From Prostheceraeus crozeri (Eukaryota; Platyhelminthes; Polycladida; Euryleptidae), in the NCBI GenBank assembly GCA_907163375.1, contig CAJQUW010014378.1:217766-281765 (forward strand): DNA of 64,000 bases. Direction: 5' to 3'. The translations under genes were made by a program, and so were the position numbers. The first letter of the stretch is position 1. Each line of letters begins with the position of its first letter. The notes under the pieces are model-generated. The model worked only from the letters and a program-made list of their open reading frames with translations, searched no databases and was not told where the DNA came from. Positions 1-64,000 of the stretch are shown one piece after another.

Positions 1-116
1 TAGCTCCTTTCAGAAACGCAGTCAATGTGATGCATACGTGAGTGTAGAGCAACCGAGCATTTCCGGAAGAAAGACAGTTAATATGCTGAATATTTTTCCG
101 GATGGGTTCAATGATT

Positions 117-282
117 GAGAAGTCATTATTTCGGATTTCTCCATCTGATTAATTCCACACTCCACAGCACAGTAAAATACACGAGCTTTCGATGGCTCTC
201 AGCACACCTTTATCTCGTGTATTTTACTGTACTGTGGAGTGTGGAATTAAACAGATGGAGAAATCCGAAATAATGACTTCTC
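117..282. repeat. Long near-perfect hairpin (69-bp arms)
   Basis: Positions 117-185 and 214-282 are reverse complements over 69 nt with about two mismatches, separated by a 28-nt loop. No coding capacity is visible. The short loop and high arm identity suggest a foldback/MITE-type element or a recently formed palindrome. No target-site duplication was identified. Confidence 0.85.
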
Positions 283-2400
283 AGAAAAGCAGTTGCAATT
301 TTTGGAAGCTGACGCTTACTTTTCGTGTTGCTAAATTCCCCCTCCTCTTTATTTTAAAAATGTTGAATATACTGAAGACAAGTCTGAGATATCGAGATTT
401 GTGTCTGTATTCTGTAGGATGTCCTTTTAAATGCTCATTTATGCAGTTCTGAAAATGGCGGATAGAGCCAACCACGAACATTTTCATTATTCTCCCTATT
501 TTCTTTATTAATCTATCTTTATTATTTTATATATTTATATTATTTATTATTTTTGATTTCAAATCTGATGAGGCACTTTATCCTCATTATTGAAAACTTG
601 AGGAGTTTTATGGGTTTTAGAAAATATGGCGGACATGAGCATCATTAGGCAAAACTTTGTCGATGTCTAATGTCTTTCTCCGATGCGGTTTATTATTCCT
701 ACTTCCTTGCTAGCAATGCAAGAAAAGCTCCAATTAACGGTTTTGTTCTTTATCATTCGCCGATCTTTTTACGTGTATCTAATTAAATCAGACTTGCAGA
801 TACCTTTGCATGAATCACATGCTCCGGAAAACAATTATATTAAGGAAAATAGGCTTGATACTGATGACGCCATGCTGACAAATTTCATACATTGAAAATA
901 TTCTACAAGCGTGGTCAAAAAAGGTTCTCAAGTTGCCTCAAGTCGACAATACGATATTTTATAGGCGCAGAGGCTCACCAAGTAGTGCAAACGCTAGTAT
1001 TGCGAACCAAGAGATACGGAACAATCTTCCAGTCTGGCTATTCTTGGGTCGAAAAAATGGAAATTAAAATTATCAATGGAAAATTTTCATGATCAAGAAG
1101 TTGTTGTTCGCCTTTCTCTTGAATACTTTTTAAGCTACTTTAAGGGATCGCAACAGCTTTCTCGCACATGCAATTATGAGAGACCGTCAAAATGCTTGTC
1201 TAAAAATCTGTAGCTTTTCATGATAGACTGTGTCCCATAGAATAATAACTGGAGGGATATCCAATGAAGCAAGTGGACTAACCATTTTATGAAACTGACA
1301 AAATGATGGCCAATCCTCGCATCAGGCACGCGGGAACGATTTATCGGTAGGGGGCCTAAAATTTAGCTGTTGGAAAACGAATTTTTAGGGGGTAAGCGCA
1401 GGCACACTACTCAATCTTGGCCTGGTAGATAGACAACTACATCACAAAATGCAGTTTGAATGATTTTACAGTATATAAACACTGTATTACTATGCTGTTG
1501 GATATGACACTCGAAGGTTGGAATAAGAAGACAATTCATTTTAGCTGTATCTTTGTATGTAGCTGTTTATCCAGTTTTTGACCAATATTACCGAGAAAAA
1601 ATTAAAAGCCTCCGATGAACTGGACTAAAATGATTATTGATGAAACCAAGGCATGTTACTGTAGAAAAAGAAACATCATCCTGTTATTTGAAGATGCTCA
1701 TCAGCAGGTGCTCTAAAAATAGAGCTCAATGATGCTGAGACAAGGAATAAACTCTGATTGCATCAGTCGCAACTTTAAGCTGTCCTCCTCTCCCAGGAAC
1801 ATTTGTTGCTGATCCAGTCTTCTCAAACTTCTGCAGTAAGCCTACTTAAGATATGCAAGATTTCTACTGTGTGGATATGACATTTTCAAGCAATCATGTG
1901 CGCTTGTTATAAACTCGGCAACTGAGAAGAAAATTGAAACACAGCCACCAGCAGCAGAGAGCTGAATAGTAACACACTCAGTTGTTTGTTCACCAGCCTC
2001 AATCAACCAAAGTGATGACACAATATCCTTTGAATAATTTTTGCTTCTTTCAGAATTTGGGCGTAATTTTCTCAACACCCTTTACATCCACATAATAAAT
2101 TTGAAAACAACTTTTTTTAGAAAATACCAAATGCTTGGATTTCTCATTCTCTTAACATTAGAAATATGATCCAAGGCATCTTCAGATAAGCAATTTCACC
2201 TTTTCAACTCTTTATCAGAATTTTGAGGAAATATTCTTTCATAGCAAGAAGCAAATGTCACAATGAATTTTAAATGTCTAGAAATCCCACTTCCCTCTCC
2301 TTCTCTCTCCTTGAAATTGGCTCTTTCATCCATTTATTCTTAAATTACTGTATTTGATAGGATTAGCTTGTGCTAACAGCTGCAAACAACAGCTGTTGCA

Positions 2401-2535
2401 GTGCTGACAATGCTGACGTGGTTCAGACATGGTCTATTTCATTCTCTACCTAATCAGCAGAAGCCGTCCGTGCTTCAGCTCATTTTGACAATTTTGTGTC
2501 TTATTCACTTTCATTCATCCTTCGCCGATGCTTTC
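2401..2535 (+). CDS. Probable signal-peptide segment of the TMED gene, +1 frame offset
   Basis: Frame 1 opens with ATG at 2401 and encodes a hydrophobic stretch (VLQLILTILCLIHFHSSFA) followed by a plausible signal-peptidase site. It ends where the GOLD domain of the frame-2 gene should begin. Read alone the frame soon loses similarity to anything. I infer it is the original N-terminus of the TMED protein, now out of frame with the rest. Confidence 0.5.
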
Positions 2536-3088
2536 TCGAAGTTCATTCTCTATCGACGTCCCTGTTCGTCGCCGACATTGTTTCTACGAGGAAATCAGCG
2601 ATGCTGCCCGTTACGTGTTATCGTATCGTGTCATTCGAGGAGGAGGTAAAGACATCACTGTCAAAATTCTCTCTCCGAACAAGACGGAGGTATATCGACG
2701 AAAGAAAGCTCATAAAGATTCTCACACATTCCCAGCTTCGACACCGGGCCGTTATTCGTTTTGTTTCTCTAATGAGTTTTCAACGATTTCGAAAAAACTG
2801 GTGTTTTTCGAGCTCAGAACAGTAAACCATAATCCCAAGACTTTCAATCAAGAGATAAATACACTGCCCACGGCTGTGACGATGACCGAATCGATATTGG
2901 ATAACATGTACTCAACCTTGTCAAGGGTAGAAGATAATCAATTAGAATTCAAAGTTAAGGAAGCAGAAGGAAAAGGCCTAAGTGATGAATTGAACCAGCG
3001 AGTGATGATCTTGAGCTGTCTGATAGCCTTTGTCACCCTTTTCATCGGCCTAGGACAAGTAACGATACTGAAAGGCTTTCTTTACTGA
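2528..3088 (+). CDS. p24/TMED family cargo receptor (GOLD domain), signal peptide in another frame
   Basis: p24 (TMED) proteins are type I membrane proteins of COPI/COPII vesicles that select cargo between ER and Golgi. The 186-residue frame has a GOLD domain with the two expected cysteines, in HCFYEEI and in FCFSNEFST, then a coiled-coil linker (about residues 110-160) and one C-terminal membrane helix (about 164-183). The FCFSNEFS block resembles the TMED3/7 (gamma) or TMED1/5 groups. The start is doubtful: this frame has no signal peptide. A good hydrophobic signal (LQLILTILCLIHF) lies just upstream in frame 1, in the reading frame starting at 2401, so one frame change separates signal and GOLD domain. 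The protein ends right after the helix (ILKGFLY) and lacks the usual cytosolic tail with FF and basic ER-retrieval residues. It is intronless. It may be a processed or damaged copy, or there may be a sequence error near 2530. Confidence 0.72.
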   Translation: MLSRSSFSIDVPVRRRHCFYEEISDAARYVLSYRVIRGGGKDITVKILSPNKTEVYRRKKAHKDSHTFPASTPGRYSFCFSNEFSTISKKLVFFELRTVNHNPKTFNQEINTLPTAVTMTESILDNMYSTLSRVEDNQLEFKVKEAEGKGLSDELNQRVMILSCLIAFVTLFIGLGQVTILKGFLY

Positions 3089-3529
3089 GAGCTATGAATC
3101 AGGATTGAGTCTTGCGTCACCAACCAATTCGAAGTACCAACGTAGTACAAGTTTGGATGATTTATTGACAGAGAGACTCTGTAAAGTTCAGTTCATGTGA
3201 ACGTTGACACCTTCATGAGTCTATTTTCGGTTTGGCACACAATTGAATTCAATGTTCGACTCGTTTTTTTTATTATTTGTTTGTTGGCAACGTTGTGCTT
3301 GATAAAGATGTATTCAAACTTTTTGCCCCTTTGTATCTCCATAAATATTGAGTCTCGAAATAAAAAATCATGATAAAGTTCAAAACATTTCCAATAGTTC
3401 GGCCCCGCCAGCAGGGGTTTCTACAGGGAGCGAGGCCGAAAATAAGACTTGTAAAGTGTCGAACTTTTAATTGTGATCAATAGCATTTTCTGATGAGTAA
3501 TTTGTAATTGCTATCAACTGCATTTTAAG

Positions 3530-3665
3530 CCATGCCCACTGTTAGCATCACAGGAACATCCTATGACATAAAAATGATAATTGATATTTCAATATCAAAT
3601 GTTTTTCATAGTTTTATACACCCAGGGACAACATAATTTACATTAGAAAGCTTAATTCCTGCTAT
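3530..3665 (+). repeat. Dispersed short repeat, copy A
   Basis: About 135 nt recur in inverted orientation at 10786-10920 with many matched blocks, for example GCATCACAGGAACATCC and ATAATTTACATTA. It contains the small palindrome TTGATATTTCAATATCAA. No coding capacity; probably a MITE or SINE-like family. Confidence 0.75.
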
Positions 3666-3813
3666 TTCACATAGTGGGCAGTTGCAGAAAATTACGATTA
3701 CTGGTTCTACTTCCGTGTTGAATAAATACTTAATTCAGACACCGTTATCGATGCTGCATACGTCACTCACATATATTTCTGACATTTCAATTCGGGCCAA
3801 AGTTCCATTTTCA

Positions 3814-3883
3814 ATGATAAATGAATAATGCTAACTGCAAATTAATTGCAATTACTTTGCAGTCAGCATTATTCATTATCATT
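3814..3883. repeat. Perfect-type palindrome (about 29-nt arms)
   Basis: A hairpin with arms reading AATGATAAATGAATAATGC... and its complement, around a short AT-rich centre. No gene nearby uses it as an obvious terminator. Probably a foldback relic. Confidence 0.75.
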
Positions 3884-4460
3884 ATCAACATTCATCTATC
3901 ACGCAGTTTAAATTACTTCACTCTCCTCGTCGATACTGCGTTGCTGTATATTTAGAAATGCACCGGGTTTACAACTGCAGATAACTTTTTTCAAAGAATT
4001 TACGACGAAGCTTATTTCCGGAATCTAAATTAAGTGCCGGTGTTATGATATCCTTTCCTCTAATCCTAATTGCTGATCGGAATGTGTTATATCAGAAATC
4101 TGCAGTTACTTAATTCTCCTCGGAAAAAGAGAGGCAAATAAATTCTTCTAGAAGCCGCAGTCTAAAACCTTTACAAATCAATTAAAGTTTATCAGAAATG
4201 TAGCTGAAAACATAATAAAGACTCATAGAAGCCACAAGTCTCGACATCTCAGTACTGCATCTTCAGTTTGAATCGTAGTAGAGATGTAAGGCGAAAATAC
4301 TTGGGGAAGATGGGGAGAAGATGGCATTTGATATCATCCGGGAAGCAGTTATAATTAACCTTAGATTATCGCCCGAGAAAAGTGTAATTGCCGTCAGTTA
4401 TCTAAAGTAATTGGCAAGTTATTGAACTTTTTCAGTAGGAATCCCGCTGTAGATTTTTGT

Positions 4461-4852
4461 AGCAAATAAAAAAGACAAAACAACAACTTTTCATAATTAA
4501 CTTATAGTGAAATCATATCCAAGGCCTTTCTGTAGAAACAACCTACCGTCATCAGGGAAATACATGTAAGCTAGTAAATGAGAAATACATGCATATAAAT
4601 TTCTACTTAAGACATTCAAAATTATCAAGCTATTCTGTAAATCTAAATCTATGACAAACAGAAACTATGATAATAACTTATTTTTGAATTAACTTACTTT
4701 AATTTTGAGTATCCTTAGTAGGAATATGCAAGCATTTCTCAGTTGCTAGATTATTTCCCTGATGACGGTAGGATGTTCCTACAGAAAGGCATTGGATATG
4801 ATTTCACTATAAGTCAATTATGAAAAGTCGTTGTTCTGTTTTATTATTTGCT
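4461..4852. mobile_element. Foldback/MITE element with ~100-bp TIRs
   Basis: Positions 4461-4561 and 4753-4852 are inverted repeats with high identity (AGCAAATAA...CATCAGGGAAAT). The 190-nt centre has no coding capacity. Size and structure fit a non-autonomous DNA transposon; the target duplication could not be settled by eye. Confidence 0.85.
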
Positions 4853-4939
4853 GCGAAATTACTTGAAATTTAATTGAAAAAAGGGAGTAATTTGTAACTG
4901 TAATCAATTACATTCCATGAGTAATTGACACAAGTCTGA

Positions 4940-5300
4940 GTCACTTGGCTACTACGAATCCGTTAGTCTACAGATACCCGGTTCACTTTCTTGTCAGACA
5001 GGGTCAAAGGAAAACACATGTAAATCCAAATGGACGAAGATTTAGGTTTGATATCCAATCAATTATCATGATAGTATATGACTGAAATACTCCATGCCAA
5101 AAAATTTGCCTCAAGACTTCTTTTGCCTACTGCTTCTCTTTGAAGCAGATAAAACACAATAACCAGTTATTTTGCCTGTTATTTTACAGAAAAGTTCAAT
5201 GTGCTTCCCATTTGGAGTTGTATTTCTTCTGTCCTGTATGACAAAAAGAGGGACCTGTTAGAACTCGGTAGACGCGAAGATTCGTTGTAGTCATAGATTG
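4940..5300. mobile_element. Inverted-repeat element, member of a dispersed family
   Basis: The left arm (about 4946-5045) and right arm (about 5205-5295) are diverged inverted copies of the same sequence, with shared blocks such as TACTACGAATC, GTCAGACAGG and AAACACATGTAAATCCAA. Related sequence is found at 13490-13790, 25012-25280 and 47549-48280. Confidence 0.7.
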
Positions 5301-6270
5301 CGCATCATCCTGTGCTGGTCTCATTTTCAGCCTCGCTTCCTGCGGGAAATTCGTCCGGACTGCAAATAGATAAGATGTGGTTTACAGTTTTGATGGAGCT
5401 GCATCATAACAGTATTAACACGTAGCATAATAGAATTGGTCAATACCTTATATTGTCAAGATTTAGGAAATGTGATTTCCAATGAATAGTCTACAAGTGA
5501 TTGCATATTGAAACGAAGATCACTTGAATAAATTGCGTACTGCAGATCTTTGCAAATGTTCAATACTTTAAACTTATCCACTCCTCCAAGAAATAGGTCT
5601 ACTGGAGACAACTATTGCAGTCTTTGACTCTCGAAAATGCTGTGAAGACTTCAAACTTATCAATTGCTTCAGTGCTTAATCGACATCATTATTTGGCGTA
5701 GAACCATCTATGTAATGACTTCATTCTTCTTCAGAATTGATTTGCACCGAGAATTGTTCATATAAGCCAGCAGTCAGTCACGAAGGGAACAAACACATAC
5801 TCATTTATGGTCTTTTATCACAATCGGCATACACGAGAATGATGAAAACGATAAATTGATGAATTTCGCACGTAGTGTTACACCCATAATGCTACACGTG
5901 TATTGATATGCACAAAATTGCTTTGCATGTGATAGTAAATATTTTATTGGAAATATTTGCTACATCCTCTAAAACCTGAGGGGGCAGATCAGTGAACTTC
6001 TTTGGCTGTCTATCATGCTCCTTGTAGTTTATGAATAAATATCACATATACACGTTACAGGCAGAATAAATGTGATAATGATGCTTTTACATGGGCATCA
6101 GCGGTTTATATTCAATCAACCAAAAACAAGTGAAATAAAAAATTCGGTCTCGGGGTACACTGTAACTCCTCAACTCATGTCTATGAGAGTTAGTGAAATA
6201 TTCAGGATTTCAAATTTGCTTCGTTAGTTTCACTATTGTACGAATTCATTCAATAACGTCGATGATATAT
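5301..6270. other. Gene-free spacer
   Basis: AT-rich sequence with no supported gene, RNA or repeat beyond the edge of the inverted-repeat element at 5300-5345. Confidence 0.5.
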
Positions 6271-6288
6271 AAGTAAGTAAGTAAGTAA
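6271..6288 (-). repeat. (TTAC)n 3' tail of the LINE
   Basis: Four to five AAGT units on the plus strand, i.e. TTAC on the element strand, directly after the polyadenylation-like motif. It marks the 3' end of the LINE insertion. Confidence 0.8.
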
Positions 6289-6480
6289 ATGTTTTATTGA
6301 AGTAGTTGAAAATCATAAGTTAGACATTTACATGATTGCTGATAGCGTACATAGAATGAATTTGAATTTACGAAAATTCAGTGCGTTATCCAAATATACA
6401 AAATTGTAAATCAGGTTACAATATCGATCATTTGACAAGGCCGTCGTATAAGGGACAAAAGAGTTCAAAAAAACGTGTTG

Positions 6481-9088
6481 TCATTGCACATGGTTGAAGG
6501 AATGCGTTCTTCTCTGCGTTCTTTCTGATTTCAACGGAATAATCCCGTTCAATACGTGTTGACTTTCAGTTGAGGCTTTAACCAGTAGAGCTTTTGATGC
6601 TGTTTGTCGCCGATCGGATGAACACTGAAACTGACCACAATTACAGTTCTGACCAACACTAAAACCACATATCACTTTATGACATCTGCGTTGAATTTTT
6701 TCGAGATCATTGCTGAGTCCAACCGGACGTTTCACAAATGCAGGGGAAACATATTCTAGTAGGGGTCGTATTATCGCGTTATAGACCAGAGCAAGTTGAG
6801 TCTTATTGAAAACAGGTTTTAGGAGTCGTAACGCGTACCTTCTCCTTGATGCAATCCTACAGATGTATCTCACATGCGATGCCCAAGTCAACCTATCATT
6901 GATGATGACACCAAGAAACTTGATCTCTTCTGCTGGCGAAACATTTGGCAGTAGAAATCGTCAGTTTGATTAGTCTTCTTGTAACAGATTGATTTACATT
7001 TTGCAGGGTTGATGTACAACGAGTTTTCATATGACCAATTGAGTATGTTCTGATGTTCGTCAAGCACATGCTGGTTTGTACCTTGTTTATATAGAGGAAT
7101 GCACAAGGTTGTATCGTCAATATATTGCACAATGTGAGTACATTGGTACACCGATTTTAGGGAACCAACCACCAAGCAGAAAAGCATTGGCCCCAAAACT
7201 GAGCCCTGAGGCACACCCGACACCACCCTATTGAAGGAACTCACAGCGCAGCCAATCCGAGTAGCTTGTTCTCTGCCTCCGAGGTAATCGGTAACCAATT
7301 TCACGAAATTGGAAGGGAAACCATTATCTTTCAGTCGTTCAACTACCAACTTATGAGATTGAGTGTCAAAAGCTCTTGTGTAATCATATGCAATGATTTT
7401 CATACCTGAAACTTCAGGGCTCTCCAAGCAATTCAAAGCATAGTGTAGTAAATCAATTACTGCCGCAGTAGTAGAGCTCATAGGTCTAGCACCAAATTGA
7501 TTATAACCAACTTTATCGATAAACAACTTGTACACCGACTGCAAGACAAGTCTCTCTAATATTTTTGCCGGGGTAGGCAGCAGTGAGATGGGTCGTAGAT
7601 TATTGATATCAGGTGGAGCACTTTTTGGCACCGGAACAATATGCGACAATTTCCATCTTTTCGGAATTCGACATGCTTGGATAGATAGGTTGAATAGATG
7701 GTAAAAAGGTCCAGCAAGTATGTCAGCAGCATGCTTATACAAAATCAGGGGTATACCGTCACTCCCCATCGATTTGTTCTTGTTCAGTTCCTGAAGGTGT
7801 TTTCGCACGACAGACACAAGGATATCAATACTCCATTTTAAGTAAGAGAACGCTTGATTTGCGTCACTCGAGTCAACTTCAACTGACAAGTCGGATGAAG
7901 GAATTGACGAGAAAGCATCATTGATAGAATTAACAGCTGTTGAGATAGAGTCAAATTGATCTATAATCGAAAAAATATAGTCCCGAGCCTTAGTTCCTCT
8001 GGTAGCATTCACCACTTTCCATAAAGATTTTGAGTCGCTCTGGGCCCTGGAAGACCATTTTTGTTTTGCAGAGAATATCATTGTCTTTGTCTTGTCTTTC
8101 CAATGATGATAAAGAGGATAATTTTTAGCCCGAAAAGCATCCCAACGCTGTTGAATACAATATTTTACCAACGGAGTCATCCAAGATTTGTCGGAATCAG
8201 ACATTTCAATGAAAACGACGGGAATACACTGTCGCACCAACTCAGACAGAAGCGAGTGCAGAAAATCACACTTGGCATATATGTCAGCACCCGATCTATA
8301 AAAGTGAGTCCAATTAATGCAAGATAACTGTCTTATGAAATCATTTATGTAAGTCTGTCGAAGATCAAACAAAGGTTTTATAACATATCTCGGGCGAATC
8401 AGAGGTACTTGAGGAGTAGCAGTTACACTTCCATGATCAGAATTCGATAGCGGAGCAGTCACAGTAACATCATATTCAGATGAGCGCGCACAAGTGATAA
8501 GAAAATAATCAAGAAGTACAGATTCACGAGTTGGTTCACTCACTAAATTCACCAAATCAAGATGATACGAAATAAAGGAGGTATCATATCTATTCAAATC
8601 ACCGCATATTACAATTTCAAAATCATACAGCTGCGACAAAATAATATCAACGTTAGCAACAATATAATCATCAATTATGGTTTTTCTTATGGTGACTAAT
8701 TCAGGCGGAATGTACATACAAACAAAAATTATTTTTGCAGATGGAAGACTTAACCACACCGCCTCGAGAAAGTCAGGCTGCATGACAGGATTGAGTCGAC
8801 TCACAGACATTGAACAATGAGTCACATGCACACGCCACCTCCTCGTCTGGATTGACGATCACACCTATAATGTAAATATTGTGGAAACTTAACCAGACCG
8901 TCCTCGATGCTGTCATGTAGCCATGTTTCAGTAGCTGCAAATATTTGAATATCACGTGATATAACAGTGGAATAGATTTCATCCAGCTTATTCAGGGTTG
9001 ATCTAACATTTGCCAAAAGGATGAGAGGTAAGCATGGTCTTCTTCTCAGATTGGTATGGGGAAGAAAAATGTCAGGAAAATGTTGCAC
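6481..9088 (-). pseudogene. LINE ORF2: endonuclease-reverse transcriptase, two frameshifts
   Basis: Three frames together make one ORF2. The first (9088-8822) holds the start of an APE-type endonuclease, with the ATETWLHD motif. The second (8831-6888, 647 residues) continues it with GDLNRYD and SDHG, then the reverse transcriptase: NNLRPISLLP, AYDYTRAFDT, SGVPQGSVLGP and the catalytic box YIDD (a variant of the usual F/YADD). The third (to 6481) starts at EIKFLGV and carries the C-terminal thumb-like region. Frame changes lie near 8825 and near 6955. Function before decay: target-primed reverse transcription of the LINE RNA. Confidence 0.9.
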
Positions 9089-9126
9089 ATTATTTACAGA
9101 AGATTCATGTGTTGCAGGTGCAGTGA

Positions 9127-9858
9127 CTAAAAACCGTCGAGAAAATTTGCACCAAAGTTTTTGACTACAACCTTTCCACCACCAATAACTACATCTTCTA
9201 CCTCATCTTTTCTTCGCTTCAGCTCTGATCTCAAAAGTTTGAATTGCTTTTGCTGCAAAGGCGTACGATCGGAATTTACATAAACCTTTCTGTACTCGGT
9301 TGAATTTCGCAATAGTCTGCTTTTCCTCAATATTTCGTTCTTTGCATCATTTGATTGTAATTATATTTTTAGTAAACCCATTCCTGTTTCAGTGAAACGT
9401 TTCAAACGAATTACATCTTGAACAATGTCATCAGTAACACCAATGCTTTGAAATAGTTGCTCTACTTTCATTTTATCATCCTGTTTTCTACTTTCTAAAG
9501 AACCCTCATGCGTGAGCCGCATTCCTGACACAATAATGTTTTTCATTCGCTGTTGTCGTAGTTCTAACTCGTCGTTTACTTCCACGAGAATTTCATCTTT
9601 CGATATTCTAGACTCAAATGTTTCAAACTTGGATTTTAATTCTGCGACCTCACATGTTATGTAAGACAGTTGATCAACGAAGAGCTTCAACTTTTGATCC
9701 AATATCTTTCCCACAACTTCAGAAATTCCTTCAGCTTCGCTTGACATTTTACGCTTTAGTGTAAGAAAGGCCTGGATCAAGTCTTGCTTGTTGAACGAAT
9801 TTTTTCGTGAAAGAAGTTCAGAATCAGACATTTCTATTATTGCGCTAACATTTGCCAT
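9127..9858 (-). pseudogene. LINE ORF1 (coiled-coil RNA-binding protein), one nonsense codon
   Basis: Residues 1-165 (9858-9361) have a charged heptad-rich coiled coil and the RRM-like strand RMKNIIVSGMR. A TAA at 9361-9363 interrupts the frame. The same frame then continues to 9127 with LQSNDAKNEILRKSRLLRNS, which matches the C-terminal domain seen in L1/CR1-type ORF1 proteins. The stop therefore looks like a single substitution. ORF1 proteins coat the LINE RNA in the ribonucleoprotein. Confidence 0.8.
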
Positions 9859-9914
9859 TTCTATTGTACTTCGACCAATATCTCGAAATAGAATACTAGC
9901 CAGGCATAGAAATT

Positions 9915-12900
9915 GACAACAATAAAACCTCTAGAATGGAAATTAAGCTTCATGCAATGTACAATAACGGCACATAAATCGCACGCATTTTCACTTAGAT
10001 GCACCTGCCAACGTCTGTATCATTGGGTTAGAATCAGTCACATGAGTAAATCGAAGCCTTTCATTGGTGATCCATGCCCCAACTTAGTTCCCTCGGATGT
10101 GCCGCGACCTTGAGTCAATTTCCATTCTAGCGAACTTCAGATAAACAGTTTATTTCTATGTAGCCAGGCGTTGTTGTATGTCGTAATACTACTACGTCAG
10201 AGTCACGTGCCAAAAATCAATAATCTCGATTCACCCGGACAGGGATCCTTTACCTTAGGTATTGATTAACAGCTGATTTTTCAGACTGACAATATCAATC
10301 TCTTTATGCAATATGTCTCAATCAAGCAAGAACGAAAGAAATCGAAGACACTGCTCGGATAAACAACTTTTCGACGAAATTGTCCCTATTGATATTGAGA
10401 TAATGATATTCCAACTTGCAACAATTGATTACACGGACAGATTTCTATGCCACAGACGAAATATTTCAAGGTCACCGACTGAAAACGCTTATTCACCGCA
10501 ATATCAAATAACTATTCACACCTTAATACTCAGTGCTCAAATTCAGCAATAATGTTGCTCCGTATCTAATATCCACCAAGATAAATGAAAGTAGGAGGAT
10601 CAGACAAACACAAAGATACCAAATTCCACACTGTTACGGCTGGGAAAACACCAAAAAGCACGTGTTAACAAAGCATCGACAGGAGCGACAGACACGACAC
10701 GTCAGCACGGTAGCTATCTGCGAGTTGCAAGATTCATATCAACATAAGACGAAATAGCCGCGCACTGTTTTTCTCTCACTATATGAGTTAGCAGTAATTA
10801 AGCTTTATAATGTAAATTATGTTGGACTGGTGTATGAAAATATGAAAAACACTTGATATTGAAATATCAATAATCATTTTTTTGTTAAAGGATGTTCCTG
10901 TGATGCAAACAGTGGGTATGAAAGTCACCATCATAATTACATTCAACCATTGACAGTTTTAAACACAGAAGAAAGTGCAAATCAGTAGAAAATGCCTCAC
11001 AAATATATCAAGCATTCCCGATGTATGCAAGGGAACACTTGGATAAATGGTTTAAAAGACTGTGTGCGACAGTCAGACTATGATTTCCCGCTTGACAAGA
11101 GACAAAAATTCCCCGCCATATCATTTTATTGTCGATCAATAAATTAAAAGATGAATCAAAATGAATTTTCTTAGCCAACGTGTCGATTTCCAAACTTAAC
11201 GACTGGCAAATGTTGAATTCCACACACTACGCAGGCTTGCATCGAAGTGAAATATGGTGTGCGGGAAATTCATCACAATCATAATTGTCCAATTGGTCAA
11301 TATAGCACTATCTTCGCGTAGTCAATGCATATTCATAAAAAGTACATGGTTCGACCGGTTTCAGAACTCAGTGACTTTATCAAGACCCACCAAATGTAAT
11401 AGCTTTCAAGAGCTCAAGCAATGCATTTAACTATAACACCACTATGATCATTCTCCATCAGTTCACCTTTGTAGGCCTAATTGATCCTAGGCTTCAATTG
11501 TCCTTTCCACTCATTCTCAGTTAAATAAGTTTTTATTTTTGTCATGGCAACCTGCAAACTTCTGAATCTCGATGAAAGCACAGCACTGAAACCGGCCGTC
11601 CCATGTGCGCTATATTTGAAATATACATCGTTTAAGAGAAGGAGAAGGGAATACTGTTTCATCCATTTTGTAATACAAGATAGGCCCTAACTATGATGGC
11701 TGAGAAAATCAATTTCTCTTCATGTGAAATTTTTGTCTTTTCTATAAGCAATTGGAATTGATTAAGACGATTCATTTTACATGGATTTCAAATAAAAGTC
11801 ACATTTTTTATGTTATCACTGGCCAAATTCGATAACATTTTAAGTGATTACCAGAAATACGTAGCAACTAAAAGGCACGAAACTAGTCTTATTAGTTTTT
11901 GAAGCAATATCAAATAATGTCCAGGGCACTCTAGGAGCACTCCCCCTGGCAAAGTTGGACTAAAGTATTCACAAACATGAATTTTACCCAATGACTAGTT
12001 TTTCGTATGCGGTGCGTGCAACGTTAGGAAGAATTCTGAACAATACATTTGAACAAATGTGCAAATACAATATGTTACGAGCTTTCAATGCGCGGTTCCG
12101 TCAAGCCCAAAATGAAATAGCTAACAGCCACAAGTATTTCTTACTTAAAATTTTCTGTGAATTGAGTGAAAATTTAATAAAATATCAGAACTTCATGCCC
12201 TTATCATGTAGTTCTCCCAAGATTCAAAACAAAATATTGATTCTATAACTTGGTTTGCATATGCAGCCAGAGGGCATGTAACCTATATTAGGTAGAGCAG
12301 CAAGTCAGTATTAATTAAATCCCCAAATGTGTACAAAGTTTTGATTTTATGAAATGAACTCGAGTTGAGACCAAGTGCCAAATGTGAGATAAGGAAATTT
12401 TGCAGTTTTGAGGAAATCACCACAGAATTGACTGATCATGGTAGCAATGCAGAAGGAATATAAGTATTTTACAATTCCTCCGTGTCATGACAACCTTAGA
12501 GAGGCAATATTTGTTAAATTAGCAATTCGATAGATCACAACTGACCTTTAATGCTCCGCCTTATTACTAAGAGTATTTTCTTGAGCGTGATCACATCACA
12601 CACCTACCCCTGGAAGAGCAAAATGTCATAATCAATGACAATGATCATTTACTGTAAAAGAAGCAAATGCGCATTAATGCATTATGGGTCCACACTACTA
12701 TTCACATTCAAGAAGTGAGGGCATAAATTTAGTGAATCATAGAATTATGCCGATGAAAAATGCGATTCCCTTGATGACCAGCTTAATTTCCACTTAATTA
12801 TGGTACCTGTTAGTAAGTGTTCATTCCTTTTGATATATTGCGAGTTTCATACTGCTCATATGGTGGATCCACGTCGCTAATATACAAGCATAGGAATAAT

Positions 12901-13489
12901 TTGCAAAAATTTAGCGTCTTAAAAAGGGATGAAATATTTTTCAGAACACAGGAACGCAATCTACGCGAAACTATGCTTCAAAATCAATGCGTTAGGGCTT
13001 CCTAATTCTATGATTCTGCTGTACCCTTAAGCAAAAAGCTTATAAAACAACAACAAAACTCAAAAAAGGAGGAAAGCAAACATCTGATGAGCCTGTCCTT
13101 CGATGCTAGAAGGTACCATTTTCAAACAATTGTGTATTCAGGTATGGCTCCTCTCGGGTGATGTAGATTCGAAACTATTCAAATCGCAGTCGTCAGATGG
13201 CATGAACGATTTAAAAATTGTCGGTCGATGTTGCAATATATACACTCGAATCTTCAGGTAAAAATTGTGATTGCCTTGTCTAGTGCTCTTTAAACCCCAT
13301 TCCCAAATGGCGTATTTTCTTTCTTAGTGATGTGTGGTTCACGTCTAAAATAATAGACAACAACGCCAGAGAGGAATTTGGGAGTGTCGATTTTCAACTG
13401 AACCAATGAAAATATTTTCTTGTTTTAGAGTCCATGTTGACACCGAGGTTGCTATTTTTGACTGGAAATTGCTAGATCGGCAACCAGCA
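9915..13489. other. Gene-free AT-rich spacer
   Basis: Open frames here are short, lack recognisable motifs and overlap on both strands. Apart from the inverted dispersed repeat at 10786-10920 I see no structured feature. Confidence 0.5.
10786..10920 (-). repeat. Dispersed short repeat, copy B
   Basis: Reverse-complement counterpart of the repeat at 3530-3665, including the blocks GGATGTTCCTGTGATGC and TAATGTAAATTATG. Confidence 0.75.
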
Positions 13490-13790
13490 CGAGTTTCTGC
13501 ATGGAGCGAGGCCGAAAGTGACATAATGACAGTACATAATGATGTACAGATGTACACCCTATGCCTACTACGAATCTGTACGTCTGCCGAGTTGTAACTA
13601 GCTCTCTTCTTTTTAGACAGGAACAAAGTAAAACACATCGTTAATCCAATAGGACGCAAATTGAAGATTTTTCCAAAAATGAAATTTTCTATGTTTTCGG
13701 TTAAAAAGTTAAGAATGCCAAGTCTAGCGCCATATTTTTTGACATGAAATGTCTTCATGTCATTTCCAATGATGTCCATGTGCTATCACC
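13490..13790 (+). repeat. Copy of the dispersed inverted-repeat family
   Basis: Shares GGAGCGAGGCCGAAA, GAATCTGTACGTCTGCCGAG and AAACACAT..TTAATCCAA blocks with 4940-5300, 25012-25280 (opposite strand) and 47549-47665. The 144-residue antisense frame here is an accident of the repeat. Confidence 0.7.
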
Positions 13791-14088
13791 ATGGTTCTGA
13801 TCGGCATTCTAGGCGAGAATGCGGTTAAAAGTGGATTAAATTGCTCAAAGTGCTTGCGTTTGCCGACATTAGGAGGCTTGCCAGATCTGAATGTGTCTAA
13901 CCTCTTAGACAGGGTACATAATATAGAAGGTGTCGTCATTGTAGATAACCATATACTTTATTTGAGATCAGACGGCTATGTTTGGATTTACATAAGCATA
14001 TCAGGAAACATAGATATACATGAGGAATAGTATAACTTAGCAACGTCTTATGAACATATCCCCGATTACATGGAATGTGGTATGATAT

Positions 14089-14138
14089 CATTTAACATAG
14101 TTCATACAACACTGCATTTAACATAGTTCATACAACAC
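14089..14138. repeat. 26-bp direct repeat at the 3' LTR edge
   Basis: The sequence CATTTAACATAGTTCATACA plus six more bases occurs twice in tandem (14089-14114 and 14115-14138), just beyond the polypurine tract. It may be a duplicated LTR terminus. A similar string occurs near 24998. Confidence 0.7.
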
Positions 14139-14191
14139 TTCCCCCCTTGCAAAAAAATTCCACCACGAGTTCAAAATAAATCGCAATATAG

Positions 14192-16680
14192 TCAGGGAAA
14201 TCCGTATCGATCAGTCCTCGTCCGTTGTCTGCGTGGATACCTTCTTGTATCAAAGTTATTTGTATTCTCGATGGCAACACGTCGTCTAGATACTGGTTCA
14301 ATTTCAGTATTCCAGTTAACAACTGAAGAAGCTATACAATTTCCTGGCTTTAGGTGATAATAGTTGCGGTCTATCACTCCTTTAGTCACACAATGTTGTA
14401 ATCGATACGTCCAATTTCCGAAGCACTTGATCACAATATAAGGTCCATCATATCTCCCTTTTTCTTAATCTTTTCGCTTTGGAAAAATTTCCGCCATAAC
14501 TTTATCTCCAACAACAAATGGTCAGACTCTATCAAAGTTTTCTTTTTTCCTGAAATTTTTCCTGATTTGTTTTTGAATCGAATTCGTCACATTTTGTATA
14601 TCACGTATGTATTCATGTACTGACAGTTCGTGGCCGTTATCATTTGATAGTAGAAATGGGTTCATTTTTCTATCAAACACTATTTCAAATGTAGTAAAAT
14701 CAGTTGTTCTCTGTTTCGTGCATCTTAATGCTCTTTCCGCCAACGGTAGTATATCTGTCCATTTCTTCCCTGAGCTAGAGGTGGTAGCGATCTTTGGCCG
14801 TTATGAACAGGCGTTCTACCATAGAATTTCCTTTTGGAAAATACGGAGCAGATTTTGTTTTCTTGATACCCAATAACTTACAAATCGATGTTAACAAGTC
14901 ATTTTCGAACTCATTACCTCTATCAGAGTGAATGGCTCTCGGTGTTCCAAAAATTGATATCCAAAATCTTCCCAATGCCCTTGCAACTTCTTTCCCATTG
15001 GCCAGACGTAATGGTATTAACGCTGCAAATCGAGAAAAATCATCGATGACTCCCAAAATATATAGTCAATTTTTTTACCGTCAGTTTGCACTCCTTCCTT
15101 TGATATAGTATGTCTCAAATATGATACATTTGCTTCAAAAAATTGGTACTTCTCCGGAGCATGTTTGAGACCAGCTTCACGTATTTTAGAAAATATTACT
15201 TCCAATCGTTCAAATTGTTCGTCTATGGTCTTTGAAAATACAAGAATATCATCTAAGTAAATCACATACTGTTGCCAATTTTCCGCATGAAATAGTCTGT
15301 GCATTAATTTTTGAAACGTTCCAGGAGATGTAGAAAGTCCCATGGGCATGCGAAGAAATTCATAGTGATTTTTGCTTGTACTAAACGCAGTCTTTTCAAT
15401 ATCATTAGGATTCATCTGTACGTTATGATATCCAGAACTGAAATCAAGAGTAGAGAAATAGGCAGAACACTTCAAGGTATCCAATAATTCTGTCACATCA
15501 GGAATGGGAAAAACAGGTCTCTTTGTTATGGCATTTAATTGCCTGCAATCTACTGTCAATCTTATATTTCCATCTTTCTTAGGCACCACAACCAAAGGAG
15601 CATTCCATGGCGAATTGCTTTCTCGTATAATTCCTCTCTTCTCAAAATCATCAATCATTTCATCTACCTTGGCTTCCAATCCTGTAGGTATTCTTGTTCT
15701 TCTAGCATTTATCGGCAAGGAATCTCCAGCATCGATCACATGAGAAACAATTTCCGTTAACCCAATATCACTTTTAGACGTATTAAATATATCCGCAAAA
15801 TTTTTAGGTAATTGTTCCATTTTTTCACTATCTTTATCCCACATTTCCGATAAATTATTTTCAAGTTTAGCACGTATTGATTGCCATCGATGATCACATG
15901 AATTCATTTCGGTAGTTTTCATTTCACATTTCCAACAATTTCTTTCCATTGAACTGGACAAAGATTTCCAATTATAGTGCCTTTCTTGAGTTTTATATAA
16001 TCCTTAAATGTCCAAATACGAATAGGCATGCATTTCTTTTCATCCATACACACTAAACCAGAACCAGTAAGGTAAAAATCTTCATTACTCATATTTGAGC
16101 ATATTGGCTCATATAAACTTGATTCATGTGATAACACATCACCATCTACGAATCCTCGGATGAAGTACTCACCTGACTTCCCGAACTTTAAAGTGTCATA
16201 ACATCTGACTTTAACTTCAACACTCTTGTTTCCAACATCCTGAGTCTTCAAATATTCTGCAGTCTGACCGCGACTCTCAGGACAGACACGCTCTAGTTTC
16301 CCAAATTGCCTTTGCCGTTATCCGAATGAGGTTTTACTTTTGATATAAAAGGCACAACACTGTCTTGTATTTTGATACAGTCATTTGGTAAGTCAATGCA
16401 CATATCCATCTCTTTCATCGATCTTATACTCAATATAATTTTTGGAAATAGATTTGATACTACCCAGAATCTACAACATTTTACCGAATACCCTACTTTG
16501 ATATTGAGTCGAACCCAACCAATCACATTCATACATGAATTGTTTGCACAACGTATGACCTTGTTTCCTGTATGATGAATTTTGATAGACTTATTTTTCA
16601 ATTTCATACTCTTCACAAATTTCAAATCAACTACATTTATTTCAGCACCAGTATCACAAAAGATTTTGATTTCTTAATTT
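14192..16680 (-). pseudogene. Gypsy pol: protease, reverse transcriptase, integrase; internally deleted
   Basis: The protease active-site motif DTGAEINVV is encoded near 16640-16665, just after an in-frame TAA. The frame 16251-15919 links to reverse transcriptase at 15961-15017, with KDGNIRLTVDCRQLNA, TLDFSSGYHN and the catalytic YLDD. Right after the thumb the sequence jumps to the integrase core (GVIDDFSRF, then HSDRGNEFEN) in a different frame near 15055. The connection domain, RNase H and the integrase zinc finger are absent. Integrase C-terminal pieces follow at 14743-14522 and 14434-14192, each in its own frame. Once encoded the replication polyprotein; now several frameshifts and one large deletion. 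Confidence 0.88.
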
Positions 16681-16963
16681 TCGCAAAGTCCACGTATTAT
16701 CGGTTTGTTTGCAGCTTTTTCCATGTTACTTTTTCATATAACTGTTTCTGTTTTATGTGGATTCCTTTTCATTTTTCCTTCAACATAATCAGATAATTGA
16801 ATAATGTCTCTGGGATATTCTCGGCTCCTCATATTTTTCATTCTCATGTGTTTGTTTTGAATAACTTTCTTGTTTTGAAAAGCCTCTTTCTTCTTTTTCT
16901 CCTTACCCGTTGTTGACACATCATGAATAGTCATCGCATGTACCACGGGTGATGTAATAATGT

Positions 16964-17432
16964 TTACGTCACTGAGCTTCTGTTCAACGTTTGATTCAGG
17001 TATTGATTCACATGATGAATCACTGTCCCAATGCTCAATGCTTTGAGATTCTCCCACATCCCGTAATCTTCGGACACGTCGTTCTCTTCTACGAAATCCA
17101 TTTGATAAAAAACAACGATGTCCTTGCCTACCACAATTTTTGCACGACTGTACTTAAGTACACGATCTGGAAATATGTCCCAATTGTCCACATGTCCAAC
17201 ATTGGATGGCGTTATTTCTTGCAATGGCATTGTTTCGGTTTCCATTTCTGAAATTTACTTTATTTGTGACCGTAGTTGGTTGATTTTCAGTAGAACGTCG
17301 TACAATATCCGCGTAAATATTCTTTTTAACCCCATAATTATTTTGCAAAATCTCCACTATAGATGATAATTGTTTTTGGATGATTGACATTTGGTTCTGC
17401 AAGTTTTCAATTTCTGTTGTTGATCGTTCCAT
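16964..17432 (-). pseudogene. Gypsy nucleocapsid remnant (CCHC zinc knuckle)
   Basis: The frame 17432-17154 has a coiled-coil start followed by a CCHC knuckle, CWTCGQLGHISRSC. A second, damaged knuckle (CKNCGRQGHRC, with shortened spacing) is encoded in another frame near 17130. Matrix and capsid parts of gag are not present, so this is the 3' end of gag only. Confidence 0.75.
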
Positions 17433-17460
17433 TTGGCGTATATGTGCTAGATTTGCCTCA

Positions 17461-18090
17461 TTTTAATCATTGGTATTGGTAATGTTTTCCTTCTTAACTA
17501 ACTCATGTAGGGCGAATAAAAGTCCAAAAAGTACAAATGCTTAAGATAGGTCAATTTTACATAAGATCCTCAAATCTGGTCTTCAAATTTGATCTGCTAA
17601 TCCCCTTGAGTAGTTATTTGGTCCAAATAAGGTACAAAAAAATCGCTAGGTACAAAAATTTTAAACAAGCTGATATGCCTATTAGCAAGCTCATTTTCAT
17701 TTTTCCTGTCCCTATTTGATCTATCGTTGCTGCTGTCATTCATTTTTTAAATGATCTGTCATTTGTGTTCCCATTCGTCCTTCCGTTCTTGATCTTCGTT
17801 CCCATTTGACCTCCCGTTCCTGATCCTCGCTACACGTCACACACAGAGAGCAAGAGCAGATAGCTGAGCCGGCTATGATGATTGTTTTCGGACAAGCTCG
17901 TGTAATCGTGAGATGACGTTGCTTGCCAAAATCAGTCCACGAACCTGATTGGCAGAGAAGAGGTCCTATTGTATTTCAAGAAACAGAGCGCATATTTTCT
18001 CCGTGTATGTGAAGATATCGACCAGCAAATGCGTCATACTGACTGGTGAGGTAAACGTCCCTTCGCTCAACTATTGTCCGCGTCTTCCAC
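17461..18090. other. Gene-free spacer with short polypyrimidine-like duplication
   Basis: No gene seen. Around 17770-17830 a TCCCATT(C/T)G..CCTTCCGTTC..TGATC phrase is repeated, a small local duplication. Confidence 0.4.
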
Positions 18091-18091
18091 C

Positions 18092-19850
18092 ATGCCGAAA
18101 ATTGCTGCGACCAAGTCATCGAAAGTGAAAACATACACTGAAAAATATCCGAAGGAATTCAGTGCAGCCCCGAACAGCGAACTTTTCTGCAAACTGTGTG
18201 AGAACATTGTGAAATGTGACAAATCCTACCACGTTTAAAGTCATCGAAATTCTAGAAGGCACAGTAATAAACTTTCAATCTCTGTTTCGTCATCTTCGTC
18301 GCAATCGTTCTTGACTTCTGAACCAGCTACATTTACCGCAATGATTACTAAGGCATTCCTAGAAGCTGACATAACGCTTCATAAGTTGCAGCATACTTCC
18401 ATTAAAGCAGTGGCGGGCAACGCGTGGCCCCCGGGCCACTTGGTGGCCCACCGGGACATATTGGGTGGCCCGCCACCGCTTCTCAAATCTCAAGTGGCCC
18501 GCTGACATTATTTGAATCTGTGATGTGAAAATGATTCACTCCGACTTCGACCTTTGTGAGGTGCATCTAAGGGTGAAGGATCCTCTTTAGAATTTTCAAA
18601 ACCATTAATTCACAACTAAGTGAGCAATGTGATGGCACAAACAAACAGAAATCTACATTCGAATTATCCAACCATGCTCCTTTCATAATGAATATCTTCT
18701 CGCACAAGCGCTCAATGGTCATCACCTGCGCGAGTCTATGCTAAGCCACATAGTATTCGATGCCCTGCTGAGCATGCTTCTCTACGTAATGAGGTAATGT
18801 CAGTCACATTCACAAAAAAGTCAAATTACCTTTTAATTACACAAAAGAAAAACTTACACATTTTGTTAAACGCCTGTTTGCTCCTCAGCACTCGCATGAA
18901 TTGTAGAAAGTAAATAATCATTTCTTAATATTAAGCAAATTACATCTAGTTGCGTGCAATACTGCTGTATGCATTTACATGTAAAATGTTGTTATGTTAT
19001 ACGACCACTATGAACGTATGGTACAGCAGCCCATGTTTGCACTTAAAAGTACGGAACAAATGAATATAAAGCATATAATATTGCTTTTTAAAATTGGTGG
19101 CCCGCTATCCAAACTTGGTTGCCCACCACTGCATTAAAGAATTGTTCGCATACATGAATAAGCGATTGCCCTCTGTTTCTGTGTGCCGACAACTTGTGCC
19201 GAAATTAGCAGCCGATGAAAAAGAGAATTTGAAATCCAGATTATCCGGTAAGAAAATCTTTCTAGTTGTTGACGAATCTGAAGTTCAAAGAAAGAAGTTC
19301 GCGAATGTTCTCGCTGGAAGTCTAGAAACTTCAGACAAAGCATGGCTTTATGACTGCGTTCCCTGATCAAGAGTCTTAACAGCGCCATGGTCTGTCAAAT
19401 CGTCGACGACTGCATTCGTGACTTAAATGCGGCACGGAGCGACTTCTTGCTTCTTTTATCCGATTGTGCACGATACATGAAATCAGCCGGCCAGCAATTA
19501 AAAAGCTTCTACCCTCGCCTATTTCATGTCACATGTACTGCACATCTGCTTCACAACTGTGCAATGAAGGTACGAACTCATTATCCGGCAATAGACCGTC
19601 TGATTGCTTCCATAAAAGCAGTAACTGTAAAAAATGGTGACAGAAGGCAACAGTTTTCGGAAATAGGTCAAACCCCAAAGCCCGTACTAACCAGATGGGG
19701 GACTTGGTTAGAGGCTGCGTTCTGGTACGCAGAGCACTTACCGACCATTCGCAATATTGTGGAGACCTGGGAAGGAGATGGTGTTCTAGTCACTCGTGCC
19801 AAGGCTGCGGTCATGGATGAAAAATCTGCAAACTGAGCTTCGTAGTGTTT
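18092..19850 (+). pseudogene. hAT-like transposase relic (CGBP1/DUF659-type), interrupted
   Basis: The ATG at 18092 starts a BED-like zinc-finger N-terminus (ELFCKLC). A TAA at 18236-18238 breaks it, after which the same frame continues with FTAMITKAFLEADITLHKL. The frame is then interrupted by a 724-bp element at 18408-19131. Past the insertion (and in phase with the part before it) it continues as ELFAYMNKRLPSVSV and KKIFLVVDESE, matching the catalytic-domain start of hAT-related proteins. A frame change near 19370 leads to the part with LLLSDCARYM, HVTCTAHLLHNCAMKV and TRWGTWLEAA, the most conserved block of the family. It ends near 19840. One nonsense codon, at least one frameshift and an insertion make it non-functional. 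Confidence 0.8.
18408..19131. mobile_element. Non-autonomous hAT element with perfect 8-bp TSD
   Basis: The insertion is bounded by terminal inverted repeats CAGTGG(C/T)GGGCAAC and flanked on both sides by CATTAAAG (18400-18407 and 19132-19139). Eight-base duplications and CAG...CTG ends are hAT hallmarks. Inside, blocks of GTGGCCCGC occur near both ends. It has no transposase and split the hAT-like gene at 18092-19850. Confidence 0.93.
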
Positions 19851-19885
19851 TAGATTATCGCTCGATTGCTTTATTGCTGCATACG

Positions 19886-20077
19886 ATGACCCAGAGTTGG
19901 AAGTGGATCGTGGGTCATGGGTCAGGTGGGTCACAAAATCGTGTGGGTCACGTGGGTTATGGGTCATGTTTTTCCGAAAAGTTGGTGGCTCAGGTGGGTC
20001 GTGGGTCACATTTAGCGTGGGTCAGGTGGGTCGTTGGTCAGACTTCGTTGACCCACTTCCAACCAGTTTGACCCATG
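19886..20077. mobile_element. GGGTCA-rich mini-element with inverted ends
   Basis: About 190 nt consisting largely of GTGGGTCA-type tandem words. The outer parts are inverted (TGACCC..AGTTGGAAGTGG on the left, CCACTTCCAACC..TTGACCCA on the right). It sits at the 3' end of the hAT-like relic. Likely a small MITE with an expanded simple repeat. Confidence 0.6.
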
Positions 20078-20149
20078 ATAGATTTGACAATCTCAAATAC
20101 AGCAAACTTCATTTATTCGTATTCTTATCATTCATGAAAAATGATTGAG

Positions 20150-21583
20150 TCATGTCACTGAAAGGGGTGATAGATGCACACAGTCAAAATATGCAACACT
20201 ATTGACTTTCACAAACCTCATACAGTTTCGAAAGGGGGCGGAATTCACACAAATTATGGCCCGAAAGCAATTGCTGCTGTCTACTGCTCGAGATGTTGGT
20301 TGTTGTTAATTGGTGGAGAGAATGTGTATGCTCGATTCCGTGTTTCTATGTCTGACGATACCCAATGATGTGTGGCCTTGATTTCAGAGATACAGCTACT
20401 GAAGAAGTCAGGTATTCAGAGGTTTTATTCATCTTGAAAATTTTCTTGTAATGCTAGCCGACCTTCGCTTTGCTTGTTTCGTTTGATTTTGTTGGTCTTC
20501 CGTAGAAAATATCCTCTGGTAGAGATAAGAATGGTAAATCTCGGGAAAAAGATTGATCAGAGCCTAAATATTTTCGAAATATGTAATTGATCAAAATATC
20601 TTGATAATATACCCACTTGTATACATGCTTCATATCTAAAGTATTTAACCGGTCAATCCACTTTCGCATCACACATGTTCCATGCATCACATTGCTCATT
20701 CGATACATGATAATCTGAAATGCGATAATTCAAACGACGGTCATTGATCTAGACTTATCCATTTCACAGACTTATTGTGACAGATCTCTGTGAGGAGATA
20801 TTTTTTGACACTAAATAAAAAGTTTCGTTTTGATATTTGATTTGGTATCAATATAAATAGGAATATTTATTTACATGATGTCGCTTCTGATTGTTATCAC
20901 AACGTACTCGTACATGTAGTGCCACTCAAATATATCATTTCACCTATATGTACATTGTAATCTAATTCCTGAATTATAATCTTGTCCTTGTGCAATTTTC
21001 TACTCACGCGTTACGCATGCTTATTCCATTTGCTTTTCAATGAATGTCACTCTTACCTCAAAATGCAACGTTCTACTTAAATCTAACATTAGCGGAAGTT
21101 AATGAAATTTGAATCGAAATCAATTTGAAGCAACAGAATATTAGTTTGACGATTTTTCTGTAATAGCTTTCACACATGCAGTATCTACCATAATAAATGC
21201 ATGAATAAATGATTTAGGTCTACTGCAATCTTATTTTTTGACTTCAATTGATTAAGGAATGTTAAATTTGATATTCAGTCTGTTGGGCCCTCACCTTAAC
21301 TAATTATCTCTCTACGAGTTAAATAGGTAGCACAAAAAAGGATAGGCATGAATTATAACACGAAACAGAATCGTTTAATTTTTTAGAACCTTAGGCATTT
21401 GTGGTACATGAACTTTGATTATAAGATAATTTTGATGAGGTCACATGTCTATTTATCATGTGACAAGTGATCTGATACACATGAATCTTCATAACAAATC
21501 TTAACAAAAATTTTGATACTGTGAGGCCTCTACCTAGATAGACTTGGAATCTTGAATGAAAATGAAACTAAAGATGATACCAC
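20150..21583. other. Gene-free spacer
   Basis: AT-rich sequence. The 84-residue frame at 20708-20454 (minus) has no recognisable motif and I do not support it as a gene. Confidence 0.5.
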
Positions 21584-22011
21584 ACTAGGTGACATGCCAC
21601 GCTCAATCACGCGTAATTCACGCGTGAACCACGCGTAATTACACATGACCCTAAACATCCGTGGCTATGCGGGACATTGCTGCAACATCTGTTATATAAG
21701 TTAGTTTAGTTGGCAGTCCTGTTATATAGACTTTGCGTCTCATGTGTCTGCATGTATCAGAGGCTAAACAATGTGATAGGACCTCAATTTCATGCTCAGG
21801 GAAGACAGAACATGCTTAGCGGTTCATTCGTGGTTCAAGCGGCAGCGCAGACAACCGTAGACGACGCGCAAACTATACACGCTCGCCCGCGCGTATTCAT
21901 AAACATTTCCAATGTTTTAACAGCATCAGATCAAGTGATTTCTGACTCCTAGTGCAGCGCGTATGTACGCGGGTAGAAGAACAGAATGTCCTTAACCACG
22001 GATGTTTGGGG

Positions 22012-24383
22012 CAGGGCTGTGGAGCCGATGCGTTATCTCATCGGCTCCGGCTCCGGCTCCACGACACTGATGTGAAAGGCTCCGGCTCCGGCTCCGACTC
22101 CGACTCCGACTTCAAATTCAGGTTCTATCTATGCTGGTTATCCTGGATCCGTTGAACGGGTTTTTTGGATGACGGTGTGGCCTTTAGAGGCTTGCTACAA
22201 TCATCAAATTAGTTTTCATTAACAAGCAACGACTTAAATTAATAATAAAAATGAAAATAGCCTAATATAATGACAAATAACATACTTGTCATATATTTTT
22301 GCATGAATTGACTATCTCTGAAAGATAAAATAAAGTTATAGCCAGGATTGGTTAAATTAGATAAAGATCTCCCGCACTGGCTAAAAATAAATTGGCCTAG
22401 CCTGCAACCAGTCTACTACGAGGCTACATTAAATAAGACCACATGAGTGATGATGATATACCTAATTAGCCGTCACAGGGGCCGAATAGTAGTATAAGCT
22501 TTTTAACAAAGCTTGAATATGAAACTGGATAGCGTATGCCTCTAAATAGCTTATAGGGCCTGTATCTACTCGAACATGGAAAGGGTATCGTCTATATAGC
22601 CAAATATACCGTATCAATAAAGATATCAATTGCTTTATTGAATATTAAAGTGTATATAGGCTAGCTTAAGTTGTTATTGTTATTTGTTATTGCCTTTATT
22701 CAATAGTCGGTTGGTCCATGAATAATATGATCGGTGGGTAGCCCACGACTCATCATCTGTAGAAATTGTAATTTAGATAGCCTCATTGTAGTGTAGGCTA
22801 GAAATGTACAATTGAAAATTATACTTAAAAAAATTAAAAATATCTAATTTAGGACAAGCTTTGTAATTCTATGCAGCATACTTAATAAGTTAAGGCCTAA
22901 CTTACATTATATTAATTTCGTATTTTTCATTATGGCGTAAAGTTGCAATAAATAATTCATCAATGATTCATGTATATTATTATATTCAATTTATGTATAA
23001 CACATTACCACTATTCCTCTGATGATGGTTAGGCTGATGAAACTGAACTCGGAGTATCACACAGTATGTTGCAGGGTGCTATGCATAATAAAAATTTGAC
23101 TGCGAGCATCGAGCAGAAATCCCATCTACTTTGCTAGCTTTCGAATGCGCGTGCGGTTTAATGTCACAGACAATAGAAAAGGGAGGTCAAGAGGTGCCTT
23201 TATTGAGAGCGTCTCAGTCTTTTTTTATTTTTTACATATAAGTCAGCATGATATCAGCATAAAGTGTTGACAGACGGAAAAAATAGTAATGAAAATTCTT
23301 GAAATCCACAGGTCTATGACATTTGGGGAAATGTTATTGCACGATACGGCTCTTGTGCAGTCCTCCCTCCCCCATTTTTTCTCTGGTCAAAAGATGCAGC
23401 ACCATTGGATGTCCGTTTCAGCATCACCGGTTTGAGTGTATCAAACCATGAGCAGCATTCCATCACCATTCCGTGCTGTTGTAAAAATCTACGTGGGTAA
23501 TTGCGATGTCATGGTCGCAAACTTCGTCAGCAAGTCAACATTGTAATTTGCCATCGAGTTTTTCGCATTGAAATATACCCTTTGAATTTTGAAGTCAAAG
23601 GAAATTCATTGTGAATGAGATACCTTTAAAATAATAGGGCGCTACTAGAAGTGGCTGGGTCGCTTATTGCTATAGCCATGTGAGGACTTGTAGTCAGGTC
23701 ATTCGTATGAGTGTGAAGAGTTATCCCTACAATCAAAATTGATCAAATTCAATAATCGATTGTTTTGAAAAATGTAGGTGGGGGACTGCACAAGAGCCTA
23801 CAATACAATCTAAGGAAATTGGCATTGTCACAGATGCCAGTAGCTTCTGCCAGTAGCCATACCGATAGATGATAGCCTACATAGTAACCGTATTAGATTT
23901 AAGACATTGCGCAAGAAATGTAGCTATATTATCTTTGCTGACTGAACTGGAAATGTGTACATAAATGATTGGCGACTTGTCTCTAGGAATCTACAATCAT
24001 CTAGTTAGCATGCATATAAGAAGTCTTCAAATTAATGGATTTTGGAGAGTACGTTGTCAATATGGAAATTAGTCTTACGAAACATAGCAATAAAAAATAT
24101 TACACATGTGTGTAAATATATAATAAATATAATACAAAAGAAGGCGGCAACTGCAAAGAAAGATATCGTGGAGGACAGATCATTGGTATACTTAAAAGAC
24201 ATATCATTAGATTTCAAATGATTTAATTTTTCTATGATGCCAATTAATAACTTTCAAAATTCTAGATTTATATCAAAGCTCAAACTATCGGAGCCGGAGC
24301 CGGAGCCTTTGTGATAAATCGGCTCCGGCTCCGGCTCCGACCAAAACCATCGGCTCCGGCTCGGCTCCGGCTCCACAGCCCTG
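22012..24383. mobile_element. Non-autonomous hAT element (2372 bp) with perfect 8-bp TSD
   Basis: Ends are CAGGGCTGTGGAGCCG and its inverse, followed inward by runs of GGCTCC repeats. The target duplication GTTTGGGG is present at 22004-22011 and 24384-24391. CAGGGCTGTGGAG is a common hAT terminus. The 2.1-kb interior has no recognisable transposase, so it would need a helper. Confidence 0.93.
23348..23798. mobile_element. 451-bp MITE nested in the hAT element
   Basis: Inverted termini GGCTCTTGTGCAGTCC are separated by 420 nt of non-coding sequence. TAC precedes the left end (23345-23347) and follows the right end (23799-23801), suggesting a 3-bp target duplication as in PIF/Harbinger elements; the family assignment is tentative. 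Confidence 0.8.
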
Positions 24384-24424
24384 GTTTGGGGTGTTCCGTA
24401 AATACGCGTGACATGTCACCTAGT

Positions 24425-26785
24425 ACAGAAAAGGAAATCTCCACTTCCAAAATATCATCACACTACATCACAAGTCATTTAGTGATTAATTGAAAGGATC
24501 CAGCGACATTTCATTTATCTGAGAAATGACTGTCGGTAAAGAAACTTTCAATGTGTTTATTACAGAAAGTGCCAGGTTCCTTAACCGATAGAAGAAGAAA
24601 TTATGCAATAATTAGAATTTCTATCTTTGATATTCTTATAACCAGTACACCGACCACTTTCAATTATGACTCTGTGAACCAATTTTTAATTCGTATTCCA
24701 GCATTGAAAAATTGGAAAATAGTTGTCAATGACTGCTACAAATAGACACAGTATATTCATCCATGGAATAGTAGGCTAATTCACATGAAACAATGCTGCC
24801 ATCTGACTTAAAATTCTCTTCATGAAAATCCTGCCATTTGCTGTCAACAACTTACACAGCCAACTTGGCAAATAGTTTGACTATGATACGATGTTTTAGA
24901 TCGAAGCAGATCTACGAACCATAGATTTTTCCATGTGCCATCATTGCACATAGGCAAGATATCAAACTTCCATTCTAGTGTACTATTATCTACTTCTGTT
25001 TAACATAGTTCAAACAACAATGAACATGATAGAAATTGACCTGAAGACATTCCATGTCAAAATTATGACTTTTGGCCTGGTACTTCTCACTTAATCAGAG
25101 AAAATATAGAAAATTTTGTTTTTTTATTAGCAACTGAAATTTGCGTCCCATTGGATATACATGTGTTTTTATTGATCCTATCTGACAAGAAGAGGAATTA
25201 GCTAGAACTCGCCAGACGTGCAGATTCCTAGTAGGCACAGAGTGTACATCATTCCCTGCAGAAACTCAATCTGGCTGCCGGAGTATGTCGTTTCAAGCGC
25301 TTTTAGAGAACTACAATGTATGTGGAACAAAGTTAGCAAGATACCTCGCTTCCAAGCAAGGACAGACAGTGTTGAAATTGAATGAATTTGAAGTTAGTGT
25401 AGGTAGAACTTCTGCAATCGCAGGTGTCAAGAATGGTTTTAGAAATATCAATGTCAATCTCCAGAAATGGCGTAGCTGCTTTTTGCCCTCTTACGTGAAT
25501 TCTGTAGTAGGATGCCGTGAGTGCATAATCTAGAATAATCTAGTCACCTTTAATTATGAGAAAAATATCGACAGACATTCAGGTTTGGAAAACTCCCTGC
25601 ACTCAGTAATTTGCATTCCAGTGGCCCCATAAAGAGGTTGTCCAATGTGGGGGCCAAGGGAACTTCATTGACAATTCATCAATCTGCTCATAAACAGATG
25701 CATTTTTTCGAAGCATTTTGTAAAATTATGGAAATCTATCAAAACAGCAAATGCCATCAGAACCAATATATTATTACAACACGAGTGATTATTTAAACAC
25801 AACTGTTTCACAGCAATAAAGGACGGGGTATTACACTATAGAATTCAGTCAAACTTCAATTCGGCAGACAGAGATATTCGAGCGTTTTGCGAGGTCCGGA
25901 GCATGCTGTTCTTCAAAAAAGCAACTGCCCTATTCATGTGCTCCATTTCAGGTAAGATTCTTTGGATTGTAAATTGTTTCGCATGTGGCCTTCCTATCTT
26001 TTGATTAAATACTGACTCCCAAACATTTTGCTCCGCGGACTTCTGTATGAATAGGATTTGCCTATTAGGTGAGAATAGTGTTCTCGGATCCCACAAGAAA
26101 TTCAAAAATTAAATGTGATATCTGGCCGTTCGTATCTATAAATATTCATGATCTGCAATTACATTAGATAAAATATAATCCCTCTGATTCATGATTGAAG
26201 TTACCCAAATTGCCATTTGTGTTACAATTTAATGACTTTTTCTTTCCGATGTCCTATCATTTGTAATTCTTTCTAAATGTATTGTACCACTTTATTTATT
26301 TCATCAATTTGTGTATTCATGACTGTCACAATACTCATTTACCATCATAGTGATCTCCGCTTGAGAAATAGGCGTTTTGAGGACTTCGTAAAGAAGCGGT
26401 CACTTATCATTTAAAAACGAAGTGACATAAAAAAACACGAAGTGACCTCTTGCGATAAATAATTGTGCATTCTTTAACAAATCATAACTCGAAGTTCTTG
26501 TCATACTTTGTATTCAAAGTCCATTTTATGGAAGCCTCATTTGATCTTTGAACCATAGAGTCTCGTTTTATTAAATGAAATGAAATCGAACTTCACGTCA
26601 ATGATCCAATATTCACAACATGCATTGCATTTGCATCAATGAACGCACGTTTTCCTGCTTTTAACTGTTGATGACGGAAACGTAGATTCAATGACTGAAG
26701 TGAACTTTGAGTTCTTCAGATAGTTTTGATCGACCTTCAAACCATTGGTTATGTAAGCTTTTTGAACATCAAGCGTGAGAGAGCT
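24425..26785. other. Gene-free spacer flanking Polinton 1
   Basis: No gene recognised. The 82-residue frame at 25285-25533 has no visible domain. A copy of the dispersed inverted-repeat family lies at 25012-25280. Confidence 0.5.
25012..25280 (-). repeat. Copy of the dispersed inverted-repeat family
   Basis: Reverse complement of much of 13490-13790: shared blocks include TTCTCACTTAATCA.AGAAA, ATACATGTGTTTTTATT and the GCCAGACGTGCAGATTCC region. Confidence 0.7.
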
Positions 26786-26791
26786 AGTTTC
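26786..26791. repeat. Left target-site duplication of Polinton 1
   Basis: AGTTTC immediately before the terminal AGTAATGG; the identical hexamer follows the right end at 46477-46482. Confidence 0.93.
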
Positions 26792-27041
26792 AGTAATGGG
26801 CAAAAGACCGTTCCAGGACACCATAAAATCAAAAAAATTAGTATCTTTAAAAACGACATAAATTTATGAATTTAGTCCCTTTTTCAGGTTTTTAAGACCT
26901 AAATTCATGAATTTAGTCCATTCAAAAAGTACCATTTTTGAAAAAATGGTACTTTTTTAAAAACGACATAAAGCTCCTCTGGCTTAAGCCGATTCATGAA
27001 TTTGAACCCTTTTTCAGGTTATGAAGACCTAAATTCATAAA

Positions 27042-27071
27042 TCGGCTAAAGCCAAAGGAGCTTCGCTCCGA
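27042..27071 (+). repeat. Double-hairpin element, type CGGCT/GGAGC
   Basis: CGGCTaaAGCC and GGAGCttcGCTCC hairpins in a 28-bp core, flanked by AT on both sides. Polinton 2 has the uninterrupted sequence ATAAATTTGGGCG at the matching place (about 51218), an empty site. The mirror copy in the right TIR is at 46215-46244. Confidence 0.85.
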
Positions 27072-27301
27072 TTTGGGCGTTTTTAAAAATACCCAATTTT
27101 CAAATTTTTCAAAATCTCAAATTTGTGATTATGACATTTTCCACCCTTAAAATCATGACCGTTCCAGGACACTAAAAATTATAAAAGTTGAGAATTTCAA
27201 AATTTGTGATTATGACATTTTTACTCCCGTCAAAATCATGACCGTTCTAGGACACCGAAAAAATCATAAAAGTTAAGAATCTCAAATTTGAGAAATACAA
27301 T

Positions 27302-27329
27302 CGGGCGAAGCCCTAGAACCTCTGGTTCG
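27302..27329 (-). repeat. Double-hairpin element (GAACC/GGGC type) in left TIR
   Basis: The 28-bp core reads CGGGCgaaGCCC, TA, GAACCtctGGTTCG and is flanked by AT on both sides. Polinton 2 near 51280 has the corresponding sequence without it. Confidence 0.88.
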
Positions 27330-27457
27330 ATTTTTCACCCTTAAAATCATGACCGTTCTAGGACACCGAAAAAAATCATAAAAGTTAAGAATCTCCAGAG
27401 TTATCCATCTTTCAGGTTTTCAAAATATATCATGTGACTAAAAATATTTCTTTAAAA

Positions 27458-27713
27458 ATGGATGAAACAAAAGTGGAAGGAACCGCAAGAATATATCCTT
27501 CATTATCATATGAAATGGATATTGCAAAACACAAAGATAGAGTACGTTATATGAAAGATAAAGAATCTCAATTATTACTTAGATTAGAACATTATAATAA
27601 ATTAAGAATGTGACACAAGCCGTTGGAGCATGTTTAACAATTTCTTTAGGCGCTCTCACCATTGTCATTTCATCTGGCGTTCTTACAATTCCAGTAGTTG
27701 CTACAGCTTTGTG
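27458..27713 (+). pseudogene. Truncated TIR copy of the Polinton membrane-protein gene
   Basis: The ATG at 27458 opens a 51-codon frame (ETKVEGTARIYPSLSYE..) ending in TGA at 27611-27613. It is the 5' part of the gene at 45853-45140. Relative to that gene it has lost the SSTLM segment and has a deletion and frame change after KLR; the next frame continues with NVTQ and GALTIVISSGVL, then similarity ends at the inner TIR edge. A remnant created because the TIR covers the start of that gene. Confidence 0.8.
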
Positions 27714-27868
27714 ATACAATTAGATTTTAGTTGTACGTTAGGGAAGTTGTTTTAATTCAAGCACGTCAGCACAATCACATGACGCCAAAGCATCTGGCAG
27801 CTGTTTTCAATTCTCTCTCTCTCCTGTCATTGTTCCGTGTGCGCTAGAAAGCAAAGTTCTCATTTGAA

Positions 27869-28567
27869 ATGTCTTCCGTCAGCAAACTAGAGAGAGAATT
27901 TTGTTGCTTCGTGGATCAAGTTGTGCCTCTTATTTCACCAGACCATATGGATTTCTTCAAAACGATAACAACAAATTTTATCAATGAATCACTAAGAAAA
28001 AAACAGAAGACGAGTGGAAACGAAGAAGATAAAAAGAGAGAAGTGTTTGAAATAATCCGAGATTCATTCAAGGATGTTGACAGCAGCAATTTACCTGTAA
28101 TTCTCGAGAAAAAGGATATTATAAGTACATCATCGTGCATATCTTCATTGAATAAACTCATTGGTTTTGAGAAAATTACACATCGGAATCTTCTACGCTG
28201 CTATGTTTTACAAGGAGAAGTGCTTCAGCGACTGAAGTTATTGTCTAATATGAATTATACAAAATTCGTGAAAGAGTTAAATGAGACCCACAAAATAAAG
28301 TTTTCACGTTCATATATAACATTATTAATCAAATTGTTCAAAATGTCAAGACATTATCCAAATTTAGCTAATTCCTCCTTATCGATTCATTTTGTGATGA
28401 AGCATTTTACATATCTGGAAGATTTCATTGATCATGAGAAAGAAGAAGAAAAGCGAAGATTAGCGGAATCCATATTTGATTCATCCAATGTGCAACAAAC
28501 TGAACAACAACCTACTGGTCTAACGCAGGAATTTGAAGACTTGGAAATGTTGGACTCTACTTCATAA
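27869..28567 (+). CDS. Polinton protein of unknown function (232 aa)
   Basis: First full gene inside the left TIR. The protein is largely alpha-helical and charged. Residues 30-60 are lysine-rich (LRKKQKTSGNEEDKKRE). The middle part has FSRSYITLLIKLFKMSRHYPNL, a segment reminiscent of helix-turn-helix-like regions in viral proteins, and the C-terminus is acidic and glutamine-rich. No catalytic motif is visible. It is the first of two plus-strand genes, with the protease 164 nt downstream. Its last codons and 3' flank are duplicated in tandem. I do not recognise the family with confidence; a DNA-binding or regulatory role is only a guess. Confidence 0.7.
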   Translation: MSSVSKLEREFCCFVDQVVPLISPDHMDFFKTITTNFINESLRKKQKTSGNEEDKKREVFEIIRDSFKDVDSSNLPVILEKKDIISTSSCISSLNKLIGFEKITHRNLLRCYVLQGEVLQRLKLLSNMNYTKFVKELNETHKIKFSRSYITLLIKLFKMSRHYPNLANSSLSIHFVMKHFTYLEDFIDHEKEEEKRRLAESIFDSSNVQQTEQQPTGLTQEFEDLEMLDSTS

Positions 28568-28775
28568 GTAACAAGTAGTAACATTTATTGCAATTTATTT
28601 GACTGAAGACTGAAAAGTGACAATGGACGTTGGCAATTTGGATTTCTGTTTTTCATATAAATGTTGGACTCTACTTCATAAGTAACAAGTAGTAACATTT
28701 ATTGCAATTTATTTGACTGAAGACTGAAAAATGACATTTTCAAATTGGATTTTTGTTTCATTTAAAATGACTGAC
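28546..28775 (+). repeat. 115-bp tandem duplication
   Basis: Positions 28546-28660 and 28661-28775 begin with the same ATGTTGGACTCTACTTCATA and stay nearly identical for about 100 nt. The unit covers the end of the 232-residue gene and its 3' flank, placing a second stop-codon context before the protease gene. Confidence 0.85.
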
Positions 28776-29192
28776 CTGATCGAGTTTTTTAAATTATATG
28801 GAACAGACACAACAACGAATTTCGACCTAAAGAAAATCGCACATCAATTGGGAATAAAGAATTTTTATGTCCTAATGAGAGACGAATTACAATTGATCAA
28901 AAATAAGCCAACTGTAAATTTCATAACGAATCTTCACACTTCAGACCAAAACGGCGTACATTGGTCAGCAGGTATCTTTAGTAAAAACGGAGATAATTAT
29001 TATTTTGACTCATACGGGCTTCCACCTACGAATGAAGTAAGAGCAATACTTGGCAATGGAATTTATAATACATTTCAAATTCAAAAACCGGGAACAACTT
29101 ATTGTGGACAATTATGTTTATACGTTTTGTACAAATTACAAAAAGGAGTACCATTTCTAGATATTATGTTAGAATTGAACAATGATAATTAA
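28731..29192 (+). CDS. Adenain/Ulp1-like cysteine protease (capsid maturation)
   Basis: Polintons encode an adenovirus-type protease thought to process virion proteins. The triad is visible: His77 in GVHWSAG, Asp93 in YYFDSYG, and Cys129 in YCGQLCLYVLY, in the right order and spacing. The likely true start is Met13 (at 28767), since the first 12 residues are encoded by the tandem-duplicated flank; from there the protein is 141 residues, slightly shorter than adenain. It lies on the plus strand and its stop overlaps the end of the convergent integrase gene by 4 nt. Confidence 0.88.
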   Translation: MTFSNWIFVSFKMTDLIEFFKLYGTDTTTNFDLKKIAHQLGIKNFYVLMRDELQLIKNKPTVNFITNLHTSDQNGVHWSAGIFSKNGDNYYFDSYGLPPTNEVRAILGNGIYNTFQIQKPGTTYCGQLCLYVLYKLQKGVPFLDIMLELNNDN

Positions 29193-30553
29193 AGCTCGGT
29201 TTTCTGTAATTCGTTTTCATAGAATCTACCTTTGATATCCTCATTATCTAAATCTATAATTTCATAAGTAAACGGATAAGTTTGATTTATTTTAGAAACT
29301 TCAAATATCTCTTTAGTCCAATAGCCTACGAAGCCCTTTTCAAATTTGTTCTTATATTTAAATATTCGCACTCTATCTCCAATCTTGAATTTCGGCTTAC
29401 GTTTCTGCAAATTCGGATTACTCTCATTCAAATTATTATTCTCGAATATTTTCTTTCGTATTAAATCAGGGTCGTCAGAAGCATTCTTTGGGGTTTCTTC
29501 AATACCTGAATGAACTTTATTATTGTACTCTTCTACAACTCCTGGTAATATCCTCAACCATTTCTGATTTCCTTGCTGAGTAAACTTTTTGAAAATTTTA
29601 TTTTTTAACGTCCGATTGAATCTTTCTATCACTACAGCTTTTCCTGCGTTTTCAGTTGAATAAACAGTTTCAAATAGTGGCTGAACGTTTCGGTTATAAA
29701 ATTCCGATCCTTTATCAACAAACAATTTTTTTGGCTTTCTATTACTTTCTTTAAAGATTTCTTCAAACGCATATTTAACTGATAGACCACTTTTATTTTT
29801 TAAAGGCTTTACCCAAGCATATCGTGTATATAAATCTATAACGGTCAATGCGTATTTATAATCCCTTTCATTCGGCATATGAATAAGATCAGCACTCCAA
29901 ATATCATCTTTATTAAATACTTTTACTTTTAATAAATATTTAGGCTTTCTATATTCTTTATGAATTTCAGACGCATAGCGTCCTAGGTCATTCGACATTG
30001 CAGACGCGTAGGTTCGAGCGTTGCTCTCAGACAGCTTTGCTGTTGTTTCATTTAAACCCTGGCCGAATAATATTTTAGCTTGTAAAGCTTTCTTAACAAA
30101 CATTCTTTCAATTTTTTCTCTAAATGTAGGATTTTGAATACTATCTAATTCTTGTATCATCTTCTTATCAGCTGCATGTCGAGAACTTAGATCATGATTT
30201 CGATAAGCTAAATCATGCCTGTAAGCGGCGGCATCTACTCTATTTATTGGTTCTTCACCTGGTTTCGGATTATTATTCTCATCTAGTCTTATATCTAATC
30301 GAGTTCCTGGACCAGTATATGAATGACCAGGAAGATGTTTCTCTTTCGAATATTTACTCCAAATAAATCCAGGAAAGTTTTCTAATGTTTTTTGTATATC
30401 ACCACCGAAGTGGTGTGGAACTTTGTTCTTGTCACCTCCAATATGCTGACAGTTTGAGTTTTTATTTTTGTTTAATAGATAATTTAATAAATCTAAATTA
30501 GCAATTTTTAATTTAATTAAATTTTCTGAATTTGTGGAATTTGCGGTATCCAT
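29189..30553 (-). CDS. Phospholipase A2-like domain fused to retroviral-type integrase (454 aa)
   Basis: Residues 70-125 match the parvovirus VP1-type phospholipase A2: calcium loop YTGPGT, then the catalytic HDLAY (His113-Asp114). Such domains breach endosomal membranes during virus entry. Residues about 197-320 are an rve integrase core: WSADL (Asp222), FVDKGSEF (Asp280), VIERFNRT (Glu310), followed by a C-terminal SH3/chromo-like segment (KIGDRVRIFKY). Polinton integrases normally stand alone. Two oddities: no clear N-terminal HHCC zinc finger precedes the core, and the second Asp to Glu distance is 29 residues between, not the usual about 35. The fusion could be a genuine two-domain protein or the scar of a deletion that joined a capsid-entry gene to the integrase. 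Confidence 0.85.
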   Translation of the reverse strand: MDTANSTNSENLIKLKIANLDLLNYLLNKNKNSNCQHIGGDKNKVPHHFGGDIQKTLENFPGFIWSKYSKEKHLPGHSYTGPGTRLDIRLDENNNPKPGEEPINRVDAAAYRHDLAYRNHDLSSRHAADKKMIQELDSIQNPTFREKIERMFVKKALQAKILFGQGLNETTAKLSESNARTYASAMSNDLGRYASEIHKEYRKPKYLLKVKVFNKDDIWSADLIHMPNERDYKYALTVIDLYTRYAWVKPLKNKSGLSVKYAFEEIFKESNRKPKKLFVDKGSEFYNRNVQPLFETVYSTENAGKAVVIERFNRTLKNKIFKKFTQQGNQKWLRILPGVVEEYNNKVHSGIEETPKNASDDPDLIRKKIFENNNLNESNPNLQKRKPKFKIGDRVRIFKYKNKFEKGFVGYWTKEIFEVSKINQTYPFTYEIIDLDNEDIKGRFYENELQKTEL

Positions 30554-30586
30554 TTTAAAAGATAAAAATAAAAGTTTTACCGAAAA

Positions 30587-30613
30587 GAACCAAAGGTTCT
30601 GAGGTTATTACCT
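30587..30613 (+). repeat. Double-hairpin element, type GAACC/AGGTTA, supplying a stop codon
   Basis: GAACCaaaGGTTC followed by AGGTTATTACCT. The stop codon of the minus-strand gene ending at 30608 lies inside it (TAATAA on the minus strand). Confidence 0.75.
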
Positions 30614-31093
30614 TATCATACTAGGACTTAGATATATTCCAGAACCATCCTTAGTTTCTTTAATTTCAATTAAATCATCAACATTGTGGAGAATATTTTT
30701 AAGAACTCGTTTTCCTTCATCAACTAAATTTAATTTACTAATAAAATTATCTACTACTCCTTCTCCCCTAGCAACTTTCTCTAACTCTCTATTATGTCGT
30801 TTTTGTTCTTCTAATGCTGCCTTCTCTGATTTATTTTTATTTACTGCTTGAACAATACCAGCTGTCCCACCTGCAACACTTCCTGCAGCTGCTATGCCAC
30901 CTATTATTAGTGGAATTAATGGGAGAATCCCGCCATTCTTTTCTTCTTGTAATTGAATATTCTCTATCATTGGTTTACTTATGTAATACTTTTTTTTGTT
31001 TATCGTAATAGTTTTAGGGGTATTTTTGTCAACAATATTACGTAATTTTAATTCAACAGTTTTATTATTAATATTACTTTTCGCTTGCGACAT
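30608..31093 (-). CDS. Polinton membrane-active virion protein (161 aa)
   Basis: The protein has a basic N-terminus, a hydrophobic glycine/alanine-rich stretch (GILPLIPLIIGGIAAAGSVAGG, about residues 55-77), then a charged helical part (AVNKNKSEKAALEEQKRHN) and ends with SGIYLSPSMIR. This layout recurs in Polinton genes next to the capsid genes and recalls adenovirus minor virion proteins that act on membranes. It sits between the integrase fusion and the major capsid gene on the same strand. The stop codon comes from a double-hairpin element. Function is inferred from layout and position only. Confidence 0.7.
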   Translation of the reverse strand: MSQAKSNINNKTVELKLRNIVDKNTPKTITINKKKYYISKPMIENIQLQEEKNGGILPLIPLIIGGIAAAGSVAGGTAGIVQAVNKNKSEKAALEEQKRHNRELEKVARGEGVVDNFISKLNLVDEGKRVLKNILHNVDDLIEIKETKDGSGIYLSPSMIR

Positions 31094-31246
31094 TTTTAAT
31101 AAAAAAATTTTAAGTTATCAAAAATTTAAAATCTATTCTAGTTATGAAAAAATTTCAAGTTACTAAAAAATTTTAAGTTACCAAAAATTTTAAGTTACAT
31201 AAAAAAATAATTAATTAATCGACGAAGTCTTGGGCTTTAGCCGAAC

Positions 31247-31274
31247 GGACCAAAGGTCCTCAGGTTACTAACCT
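31247..31274 (+). repeat. Double-hairpin element, type GGACC/AGGTTA, supplying the capsid stop codon
   Basis: GGACCaaaGGTCC followed by AGGTTACTAACCT. The TAG that ends the major capsid gene (31268-31270) lies within the second hairpin and is followed by TAA in frame. Confidence 0.78.
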
Positions 31275-32602
31275 ATCCTAACCATCTTTCCATTAAGAAT
31301 TTCAATAGAATATTTTGCATCTTCTAGCAATAAACCATAAGCCATCAATGAAGTTGTGGAATCTTTCTTTTCAATATTAATTGTTACATCACAACCATTT
31401 TTAATAATATCTTCAGATTGTGCACTTAAATCGAAACAGAAAATTGGATATAAATGTCTCCAATCTCCAGGAGTTAATTGTGGTTCAACTCCAAATTCTA
31501 TACAAAGATTTCTATAAGAATCATATCCTTCCATAAATTGATTATTGGTATCATCGAATCTTAGTGGATCAATTGGATATCGGGTTTGATTTAATGAAAC
31601 TTGTAAACTTCGAATTGTATTAATATGGAAGAGATTATTGTTCTTATCAAAACTTGGAGAATTATTTCTTTGAAATGTTAGTAATAAATATCTTGGAGTA
31701 TTCGCAGTTCTAGTAAAATGCCAGTTAAATCTTTGTTCGGAAAAAGTTACTGAACTAGCAGTACGCTTTAGAAAATTTACTGGAATTGGTTTGTTAGTAT
31801 TTAATCTTTTTGCAATAGCTGTTTCAATCTCTAAACTAGGAGTAATATGCTTAATCCACCATTCAAGTCTATCAATTTTTAAATATGCTTTTTTTCCAGT
31901 CTTGCCAAAAAAGATTAATTCATTATTTGCTGTACGATGAATTATTAATTTAAATTTTAATTGATATGATATTTTATCATAATCTAAATAACCGAATAAT
32001 GGAGACAATGACCAATTTACTGTCTGTTTACTTTTTTTGTTAAATTCACGTCTTTCTTTATATGCTTCATTATTTGTTTTATTTAAATGTTTTGCAATAT
32101 TTTCTACATCTTTCGCAATTCCTGCGGCATCTGTTCCAGCGTGAGTTAAATCATCAATAATTATACCATCATTAGTATCAGGAAACCAACCTTCGATTTC
32201 ATGCTTTTTATTATTTTCACCAATTGTTATAAATCTAAGCATTGTATCAATTATACCTGGGGAATCACTTATTGTTTCTATATTTTGAGTTGCAACATCT
32301 AAACGCATTTGTGTAAATAAACTTGGGAAAAAATTATTCTCTAGTGTAATATTATCGGTATCTGGTAATGGTGTTGTAAAATTAGCATCACTATATAAAG
32401 AATATTCACAGTGTAAAAATGAATCAGGTAAATATAAATAACTCTGTTGATTATCAACTTCAAAGATTAAATCTCCTCCAGTGTTTACTCTACTGGAAGA
32501 TCCGGGATTCATAGCAATTCTTATATAGTCATTCTTTTTTTGATTGTAACTGGTGAACGGGGGATCATCTAATCTAAATTTATTTTCGATAAGCGAAGAC
32601 AT
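31268..32602 (-). CDS. Major capsid protein, double jelly-roll (444 aa)
   Basis: The protein forms the hexon-like capsomers predicted for Polinton virions. Evidence is length, position in the minus-strand morphogenesis block, and family-typical stretches, especially TRYPIDPLRFDD..FMEGYDSYRNLC and DWRHLYPIFCFDLSAQSE near the C-terminus, where Polinton capsids share a YPI(F)xFDxSxQSE signature. It is intact, unlike many genes of Polinton 2. The corresponding gene of Polinton 2 would lie outside the window. The C-terminus (MVRIG) is defined by a stop within a double-hairpin insertion, so the ancestral end may have been different. Confidence 0.85.
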   Translation of the reverse strand: MSSLIENKFRLDDPPFTSYNQKKNDYIRIAMNPGSSSRVNTGGDLIFEVDNQQSYLYLPDSFLHCEYSLYSDANFTTPLPDTDNITLENNFFPSLFTQMRLDVATQNIETISDSPGIIDTMLRFITIGENNKKHEIEGWFPDTNDGIIIDDLTHAGTDAAGIAKDVENIAKHLNKTNNEAYKERREFNKKSKQTVNWSLSPLFGYLDYDKISYQLKFKLIIHRTANNELIFFGKTGKKAYLKIDRLEWWIKHITPSLEIETAIAKRLNTNKPIPVNFLKRTASSVTFSEQRFNWHFTRTANTPRYLLLTFQRNNSPSFDKNNNLFHINTIRSLQVSLNQTRYPIDPLRFDDTNNQFMEGYDSYRNLCIEFGVEPQLTPGDWRHLYPIFCFDLSAQSEDIIKNGCDVTINIEKKDSTTSLMAYGLLLEDAKYSIEILNGKMVRIG

Positions 32603-32718
32603 TTTTATAAGAAATAATTTGACTTTTTGTTTTTCTCACAGATAGAAAAAAATTTTTATTAAATATAATTTTAAAATTTTACTAAAAAAATTACTAAAAA
32701 ATTTACTAAAATATAATT

Positions 32719-33228
32719 TTAGAATTTTGCTAGACCAGCTCCGCTACAGCTTTGCTGGTTAGACCGAAGGTTGCTGCTCACGCCATTACCTCTTATTTCT
32801 TCAATTGTTTTTTCATTATGTTTACTATCAGACGGAGCTCCGCTCCTCAAGGTTTCCCCAACAGCTATGTTAGCAATTTTGTTTTTTGTTTCATCTGAAA
32901 GTTTTTTTAATTTTTTTAGTTCTTCAGAATCATTCTTGAGTTTACGAATAGCTTCTAGTTGTTTTAATTCGTTTTGTGATTTAACAGCATTTGATATTGC
33001 ACTAGCTGTACTACCTATAGCAGCTGCTCCTTTTGCAGCAGATGTAATCAAATCTTTATTATTTTTAATTAAGTTAACGATACTACCAATACCAGAAAAG
33101 ATTCCATCCCCTTCTTTTTGAACGGTTTCTCTATTATCATAATGGTAAACCGGATTCATACGTGGTTCATGAGCAATTTTTTGATTTGAAGCAAATTGTT
33201 TAAGATTGTGTTTATAAATTATAGGCAT
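32719..33228 (-). CDS. Polinton minor virion protein, pVI-like layout (169 aa)
   Basis: Short basic N-terminus, then GDGIFSGIGSIVNLIKNN and an alanine/glycine-rich amphipathic stretch (AAKGAAAIGSTASAIS), followed by a charged coiled coil (residues about 85-120). The layout resembles adenovirus pVI/pX-type membrane-lytic or core proteins. A close copy starts at 63576 in Polinton 2 on the opposite strand. The C-terminal 25 residues (QQSCSGAGLAKF) are encoded by GC-rich palindromic DNA (hairpin ACCAGC..GCTGGT at 32734-32759), absent from the Polinton 2 copy, so the end appears to have been rewritten by an insertion. Confidence 0.7.
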   Translation of the reverse strand: MPIIYKHNLKQFASNQKIAHEPRMNPVYHYDNRETVQKEGDGIFSGIGSIVNLIKNNKDLITSAAKGAAAIGSTASAISNAVKSQNELKQLEAIRKLKNDSEELKKLKKLSDETKNKIANIAVGETLRSGAPSDSKHNEKTIEEIRGNGVSSNLRSNQQSCSGAGLAKF

Positions 33229-33268
33229 TTTTTAGTAATAAATTTGACTTTTGGGAAAAATATAAATA

Positions 33269-33323
33269 CGGGCGAAGCGCGAAGCCCTGGAAGACATCTC
33301 CGTTGACCCATGAACCGATGTCC
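33269..33323 (-). repeat. Long double-hairpin variant 5' of the pVI-like gene
   Basis: Contains GGGCgaaGCGCgaaGCCC and GACATCtccgttgaccc..GATGTC. Nearly the same unit, inverted, is inserted in the polymerase gene at 41905-41953, and a relative is at 45878-45920. Confidence 0.8.
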
Positions 33324-33337
33324 ATTATAAAAAATGT

Positions 33338-33511
33338 TTATTTTTTGTTCTTAACTTTTGCAGATTGCGTTTTTGGTTTAACTTTATCAGGAACCAAACC
33401 TGCATCAATCATTCTTTTTATTCTATGATTTTCTTTCATAATATTTCTTTCTTTTATTAACTCTTCTAATTGTTTAATTCTTTTAAAATTATTAGCTCTA
33501 ATTTTATCCAT
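33338..33511 (-). CDS. Small basic protein (57 aa), paralogue of the N-terminus of the 42261 gene
   Basis: The frame runs from ATG at 33511 to TAA at 33338-33340 and encodes MDKIRANNFKRIKQLEELIK and a lysine-rich tail (KVKPKTQSAKVKNKK). The first 30 residues are nearly identical to the start of the 289-residue protein at 42261-43130 (MDKVRADNFKRIKQLDELIK). Shared start, position between the fibre and pVI-like genes, and an open frame argue that it is real. It may be a small basic core/DNA-condensing protein or a duplicated exon-like fragment. Confidence 0.6.
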   Translation of the reverse strand: MDKIRANNFKRIKQLEELIKERNIMKENHRIKRMIDAGLVPDKVKPKTQSAKVKNKK

Positions 33512-33671
33512 TTTTAAAATTATATACTTTTATATACTTTTATATATTTATACTTTTATATTTTTAAAAATTATATTTATACTTTTATATTTTTAAAATT
33601 ATATTTATATTTTTTATGATTCTTATTTTTTGTAGGTAAAAAATATTTAAGTTAATATTTACAATACTCGT

Positions 33672-34559
33672 TTAAGATTTACGTTTATGAATATCTAACA
33701 ACTTCGAGATAACTTTATTAATTGCCTGTTGCACTTTATCTATTGCGTCAAGTAGCGTGTGATGTACTTTAATTTCTTTTCTATTAACTTGCATTTTCTG
33801 CTGATTAATCTTCAACGCCGTTTTAAGAGCATTTAACTTAATTTTAAGAACATCTAATTGTCTTTTAACAGCATCTAACTGTTCTTTATTTTCTTTAGAG
33901 TTTTCTTGTAAATTTTTCTTTAATTCATTTTCTAAATTGATTTTAAGAGTTTTCATTTTATCAACTTTTTCATTAAGTGAGTTTACTTCATTTATTATTC
34001 TATTCATCTTTTTCATTTGTTGAGTAATTTTAGAACTCAATTCATCAACACTTTTTTGGAATGTAGTTTGTAACTGCTTTAAATTTTTTTTAATTCTTTC
34101 AGGAAGTTTTTCTATTTCATCTTCTAATTGTTCTTTTAACATTTTTATCTGATGTTTATTTTTAATGACTGCAGATTTTAAATTTATAGAAAGTAATATT
34201 AAAATTTTTGATTGTTCAGAAATCTTTTTAAAAAGTTTTGCTATATCTGCTTCTAGCTCTCTATCCTTTTTATCAAGTTTTAATAATTTTTCGTTTAATG
34301 ATTTGTCATTAAGTTTAAGCAACTTTAATTCGTTCATCAGTGGAACCAAAACATCGTTAATATATTTTTCTTTTAAATCATTGATTTGTGTATCAACATA
34401 TTGTTTATTTGTTAACTCTGTATTTTGTTGCGGAAGAATAGAAAGATGCAATGGACCAGATAAAACGTCTCCAGTTTTCATGATATAATTTTCTATCTCT
34501 ATTTCTAATTCACGATTATTCGGGATATATGCACCTCCACCAACATTTGGTAACATCAT
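33672..34559 (-). CDS. Coiled-coil fibre-like protein with phage tail-fibre motif (295 aa)
   Basis: Residues 26-55 read MKTGDVLSGPLHL followed by NKQYVDTQI, the pattern (M.GD.LSG.L.L ... A/N.KQYVD) found repeatedly in bacteriophage tail fibres. The rest is a long, almost uninterrupted coiled coil rich in Lys, Leu and Asn. A receptor-binding or spike role on the virion is plausible but inferred. It is divergent from the zinc-finger gene at 34605, with only 45 nt between the starts, so they may share a promoter region. A broken copy is at 62512-63340 in Polinton 2. Confidence 0.7.
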   Translation of the reverse strand: MMLPNVGGGAYIPNNRELEIEIENYIMKTGDVLSGPLHLSILPQQNTELTNKQYVDTQINDLKEKYINDVLVPLMNELKLLKLNDKSLNEKLLKLDKKDRELEADIAKLFKKISEQSKILILLSINLKSAVIKNKHQIKMLKEQLEDEIEKLPERIKKNLKQLQTTFQKSVDELSSKITQQMKKMNRIINEVNSLNEKVDKMKTLKINLENELKKNLQENSKENKEQLDAVKRQLDVLKIKLNALKTALKINQQKMQVNRKEIKVHHTLLDAIDKVQQAINKVISKLLDIHKRKS

Positions 34560-34604
34560 TTTTTAACAATAAAAAAATAAATTTTTCCTAATAAAAATAA
34601 AAAA

Positions 34605-35543
34605 ATGGAAATGACTCAAATTTGTCAAGTTTGCAATATGCGTTTTTTAAATCAAACACTATTATATTCTCATATGAAAAACACACCATGTGGTATGCAT
34701 ATGAATCAATTACAACCTAATAATATACAACCTAATAATATACAACCTAATAATATACAACCTAATAATATACAACCTAATAATATACAACCTAATAATA
34801 TTCAGAATAATATTCAACCTAATAATAGTATTCAGTATAATAATATTCAATCAGAGCAACCATTACAAAGATTAAAGCATTTATTTATTTCAGATAAAGA
34901 ACAAAATCTTTATACTGCTAGAATAAATACACCTAGGCAAAATACTGCTAGAATAAATACACCTAGGCAAAATAATAATAATTATTTAGCACAAAATAAT
35001 AATGTAGCACAAAATAATAATGTAGCACAAAATAATAATGTAGCACAAAATAATCCTTTTGTTCAAAATAATCCTTTTGTTCAAAATAATAATGTAGCTC
35101 AAAATAATTATATTGATAAAAATCAATTTGTTGAAAGTAATAACAAAAAAATATGTTCTGGATGTAATAAAAATATAACATCAAAAAATTTTGCACGTCA
35201 TTTAAAATTATGTGAACAACCAGAAGAGGTTAAAAAAAATAAAAAAGATAAATTAAAAGATCAGTTATGTCGTAATTGTAATAAATATTTTACAAATCAA
35301 GGAATTACTAATCATTATAATTCTTGTATAAGTTCTACAAGACAATGTACAAGTTGTCAAAATACTAAACCTAAGACAGAGTTTTATGATAGTAAATATC
35401 AGTGTAAGGATTGTTTAAAGGAAAAAGTAAAATGTAGAGGTTGCCAAAAAATTATATTAAAGAAAAATTTTCAGCGACATGTAACACTATGTCCAAAACT
35501 TAATCAACATAATAATCAACATAATAATAATAATAATTTATGA
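34605..35543 (+). CDS. Multi-zinc-finger protein with QPNNI repeats (312 aa)
   Basis: The N-terminus has CQVCNMRFLNQTLLYSHM, a C2H2-like finger start. Residues 38-70 are six tandem QPNNI repeats, then TARINTPRQN is repeated and NNVAQ is repeated four times. The C-terminal half has three to four cysteine-rich modules: CSGCNKNITSKNFARHLKLC, CRNCNKYF..HYNSC, CTSCQNTKPKTEFY..CKDC, CRGCQKIILKKNFQRHVTLC. The fingers suggest nucleic-acid binding, maybe transcription control. The repeats are AT-rich and likely arose by slippage. No equivalent is seen in Polinton 2, where this position holds another gene. Confidence 0.75.
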   Translation: MEMTQICQVCNMRFLNQTLLYSHMKNTPCGMHMNQLQPNNIQPNNIQPNNIQPNNIQPNNIQPNNIQNNIQPNNSIQYNNIQSEQPLQRLKHLFISDKEQNLYTARINTPRQNTARINTPRQNNNNYLAQNNNVAQNNNVAQNNNVAQNNPFVQNNPFVQNNNVAQNNYIDKNQFVESNNKKICSGCNKNITSKNFARHLKLCEQPEEVKKNKKDKLKDQLCRNCNKYFTNQGITNHYNSCISSTRQCTSCQNTKPKTEFYDSKYQCKDCLKEKVKCRGCQKIILKKNFQRHVTLCPKLNQHNNQHNNNNNL

Positions 35544-35581
35544 CAAAATAATAATTTATGTCAAAATAATAATAATTTATA

Positions 35582-35682
35582 TTAGTATTTCAACTAAAAT
35601 AGTTGTATTTCAACTAAAATAGTTGTATTTCAACTAAAATAGTTGTATTTCAACTAAAATAGTTGTATTTCAACTAAAATAA
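35582..35682 (+). repeat. 20-bp tandem repeat (five units), each with a palindrome
   Basis: The unit GTATTTCAACTAAAATAGTT repeats five times. Each contains the near-palindrome AACTAAAATAGTT. It lies between the zinc-finger gene and the transmembrane ATPase gene; iterons of this type could bind a protein. Confidence 0.9.
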
Positions 35683-35749
35683 TCTTATATATATTAAAAT
35701 ATTATTTTTTTATAAAGAATAAAATATTATTTTATTAAAATATTCTTAA

Positions 35750-35880
35750 GCATTCCGGAAGAGAGGAGAGGTTCGGAACATACTTCTTTTGAGTATAGGA
35801 ACAAAAAGTCCGACACATTCCGGAGGTTCTACAGAGGTTAAAAACACTCATAAGAGTGTAAGAATGCGAGTCCGGAATTA
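35750..35880 (+). other. GC-rich, strongly self-complementary intergenic stretch
   Basis: CATTCCGG occurs at about 35752 and 35817 and CCGGAAT at the end, so outer pairing is possible. Inside are ATACT..AGTAT, TTCGGA..TCCGA and the perfect ACACTCataaGAGTGT hairpin. There is no open frame. It may be a structured RNA or an element made of several hairpins; no known RNA class was recognised. Confidence 0.45.
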
Positions 35881-35920
35881 AAAAATAATAATTCCTAAAT
35901 TTTTATTTTAAAAATATTAA

Positions 35921-37453
35921 ATGAATAAAAACGAAAATTTGGAAGATTTATATTCACCGGTTATAATTAAAAGTAATAAAAGTAATAAAAGTAATCTAAC
36001 TCGTCATAAATCTCTTAATGCAATAAACGAAATAATAAATAATTATATGAATAACACTGAGTTTCAAGATACACTAACCCCTCAAGATCCGAATCTCAAA
36101 GATATTAATAATATTGTAGATAATCCTATATATAATACTAAATATAATAATAATATAGATAAAAATATATATAATAATATAGATAAAAAAATATATAATA
36201 AAAAATATTTAGAACCACTACCCCCTAATTCATCTCTAAATAAAAAAATACCACAAACAGATCTTACACGTCTTTGGAATTTTTTAAAATTTCATTGTAT
36301 AAAAATATTGTTTGCATGTATTTTAATATTTTTTATTTATCATCTTGTTTTATGTATTGGAAATCAATGGGGTTACTTTCTAACAGAGGAACAAAAGAGG
36401 ATAAATTTTTATAACCAAGAAAAAAAAACTTTTAAAGGATGGAAGACTGAGGAGGATAAGATTAAGGATAAAACTAATAATAAAAATATTAAACAAGGTA
36501 AAATGTATCAAGAAAATTTACATTTCATTGTTTACGGTAAAACTGGAAGTGGTAAGACTACGTTTATTAAAAAATATATAAACCAATATTATAAGGATGA
36601 AACAAAAGTACATATTTTTTGTATGCATACTTCTGAATGGCCAACTTTTACAAACGTCTATAATGATAAACAATTAGATGAGTTACAAGATATGGAAAGT
36701 TTTGCTGGTACACCTGAAAATAAATCTTTATTAATTTTAGATGATGTTGCAAGTTTATCAAAACAAAAAAATATGTCAGAAATATTTACAAAAGGAAGAC
36801 ATCAAAATATTCAAATAGTTGTATTAGCTCATAAAGCTTGTGATGTAGATAATAAGATTAGAGAAAACATTCAAACATTTTTTACAACTACACAAAATAA
36901 TGCAGCATTCTTTAATGATATTAATAAAAATTATAAAATGAATATGCCTTTATCATATTATACTCAACATAAATATGGAATAATACGTGTTGACACCATA
37001 AGTGAACATATGCAAGTATATGATAAAGACTTGAATATATTAGTAGATACCGAACATGAAATCTATAATAACTCTCAAGATTTTGATATTAGAATGTATG
37101 CAAATACAAAACATTTATCAAATCAAGTTATAGAACAAATAATTATCTTTTTAGAGTCTGAAGCAAAAGTACCACTAAAAATTATTCCTGATACATTTTA
37201 TTTTTATTTTGATCATTATTTAAATGCAAAATTTGGTATACCAATACCTAACAGATTACAAGATAATGAAACATTAAACTATTTAAAAATTGCAATAAAT
37301 GATGTTAGAAACGCTTTAAGAAAAGCAACACCAATAATAACTGATGTTAAATCTACATTTTCTGATGCCAAATCTACATTTGTTGAAGCCAAAAAAACTT
37401 TTAATGATATAAAACCATTAATAAATGATGTAAGTGAAATACTTAATAATTAA
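35921..37453 (+). CDS. Transmembrane P-loop ATPase, A32/FtsK-like (510 aa)
   Basis: After an Asn/Lys-rich N-terminus there is one membrane helix (ILFACILIFFIYHLVLCIG, about residues 127-146). Then comes Walker A GKTGSGKTT (about 206-214), Walker B LLILDDVA (about 270-277) and KGRHQNIQIVVLAHKA, the pattern of viral genome-packaging ATPases of the FtsK/HerA type. The C-terminus has repeated DVKSTFSDAKSTFVEAKKTF helices. It is a second ATPase besides the one at 44163. A membrane-anchored version is unusual for Polintons. It may act in DNA translocation at a membrane or be a duplicated ATPase with a new job. Confidence 0.75.
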   Translation: MNKNENLEDLYSPVIIKSNKSNKSNLTRHKSLNAINEIINNYMNNTEFQDTLTPQDPNLKDINNIVDNPIYNTKYNNNIDKNIYNNIDKKIYNKKYLEPLPPNSSLNKKIPQTDLTRLWNFLKFHCIKILFACILIFFIYHLVLCIGNQWGYFLTEEQKRINFYNQEKKTFKGWKTEEDKIKDKTNNKNIKQGKMYQENLHFIVYGKTGSGKTTFIKKYINQYYKDETKVHIFCMHTSEWPTFTNVYNDKQLDELQDMESFAGTPENKSLLILDDVASLSKQKNMSEIFTKGRHQNIQIVVLAHKACDVDNKIRENIQTFFTTTQNNAAFFNDINKNYKMNMPLSYYTQHKYGIIRVDTISEHMQVYDKDLNILVDTEHEIYNNSQDFDIRMYANTKHLSNQVIEQIIIFLESEAKVPLKIIPDTFYFYFDHYLNAKFGIPIPNRLQDNETLNYLKIAINDVRNALRKATPIITDVKSTFSDAKSTFVEAKKTFNDIKPLINDVSEILNN

Positions 37454-37510
37454 ACAAATTTATCATAATCAAACCACGATTTTGCAGATATATTTAGGTT
37501 TCACCTCGAG

Positions 37511-37523
37511 GGGGCTTCGCCCC
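37511..37523 (+). repeat. Single GC hairpin GGGGCttcGCCCC
   Basis: A half-element of the double-hairpin family in the spacer between ATPase and polymerase genes. Confidence 0.7.
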
Positions 37524-37624
37524 GATTAGAATTTTTCCATTATATATATTTTAAATAAAAATTAAAACATAAATTTTTTTTTAAAAAAAAAATTTCTCAA
37601 ATTTTCTTTAAAAAAATAAAAAAA

Positions 37625-40600
37625 ATGGAAAAATTTTATTGTAACTTATGTAAAAAAAAGTTGCAAACAAAAAGAAGTTATCAATCTCATCTACAAAGTA
37701 AAATGCATTTACAAAATGTAGAACGAGTTGATGATGGAAATATATTAAAATTAAATAGTTATAAAAACTATATAGAAACATTGCCTACTGATATAAAAGT
37801 TAAAAAAATGTTTGATGATTATTCACATTCGGAATATAAAAAATTTTTTAATAGTGAAGATGAAGCTATAACAGATATAAAATATTTATTTAGCGACACT
37901 GATGAATTTAACGAAATAGATGAATTTGATGAAGCCGTAACAGATATAAAATATTTATTTAATCAGTCTTTTCGCACCGAAGGTTCCAGGGCTTCGCCCG
38001 TTGAATATAATGAAACCGATAAAACTTTTTCTGATATTCTAACCAACTTTTATAATATATTTAAGAAATCTTTCAAATGTTATATGAATGTAGAAGTACT
38101 TTATACAAAAAATGGACCTGATGGAATTCCTGAAGAAATAATACAAGGACATTTTACAAATTCGCAAGAAATTCATAATGTAAATGATATACAACCCATA
38201 TTTGAATCGATGATACTTAAATTAGAAAATTGTATAATTGAAGCCCAGTTACGTGAATCTGGTTGGAGATTTGTTAAAATACTATCTAAGAAAATAGTAA
38301 TTGATAAATATAAAAATAATACTGGTGGTAGTTATGTTCCTTTACCTTTCAGTTCACCACAATTAATCAACATAAAAAATGAAGATGATTATTGTTTTCT
38401 GTGGAGTATTATAGCACATTTACATCCTGCAAAATATCATAAAGAAAGACTAAGTCATTATAATAAAGAAGAATACATAAGTGAATTTGATCTTTCTGAT
38501 GGCTTAGATGAATTTCCATATGATTATAATAGGTTACTAAAGTTTCATAAAAAGAATAAAAATTTAATTGAAGTAAATGTTTTTGAATTAAATGTGAATT
38601 ATGTTTCTATTGGTAAAATTACTCCACTTTACTCAGATTCAAAAAAATTTTATTTGAATAATAAAAATTTATGCCAATCAGAAATAGTATATAATGATAG
38701 AGGAAATTACATGCATCATAATATTTTTTACCAAGGAAATATAATATGTACTGAAAAATTTGAACTTGTTAAAACACTATCACCAATAATGATTAATCAT
38801 AATAATTATAAAGGACGTACTGATGATTATAATTACAAATATTCATCTTTATCTTCAGAATATCAACAAAAATTAGAAAATTTAAATGAAAGTTTACAAA
38901 AATGTAAAATAGATTATCAACAACAAACAAAAATGTTACTACAAGAATATCACCATGAATATCAAAATAAGATAAAAACAATTCAAAAATTAAATGAAGA
39001 AAATAATAAAAAATTAAATAATAAAGAATTAAATAATGAAGAAAATCAAAAAATAAATGAATGTTTAAAAAAATGTCTACAACAATATAAAGAACAATAT
39101 GATAAAGAATATATTTATCAGCTACAAATATTAAATCAAAATTATTATCAAAATACATTTAATATTACAAAAGAAATTAATGAAACACATGAAATATATA
39201 AAGATGAATTTGTAAAATTAAAACAGTCAAAACAACCAGCACAAGCGAATATATTATATTATCAGGGCCATTTTATATTGTGTAAAGATGTTTCTATATT
39301 TACAAAAACTTCAGATAATAAAAATTTTCCTTGTCTTCAATGTATGACAAGTTTTAGAACTTTAGAAGAAATGAATAGACATTTGGAAAATTGTCAACAA
39401 AACGAAGCAGTTCAAAATACTTTTCCAAAAGATGATTATTTAGAATATAATAAATGGTATTTTAAAAATAAAGTACCCTTTACTATTTATTGTGATTTTG
39501 AAGCATATAATGTTAATATGACGCAAAATCAAACAGAAAGTTCCAGGGCTTCACCCGATTCTGAAAATTATAATTCTGTAAATTGTACGGGCCAAGCCCT
39601 AGAACCTTCGGTTTTTAATTCTGAAAGAAGTGTACCTGAAAGAAGTGCACCTGAAAAAAGTGTACCTGAACAAAGTAAAGAAAAATATTTATTTGAACAA
39701 AAACCATTATGTTGGGGAATGTACATTCACTCAAATTATCCTGAATTATTTAAATCAGAATATTTACAATACTATGGTGAAGATAGTTCAGAAATGTTTA
39801 CAAAGAAAGTAGAAGAATTACAAAATTATTTTTCACAATTGCTTGAAACAAATAAACCAATGATACCATTAACAGAAAAAGAAAAAATTAATTTTGTTAA
39901 TGAAACAAATTGCTATTACTGTGGAAAAGGTTTTACAAATAAATATAAAACTGGCAAAGGTAAATATCTTGATAAAGTAAAAGATCATGATCATCTAAAT
40001 GGATTATATAGAGGTGCAGCACATAATTCTTGTAATCTTAATGCTAACAAATTTAAATATAACTTTGTTCCTCTATATTTCTACAATGGTTCTAAATATG
40101 ATTTCCATCTAGTAATGAAAGATTTATTTTCATCTGAAAAATTACAACAACAAAAAATAAATGTACTATGTAAACAAGAAGAAGAATATTTTTCAATGCA
40201 ATTAGGTTGTATTAGAATTTTAGATGCATTTAGATTTTTTACTCCTTATTCATTAGATGTTATGGGAAAAACTTTGAAACCTGAACAATGTAAAATATTA
40301 AATAAATATAATTTAAAACCTTTAAAAGGAATATTTCCGTATGAGTACATAACTGGAGATTTTAATTCTGTGAATAAAATTATGGAAGAAGAACAACTTC
40401 CTCCAATAAATAAATTTAAATCAACATTAAAACAATCAAAATTATCTGACGAAGACTATGCAGAAGCTGAAAAGAATTGGAGAGAGTTAAATTGTAAAAC
40501 AATGTATGATTATACAATGAAATATCTACAGATAGATGTATTAATACTAGCTGATCTTTTCGAAAATTTTCGTGATATGTGTTTAGAATATTACGGAATA

Positions 40601-42100
40601 GATCCATGTTATTGTTATTCTACACCAGGTTTAACATGGTTAGCAGGATTAAAACATACTAGCATTAAACTTAAACATTATAAAGAAAATACATATGATA
40701 AATTATTATTTTTTGAATCTGGAATTAGAGGTGGTGTTTCATCAGTTTTAGGTAATAGATATGTTAAATGTTATAATAAGAAAGTAAATCCACATACATA
40801 TGGAATAATGAAACCTTTATCTCCAGAAGAAAAAGAAAAAATATTAGAAATTTTTCGAACGAAACAAGAAGGAATAGAACGTGAAAAAGCAATTGATGAA
40901 TTCATGAGAGAAAACTATTTGTTATATTATGATTTTAATAGTTTATATTCTTCTTGCATGATACAAGAATTACCAACAGGTGAAATGACATGGTGTAATA
41001 TTCTAGATTATCAAAGAACATATGATGGTGAAAATAATTTTGGTTATGTATATGAAGTTGATTTAGTGTACCCTGATTATATAAAAGAAGCAACAAAATA
41101 TTATCCTTTCTGTCCAGAAAACAAAATTCCCAATATAGAAGATTTTTCAGATTATCAAAAATCTTTAATTCCTAAGAAATACAGACCAACAAAAAAACTT
41201 ATGTTAACACAAAGCAATAAAGGAAAGTATGTTGTTGAAGGAAGAATGCTAGATTGGTATTTAGATCATGGAATGATTCTCACCAAAATACATCGAAAAC
41301 TATTTTATAAAAAATCTAAATGGTTAAAAAATTATATAGAGTTCAATATTGAAAAACGTAAAATAGCTAAAAGAAATAAAGATGATTTTGGAAACGTTTT
41401 CTTCAAATTAATGAATAATGCATTTTATGGTAAGACTTTAGAAAATGTACGTAATAGACAAAATATTGAAATAGTTTATGATAAAGATAGATTTCAAAAT
41501 TTAACAAGGAAACCTACATATAAAAGAACTACTAGATTCAGTGATGAACTATGTGCTGTTCATCTAAGAAGAAGCATTGTAAAACATGACAAGTTTAATT
41601 TCATTGGTTTCACTATATTAGAATTAGCTAAACTATTTATGTATAGTTTTATATATGATTATTTAGCACCTGCTTATGGCAAAAACTATAAATTACACTT
41701 TACAGATACTGATTCTATTTTCTTAGAATTAACAATACCATATGGTTCTTCACTAGATAAAGAAATTAATAAAATAAAAGATATTATTCATCCTTCTGAT
41801 TTATGTAAAGTAAAAGATGAATTAGAAGGAAATGAAGATTTCATAACAGAAGCTATATTTTTAAAATCTAAATGTTACTGTTATGATACAACTAATAATA
41901 TTAGGACATCGGATCATGAGTCAACGGAGATGTCTTCCAGGGCTTCACCCGTTAAAACACATAAAACATTAAAAGGAATTTCAAAGGCATCAGTGACTAA
42001 TCAAATAACATTTCAAGATTATAAAAATGCATTATTTAATAATGAAATAAAAACAGCATGTAATTATAGACTTAATTCAAAAACCACAAAATGTATTTAA
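37625..42100 (+). CDS. Protein-primed family B DNA polymerase (pPolB), C-terminus frameshifted
   Basis: Replicates the Polinton by protein priming. N-terminal C2H2 finger (FYCNLCKKKL..HLQSKMH), a second finger (CLQCMTSFRTLEEMNRHLENC, about 570-590), a Lys/Gln coiled coil between them, ExoI CDFEAY (about 624), an endonuclease-VII-like zinc patch (CYYCGKGF..DHDHLNGLYRG..HNSCN, about 762-804), ExoIII region YLQIDVLILADLF (about 977-989), then polymerase motifs A YYDFNSLYSS (about 1102), B KLMNNAFYGKT (about 1261) and C FTDTDSIF (about 1360). Compared with Polinton 2, one nucleotide is missing near 42088, so the last 30 or so residues are replaced by TKCI and the intended end lies in the next frame, to about 42180. 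Four double-hairpin insertions are read through within the gene. Confidence 0.93.
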   Translation: MEKFYCNLCKKKLQTKRSYQSHLQSKMHLQNVERVDDGNILKLNSYKNYIETLPTDIKVKKMFDDYSHSEYKKFFNSEDEAITDIKYLFSDTDEFNEIDEFDEAVTDIKYLFNQSFRTEGSRASPVEYNETDKTFSDILTNFYNIFKKSFKCYMNVEVLYTKNGPDGIPEEIIQGHFTNSQEIHNVNDIQPIFESMILKLENCIIEAQLRESGWRFVKILSKKIVIDKYKNNTGGSYVPLPFSSPQLINIKNEDDYCFLWSIIAHLHPAKYHKERLSHYNKEEYISEFDLSDGLDEFPYDYNRLLKFHKKNKNLIEVNVFELNVNYVSIGKITPLYSDSKKFYLNNKNLCQSEIVYNDRGNYMHHNIFYQGNIICTEKFELVKTLSPIMINHNNYKGRTDDYNYKYSSLSSEYQQKLENLNESLQKCKIDYQQQTKMLLQEYHHEYQNKIKTIQKLNEENNKKLNNKELNNEENQKINECLKKCLQQYKEQYDKEYIYQLQILNQNYYQNTFNITKEINETHEIYKDEFVKLKQSKQPAQANILYYQGHFILCKDVSIFTKTSDNKNFPCLQCMTSFRTLEEMNRHLENCQQNEAVQNTFPKDDYLEYNKWYFKNKVPFTIYCDFEAYNVNMTQNQTESSRASPDSENYNSVNCTGQALEPSVFNSERSVPERSAPEKSVPEQSKEKYLFEQKPLCWGMYIHSNYPELFKSEYLQYYGEDSSEMFTKKVEELQNYFSQLLETNKPMIPLTEKEKINFVNETNCYYCGKGFTNKYKTGKGKYLDKVKDHDHLNGLYRGAAHNSCNLNANKFKYNFVPLYFYNGSKYDFHLVMKDLFSSEKLQQQKINVLCKQEEEYFSMQLGCIRILDAFRFFTPYSLDVMGKTLKPEQCKILNKYNLKPLKGIFPYEYITGDFNSVNKIMEEEQLPPINKFKSTLKQSKLSDEDYAEAEKNWRELNCKTMYDYTMKYLQIDVLILADLFENFRDMCLEYYGIDPCYCYSTPGLTWLAGLKHTSIKLKHYKENTYDKLLFFESGIRGGVSSVLGNRYVKCYNKKVNPHTYGIMKPLSPEEKEKILEIFRTKQEGIEREKAIDEFMRENYLLYYDFNSLYSSCMIQELPTGEMTWCNILDYQRTYDGENNFGYVYEVDLVYPDYIKEATKYYPFCPENKIPNIEDFSDYQKSLIPKKYRPTKKLMLTQSNKGKYVVEGRMLDWYLDHGMILTKIHRKLFYKKSKWLKNYIEFNIEKRKIAKRNKDDFGNVFFKLMNNAFYGKTLENVRNRQNIEIVYDKDRFQNLTRKPTYKRTTRFSDELCAVHLRRSIVKHDKFNFIGFTILELAKLFMYSFIYDYLAPAYGKNYKLHFTDTDSIFLELTIPYGSSLDKEINKIKDIIHPSDLCKVKDELEGNEDFITEAIFLKSKCYCYDTTNNIRTSDHESTEMSSRASPVKTHKTLKGISKASVTNQITFQDYKNALFNNEIKTACNYRLNSKTTKCI
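37973..38000 (+). repeat. Double-hairpin element in the polymerase gene (copy-specific)
   Basis: 28-bp core flanked by TT on both sides; translated RTEGSRASP. Polinton 2 has no insertion at the matching place (about 60465), while it has two others nearby. Confidence 0.9.
39530..39557 (+). repeat. Double-hairpin element in the polymerase gene (shared)
   Basis: Mutated copy, CAAACaga.aGTTCC then GGGCttcACCCG, read as TESSRASPD. Also present in Polinton 2 (58921-58948), so older than the split of the two copies. Confidence 0.82.
39588..39615 (-). repeat. Double-hairpin element, opposite orientation, in the polymerase gene
   Basis: Reads CGGGCcaaGCCC, TA, GAACCttcGGTTT and is translated GQALEPSV. 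Shared with Polinton 2 (58864-58890). Both orientations of the element are free of stops in the frame used. Confidence 0.85.
41905..41953 (+). repeat. Long double-hairpin variant in the polymerase gene (copy-specific)
   Basis: A 49-bp core (GACATC..GATGTC arm, then GGGCttcACCC) flanked by TA on both sides; total insertion 51 bp, 17 codons. Polinton 2 has the uninterrupted AATATTAAAAC at the same place. Confidence 0.9.
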
Positions 42101-42260
42101 AGGAGGAACACAAATTAGCATTAGATCCATTTGATGATAAAAGAAAAATTTTACCTGATGGAATAACTACTTCACCTTTTTAATTTTCTAATTTCTATTT
42201 TCTAAATATAACAATATAACAATATAAAAATATAAAATATTATAAAATTATCATATAAAA

Positions 42261-43130
42261 ATGGATAAAGTTAGAGCTGATAATTTTAAAAGAATAAAAC
42301 AATTAGACGAATTAATAAAACAAAGAAATATTATGAAAGAAAATCATCTTCAACATAGAATGACAAAAGCTGGTATTCAATCTGATATGTTTGATAAATT
42401 AAAAATAACTGAAGAAGTAAAAACTGATTATGAAAAAACTGTCGAACCATTTAAAACTCTTGAAAAGGAACTTAATGAAAAACGTGTTGATATAGCGGAT
42501 CCTGTACTTAAAACACTATTAGATGACTATGGTTTATTAGAGGCAAACATAGATAAAAAATTACCAAAATCTATGTTATTCGAACATTCTACTTTCTTTT
42601 TAGATAAAAAATTATTTGCAAGATTTTATCTTGGCGGTAAAGAAATATTTCCACAACCTTTACGAGGATTAATTTTTACACCAGACAAAAAACCTATTAG
42701 TTTAGATAGAAATTTTGTTGATCTTTTAAGAGGAGCAGATTTAAAAAATTATACTGTAGAAGATCTAATAAAATATAAAACTATATTAGATAGAGTTGGT
42801 GCAGTAAAAACTCTTAGACGTTATAAACAATTAGAAAATTTATTATCAACGGGAGTTAAAGTAGGGAAAGGTTTATCTGAAAAACAGAAAACAAAAAAAC
42901 AGAAAACAGAAACAACCATATTTTTACCAGATGAACCACAAGAATTACTAAATAGATTAAATATTTTAATATCGGCAATAAAAGAAGGACATAATTCTAG
43001 TTTTAATGAAATTCATGCTATATTGAAAAGACTGTTAGAAAAAAAGATTCTAAATGAAGAGGATTATAAAAGTATAACCGGACATCTTGATGTCCTCCAG
43101 GGCTTCGCCGCCCGAACCGGACCTCTCTGA
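42261..43130 (+). CDS. Conserved Polinton-associated protein of unknown function (289 aa)
   Basis: Charged helical N-terminus (MDKVRADNFKRIKQLDEL), a central region with FFLDKKLFARFYLGGKEIF and FVDLLRGADLKNYTVEDLIKYKTIL, and a C-terminal helical domain (ELLNRLNILISAIKEGHNS..NEIHAILKRLLEKKIL). The last two parts match the layout of a protein present in many Polintons beside the penton gene; its role is not known to me. The C-terminal residues (GHLDVLQGFAARTGPL) and the stop are encoded by a double-hairpin insertion. The Polinton 2 copy has a different insertion at the same spot. The N-terminus is shared with the small gene at 33338-33511. Confidence 0.75.
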   Translation: MDKVRADNFKRIKQLDELIKQRNIMKENHLQHRMTKAGIQSDMFDKLKITEEVKTDYEKTVEPFKTLEKELNEKRVDIADPVLKTLLDDYGLLEANIDKKLPKSMLFEHSTFFLDKKLFARFYLGGKEIFPQPLRGLIFTPDKKPISLDRNFVDLLRGADLKNYTVEDLIKYKTILDRVGAVKTLRRYKQLENLLSTGVKVGKGLSEKQKTKKQKTETTIFLPDEPQELLNRLNILISAIKEGHNSSFNEIHAILKRLLEKKILNEEDYKSITGHLDVLQGFAARTGPL

Positions 43131-43140
43131 TGTCCTCTAG
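43078..43140 (+). repeat. Compound double-hairpin insertion at a gene 3' end
   Basis: GGACATCttGATGTCC, then CAGGGCttcGCCGCCC, GAACCGGacct and a further GATGTCCTC. It replaces the end of the 42261 gene. In Polinton 2 (53089-53116) a different member occupies the same site. Confidence 0.8.
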
Positions 43141-43216
43141 GTAGCTAAAATATGTAGTTTCTAATTTTTTATAAAAAAATATTTAAAAAATATTTATTTA
43201 ATTTTTTAGTTTAAAA

Positions 43217-44005
43217 ATGTGTTCAGCAGATTTAGACAAAATTAATAATCATTTAGAAAATTTGACAGAGATTTTGGGTTCATCAAAATTTAGTACGACG
43301 TTAAAAATTATAACAACTACTTCATCACACACTTGTAATTTAGAACCCATTCTACATTTGGAACAAAATAAAAACTATCAAATTGCATTGACTAGTTTCT
43401 CTACATTTAACACTATTCAAAACGTTATCAAAGATGTGAATGATCAATTTAGATATTCTACTGATAAAGGCAAAACATGGAAAATACTAACTTTTCTTCC
43501 TGGTTCTTACGAAGTTGAATCAATATCAAATGAAATTAAGAGACATTTAGGTATACCATTTAAAGATAAGAAACAATTACATTTTGCAGTTGAACCGGCA
43601 GTTAATAAATTTTCTCTTACTTTAGACGAAAATCATCAAGTTGATTTTAATCATGATAGATCATTGTCAAAGCTATTAGGATTTAATAAACAAACCTATA
43701 GTCAAGGTTATCATTTAGGTGAGAAGATTCCAAAAATAACTGAAATAAATTCAATTGTTGTACATTGTGACATTATTGAAGGAGGATATATAAATGGTAA
43801 ATTGTCAAATTTAATATTCAGTTTTCCAGCTTTTACTGTACCCATTGGTTATAGATTAAATGTAATTCCACAAACATTAATATATTTTCCTATTACAAGA
43901 AAAACTATTAACAACATTAACATTAGAATCACTGATGAGAAAGGACAAGAAATAAATTTTGGAGGTGAAGAGATTATGATAGATCTTTTGGTACGAGAGG
44001 TATAA
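43217..44005 (+). CDS. Minor capsid (penton-like) protein, single jelly-roll (262 aa)
   Basis: Polinton virions are predicted to use a single jelly-roll protein for the pentons. This 262-residue protein has the family pattern: NYQIALTSFSTFNTIQNV, YEVESISNEI, then NKFSLTLDENHQVDFNHDRSLSKLLGF, VHCDIIEGGYINGKLSNLIFSF and a C-terminus INIRITDEKGQEINFGGEEI. It lies between the conserved 42261 gene and the packaging ATPase, as in other Polintons. The copy in Polinton 2 (53184-53972) is intact and differs by only a few residues, so this may be the most constrained gene in both elements. Assignment as penton is from knowledge of Polintons, not structure. Confidence 0.72.
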   Translation: MCSADLDKINNHLENLTEILGSSKFSTTLKIITTTSSHTCNLEPILHLEQNKNYQIALTSFSTFNTIQNVIKDVNDQFRYSTDKGKTWKILTFLPGSYEVESISNEIKRHLGIPFKDKKQLHFAVEPAVNKFSLTLDENHQVDFNHDRSLSKLLGFNKQTYSQGYHLGEKIPKITEINSIVVHCDIIEGGYINGKLSNLIFSFPAFTVPIGYRLNVIPQTLIYFPITRKTINNINIRITDEKGQEINFGGEEIMIDLLVREV

Positions 44006-44162
44006 ACTCCCGTTCGAGAGGTATAAACTTTCATGCTACACTAAAGAAGTTTTTTTATCATTTTCATTATTAATCTTATTAATCTTATTATTAGAAACAA
44101 AAAATAAACTTAAATTAAAATTTTATTTTTATTTTTTTGTTTCTAAAAACACTAATTCAATA

Positions 44163-44951
44163 ATGGATAAATTTATTACTTTAAAAATGAATGAAATGTC
44201 TTTAAATAAAAAAAAACTTAAATTTAATCATCATCCAAATTTATCTAATAAAGTTTTAGCAGTTATTTGCGGAAGATCAGGATGTGGAAAAACATATCTA
44301 TTATTTAAAATTTTAACAACTCCAAATTTTTTAGATTATAACAATCTTATAATTTATACAACAACGGCAGAACAACCCGTCTATCAATTTTTAAAATATG
44401 GATTTGAAAATAATCTTACAAAAACAGCAATTGCTTCTCTATTCGAAGAATATGAAAAATCTGAATATGAAGAAGAAATAAATTTGTGGTGTGAAGAAGC
44501 AGCAAAAAATAAACAATTAGTTGAATCCAATAAAAATAAACATATAAAAATACAATTAATAGATGATAGTGGTAATATGCAAGATCCTAGTAAACTAGAT
44601 AAAACAATGAAACATTGTGTAATTTTTGATGATTGTGTTAATGACAGAAATCAGTCAGTTCAAAGAAATTATTTCACAAGAGGTAGACATAATAACTGTA
44701 GTGTATTTTATTTAACACAAAGTATGTATTCATTAGATGGAAGTGTTATTAGAAAGAATGCAAATATATTTATACTATTTGAAATAAATGCAAGAAACTT
44801 AAGTGATTTGTTAAGAGATTTATGTATAAGAGATAAAGATGAATTTAAACAATCGTGTAATAATGCTTGGTCGAAAGATTATGGATTTATCACAATTAAT
44901 ATTGATAAAAAAATTCATGAAAGAGTTATCGAACAATTGTTTACCGAGTAA
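44163..44951 (+). CDS. Genome-packaging ATPase, A32/FtsK-like (262 aa)
   Basis: Walker A GRSGCGKT (about residues 37-44), Walker B CVIFDDCV (about 152-159), then the FTRGRHNNCSVFYLTQS block that corresponds to the sensor region of A32-like packaging ATPases. It would pump element DNA into preformed capsids. Positioned just downstream of the penton gene on the same strand, as usual in Polintons. The start may be at 44163 or at an inner Met (MSLNKKKLKFN), since the Polinton 2 copy begins with MSEVPPLNKKKLKFN. Intact here, frameshifted in Polinton 2. Confidence 0.85.
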   Translation: MDKFITLKMNEMSLNKKKLKFNHHPNLSNKVLAVICGRSGCGKTYLLFKILTTPNFLDYNNLIIYTTTAEQPVYQFLKYGFENNLTKTAIASLFEEYEKSEYEEEINLWCEEAAKNKQLVESNKNKHIKIQLIDDSGNMQDPSKLDKTMKHCVIFDDCVNDRNQSVQRNYFTRGRHNNCSVFYLTQSMYSLDGSVIRKNANIFILFEINARNLSDLLRDLCIRDKDEFKQSCNNAWSKDYGFITINIDKKIHERVIEQLFTE

Positions 44952-45089
44952 TAAAAATATACAAATATAATGTTTTAATATTTTATTTTTTTAAAATATA
45001 ATATTTGAATTTTGTGGTAACATTGGTATACAGCAAAAACATTTTACTGAACAAATTATTTTTTTATTGCTTTGTTGTTTGACATCTTT

Positions 45090-45149
45090 TCGTTTAAAGT
45101 TTTCTCGTTTAAAGTTTTCTCGTTTAAAATTTTCTCGTATTAAGTTTTG
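45090..45149 (+). repeat. 15-bp tandem repeat (TCGTTTAAAGTTTTC, four units)
   Basis: Four tandem units overlap the end of the convergent membrane-protein gene. Polinton 2 has only one unit here, but a similar 15-bp array (ATTAAGTTTTATCAT) at 61021-61080. Confidence 0.8.
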
Positions 45150-45853
45150 TTTAATAAAGTTTTCCTTAAATTTTCGCTTAAAGTTTTTAGCTCTTCTAAA
45201 AAAATTTTGTCATTTTCTTCATTAGAAATTTTAGCATCACTAGAAATTTTACCATCCTTTTTATTTTTATCATCAACTTTTTCTGTCTGTGATTGAAATG
45301 ATATTTGATTTACTTCATTAGCTATTTGATCAAATTTTTCAATCTCATCTAACGTAATAACATTATCATCACATACTCTTTGAAAGTAGTAATGTAGTTT
45401 ATCATAGACTTCTTTAATATGTAAATGCTTAGTTTTTAATGATTTTCGTTTCTTAGTTATTAAAGATTTATCTAACATTGTAACAAGTGAAGTTGCAAAA
45501 ACACCCGTACCTGTTAAAGCTGTAGCAACTACTGGAATTACTAAAACACCTGAAGATATAACAATTGTTAAAGCACCTAAACTTATTGTTAAGAATATGC
45601 CAATTCCTTGTGTTACATTCTTAACTTTAGTCCATCTCTTTCTTAATTTTTTATAATGCTCTAATCTAAATAATAATTGAGATTCCTTATCTTTCATATA
45701 CCTAACTCTATCTTTGTGTTTTTCTTTATTCATTTTTTCAATGTTAATCTTTTCAATGTCCATTAAAGTAGAACTACGTTCATATGATAACGAAGGATAT
45801 ATTCTTGAGGTTCCTTCCATTTCTGAAGTTCCTTCCACTTTTGTTTCTTTCAT
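45140..45853 (-). CDS. Polinton-associated membrane protein (237 aa)
   Basis: N-terminal charged part (HKDRVRYMKDKESQLLFRLE), then a long hydrophobic region (GIGIFLTISLGALTIVIS and VLVIPVVATALTGTGVF, about residues 88-125) that can form two membrane hairpins, then a basic stretch (SLITKKRKSLKTKHLH) and a helical C-terminus with DNVITLDEIEKFDQIA and KLS/KIS repeats. Proteins with this order are frequent near Polinton termini; the role is unknown, perhaps membrane perturbation. The gene's 5' half lies in the right TIR, so the left TIR carries a truncated copy (27458-27713). A longer-lived relative is at 51472 in Polinton 2. Confidence 0.72.
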   Translation of the reverse strand: MKETKVEGTSEMEGTSRIYPSLSYERSSTLMDIEKINIEKMNKEKHKDRVRYMKDKESQLLFRLEHYKKLRKRWTKVKNVTQGIGIFLTISLGALTIVISSGVLVIPVVATALTGTGVFATSLVTMLDKSLITKKRKSLKTKHLHIKEVYDKLHYYFQRVCDDNVITLDEIEKFDQIANEVNQISFQSQTEKVDDKNKKDGKISSDAKISNEENDKIFLEELKTLSENLRKTLLNKT

Positions 45854-45877
45854 CCATTTTTAAAGAAATATTTTTAA

Positions 45878-45920
45878 CGGGCGAAGCGCGAAGCCTGGAA
45901 GACATTCCGATGATCCCGCC
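45878..45920 (-). repeat. Long double-hairpin variant unique to the right TIR
   Basis: About 44-bp core flanked by TA. The left TIR (27432-27450) and Polinton 2 (51466-51485) both have the uninterrupted GTGACTAAAAATATTTC, a clean empty site, so this insertion happened after the TIRs diverged. Confidence 0.9.
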
Positions 45921-46040
45921 TAGTAACATGATATATTTTAAAAACCTGAAAGATGAATAAAATTCATGAATTTGAAATTCTCAACTTTTATGATTTTTTC
46001 GGTGTCCTGGAACGGTCATGATTTAAGCGAGGGTGAAAAT

Positions 46041-46068
46041 CGAACCGAAGGTTCTAGGGCTTCGCCCG
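46041..46068 (+). repeat. Double-hairpin element in right TIR
   Basis: CGAACCgaaGGTTC, TA, GGGCttcGCCCG, the least mutated version of the 28-bp core, flanked by AT. It is the mirror of the copy at 27302-27329. Confidence 0.9.
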
Positions 46069-46214
46069 ATTGTAATTCTCAAATTTTGAAATTCTCAACT
46101 TTTATAATTTTTAGTGTCCTGGAACGGTCATGATTTTAAGGGTGGAAAATGTCATAATCACAAATTTGAGATTTTGAAAAATTTGAAAATTGGGTATTTT
46201 TAAAAACGCCCAAA

Positions 46215-46244
46215 TCGGAGCGAAGCTCCTTTGGCTTTAGCCGA
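46215..46244 (-). repeat. Double-hairpin element, type CGGCT/GGAGC, in right TIR
   Basis: Mirror of 27042-27071, AT-flanked. Confidence 0.85.
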
Positions 46245-46476
46245 TTTATGAATTTAGGTCTTCATAACCTGAAAAAGGGTTCAAATTCATGAATCATTTA
46301 TGTCGTTTTTAAAAATACCATTTTTTGAAAAAATGGTACTTTTTGAATGGACTAAATTCATGAATTTAGGTCTTAAAAACCTGAAAAAGGGACTAAATTC
46401 ATAAATTTATGTCGTTTTTAAAGATACTAATTTTTTTGATTTTATGGTGTCCTGGAACGGTCTTTTGACCATTACT

Positions 46477-46482
46477 AGTTTC
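46477..46482. repeat. Right target-site duplication of Polinton 1
   Basis: AGTTTC, identical to 26786-26791. Confidence 0.93.
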
Positions 46483-48875
46483 GCCTGGTATAACCCTCCA
46501 CATATGCATGTTGAAGCACGATGGTTCAACGGCTCTCTCTGGGAATATTGCAATGGCTGATGACCTTCTCCGGTTATGTACCACCAGTAGTCTAAATTAT
46601 CTCTCAAATCACATGGATATTTCAGTAAAAATATGCCTAAGCCTATGGAGTATGCGAGCTTACATGCTCAATTTGTATAACAGGTACACATGCAAGCTTA
46701 TAAACTCAGCTAACATACTCAGTGCTATACAGACACCATGCTATAAAATATGATTTTGAACCACTGAAGACAAAATTTAAAACCAAAAACTGGTATTTTG
46801 AATCTGTTGAAACACGGCTTCAAAACAATTACAAACAGTCATGTTTAAGACATTGGCGTCAAAGCACAGTTCAAAAAATGTACTTTTCGCATCTTTGACA
46901 ATCCATCAAAGGATTTTAGAATTGCTGTCTTATTCAGAAAATTATAACTTGCGATGATTTTGTCTTATTCTACACAAGGTTCTCAGTATTATCATTTTAA
47001 TCAGTCTAGTCAGAGATTCGAAGCCGGAGCCGACAGAAAATACCAGGGCTCCGGCTTGAAGTGTTGTATGTATATTTGAATTCAGTCACTTTGCGAAAAG
47101 AGTGATATTGGACAGTGTAGCTGAAACGAATGCAAATGTGTAATTGTTGTAGGTAATCTTTGTAGACCATCCCCCCAAAACCTGCTGGTCTTCATCTCCT
47201 CTAATTAAGATTGTGTTTCAGCCGATGACGCAACTATCGGGCGAAAGGGTCTTGTTGAGTAACATAGATGTGCATTCTCGCCTCAAATTTAGTGCAGGCC
47301 TGCTTCTTCAAAAATAATTAGTCATTCTTCCTTTAAAATGCATGGTTGTTTTGTAAGTGCATCATTCTCAATATAATGCTTAAAAACTAGTATTAAAATA
47401 CTCCTGATGAAGAATTTTTGATTATGAAAAGAATTAGCTCATATTGGAAATATCCAATTGTTTCACTTTGCCTGACAGCTAAGTGATTGAATCAAGCGAC
47501 CGACAGAACCAGTTTCTACTTTGAATGTGGATGGAACTTGGACTTTCAGGGAATGCAGTACATCTAATCTGCGCATCTGCCGAGTTCTACCCGGTTCCTG
47601 TTCTCATTTGACATGATCAAAAATACACATGTAAATCCAAGCACATGCGGATTGAAATTCTTGTAAACCATTTCAGCCATTTTTAATTAATAATGCCTTT
47701 CTCTGGAAGAATGAAATAGAATTGGAAGAATGACGCCTATAATTGAATGCAAAGACCGGTCGTGGTAGGGACGAAATCAGAGACTTCAATCAATTCCCTA
47801 AAACAAGGGAAAATTTTCTTGGCTCCCTCTGCGACTCATCCCTTACAAAAAGGTGGGAAGCACTAGCTGTCATTATTCATAATTTTTAGCAAGGAATATC
47901 TTCAGCTCATATTCCATTCTGCATGCCTCCGATCGGTGATATACCGGTACACGAAAAATAATTTTAAAGACAGCAAGTTTCAGATAAAATTCAATCATGT
48001 TGTGTTTGACGACAAAAAAATAACGATTTGATTAATCCAAATGTGTTTAGATCTTTTGTTCTCTTATGTGTTTAGTCTGTAAATAAGAATTGCATTACCT
48101 ACATTGTTCTATATTTACCGCAGTGCTTCTCACTTAATCACAGAAACAAACAAGTGTCATTTTATCGAAAACCTCAGTCTGCTTCCCATTGAACTTACTA
48201 TATGTCAATTCTTTGAGTTTCGTAGTAGCCATAGGGTGCACATCATTCTGTGAGAGTCTCATTTTCGGTCTTGTGTTGGCGGTCTAGCGATGTCGAAGGG
48301 CATTGGGTCGGAGCTGCAGCCGTGGTAGAGAGTCAGAGCTGTGGTAGATGGACCACGGCTCCGAAACCCTGATGCTAATCCATAGTTTGTGGCTAACCAA
48401 TCCATTCATGCACCAGCGAAAGAATTTGTGGAAGCTGGTGAAATTACATGTTATTAAGGCAGATTGAATAAACAAATATTGCATCGTATGTAACTAAGGA
48501 GTAGGCTACATAAGCTGGTTGCAAGATCGAAAGCGCTATTATCATACTTTCTGCAAATGCAGCATGCATACATTTTTATTTGCGTATTATTGACTATTTC
48601 CTTATTTATATTTTGTAACTTTTTTACAATATTATCAATTTTTTAAATGAAAATTATTAAGTTATTCCATCTTCACCAGGCATGCGTTTGACCAGTTTCC
48701 AAATGGCGTCGGGCGCAACATGAATTTAATCATTCATTCATTTATTTACGTTGAAGTCTGTCTCAATAATTCATTCATAAATAAATTGTATTTCATAAAA
48801 AAACGATAAACAAGATAATCATAAAAAACACTTTGATACACCAGAAAGTTAATTAGCACCAAATTAAAAAATGTG
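46483..48875. other. Gene-free spacer with repeat relics
   Basis: No gene seen. Short GGAGCC-rich pieces near 47030 and 48300-48360 look like scraps of the hAT family seen at 22012-24383. Confidence 0.5.
47549..48280. repeat. Inverted pair of the dispersed repeat family
   Basis: The left arm (47549-47665, with CTGCCGAGTTCTACCCGGTTCC and ACACATGTAAATCCAA) and right arm (48125-48280, with TTCTCACTTAATCACAGAAA and CGTAGTAGCCATAGGGTGCACATC) match the two ends of the family at 4940-5300 and 25012-25280. Other sequence lies between the arms. Confidence 0.6.
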
Positions 48876-50429
48876 TCATTTGCGTCGAAAAACATCACCG
48901 TTATTCTCTTCCAGACTATGATGTTGTACTTTATCCTCTTTTAAACCGTTCTCATCCACGGAATCCGACTCGGTGAAGACAACTTGCAACGCAAGCTGTG
49001 TCAGAGTCGTCAATTTATCCATCCATTTGAACTTGATTTTGAGATAAACAAAAGGAATATAAAAAATCATACTGAAGAGTAAGAAAAGCAATGAATAGAG
49101 GAACTCAATTTTGGGTGATTCTACAAGTGGGGCAATCACAAGAAATAAGGAAACAAAGAGCATTCCAAAGGGAATCACGAGGGGAACTGTGTAATGTCGT
49201 TTAACGTCTTTCTTCGTCCAACGCATAATGATGAGAGCCAGGAAGGTAAGAAAATAAAAGATCCAGACTAGAAAATTGAAGCATTCGATCAACTGGTTGA
49301 TATCAGCGATGCAAATGAGCAATACAGACATAATGGTGATGAAGGAAACAGAAGGAATTGGAGTTCCTGTATGTCGATGAATTGTTGATAGAATTGGCAA
49401 CTGATGTCCATTGCGCGCGGCTGCAAATGAGAGTCTGCTGGTTGTAAAGATGGTTCCATTCACCGATCCGAATGTAGAGAAAGCTACAGACAAAGGAATG
49501 AGAATTGCTGCAGATGGGATGACGATTTCCGCCCATGACACTGCTACGGCTAGGGATTGAGTCACTGCAAACGGTGACAACACAGTGAGATAAGAAATGT
49601 TCATGAACATGTACACGGTGGTTACTAAACCAACTCCGATAAAAATGGCTCTCGGCATTGTACGATAAGGATCCTTGAGTTCTTCAGTGAAGAAATTGAG
49701 CGAATTCCAGCCATCATATGCCCATAAACCATTGTAGAACGCAAGAGCGATGGTCGATGCGGAGGCGGAGGTATCAGAAAATCCAGTTGCAAGGTATTTT
49801 GTATGACCGCGTGCAATCATGACGATCCCTGCAATGGTTATCCCGCAACATGCAAGAAATTTGATCGATGCCAAAACCACCTGTGTGAAAGCGCCTGATT
49901 TGACGCTGCGGCAGTTGACGTACATAACAGAGATCATTGCTGATACTGCCAACGAAATCAAGATGAATCGAGGAGGTCCACAATCATCAAAGAACGGTCT
50001 AGTGATGTAGCTGGCGAAGGTGAGAGCACTTATTCCTATTCCGCAAGGCTTTATCAGCAAAATCGCAGCCCATTGGAACAGAAAAGCCGGAAGTGGCCCA
50101 AAAAATGGATGAAGTGGATTATAAGCTTCCTTCAGATACGCATATTCGCCGCCAGACGATCCTGATACACATCCCAGCTCGATGTAACACAAGGATGCCA
50201 GAATTGATAGCAAACCGCAGGCGGCCCAGACAATTAGTGAGAGACCAACAGAGCCAGTGCCCCGTAAAACACCGCCAGGGGAGACAAAAATGCCGGAGCC
50301 GATCATATTTCCCATCACAAATCCAATACCGGTGGCCAATCCCAGCTGTCGCTTGAGACGGACCGCTTCTCGAGGGGTCGATGTCGCCTCATCGGTCTTG
50401 CTGACTGGCTGATACTCACCCTCAGACAT
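48876..50429 (-). CDS. Heteromeric amino-acid transporter light chain, SLC7 LAT family (517 aa)
   Basis: An APC-superfamily exchanger with 12 predicted membrane helices that works in the plasma membrane with a single-pass heavy chain (CD98hc/rBAT type). The substrate-binding signature of helix 1 is present (GNMIGSGIFVSPGGVL), as are helix 6 features (FYNGLWAYDGWNSLNFFTEE) and ARNGHQLPILSTIHRHTGTP. Cys in RPFFDDCGPP, between helices 3 and 4, is the residue that makes the disulphide to the heavy chain in this family. Length is typical for LAT1/b0,+AT-like proteins; which subtype cannot be settled by eye. The gene is a single open frame without introns on the minus strand, which is unusual for animals and could mean a retrocopy or an intron-poor lineage. 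It sits between the two Polintons, its start 560 bp from Polinton 2. Confidence 0.9.
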   Translation of the reverse strand: MSEGEYQPVSKTDEATSTPREAVRLKRQLGLATGIGFVMGNMIGSGIFVSPGGVLRGTGSVGLSLIVWAACGLLSILASLCYIELGCVSGSSGGEYAYLKEAYNPLHPFFGPLPAFLFQWAAILLIKPCGIGISALTFASYITRPFFDDCGPPRFILISLAVSAMISVMYVNCRSVKSGAFTQVVLASIKFLACCGITIAGIVMIARGHTKYLATGFSDTSASASTIALAFYNGLWAYDGWNSLNFFTEELKDPYRTMPRAIFIGVGLVTTVYMFMNISYLTVLSPFAVTQSLAVAVSWAEIVIPSAAILIPLSVAFSTFGSVNGTIFTTSRLSFAAARNGHQLPILSTIHRHTGTPIPSVSFITIMSVLLICIADINQLIECFNFLVWIFYFLTFLALIIMRWTKKDVKRHYTVPLVIPFGMLFVSLFLVIAPLVESPKIEFLYSLLFLLFSMIFYIPFVYLKIKFKWMDKLTTLTQLALQVVFTESDSVDENGLKEDKVQHHSLEENNGDVFRRK

Positions 50430-50990
50430 GATGCAGCGAAGTGCAGAAGTAGTTACACTTATCAGTTGCTAATATATTCCAAATGACGTCAGATACTCGA
50501 ACCGGCGTATCTTCTGTGATTTGACGCGTTCAACTGGTCAATGAAACAACATGGACAATGTGATGAGTGACTGCAGTGATTTTACTTTCAATGATATTAA
50601 TGGAGTTCCATAGTCAGTCAGTATAAGTAATTTACTTTTTATTTCACTAATTCGCTTTGTCATCTTTTGGAAGCACTTTTATGAATTTGTGGTTTTTAAG
50701 TGGCGTTCAAGTAAGTATTCATTCTCTGAAGCGTTTCGTATTCATCAACCTTATGTTATGACAGGAAATTAAGTTGAAGCAGTGAAAACTCATCTCTCCG
50801 TGAATATTTTGCTTCTGAGTGAAAAGATGACCGTATTACTCGATATACGGAAGTGAAGCAGATTGTTTGTGTGAGCTTCATTTGATCCATCGGCTCGTTA
50901 TGGACACAAATTTTGCTTCATCGGTTAATAAACATTAGGCGATGTCATCTGCTGTGTGGTAGCCAGCTAAACCCCTCGTTAGAATGACTT
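50430..50990. other. Upstream region of the SLC7 gene and Polinton 2 flank
   Basis: No gene or clear promoter element was recognised. The six bases before Polinton 2 are TGACTT (50985-50990), the presumed target duplication; the partner lies outside the window. Confidence 0.5.
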
Positions 50991-51470
50991 AGTAATGGGC
51001 AAAAGACCGTTCCAGGACACCATAAAATTCAAAAAAATAGTATCTTTAAAAACGACATAAATTCATGAATTTGAACCCTTTTTCAGGTTCTTAAGACCTA
51101 ATTACATGAATTTAGTCCATTCAAAAAGTACCATTTTTTCAAAAATTGGTATCTTTAAAAACGACATAAATTCATGAATTTGAACCCTTTTTCAGGTTTT
51201 TAAGACCTAAATTCATAAATTTGGGCGTTTTTAAAAATACCCAATTTTCAAATTTTTCAAAATCTCAAATTTGAGAATTATAATTTTTACCTTGAAAATC
51301 ATGACCGTTCCAGGACACCGAAAAAATCAGAAAAGTTAAGAATCTCAAATTTGTGATTGTGACATTTTACTTTGAAAATCATGACCGTTCCAGGACACCG
51401 AAAAAATCATAAAGTTAGTATTTTTAAAAACGTCTTTTAAATCCGTTTTTCAGGTTTTTAAAATATATCA
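50991..51470 (+). repeat. Left terminal inverted repeat of Polinton 2 (outer part)
   Basis: Aligns with both TIRs of Polinton 1, with iterons at 51007, 51303 and 51381. It lacks all three double-hairpin insertions seen in the Polinton 1 TIRs and so serves as the empty-site reference. The inner boundary cannot be set because the other TIR is outside. Confidence 0.85.
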
Positions 51471-51471
51471 T

Positions 51472-52176
51472 GTGACTAAAAATATTTCTTTAAAAGTGGA
51501 AGAAACAAAAATGGAAGAAACCGCAAGAATGTATCCTTCGTTATCATATGAACGTAGTTCTACTTTAATGGACATTGAAAAAATGAATAAAGAAAAACAC
51601 AAAGATAGAGTTAGGTATATGAAAGATAAGGAATCTCAATTATTATTAAGATTAGAGCATTATAAAAAATTAAGAAAGAGATGGACTAATGTTAAGAATG
51701 TAACACAAGGAATTGGCATATTCTTAACAATAAGTTTAGGCGCTCTCACTATTGTTATATCTTCTGGTGTTTTAGTAATTCCAGTAGTTGCTACAGCTTT
51801 AACAGGTACGGGTGTTTTTGCAACTTCACTTGTTACAATGTTAGATAAATCTTTAATAACTAAGAAACGAAAATCATTAAAAACTAAGCATTTACATATT
51901 AAAGAAGTCTATGATAAACTACATTACTACTTTCAAAGAGTATGTGATGATAATGTTATTACGTTAGATGAGATTGAAAAATTTGATAAAATTGCTAATA
52001 AAGCTAATAAAACGCCATTTCATTTAAAGTCCGAAAAAGTTGATGATAAGAATAAACAGGATGGCAAAATTTCTAGTGATGGCAAAATTTCTAATGAAGA
52101 AAATGACAAAATTTTTTTAGAAGAGCTAAAAACTTTAAGCGAAAATTTAAGCAAAACTTTATTAAACAAAACTTAA
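51472..52176 (+). CDS. Polinton-associated membrane protein, copy 2
   Basis: Nearly identical to 45853-45140: the two hydrophobic segments and the KKRKSLKTKHLHIKEVYDKLHYYF region match. The ATG used by the TIR copy of Polinton 1 is GTG here, so translation probably starts at the Met at 51511 (MEETARMYPSL) rather than at 51472, where the frame opens with MTKNISLK. It is on the plus strand beside the left TIR, mirror-placed to the Polinton 1 gene. Otherwise intact. Confidence 0.72.
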   Translation: MTKNISLKVEETKMEETARMYPSLSYERSSTLMDIEKMNKEKHKDRVRYMKDKESQLLLRLEHYKKLRKRWTNVKNVTQGIGIFLTISLGALTIVISSGVLVIPVVATALTGTGVFATSLVTMLDKSLITKKRKSLKTKHLHIKEVYDKLHYYFQRVCDDNVITLDEIEKFDKIANKANKTPFHLKSEKVDDKNKQDGKISSDGKISNEENDKIFLEELKTLSENLSKTLLNKT

Positions 52177-52282
52177 AGCGAAAAGATGTCAAACAACAAA
52201 GCAATAAAAAAATAATTTGTTCAGTAAAATGTTTTTGCTGTATTCCAATGTTACCACAAAATTCAAATATTATATTTTAAAA

Positions 52283-53105
52283 ATGGATAAAATTAGAGCT
52301 GATAATTTTAAAAGAATAAAACAATTAGAAGAGTTAATAAAACAAAGAATATTATGAAAGAAAATCATCTTCAACATAGAATGATAAAAGCTGGTATTCA
52401 ATCTGATATGTTTGAAAAAATGCAGCACACCGAGCAAATAAAAACTGATTTTAAAAAAACTATGAAACCATTTAAAACTCTTGAAAAAGAACTTACAAAT
52501 AATGATTAACAAATTGATATAACAGATCCAGAGCACAAAACTATATTAGATGACTATGGATTACTAGAATCAAACATTAATAAGAAATTACCAAAATCTA
52601 TGCAATTTGAACATTCTATCTCATTTATAGATGGAAAAACAATACCTAGATTTTATCTCGGACAAAAAGAAATATTTCCACAACCTTTTCGAGGTTTAAT
52701 TTTTCACCAGATAAATCTCCTTTTAATTTAGATAGAAATTTTGTTGATCTTTTAAGAGGAGCAGATTTAAATAATTATGCTGTAGAAGATCTCATAAAAT
52801 ATAAAGCTATGTTAGATAGAGTAGGTGCAGTAAAATCTCTTAGACGTTATAAACAATTAGAAAATTTATTATCAACGGGAGTTAAAGTAGGAAAAGGTTT
52901 ATCTGAAAAACAGAAAACAGAAACAACTGTATTTTTACCAGATGATCCACAAGAATTACTAAATAGATTAAATATTTTAATATCGGCAATAAAAGAAGGA
53001 CATAATTCTAGTTTCAATGAAATTCATGCTATATTGAAAAGACTATTAGAAAAGAAGATTCTAAATGAAGAGGATTATAAAAGTATAACGAACCGAATGT
53101 TCTAG
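52283..53105 (+). pseudogene. Broken copy of the conserved Polinton protein (42261 homologue)
   Basis: Starts MDKIRADNFKRIKQLEEL, then a missing base near 52350 shifts the frame, a TAA falls near 52507 in the original frame, and another base is missing near 52705. The last third (52809-53105) is open and matches GAVKSLRRYKQLENLLSTGVKVGKG. It ends ITNRMF with a stop inside a double-hairpin insertion at 53089-53116. Confidence 0.88.
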
Positions 53106-53116
53106 GGCTTCGCCCG
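53089..53116 (+). repeat. Double-hairpin element at a gene 3' end
   Basis: CGAACCgaatGTTC, TA, GGGCttcGCCCG. Same insertion point as the compound element at 43078-43140 in Polinton 1, but a different sequence. Confidence 0.85.
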
Positions 53117-53183
53117 TAGCTGAAATATGTTGTTGTTTTTAATTTTTTTATAAAAAATGTTTATCTAAAATTTTAACTAAAAA

Positions 53184-53972
53184 ATGTGTTCAGCAGATTT
53201 AGACAAAATTAATAATCATTTAGAAAATCTAACAGAGATTTTGGGTTCATCAAAATTTAGTACGACGTTAAAAATTATAACAACTACTTCATCACACACT
53301 TGTAATTTAGAACCCATTCTACATTTGGAACGAAATAAAAATTATCAAATTGCACTGACTAGTTTCTCTACATTTAACACTATTCAAAACGTTATCAAAG
53401 ATGTGAATGATCAATTTAGATATTCCACTGATAAAGGCAAAACATGGAAAATACAAACTTTTCTTCCTGGTTCTTGCGAAGTTGAATCAATATCAAATGA
53501 AATTGAGAGACATTTAGGTATACCATTTAAAGATAAGAAACAATTACATTTTGCAGTTGAACCGGCAGTTAATAAATTTTCTCTTACTTTAGACGAAAAT
53601 CATCAAGTTGATTTTAATCATGATAGATCATTGTCAAAGCTATTAGGATTTAATAAACAAACCTATAGTCAAGGTTACCATTTAGGTGAGAAGATTCCAA
53701 AAATAACTGAAATAAATTCAATTGTTGTACATTGTGACATTATTGAAGGAGGATATATAAATGGTAAATTGTCAAATTTAATATTCAGTTTTCCAGCTTT
53801 TACTGTACCCATTGGTTGTAGATTAAATGTAATTCCACAAACATTAATATATTTCCCTATTACAAGAAAAACTATTAACAACATTAACATTAGAATCACT
53901 GATGAAAAAGGACAAGAAATAAATTTTGAAGGTGAAGAGATTATGATAGATCTTTTGGTTCGGGAGGTATAA
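53184..53972 (+). CDS. Minor capsid (penton-like) protein, copy 2
   Basis: 262 residues, intact, differing from the Polinton 1 protein at only about seven positions (for example Gln/Arg near residue 55, Leu/Gln near 94, Tyr/Cys at two places). It lies in a three-gene block that is inverted relative to Polinton 1. Role as in the 43217 gene: predicted penton of the virion. Conservation here contrasts with the broken genes on either side. Confidence 0.72.
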   Translation: MCSADLDKINNHLENLTEILGSSKFSTTLKIITTTSSHTCNLEPILHLERNKNYQIALTSFSTFNTIQNVIKDVNDQFRYSTDKGKTWKIQTFLPGSCEVESISNEIERHLGIPFKDKKQLHFAVEPAVNKFSLTLDENHQVDFNHDRSLSKLLGFNKQTYSQGYHLGEKIPKITEINSIVVHCDIIEGGYINGKLSNLIFSFPAFTVPIGCRLNVIPQTLIYFPITRKTINNINIRITDEKGQEINFEGEEIMIDLLVREV

Positions 53973-54058
53973 ACTCCCACGCGAAGCTAGAGAAGTTTAA
54001 TTTTCTTCTTCTTCTTTAAAAATAAAAATAAAATAAAAATAATTTTTTTTATTAAAAA

Positions 54059-54825
54059 ATGAGTGAAGTGCCCCCATTAAATAAAAAAAAACTCAAATTT
54101 AATCATCATCCAAATTTATCTAATAAAGTTTTGTCAGTTATTTGTGGAAGATCAGGCTGTGGAAAAACGTATCTATTATTTAAAATTTTAACGACTCCAA
54201 ATTTTTTGGATTATAGCAATCTTATAATTTATACAACAACAGCAGAACAACCCGTCTATCAATTTTTAAAATATGGATTTGAAAATAATCTTAAAAAACA
54301 GCAATTGCTTCATTATTCAAAGAATATGAAAAATCTGAAGATGAAGAAGAAATAAGTTCGTGGTGTGAAGAAGCAGCAAAAAATAATCAGTTAGTTGAAA
54401 CCAATAAAAATAAGCATATAAAGATACAATTAATAGATGATAGTGGTAATATGCAAGATCCTAGTAAACTAGATAAAACAATGAAACATTGTGTAATTTT
54501 TGATGATTGTGTTAATGATAGAAATCAGTCAGTTCAGAGAAATTATTTCACAAGAGGTAGACATAATAACTGTAGTGTATTTTATTTAACACAAAGTATG
54601 TATTCATTAGATGGAAGTGTTATTAGAAAGAATGCAAATATATTTATACTATTTGAAATAAATGCAAGAAACTTAAGTGATTTGTTAAGAGCTTTATGCG
54701 TAAGAAATAAAGATGAATTTAAACAATCGTGTAATAATGCTTGGTCAAAAGATTATGGCTTCATTACAATTAATATTGATAAAAAAATTCATGATAGAGT
54801 TATCGAACATTTGTTTGCCGAGTGA
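54059..54825 (+). pseudogene. Packaging ATPase, copy 2, frameshifted
   Basis: Starts MSEVPPLNKKKLKFNHHP, keeps Walker A (GRSGCGKT) and, in the second part from 54451, Walker B (CVIFDDCV) and the FTRGRHNNCSVF block. One base is missing in an A-run near 54295, splitting the gene. Otherwise close to the intact gene at 44163-44951. Confidence 0.88.
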
Positions 54826-55994
54826 TAAAAATATACAAATATAGTGTTATAATATTTTTTATTTTTATTTTATGTATATATCAAATTTGACTATCTTAGA
54901 AATTAGAAAATTAAAAAGGTGAAGTAGTTATTCCATCAGGTAAAATTTTTCTTTTATCATCAAATGGATCTAATGCTAATTTATGTTCTTCTTTTAAATA
55001 CATTTTATGTTTTTTTGAATTAAGTCTATAATTACATGCTGTTTTTATTTCATTATTAAATGATACATTTTTATAATCTTGAAATGTTATTTGATTAGCC
55101 ACTGATGCCTTTGAAATTCCTTTTAATGTTTTATGTGTTTTAATATTATTAGTTATGTTATAACAATAACATTTAGATTTTAAAAATATAGCTTCTGTTA
55201 TGAAATCTTCATTTCCTTCTAATTCATCTTTTACTTTACATAAATCAGAAGGATGAATGATATCTTTTATTTTATCTATTTCTTCATCAAGTGTAGAATT
55301 ATACGGTATTGTTAATTCTAAGGAAATAGAATCGGTATCTGTAAAGTGTAATTTATAGTTTTTGCCATAAGCAGGTGCTAAATAATCATATATAAATCTA
55401 TACATAAATAGGTTAGCTAATTCTAATATAGTGAATCCTATAAAATTAAACTTATCATGTTTTACGCTGATTCGACGTAAATGTACAGCACATAGTTCAT
55501 CACTAAATCTAGTAGTTCTTTTATATGTAGGTTTCCTTGTTAAATTTTGAAACCTATCTTTATCATAAACTATTTCAATATTTTGTCTATTACGCACATT
55601 TTCTAAAGTCTTACCATAAAATGCATTATTCATTAATTTGAAGAACACGTTTCCAAAATCATCTTTATTTCTTTTAGCTATTTTACGTTTTCAATATTGA
55701 ACTCTATATAATCTTTTAACCACCTAGATTTTCTATACACTAGTTTCCGGTGAATTTTTGTGAGAATCATTCCATGTTCTAAATACCAATCTAGCATTCT
55801 TCCTTCAACAACATACTTTCCTTTATTACTTTGTGTTAACATAAGTTTTTTTGTTGGTCTGTATTTCTTAGGAATTATAGATTTTTGATAATCTGAAAAA
55901 TCTTCTATATTGGGAATTTTGTTTTCGGGACAGAAAGGAAAATATTTTGTTTTATCTTTTATTTCATCAGGGTATACTAAATCAACTTCATATA

Positions 55995-57387
55995 CAGTGT
56001 GATCATAAAGTCACTGTGGGATTACAATTCACTATACATGAAAAGTGAGTGAGTTTAAACGATAACTACTTATGAAAATGAAAAGAGCATGACTTAAAGT
56101 TTTGTTTTATGACATGAAAAGGCCGACTGAATTCAATTTGAGGTTTTCGAGTTGTCAGGATGAAAAAGGCATTATCAAGCTCTTATATGAGCATCGTAAT
56201 CAAGCACGAAATGCGATGAATTTCATACGCTCACATTTGCACACAAGTAACGCAGCTACGTCTTCTTTTTGAGGAAATTCAGGCGTATGACACTGCGACC
56301 AATCAGGATTTCGCCCTAAAGAATCTTTAATTCGACAGACTTTTTAAGAAGGTGACTGAAATCAGTTCAAAAATGGATGTTCAGCAGCGCATGTTGTTTG
56401 ATGGCAAAATTTGAATCCGTAAACCGTGTTAGAAGAGAATTACGAAATCGGAAATGGAATAATGTTCCTCATGAGAATTCCATTAGAAATCTTTTCAAGA
56501 GATTTTGTGATACTGGAGGCTTTAAAGATGCATAAAGAGGTGGTCGACCATCATTCGATGATAAGAAGCCAAAGCAAATCTCCGAGATTATTCGTAAAAC
56601 AACCCTCAACATCAATTCGCCAAGCAGCTTCAGCTACAAGCTGTTCTTACGGTTATGTTCACACTGTAGTGAGACATGATCTAGGGCTCTTTCCTAACAA
56701 ATTGCAAGTAACACAAGGGCTACACGAAGACGATTGCGAGTCAGCATGGGTGAGAGTTTACTGCAAAAAATCCTACGAAGATGAAGACTTCTTCGATAAA
56801 ATTATTTTTCGGACGAATGTTGTGGGCCGCTATGTCTCCTGATATTTCCCCTTTGGACTTTTTTGTTTGGGGATTCTTGAAAAATAAAGTGTTTGTCTCA
56901 CAACCGAGAAGTTTACAACAGCTGAAAGACAGCATTTGATCCACCAAGTTTCAGAAATCACCTCCGCATTTGCCGCAATGCCATCAGTTCTTTCCGGAAA
57001 CGACCCCAACAGTGCATTGACAATCGTGGTAAGACCGCTGAACAATGACTTTATTTTGAAATTTCTTTCTTTGGTTTGAAAAATTTTGGATCTAGATACA
57101 TAAAAGCTTAAGAAAAGTGGAGCTTTACCGAAAGTTTTCATTTAGAATTGAAATGATCCATGGATAGGAGGTAATTATATGAAATGCATGTATTTTTATC
57201 GGTCAAAATATTTAATTGAATTTAATTTGAATTTGGCAAATTGAAAAAGTCGATAATACAATTTTATGTTTTATTCATTAAATTTATGATATTGGTTAAT
57301 ACTTTATTCTTATATACACCCTCTAGGAGTTATTGAACTCTATCATATTTGGCAATTAAACCCTACAGCGACTTTATGATCACCCTG
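55995..57387. mobile_element. Tc1/mariner-superfamily element (1393 bp) inserted in the polymerase gene
   Basis: Termini CAGTGTGATCATAAAGTCAC and CAGGGTGATCATAAAGTCGC (read inward) form the inverted ends, and TA lies on both sides (55993-55994 and 57388-57389), the superfamily's target duplication. It splits the polymerase between GGTTAT and TATGAAG. Compared with Polinton 1 the site lacks two nucleotides, so a small change accompanied insertion. Confidence 0.9.
56370..57010 (+). pseudogene. Degenerate IS630/Tc1-type transposase
   Basis: Pieces in different frames show the helix-turn-helix region (VPHENSIRNLFKRFCDTGG.. then RGGRPSFDD) and the C-terminal DDE-domain end (MSPDISPLDFFVWGFLKNKVF). 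Central catalytic parts are missing or out of frame, and stops occur. Would once have mobilised the element at 55995-57387. Confidence 0.75.
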
Positions 57388-58088
57388 TATAACCATGATT
57401 ATAATTTCCATCATATGTTTTTTGATAATCAAGAATATTACACCATTCCATCTCACCTGTTGATAATTCTTGTATCATGCAAGAAGAATATAAGCTATTA
57501 AAATCATAATATAACAAATAGTTTTCTCTCATGAATTCATCAATTGCATTTTCACGTTCTACTCCTTCTCGTTTCGTTCGAAAAATTTCTAATATTTTTT
57601 CTTTTTCTTCTGGAGATAAAGGTTTCATTATTCCATAATCATCAGGATTTACTTTCTTATTATAACATTTAACATATCTATTACCTAAAACTGATGAAAC
57701 ACCACCTCTAATCCCAGATTCAAAAAATAATAATTTATCATATGTATTTTCTTTATAATGTTTAAGTTTAACATTTGTATGTTTTAATCCTGCTAACCAT
57801 GTTAAACCTGGTGTAGAATAACAATAACATGGATCTATTCCGTAATATTCTAAACACATATCACGAAAGTTTTCAAAAAGATCAGCATGGATTAATACAT
57901 CTATCTGAAGATATTTCATTGTATAATCATACATTGTTTTACAATTTAACTCTCTCCAATTTTTTTCAGCTTCTGCATAGTCTTCTTCAGATAATTGTGA
58001 TTTTTTAATGTTGATGTAAATTTATTTATTGGAGGAAGTTGTTTTTCTTCCATAATTTTATTCACAGAATAAAAATCTCCAGTTATAT

Positions 58089-58114
58089 CAGTCTTCGACT
58101 GTGATCCGCAGGCT
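58089..58114 (-). repeat. Hairpin insertion in polymerase copy 2
   Basis: A core with CAGTCttcGACTG flanked by AT-rich repeats; total insertion relative to Polinton 1 is 30 nt (10 codons, read as ACGSQSKTD plus one). Confidence 0.78.
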
Positions 58115-58489
58115 ATATACTCATACGGAAATATGCCTTTTAAAGGTTTTAAATTATATTTATTTAATATTTTACATTGTTCAGGCTTCAATGTTTTTCC
58201 CATAACATCTAATGAATAAGGAGTAAAAAATCTAAATGCATCTAAAATTCTAATACAACCTAATTGCATTGAAAAATATTCTTCTTCTCTTTTACATAGT
58301 ACATTTATTTGTTGTTGTTGTAATTTTTCAGATGAAAATAAATCTTTCATTACTAGATGGAAATCATATTTAGAAGCATTGTAGAAATATAAAGGAACAA
58401 AGTTATATTTAAATTTATTAGCATTAAGATTACAAGAATTATGTGCTGCACCTCTATATAATCCATTTAGATGATCATGATCTTTTACT

Positions 58490-58516
58490 TTGACGGCAGA
58501 GCCGTCGCTTCGCTTG
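58490..58516 (-). repeat. Hairpin insertion GACGGCagaGCCGTC in polymerase copy 2
   Basis: Adds eight codons (read RSDGSAV plus Lys) directly before the DHDHLNG zinc-patch motif; absent from Polinton 1. Confidence 0.75.
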
Positions 58517-58863
58517 TCAAGATATCTACCTCTGCCATTTTTATAATTTTTTGTAAATTCTTTTCCACAGTAATAACAATTTGTTGTTAACAATAACAAT
58601 TGTTTCATTAACAAAATTAATTTTTTCTTCATCCGTTAATGGCATCATTGGTATATTTGTTTCAAGCAATTGTGAAAAATAATTTTGCAATTCTTCTACT
58701 TTCATTGTAAACATTTCTGAACTATCTTCACCATAGTATTGATAATATCCTGATTTAAATAATTCAGGATAATTTGAATGAATGTACATTCCCCAACATA
58801 ATGGTTTTTGTTCAAATAAATATTTTTCTTTACTTTGTTCAGATGCACTTTTTTTATAATTAC

Positions 58864-58890
58864 AAACCGAAGGTTCTAGGGCTTGGCCCG
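58864..58890 (+). repeat. Double-hairpin element in polymerase copy 2
   Basis: ACCgaaGGT, TA, GGGCttgGCCC; orthologous to 39588-39615. Confidence 0.85.
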
Positions 58891-58920
58891 TATCATTTTC
58901 AGAATTATCATTTTCAGAAT

Positions 58921-58948
58921 CCGGCGAAGCCCTGGAACTTTCCGTTCG
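58921..58948 (-). repeat. Double-hairpin element in polymerase copy 2
   Basis: CGGCgaaGCCC then GGAACtttcCGTTCG; orthologous to 39530-39557. Confidence 0.82.
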
Positions 58949-60495
58949 ATTTTGTGTCATATTAACATTATATGCTTCGAAATCACAATAAATAGTAAAG
59001 GGTACTTTATTTTTCAAATAATGTCTATTATATATTAAATAATCATCTTAAGGAAAAGTATTTTCAACTGCTTCATTTTGTTGGCAATTCTCCAAATGTC
59101 TATTCATTTCTTCTTTAGTTCTAAAGCTCGTCATACATTGGAGACAAGGAAAATTATCATTATCTGAAATTTTTGTAAATATAGAAACATCTTTACACAA
59201 TATAAAATGACCCTGATAATATAATATATTCGCTTGTGCTGGTTGCTTTGTTTGTTTTAATTTTTCAAATTTATCTTTATATATTTCATGTGTTTCATCA
59301 ATTTGTCTTTGTAAATCTTTTTCAGACTGTTGATAATTTTGATTGAATATTTTCAGCTGTTGTTTATATTCATTATTATATTGTTCTTTATATTGTTGTT
59401 GACATTTTTTTAAACATTCATTTAATTCTTTATTTTCTTCATTATTTAATTCTTTATTGTCTTTATTGTCTTTATTTAATTCTTGAATCGTTTCTATCTT
59501 ATTTTGATATTTATGGCCGTATTCTTGTACTAATATTTTTGTTTGTTGTTGATAATCTGTTTTGCATTTTTGTAAACTTTCATTTAAATTTTGTAATTTT
59601 TGTTGATATTCTAAAGATAAAGATAGATAATCGGAATCATAATCATAATTATAATTACGTCCTTTATAATTATTATGATTAATCATTATCGGTGATAATG
59701 TTTTAACAACTTGAAATTTATATATGATGCGTGTAATTTTATGATGCATGTAATTTCCTCTATCATTATATACTATTTCTGATTGACATAAATTTTTATT
59801 ATTCAAATAAAATTTTTTTGAATCTGAGTAAAGTGGAGTAATTTTACCAATAGAAACATAAGTCACATTTAATTCAAAAACATTTACTTCTATTAAATTT
59901 TTATTCTTTTTATGAAACTTTTTTAACCTATTATAATCATATGGAAAATTCATGTAATCCATCAGAGAGATCAAATTCCTTTATGTATTCTTCTTTATTA
60001 TAATGACTTAGTCTCTCTTTGTGATATTCTGCAGGGATGTAAATGTGCTATAATACTCCACAGAAAACAATAATCATCTTCATTTTTTATGTTGATTATT
60101 TGTGTGTGAACTGAAAGGTAAAGGAACATAACTACCACCAGTATTATTTTTATATTTATCAATTACTATTTTCTTAGATAGTATTTTTAACAAATCTCCA
60201 ACCAGATTCACGTAACTGGGCTTCAATTATACAATTTTCTAATTTAAGTATCATTTGTTCAAATATGGGTTGTATATCATTTACATTATGAATTTCTTGC
60301 GAATTTGTAAAATGTCCTTGTATTATTTCTTCAGGAATTCCATCAGGTCCATTTTTTGTATAAAGTACTTCTACATTCATACAACAGTGAAAGATTTCTT
60401 AAATATTTTGAAAAAGTTTTTTAATACATTATAAAAAGTTTCATCGGTTTCATTATGTTCAACCGATTCATTAAATAAATATTTTATATCTGTTA

Positions 60496-60523
60496 CTGGC
60501 GAAGCCCTAGAACCTTCGGTTCG
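60496..60523 (-). repeat. Double-hairpin element in polymerase copy 2 (copy-specific)
   Basis: Core CTGGCgaaGCCC, TA, GAACCttcGGTTCG. The insertion adds exactly 30 nt compared with Polinton 1 (near 37938) and is read RTEGSRASP. Confidence 0.88.
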
Positions 60524-60612
60524 TTCCGCTTCATCGGTTTTTTTAGTTTCATCAAATTCATCTATCTCGTTAAATTCATCAGTATCGCTAAATAAATATC
60601 TTCCATCTGGTG

Positions 60613-60640
60613 CGGGCGAAGCCCTAGAACCTTCGGTTCG
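60613..60640 (-). repeat. Double-hairpin element in polymerase copy 2 (copy-specific)
   Basis: Perfect core CGGGCgaaGCCC, TA, GAACCttcGGTTCG. Adds ten codons relative to Polinton 1 (near 37863), read RTEGSRASP. Confidence 0.9.
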
Positions 60641-61020
60641 TACATGTTCATCTTCACTATTAAAAACTTTTTTATATTCCGAATGTGAATAATCATCAAA
60701 CATTTTTTTAACTTCTATATCAGTAGGTAATGTTTCTAGATAGTTTTTATAACTATTTAATTTTAATATATTTCCTTCATCAACTCGTTCTACATTTTGT
60801 AAATACAGTTTACTATTTAAATGAGATTGATAACTTCTTTTTGTTTGCAACTTTTTTTTACATAAGTTACAATAAAACTTAGTATTTTCCATTTTTTTAT
60901 TTTTTAAAGAAAAAAATTGTGTTTTAATTTTAGATATAAACATTCTAATATCAAGGTCTAGAGAGTTAATATATATTATTATATATTTCACGTTCTTTAG
61001 TTATTTTTTTTTCTTTATCA

Positions 61021-61080
61021 CATTAAGTTTTATCATATTAAGTTTTATCATATTAAGTTTTATCATATAACGTTTTATCA
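61021..61080 (-). repeat. 15-bp tandem repeat (ATTAAGTTTTATCAT)
   Basis: Four tandem units upstream of the polymerase gene start, similar in length and sequence style to the 45090-45149 array of Polinton 1. Confidence 0.8.
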
Positions 61081-61099
61081 AAAGATAATTTAAATTTAT

Positions 61100-61205
61100 T
61101 TTCACTAACTATTGATTCTTCATCATCATCATCAATTGATTCTTCATCATCATCATAAATTGATTCTTCGTCATCATAAATTGATTCTTCATCATCATCA
61201 TAAAT
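61100..61205 (-). repeat. In-frame acidic tandem repeat (ATTGATTCTTCATCATCATC)
   Basis: About five units on the plus strand encode ESI(Y/D)DDDE on the minus strand, an acidic C-terminal tail of the clamp-like gene. Confidence 0.75.
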
Positions 61206-61685
61206 TACACTTTTTGGGATTGGATACCATTCTCTTATTGGAATATCTAACTCTAAATTACATCTTTTATCTGATAATAATATAATAGAGAAAAATATTG
61301 GTCTTTGTTCTCTTTTGGAAAATTTAAGAACACCACCATAATCTGAATCACTTTTAGTTTTTTATTAAAGATGATAAAATTTTAAATTGATTAGATGTAA
61401 ATCCTAATTTAAATTTTGTAGACCAGACACATAGTTGTCGAACAGTATCTTCAACTATTCAGTCATTATTATTTTCAATTGTAAGAAAATGAAATTTAGA
61501 TAAATTTTGATTATATGTAGTATTAATATCATGTACATCAGTATGAGATATAAATTTTTCTTCACTTAAATTTTTATAATTACTTATATTTTTATAATCT
61601 TTCTTACCATTTACACCATTTTTAGATGTTTCAGAATCATCATCTATATTATTATCATCATTATTATCATAAGATTCTTTAAGAT

Positions 61686-61713
61686 CGGGCAAAGCCCTAG
61701 AACCTTCGGTTCG
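61686..61713 (-). repeat. Double-hairpin element in the clamp-like gene
   Basis: CGGGCaaaGCCC, TA, GAACCttcGGTTCG, read through in frame as RTEGSRALP. Confidence 0.88.
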
Positions 61714-62511
61714 TTTATTATGATTATGATTATGGACATTCTTAATAGTATAAGGTGTTGTCCACATATAAATTTTTTCTTGTTGAGCTAAGCCATTTAT
61801 GTAAGATTTTAATAAATTAATATTTAAATTGGAATACAATCCTATATATGTATCATCATCATATCTTTGCGGCATTTCTAATGTTTCTTGTTTATCAATT
61901 GTATCTCTATAATATACTTGACATAATAATTCTTCGTTATGCTTTTTACTCTCGATATGAATATTATATTGGTTTTGTTCATCAACAAATAATCTAATTT
62001 TTTCTTTTGAAAAGGATTTTAATTTTTTAACTAATTCTTTAATATTAATATAATTAATAATTTTAGTTTCTATCCAATCAGTATTACTAATCGGCAAAAC
62101 TGCTCTAATGAATCCATAAACATTATTATGACCTATTATAACCATATTTTCTTTATTTAATTCTACATATGCAACATCATTATATTTGCTTACAATCTCC
62201 ATAAATTTAATAAATGGATCACCTGGAAATAAACAATAGCTAGTTTCTATAGAAGGTAAACCTTTAGTCTGTTCTCTAAATATTTCGGCTTGTAATTGAA
62301 ATAAAATATTAACATCTATACATGGATTATTATTATTATTATCAAAACATTTATTTTCAAATCCCGTTGATCTCGTCGAATAAGAAGAACAGGATGATGC
62401 GGACGAATATAATTTTTTTTAATTTCCTTTATCCATTTTTTTATTTTTATTAGAAAAAAATTTATCTTTTTTATTTTTATTAGAAAAATTTTATTTTTTT
62501 ATTGTTAAAAA

Positions 62512-63345
62512 ATGATGTTACCAAATGTTGGTGGAGGTGCATATATCCCGAATAATCGTGAATTAGAAATAGAGATAGAAAATTATATCATGAAAACTGG
62601 AGAAGTTTTATCTGGTCCATTGCATCTTTCTATTCTTCCGCAACAAAATACAGAGTTGACAAATAAACAATATGTTGATACACAAATCAATGACTTAAAA
62701 GAAAAATATATAAACGATGTTTTGGTTCCACTGATGAATGAATTAAAGTTGCTAAAACTTAATGACAAATCATTAAACGAAAAATTATTAAAACTTGATA
62801 AAAAGGATAGAGAGCTAGAAGCAGATATAGCAAAACTTTTTAAAAAGATTTCTGAACAATCAAAAATTTTAATATTACTTTCTTTTAATTTAAAATCTGT
62901 TGTAATTAAAAATAAACATCAGATAAAAATGTTAAAAGAACAATTAGAAGATGAAATAGAAAAACTACCTGAAAGAATTTAAAAAAATTTAAAGCAGTTA
63001 CAAACTACATTCCAAAAAAGTGTTGATGAATTGAGTTCTAAAATTACTCAACAAATGAAAAAGATGAATAGAATAATAAATGAAGTAAACTCACTTAATC
63101 AAAAAGTTGATAAAATGAAAACTCTTAAAATCAATTTAGAAAATGAATTAAAGAAAAATTTACGAGAAAACTCTAAAGAAAATAAAGAACAGTTAGATTC
63201 TGTTAAAAGACAATTAGATGTTCTTAAAATTAAGTTTAATGCTCTTAAAGCGGCGTTGAAGATGAATCAGGAGAAAATGCAAGTTAATAGAAAAGAAATT
63301 AAAGTACAGTACATCACACGCTGCTTGACGCAATAGATAAAGTGC
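62512..63345 (+). pseudogene. Fibre-like coiled-coil protein, copy 2, broken
   Basis: Identical start to the Polinton 1 protein (MMLPNVGGGAYIP, then MKTGEVLSGPLHL and NKQYVDTQ). A TAA at 62980-62982 replaces a lysine codon, after which the frame continues to about 63310, where a frame change precedes the end (VQYITRCLTQ). Beyond it lie two double-hairpin elements before the original 3' end sequence (ACGTAAATCTTA, about 63505). Confidence 0.88.
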
Positions 63346-63408
63346 AACAATCAATTAATAAAATTATCTCGAAGTTGTTGTCCATTCACAAAAACGTAAT
63401 CTTGATCG

Positions 63409-63437
63409 GGACCAAAGGTCCTCAGGTTTACTAACCT
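63409..63437 (+). repeat. Double-hairpin element, type GGACC/AGGTTA
   Basis: GGACCaaaGGTCC then AGGTTtactAACCT, in the broken 3' end of the fibre gene. Confidence 0.8.
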
Positions 63438-63469
63438 AAAGAACCTCAGTCCAGAGGCTTTAGCCTATC

Positions 63470-63496
63470 GGACCAAAGATCCTGAGGTTATTACCT
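63470..63496 (+). repeat. Double-hairpin element, type GGACC/AGGTTA
   Basis: GGACCaaagATCC then AGGTTATTACCT; second of the two, same type as 30587-30613 and 31247-31274. Confidence 0.78.
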
Positions 63497-63575
63497 TATC
63501 ATAAACGTAAATCTTAGCGCAACATATTAACACGGTTAAATATTTTTTCCCAAAAGTCAAATTTAATCCTAAAAA

Positions 63576-63969
63576 ATGCCTATAATTTATAAACACAATC
63601 TTAAACATTTTGCTTCAAATCAAAGAACCACGTATGAATCCTGTTTATCATTATGATAATAGAGAAACAGTTCACACGGAAGGAGCTGGCATCTTCTCTG
63701 GTATTGGAAGTATCCTTAACTTAATTAAAAATAATAAAGATTTGATTACATCTTCTCCAAAAGGAGCAGCTGCTATAGGTAGTACAGCTAGTGCAATATC
63801 AAATGCTGTCAAGTCTCAAAACGAATTAAAACAACTAGAAGCTATTCGTAAACTTAGGAATGATTCCGAAGAACTAAAAAATTTAAAAAAACTTTCAGAG
63901 GAAACAAAAAATAAAATTGCTAACATAGCTGTTGGGGAAACCTTGAGGAGCGGAGCTCCGTCTGGATAG
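63576..63969 (+). pseudogene. pVI-like minor virion protein, copy 2, with early frame change
   Basis: The ATG at 63576 starts MPIIYKHNLKHFASNQ as in Polinton 1, but a small deletion shifts the frame near 63622. From there the sequence is open (EPRMNPVYHYDNRETV, GAGIFSGIGSILNLIKNN) to 63969, ending GETLRSGAPSG, earlier than the Polinton 1 protein. Unless translation begins internally, it is non-functional. Confidence 0.8.
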
Positions 63970-64000
63970 TTAAAACATAAGAAGAAATCTGGCAGTAGCC

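Follow-up and report, generated by a model that had tools for sequence, protein, structure and literature searches.

The window, by which we mean the whole 64,000-nucleotide stretch analysed here, contains two Polintons embedded in host DNA of ~37% GC, and host genes of animal type are also present. The TIRs of Polinton 1 begin AGTAATGG and the element is flanked by the 6-bp TSD AGTTTC at 26786-26791 and 46477-46482; the TSD, the TIRs, PolB, the rve integrase and the DJR capsid identify this carrier as a Polinton. In the Polinton ORFs that were scanned, the rve integrase was the sole nuclease recognised. A ~1.4-kb TA-flanked element with inverted ends lies inside Polinton 2.

The two Polintons hold at least 20 GC-rich hairpin units (Table 1). 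The commonest are 28-29 bp long and consist of a pair of short hairpins, most loops being of 3 nt, usually capped by C and G. The two-hairpin 28-bp family described in the earlier note is real, but the plain 28-bp unit is absent at some sites and unit lengths range from 22 to 48 bp. Four or more sequence families follow this one common plan at unrelated sites, also beyond the window, sharing only their C..G ends (D mostly ends in T) and no other terminal sequence. Family A has 11 copies in the window, all 11 inside the Polintons, and the nearest host 28-mer in the window differs from it at 11 positions. Only a +30 in polymerase-gene length led to family E, which has the same 28-bp plan with TT duplicated.

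Table 1. Polintons and hairpin units in the window
Feature	Position	Strand	Remarks
Polinton 1, complete	26792..46476	.	TIR pair; integrase (rve), DJR capsid, PolB and A32-type ATPase matches
Polinton 2	50991..64000	.	inverted relative to Polinton 1; extends past window end
Polinton 1 DNA polymerase B ORF	37625..42100	+	1491 aa, four in-frame units
Family A double hairpin	27302..27329	+	left TIR, TSD AT
Family A	46041..46068	-	right TIR, TSD AT; same site as 27302
Family A	37973..38000	-	Polinton 1 PolB, TSD TT, in frame (RTEGSRASP)
Family A, decayed	39530..39557	-	Polinton 1 PolB, AT flanks, in frame; empty site searched, not found
Family A	39588..39615	+	Polinton 1 PolB, TA flanks, in frame (QALEPSV)
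Family A	53089..53116	-	Polinton 2; counterpart of Polinton 1 merged cluster at 43077
Family A	58863..58890	-	Polinton 2 PolB; same site as 39588
Family A	58921..58948	+	Polinton 2 PolB; same site as 39530
Family A	60496..60523	+	Polinton 2 PolB; empty allele TA
Family A	60613..60640	+	Polinton 2 PolB; TSD TA, left copy now TG
Family A	61686..61713	+	Polinton 2; flanks AT/TT
Family B double hairpin	27043..27070	-	left TIR, TSD AT
Family B	46216..46243	+	right TIR, TSD AT; same insertion as left-TIR 27043
Family B remnant, 20 bp	26972..26991	.	full AT-flanked copy at same site in L068
Family D (C + 28 nt)	31246..31274	+	adjoins capsid gene end
Family D-like	30587..30614	+	6 mismatches
Family D	63408..63436	+	Polinton 2
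Family D	63469..63497	+	Polinton 2
Longer unit	41904..41951	-	PolB; GACATC..GATGTC module + GGGCTTC(A/G)CCC; net 51 bp, TTA/TA duplicated
Longer unit	45878..45921	+	right TIR; net 46 bp, TA
Longer unit	33269..33322	+	between ORFs
Merged cluster	43077..43143	+	several hairpin modules; overlaps end of ORF 42261-43130
Short two-hairpin unit	58493..58516	+	Polinton 2 PolB; 24-bp insertion
30-bp insertion	58089..58118	+	Polinton 2 PolB; AT(AT) flanks; one clear hairpin, second weak or absent

GC-rich hairpins are in excess in Polinton 1 (31 vs 6.1 ± 2.5 in 100 dinucleotide shuffles, maximum 13) and in Polinton 2 (16 vs 4.1, maximum 9), and in host DNA they stand at expectation (38 vs 36.1; 5 vs 8.5). 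C(GNA)G triloops close 8 of 33 hairpins in Polinton 1 and 7 of 18 in Polinton 2, as compared to none of the 44 hairpins in the host stretch on the left. Many shuffles fold at least as well as the longer units (41903, 45877 and L109) and the 24-bp and 30-bp units at 58493 and 58089. Families E and A differ by two compensated pair changes (p 0.006, post hoc), and the case for selection on the fold rests on this one comparison between families, since the 22 distinct 28-mers of family A include no compensated double change. Rfam gave no matches for the units.

A W-W dinucleotide (AT, TA or TT) stands twice at filled sites and once at empty sites. Empty junctions matching at 19-20 of 20 bases were found for nine flanking contexts (3 A, 5 B, 1 D) at six separate places, and the gain at these nine best junctions is exactly the unit plus 2 bp; equal dinucleotides 28 bp apart have a chance of 0.11-0.12, and AT..AT of 0.017. 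Empty sites were looked for in vain in 7 of 15 A contexts, 3 of 9 B contexts and 6 of 8 D contexts. Some unit sites lie within repeats, and the 60496 unit sits at the matching place of a direct repeat that also contains the 60613 unit. The earlier note had read a 2-bp duplication at each filled site that it listed, which is the usual finding. At 27302-27329 the unit is exact, with AT on both sides; its alignment with the proposed empty site in Polinton 2 is messy, but sister Polintons provide clean empty sites (L007, 20/20 junction bases). The unit given as 27042-27071 has AT duplicated and is empty at 51219, and its ends are actually 27043 and 27070. The net gain at 45878-45920 is 46 bp, with TA, and the site is empty, as proposed, in the left TIR and in Polinton 2. 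TT flanks both sides of 37973-38000 and the unit is absent from Polinton 2, where the neighbouring bases have nevertheless diverged. The exception is 41905-41953: it is empty in Polinton 2, with a net gain of 51 bp, but the duplication is TTA or TA and not a clear 2 bp.

All 9 family B contexts have AT flanks, compared to 3 of 10 in family A as assigned by eye (p 0.003) or 3 of 7 in its clean-flank subset (p 0.02), the contexts not being fully independent in either comparison. A single enzyme with a single preference would not be expected to give such a family-specific dinucleotide. In family A the flanks are unequal in most copies at 4 of 12 contexts and in half the copies at one more; the genome-wide flank count covers its TT..TT class (18 copies). 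Adjacent units were seen to share one AT.

The source genome (2.05 Gb) was searched with four family patterns at ≤3 mismatches, yielding 12,974 matches for A, 4,525 for B, 5,653 for D and 1,353 for E, and 0 for the reversed-pattern controls; the units have spread within Polintons thousands of times in this one genome. Polinton-similar DNA is present at 74 of 74 sampled loci, some of which overlap and which come from first-listed contigs and not from a random draw, except for TT-flanked A, where all 18 copies were taken (18/18). Polintons make up ~3.7% of the genome, as estimated from the count of Polinton ends, and against this share the insertions show a bias to Polintons. Presence or absence of units varies between Polinton copies that are 96-98% identical in the polymerase segment. 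The families at unrelated sites and the exact empty sites, with one dinucleotide where filled sites have two, bear out the mobility claimed for these units, which are almost certainly mobile insertions. Outside the source genome, the A, B and D patterns had 0 matches in public virus contigs, and the A pattern had 0 in prokaryote genome contigs. Searching the virus contigs for related Polintons by PolB found one distant locus (L001), and by capsid or ATPase none; L001 has 25 hairpins vs 11.5 ± 2.8 in shuffles, of another style than the Polinton units.

Clean-ended units in the polymerase gene are all in frame (24, 30, 36, 39 and 51 bp), and the lengths of non-coding units need not be multiples of three. 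Exceptions to in-frame insertion are L032 and the merged cluster at the end of ORF 42261-43130. The insert peptides that were searched for are absent from 20 of 20 PolB homologues. The byps of Magnusiomyces mitochondria are short hairpin insertions inside genes that ribosomes skip; in contrast, the PolB inserts have lengths that are multiples of three and the window ORF is open, so that plain translation suffices. At a fixed site one hairpin module can be exchanged for another: swapped-module alleles of the 45878 site occur elsewhere, and merger and shuffling of units is seen at 45878 and 43077. The 41904 site has 36-bp alleles in sister Polintons. Several of the 61 gap clusters examined are tandem repeats or poor alignments rather than hairpin units and were not counted as sites.

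The best explanation, though its mechanism falls slightly short of an even chance, is that the units are non-autonomous mobile parasites of Polintons, defined by their structure. Some activity would cut the Polinton target at a W-W dinucleotide, leaving a 2-nt stagger, and a copy of a unit of 28-29 bp would enter there, fill-in leaving the dinucleotide on both sides. This may occur during Polinton replication outside the chromosome, when the strand-displacing Polinton polymerase may expose single strands on which the hairpins fold, and chromosomal DNA might be spared because copying is tied to that extrachromosomal replication. We infer recognition of single-stranded hairpins, coupling to replication, and copying rather than cut-and-paste. 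Units would diversify as one hairpin module is swapped at a fixed site and as units insert next to each other. It is possible, and we suggest it tentatively, that they form a fold-defined transposable class: a 28-mer of two hairpins, in many cases with loops of the C(GNA)G type, would be carried along as an endogenous virus replicates and would insert only in viral DNA; being read as a 10-codon in-frame peptide, it could spread inside essential viral genes at little cost.

Template switching would do without a dedicated enzyme: during Polinton DNA synthesis the growing end would use a 2-nt W-W match to jump onto a hairpin unit carried by a second single strand, copy it and jump back at the matching dinucleotide on its far side. 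Requiring no coded mover, it yields copy gain and accounts for the family-specific dinucleotide (B 9/9 AT, A mixed), for the AT common to adjacent units and for module swaps at a fixed site. It should, however, produce microhomologies of varied length and flanks copied along with the unit, yet the nine best junctions gain exactly unit plus 2 bp, and family A uses AT, TA and TT; we consider it doubtful, if still a serious contender. The same three targets, AT and TT besides the TA expected of Tc1/mariner, count against ultra-short MITEs moved by a sequence-specific transposase, of that type or another with a 2-bp target duplication, supplied by the host or a neighbouring element. The 2-bp W-W duplications and the TA-flanked element in Polinton 2 fit such an origin, but with only C..G shared at the termini (D mostly ending in T) and sampled copies all in Polintons it seems improbable.

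It is still less probable that the hairpins are not selfish and are kept for Polinton function, as transcript ends or as replication or packaging signals. Some do lie near gene ends and in TIRs, and hairpins, though of another style, are also in excess in a distant Polinton-like virus; nevertheless, as near-identical copies differ in presence or absence and several units lie inside the polymerase ORF, pure signal function was rejected as the main explanation. Assembly error, tandem slippage or chance palindromes might be suspected where GC-containing gaps are tandem repeats or sites fall in repeats, but thousands of matches against none in the controls, unrelated flanks and exact empty sites leave them a negligible chance, and error and slippage were rejected as main explanations.

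With matches in the tens of thousands, numerous alleles and clean empty sites, the source genome makes the question of protein-free hairpin spread testable: near-identical Polintons exist in thousands, and comparing their filled and empty alleles can tell staggered insertion apart from template switching. The units also show a route by which a viral polymerase can gain in-frame inserts. Among the papers listed by searches of the open-licence PMC literature there was no description of such units in Polintons, in agreement with the earlier note. The form of the units matches yeast mitochondrial GC clusters, as that note said; with Rickettsia palindromic elements (RPE), which it also named, they share in-frame insertion.

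The hairpin units that we found described are mitochondrial, plastid or bacterial, together with related nuclear repeats of Volvox. The Volvox short palindromic repeats are hairpins in organelle and nuclear DNA, in both orientations, with loops frequently TAAA/TTTA, and words beginning 'duplicat' are absent from the main text of that paper (PMC2670323). Double-hairpin or repetitive hairpin elements of Allomyces and sponge mitochondria share with the Polinton units tandem hairpins and a scattered distribution, but are mitochondrial, and those of Allomyces are described without the flanking duplications that the Polinton units have (PMC2800124). RPE are palindromic units in frame in protein genes (PMC10969869) and likewise insert into ORFs, but they are bacterial and ~150 bp long, unlike the units of 22-48 bp with two separate hairpins and 2-bp duplications in an animal-like genome. 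Yeast mitochondrial GC clusters (GC42 and kin) are GC-rich hairpins in AT-rich DNA with an AG or ACT direct repeat, 32-42 nt among the Table 1 entries examined and mostly intergenic, with presence/absence polymorphism, merger and shuffling, and the spread of such hairpins without a coded protein is still termed poorly understood there (PMC4478555). A short GC-rich hairpin unit, a short flanking direct repeat (here 2-bp W-W) and merger and shuffling are common to both; the yeast clusters are mitochondrial and use other target letters, whereas the sampled copies here lie in Polintons of a 2-Gb assembly, with a W-W target and several in frame in the polymerase gene. The Polinton units thereby resemble GC clusters in behaviour, but their home is a virus-like dsDNA element in an animal-like genome.

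The earlier note had claimed filled and empty pairs of sites with a 2-bp duplication, and this was borne out: when the flanks of a unit were joined by one dinucleotide and searched for, nine contexts (three of family A, five of B and one of D) matched empty junctions at all 20 bases or at 19 of them. These nine best junctions fall in six separate places, which are listed in the table. Of 15 A contexts, 8 had a gapless empty junction, as did 6 of the 9 B and 2 of the 8 D contexts; outside the nine best, the junction in this flank search was weaker, lay in repeats or was not found. In the loci covered, the A copies (102) fell into 14 distinguishable flanking contexts, one a tandem artefact and one a near-duplicate, and the B copies (35) into nine, all AT..AT; the chance of equal dinucleotides 28 bp apart is 0.11-0.12 and that of AT..AT 0.017. 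When the two Polintons were aligned, the GC-rich inserts included three in Polinton 1, with net lengths of 30, 46 and 51 bp, and three in Polinton 2, of 30, 30 and 24 bp; some further units fall in diverged stretches, where this alignment splits them.

A family A unit (28 bp) opens with C and closes with G, and between them has hairpins of 11 and then 13 nt separated by TA; units of families B (28 bp) and D (29 bp, mostly ending in T) differ from A in their stems. The window holds 11 A units, two full B units with one B remnant, and four D-type units, all in the Polintons, and its host DNA has no A, B or D unit, the closest 28-mers differing at 11 positions. Each Polinton has more GC-rich hairpins than its shuffles, which is not true of the window's host DNA. 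GNA triloops closed by C-G, which are unusually stable in DNA, make up 8/33 hairpins in Polinton 1, 7/18 in Polinton 2 and 0/44 in the host stretch on the left. As single strands of DNA, units of A, B and D each fold into two hairpins (-6.1, -5.4 and -6.0 kcal/mol), and 15, 20 and 2 of 200 shuffles, respectively, fold equally well. The units at 58493 and 58089 fold little better than shuffles (44/200 and 52/200 as good), and those at 41903 and 45877 no better (102/200 and 117/200). On a distant Polinton-like virus contig, a ~58-bp tandem array at the contig end (L001, 15282-15490) has two adjoining GC-rich hairpins per repeat.

Features of the window, with the places of the best empty junctions
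Feature	Position	Remarks
Host DNA	1-26791; 46477-50990	~37% GC
Reverse transcriptase ORFs (two), host DNA	6888-8831 (-); 15017-15961 (-)	
Amino acid transporter ORF, host DNA	48876-50429	b(0,+)-type match, 440 bits
Polinton 1, complete	26792-46476	TIRs; 6-bp duplication AGTTTC
Direct duplication	28545-28736	78 bp, 99% identity, 114 bp spacing
454-aa ORF	29189-30553 (-)	phospholipase A2-like domain (residues 71-151); rve integrase core (216-293)
15-bp tandem repeats	34674-34853	inside ORF 34605-35543
20-bp tandem array	35559-35718	directly after ORF 34605-35543
Stop of Polinton 1 polymerase ORF	~42080-42100	several homologues run on beyond it
Polinton 2	from 50991, past window edge	inverted relative to Polinton 1
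TA-flanked ~1.4-kb element	~55998-57408	inverted ends; splits Polinton 2 PolB
Best junctions, TIR	near 27302; near 27043; near 26972	
Best junctions, early PolB repeated stretch	60496 and 60613	two A contexts, matching direct-repeat places
Best junctions, PolB (AT-rich tandem stretch)	near 39014-39054	two B contexts
Best junctions, B/D array	beside 31275	one B and one D context

The TIR of Polinton 1 starts with AGTAATGG, and its genes match rve integrase, double jelly-roll capsid protein, PolB and A32-type ATPase. The insert in the PolB of Polinton 2 has short ORFs, with no family above its cut-off. Judged by its match, the transporter ORF is a gene of animal type carried by the host.

At up to three mismatches (A by its 26-base core) the source genome has 12,974 A, 4,525 B, 5,653 D and 1,353 E matches, and the reversed-pattern control gave none for any of the four. 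It contains 7,620 Polinton termini and therefore ~3,800 Polintons, or ~3.7% of the genome if every element is full length, a heavy load and apparently a young one. The 79 polymerase segments scored are 96-100% identical, one having an internal stop. The host DNA of the window has none of these units, and every sampled A, B or D locus has Polinton-similar DNA. This holds for 28/28 loci with exact A copies (some overlapping), 18/18 with TT-flanked A (every such copy given by the genome search), 20/20 with B (no more than 80 bp from the unit in 18, elsewhere in the same kilobase in two) and 8/8 with D; apart from the TT set, these loci are the first contigs listed, not a random sample, and E loci number four only.

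As PolB insertions with clean unit ends measure 24, 30, 36, 39 and 51 bp, every length divisible by three, and net lengths at the TIR site near 45878 are mixed (30, 31, 32, 38 and 46), the reading frame is probably kept by selection. This is helped by the fact that 28 + 2 = 30 and that four of six frames are stop-free in both A and B. The PolB ORF of the window stays open across four units; exceptions are a B unit shortened by a 31-base gap in a sister Polinton (L032) and a merged cluster located at the end of the following ORF (42261-43130), with contents of 31, 67, 68 or 75 bp. In the seven PolB homologues aligned, the inserts are absent wherever the sequence spans a site, some homologues beginning past the first one, and the insert peptides searched for were found in none of 20 PolB homologues.

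Among the 79 polymerase copies the searched segment is 30 bp longer in 23 and 39 bp longer in one. The four +30-bp copies inspected all carry the same unit, 28 bp long with two hairpins, which belongs to a new family (E); TT stands on either side of it, against a single TT in the window. The +39-bp copy, also inspected, has a unit of 37 bp between two ATs, at a place that is TT in the window. Aligned without gaps, E differs from A at nine positions: four in loops, four in two compensated pairs and one breaking an outer pair. The compensated pairs have a simulated probability of ~0.006 in a comparison picked post hoc, and among 22 distinct A copies no compensated change was found.

The duplicated W-W dinucleotide suggests a target that would be opened with a 2-nt stagger and then filled in. 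Confinement to Polintons points to replicating Polinton DNA as the likely target, and the common plan of families unlike in sequence suggests that the unit may be recognised by its fold. The main rival is template switching at a 2-nt match, which accounts better for the constant AT of B beside the AT, TA or TT of A (p 0.003 with the A dinucleotides taken by eye, 0.02 with clean contexts only). No mover was recognised among the Polinton ORFs scanned, rve integrase apart. According to extracts of PMC11071308, GIY-YIG and HNH endonucleases occur in Polinton-like virus helicases and polinton polymerases are reported with homing endonuclease domains; none of these domains was recognised in the ORFs scanned here. 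B and D units adjoin with one AT common to both, as expected if one inserts into the duplicated dinucleotide of the other. In sister Polintons the 45878 site is either empty (17 sequences) or has a nearly identical right hairpin with differing left modules, and the units at 43077/53089 have merged one after another.

Among the matches listed from open-licence PMC (titles and the starts of abstracts), none describes such elements in Polintons or Mavericks. As far as the extracts of the literature drawn on here reach (PMC4478555, PMC2800124, PMC11071308, PMC2670323, PMC5799277, PMC10969869), the closest known behaviour is that of yeast mitochondrial GC clusters.
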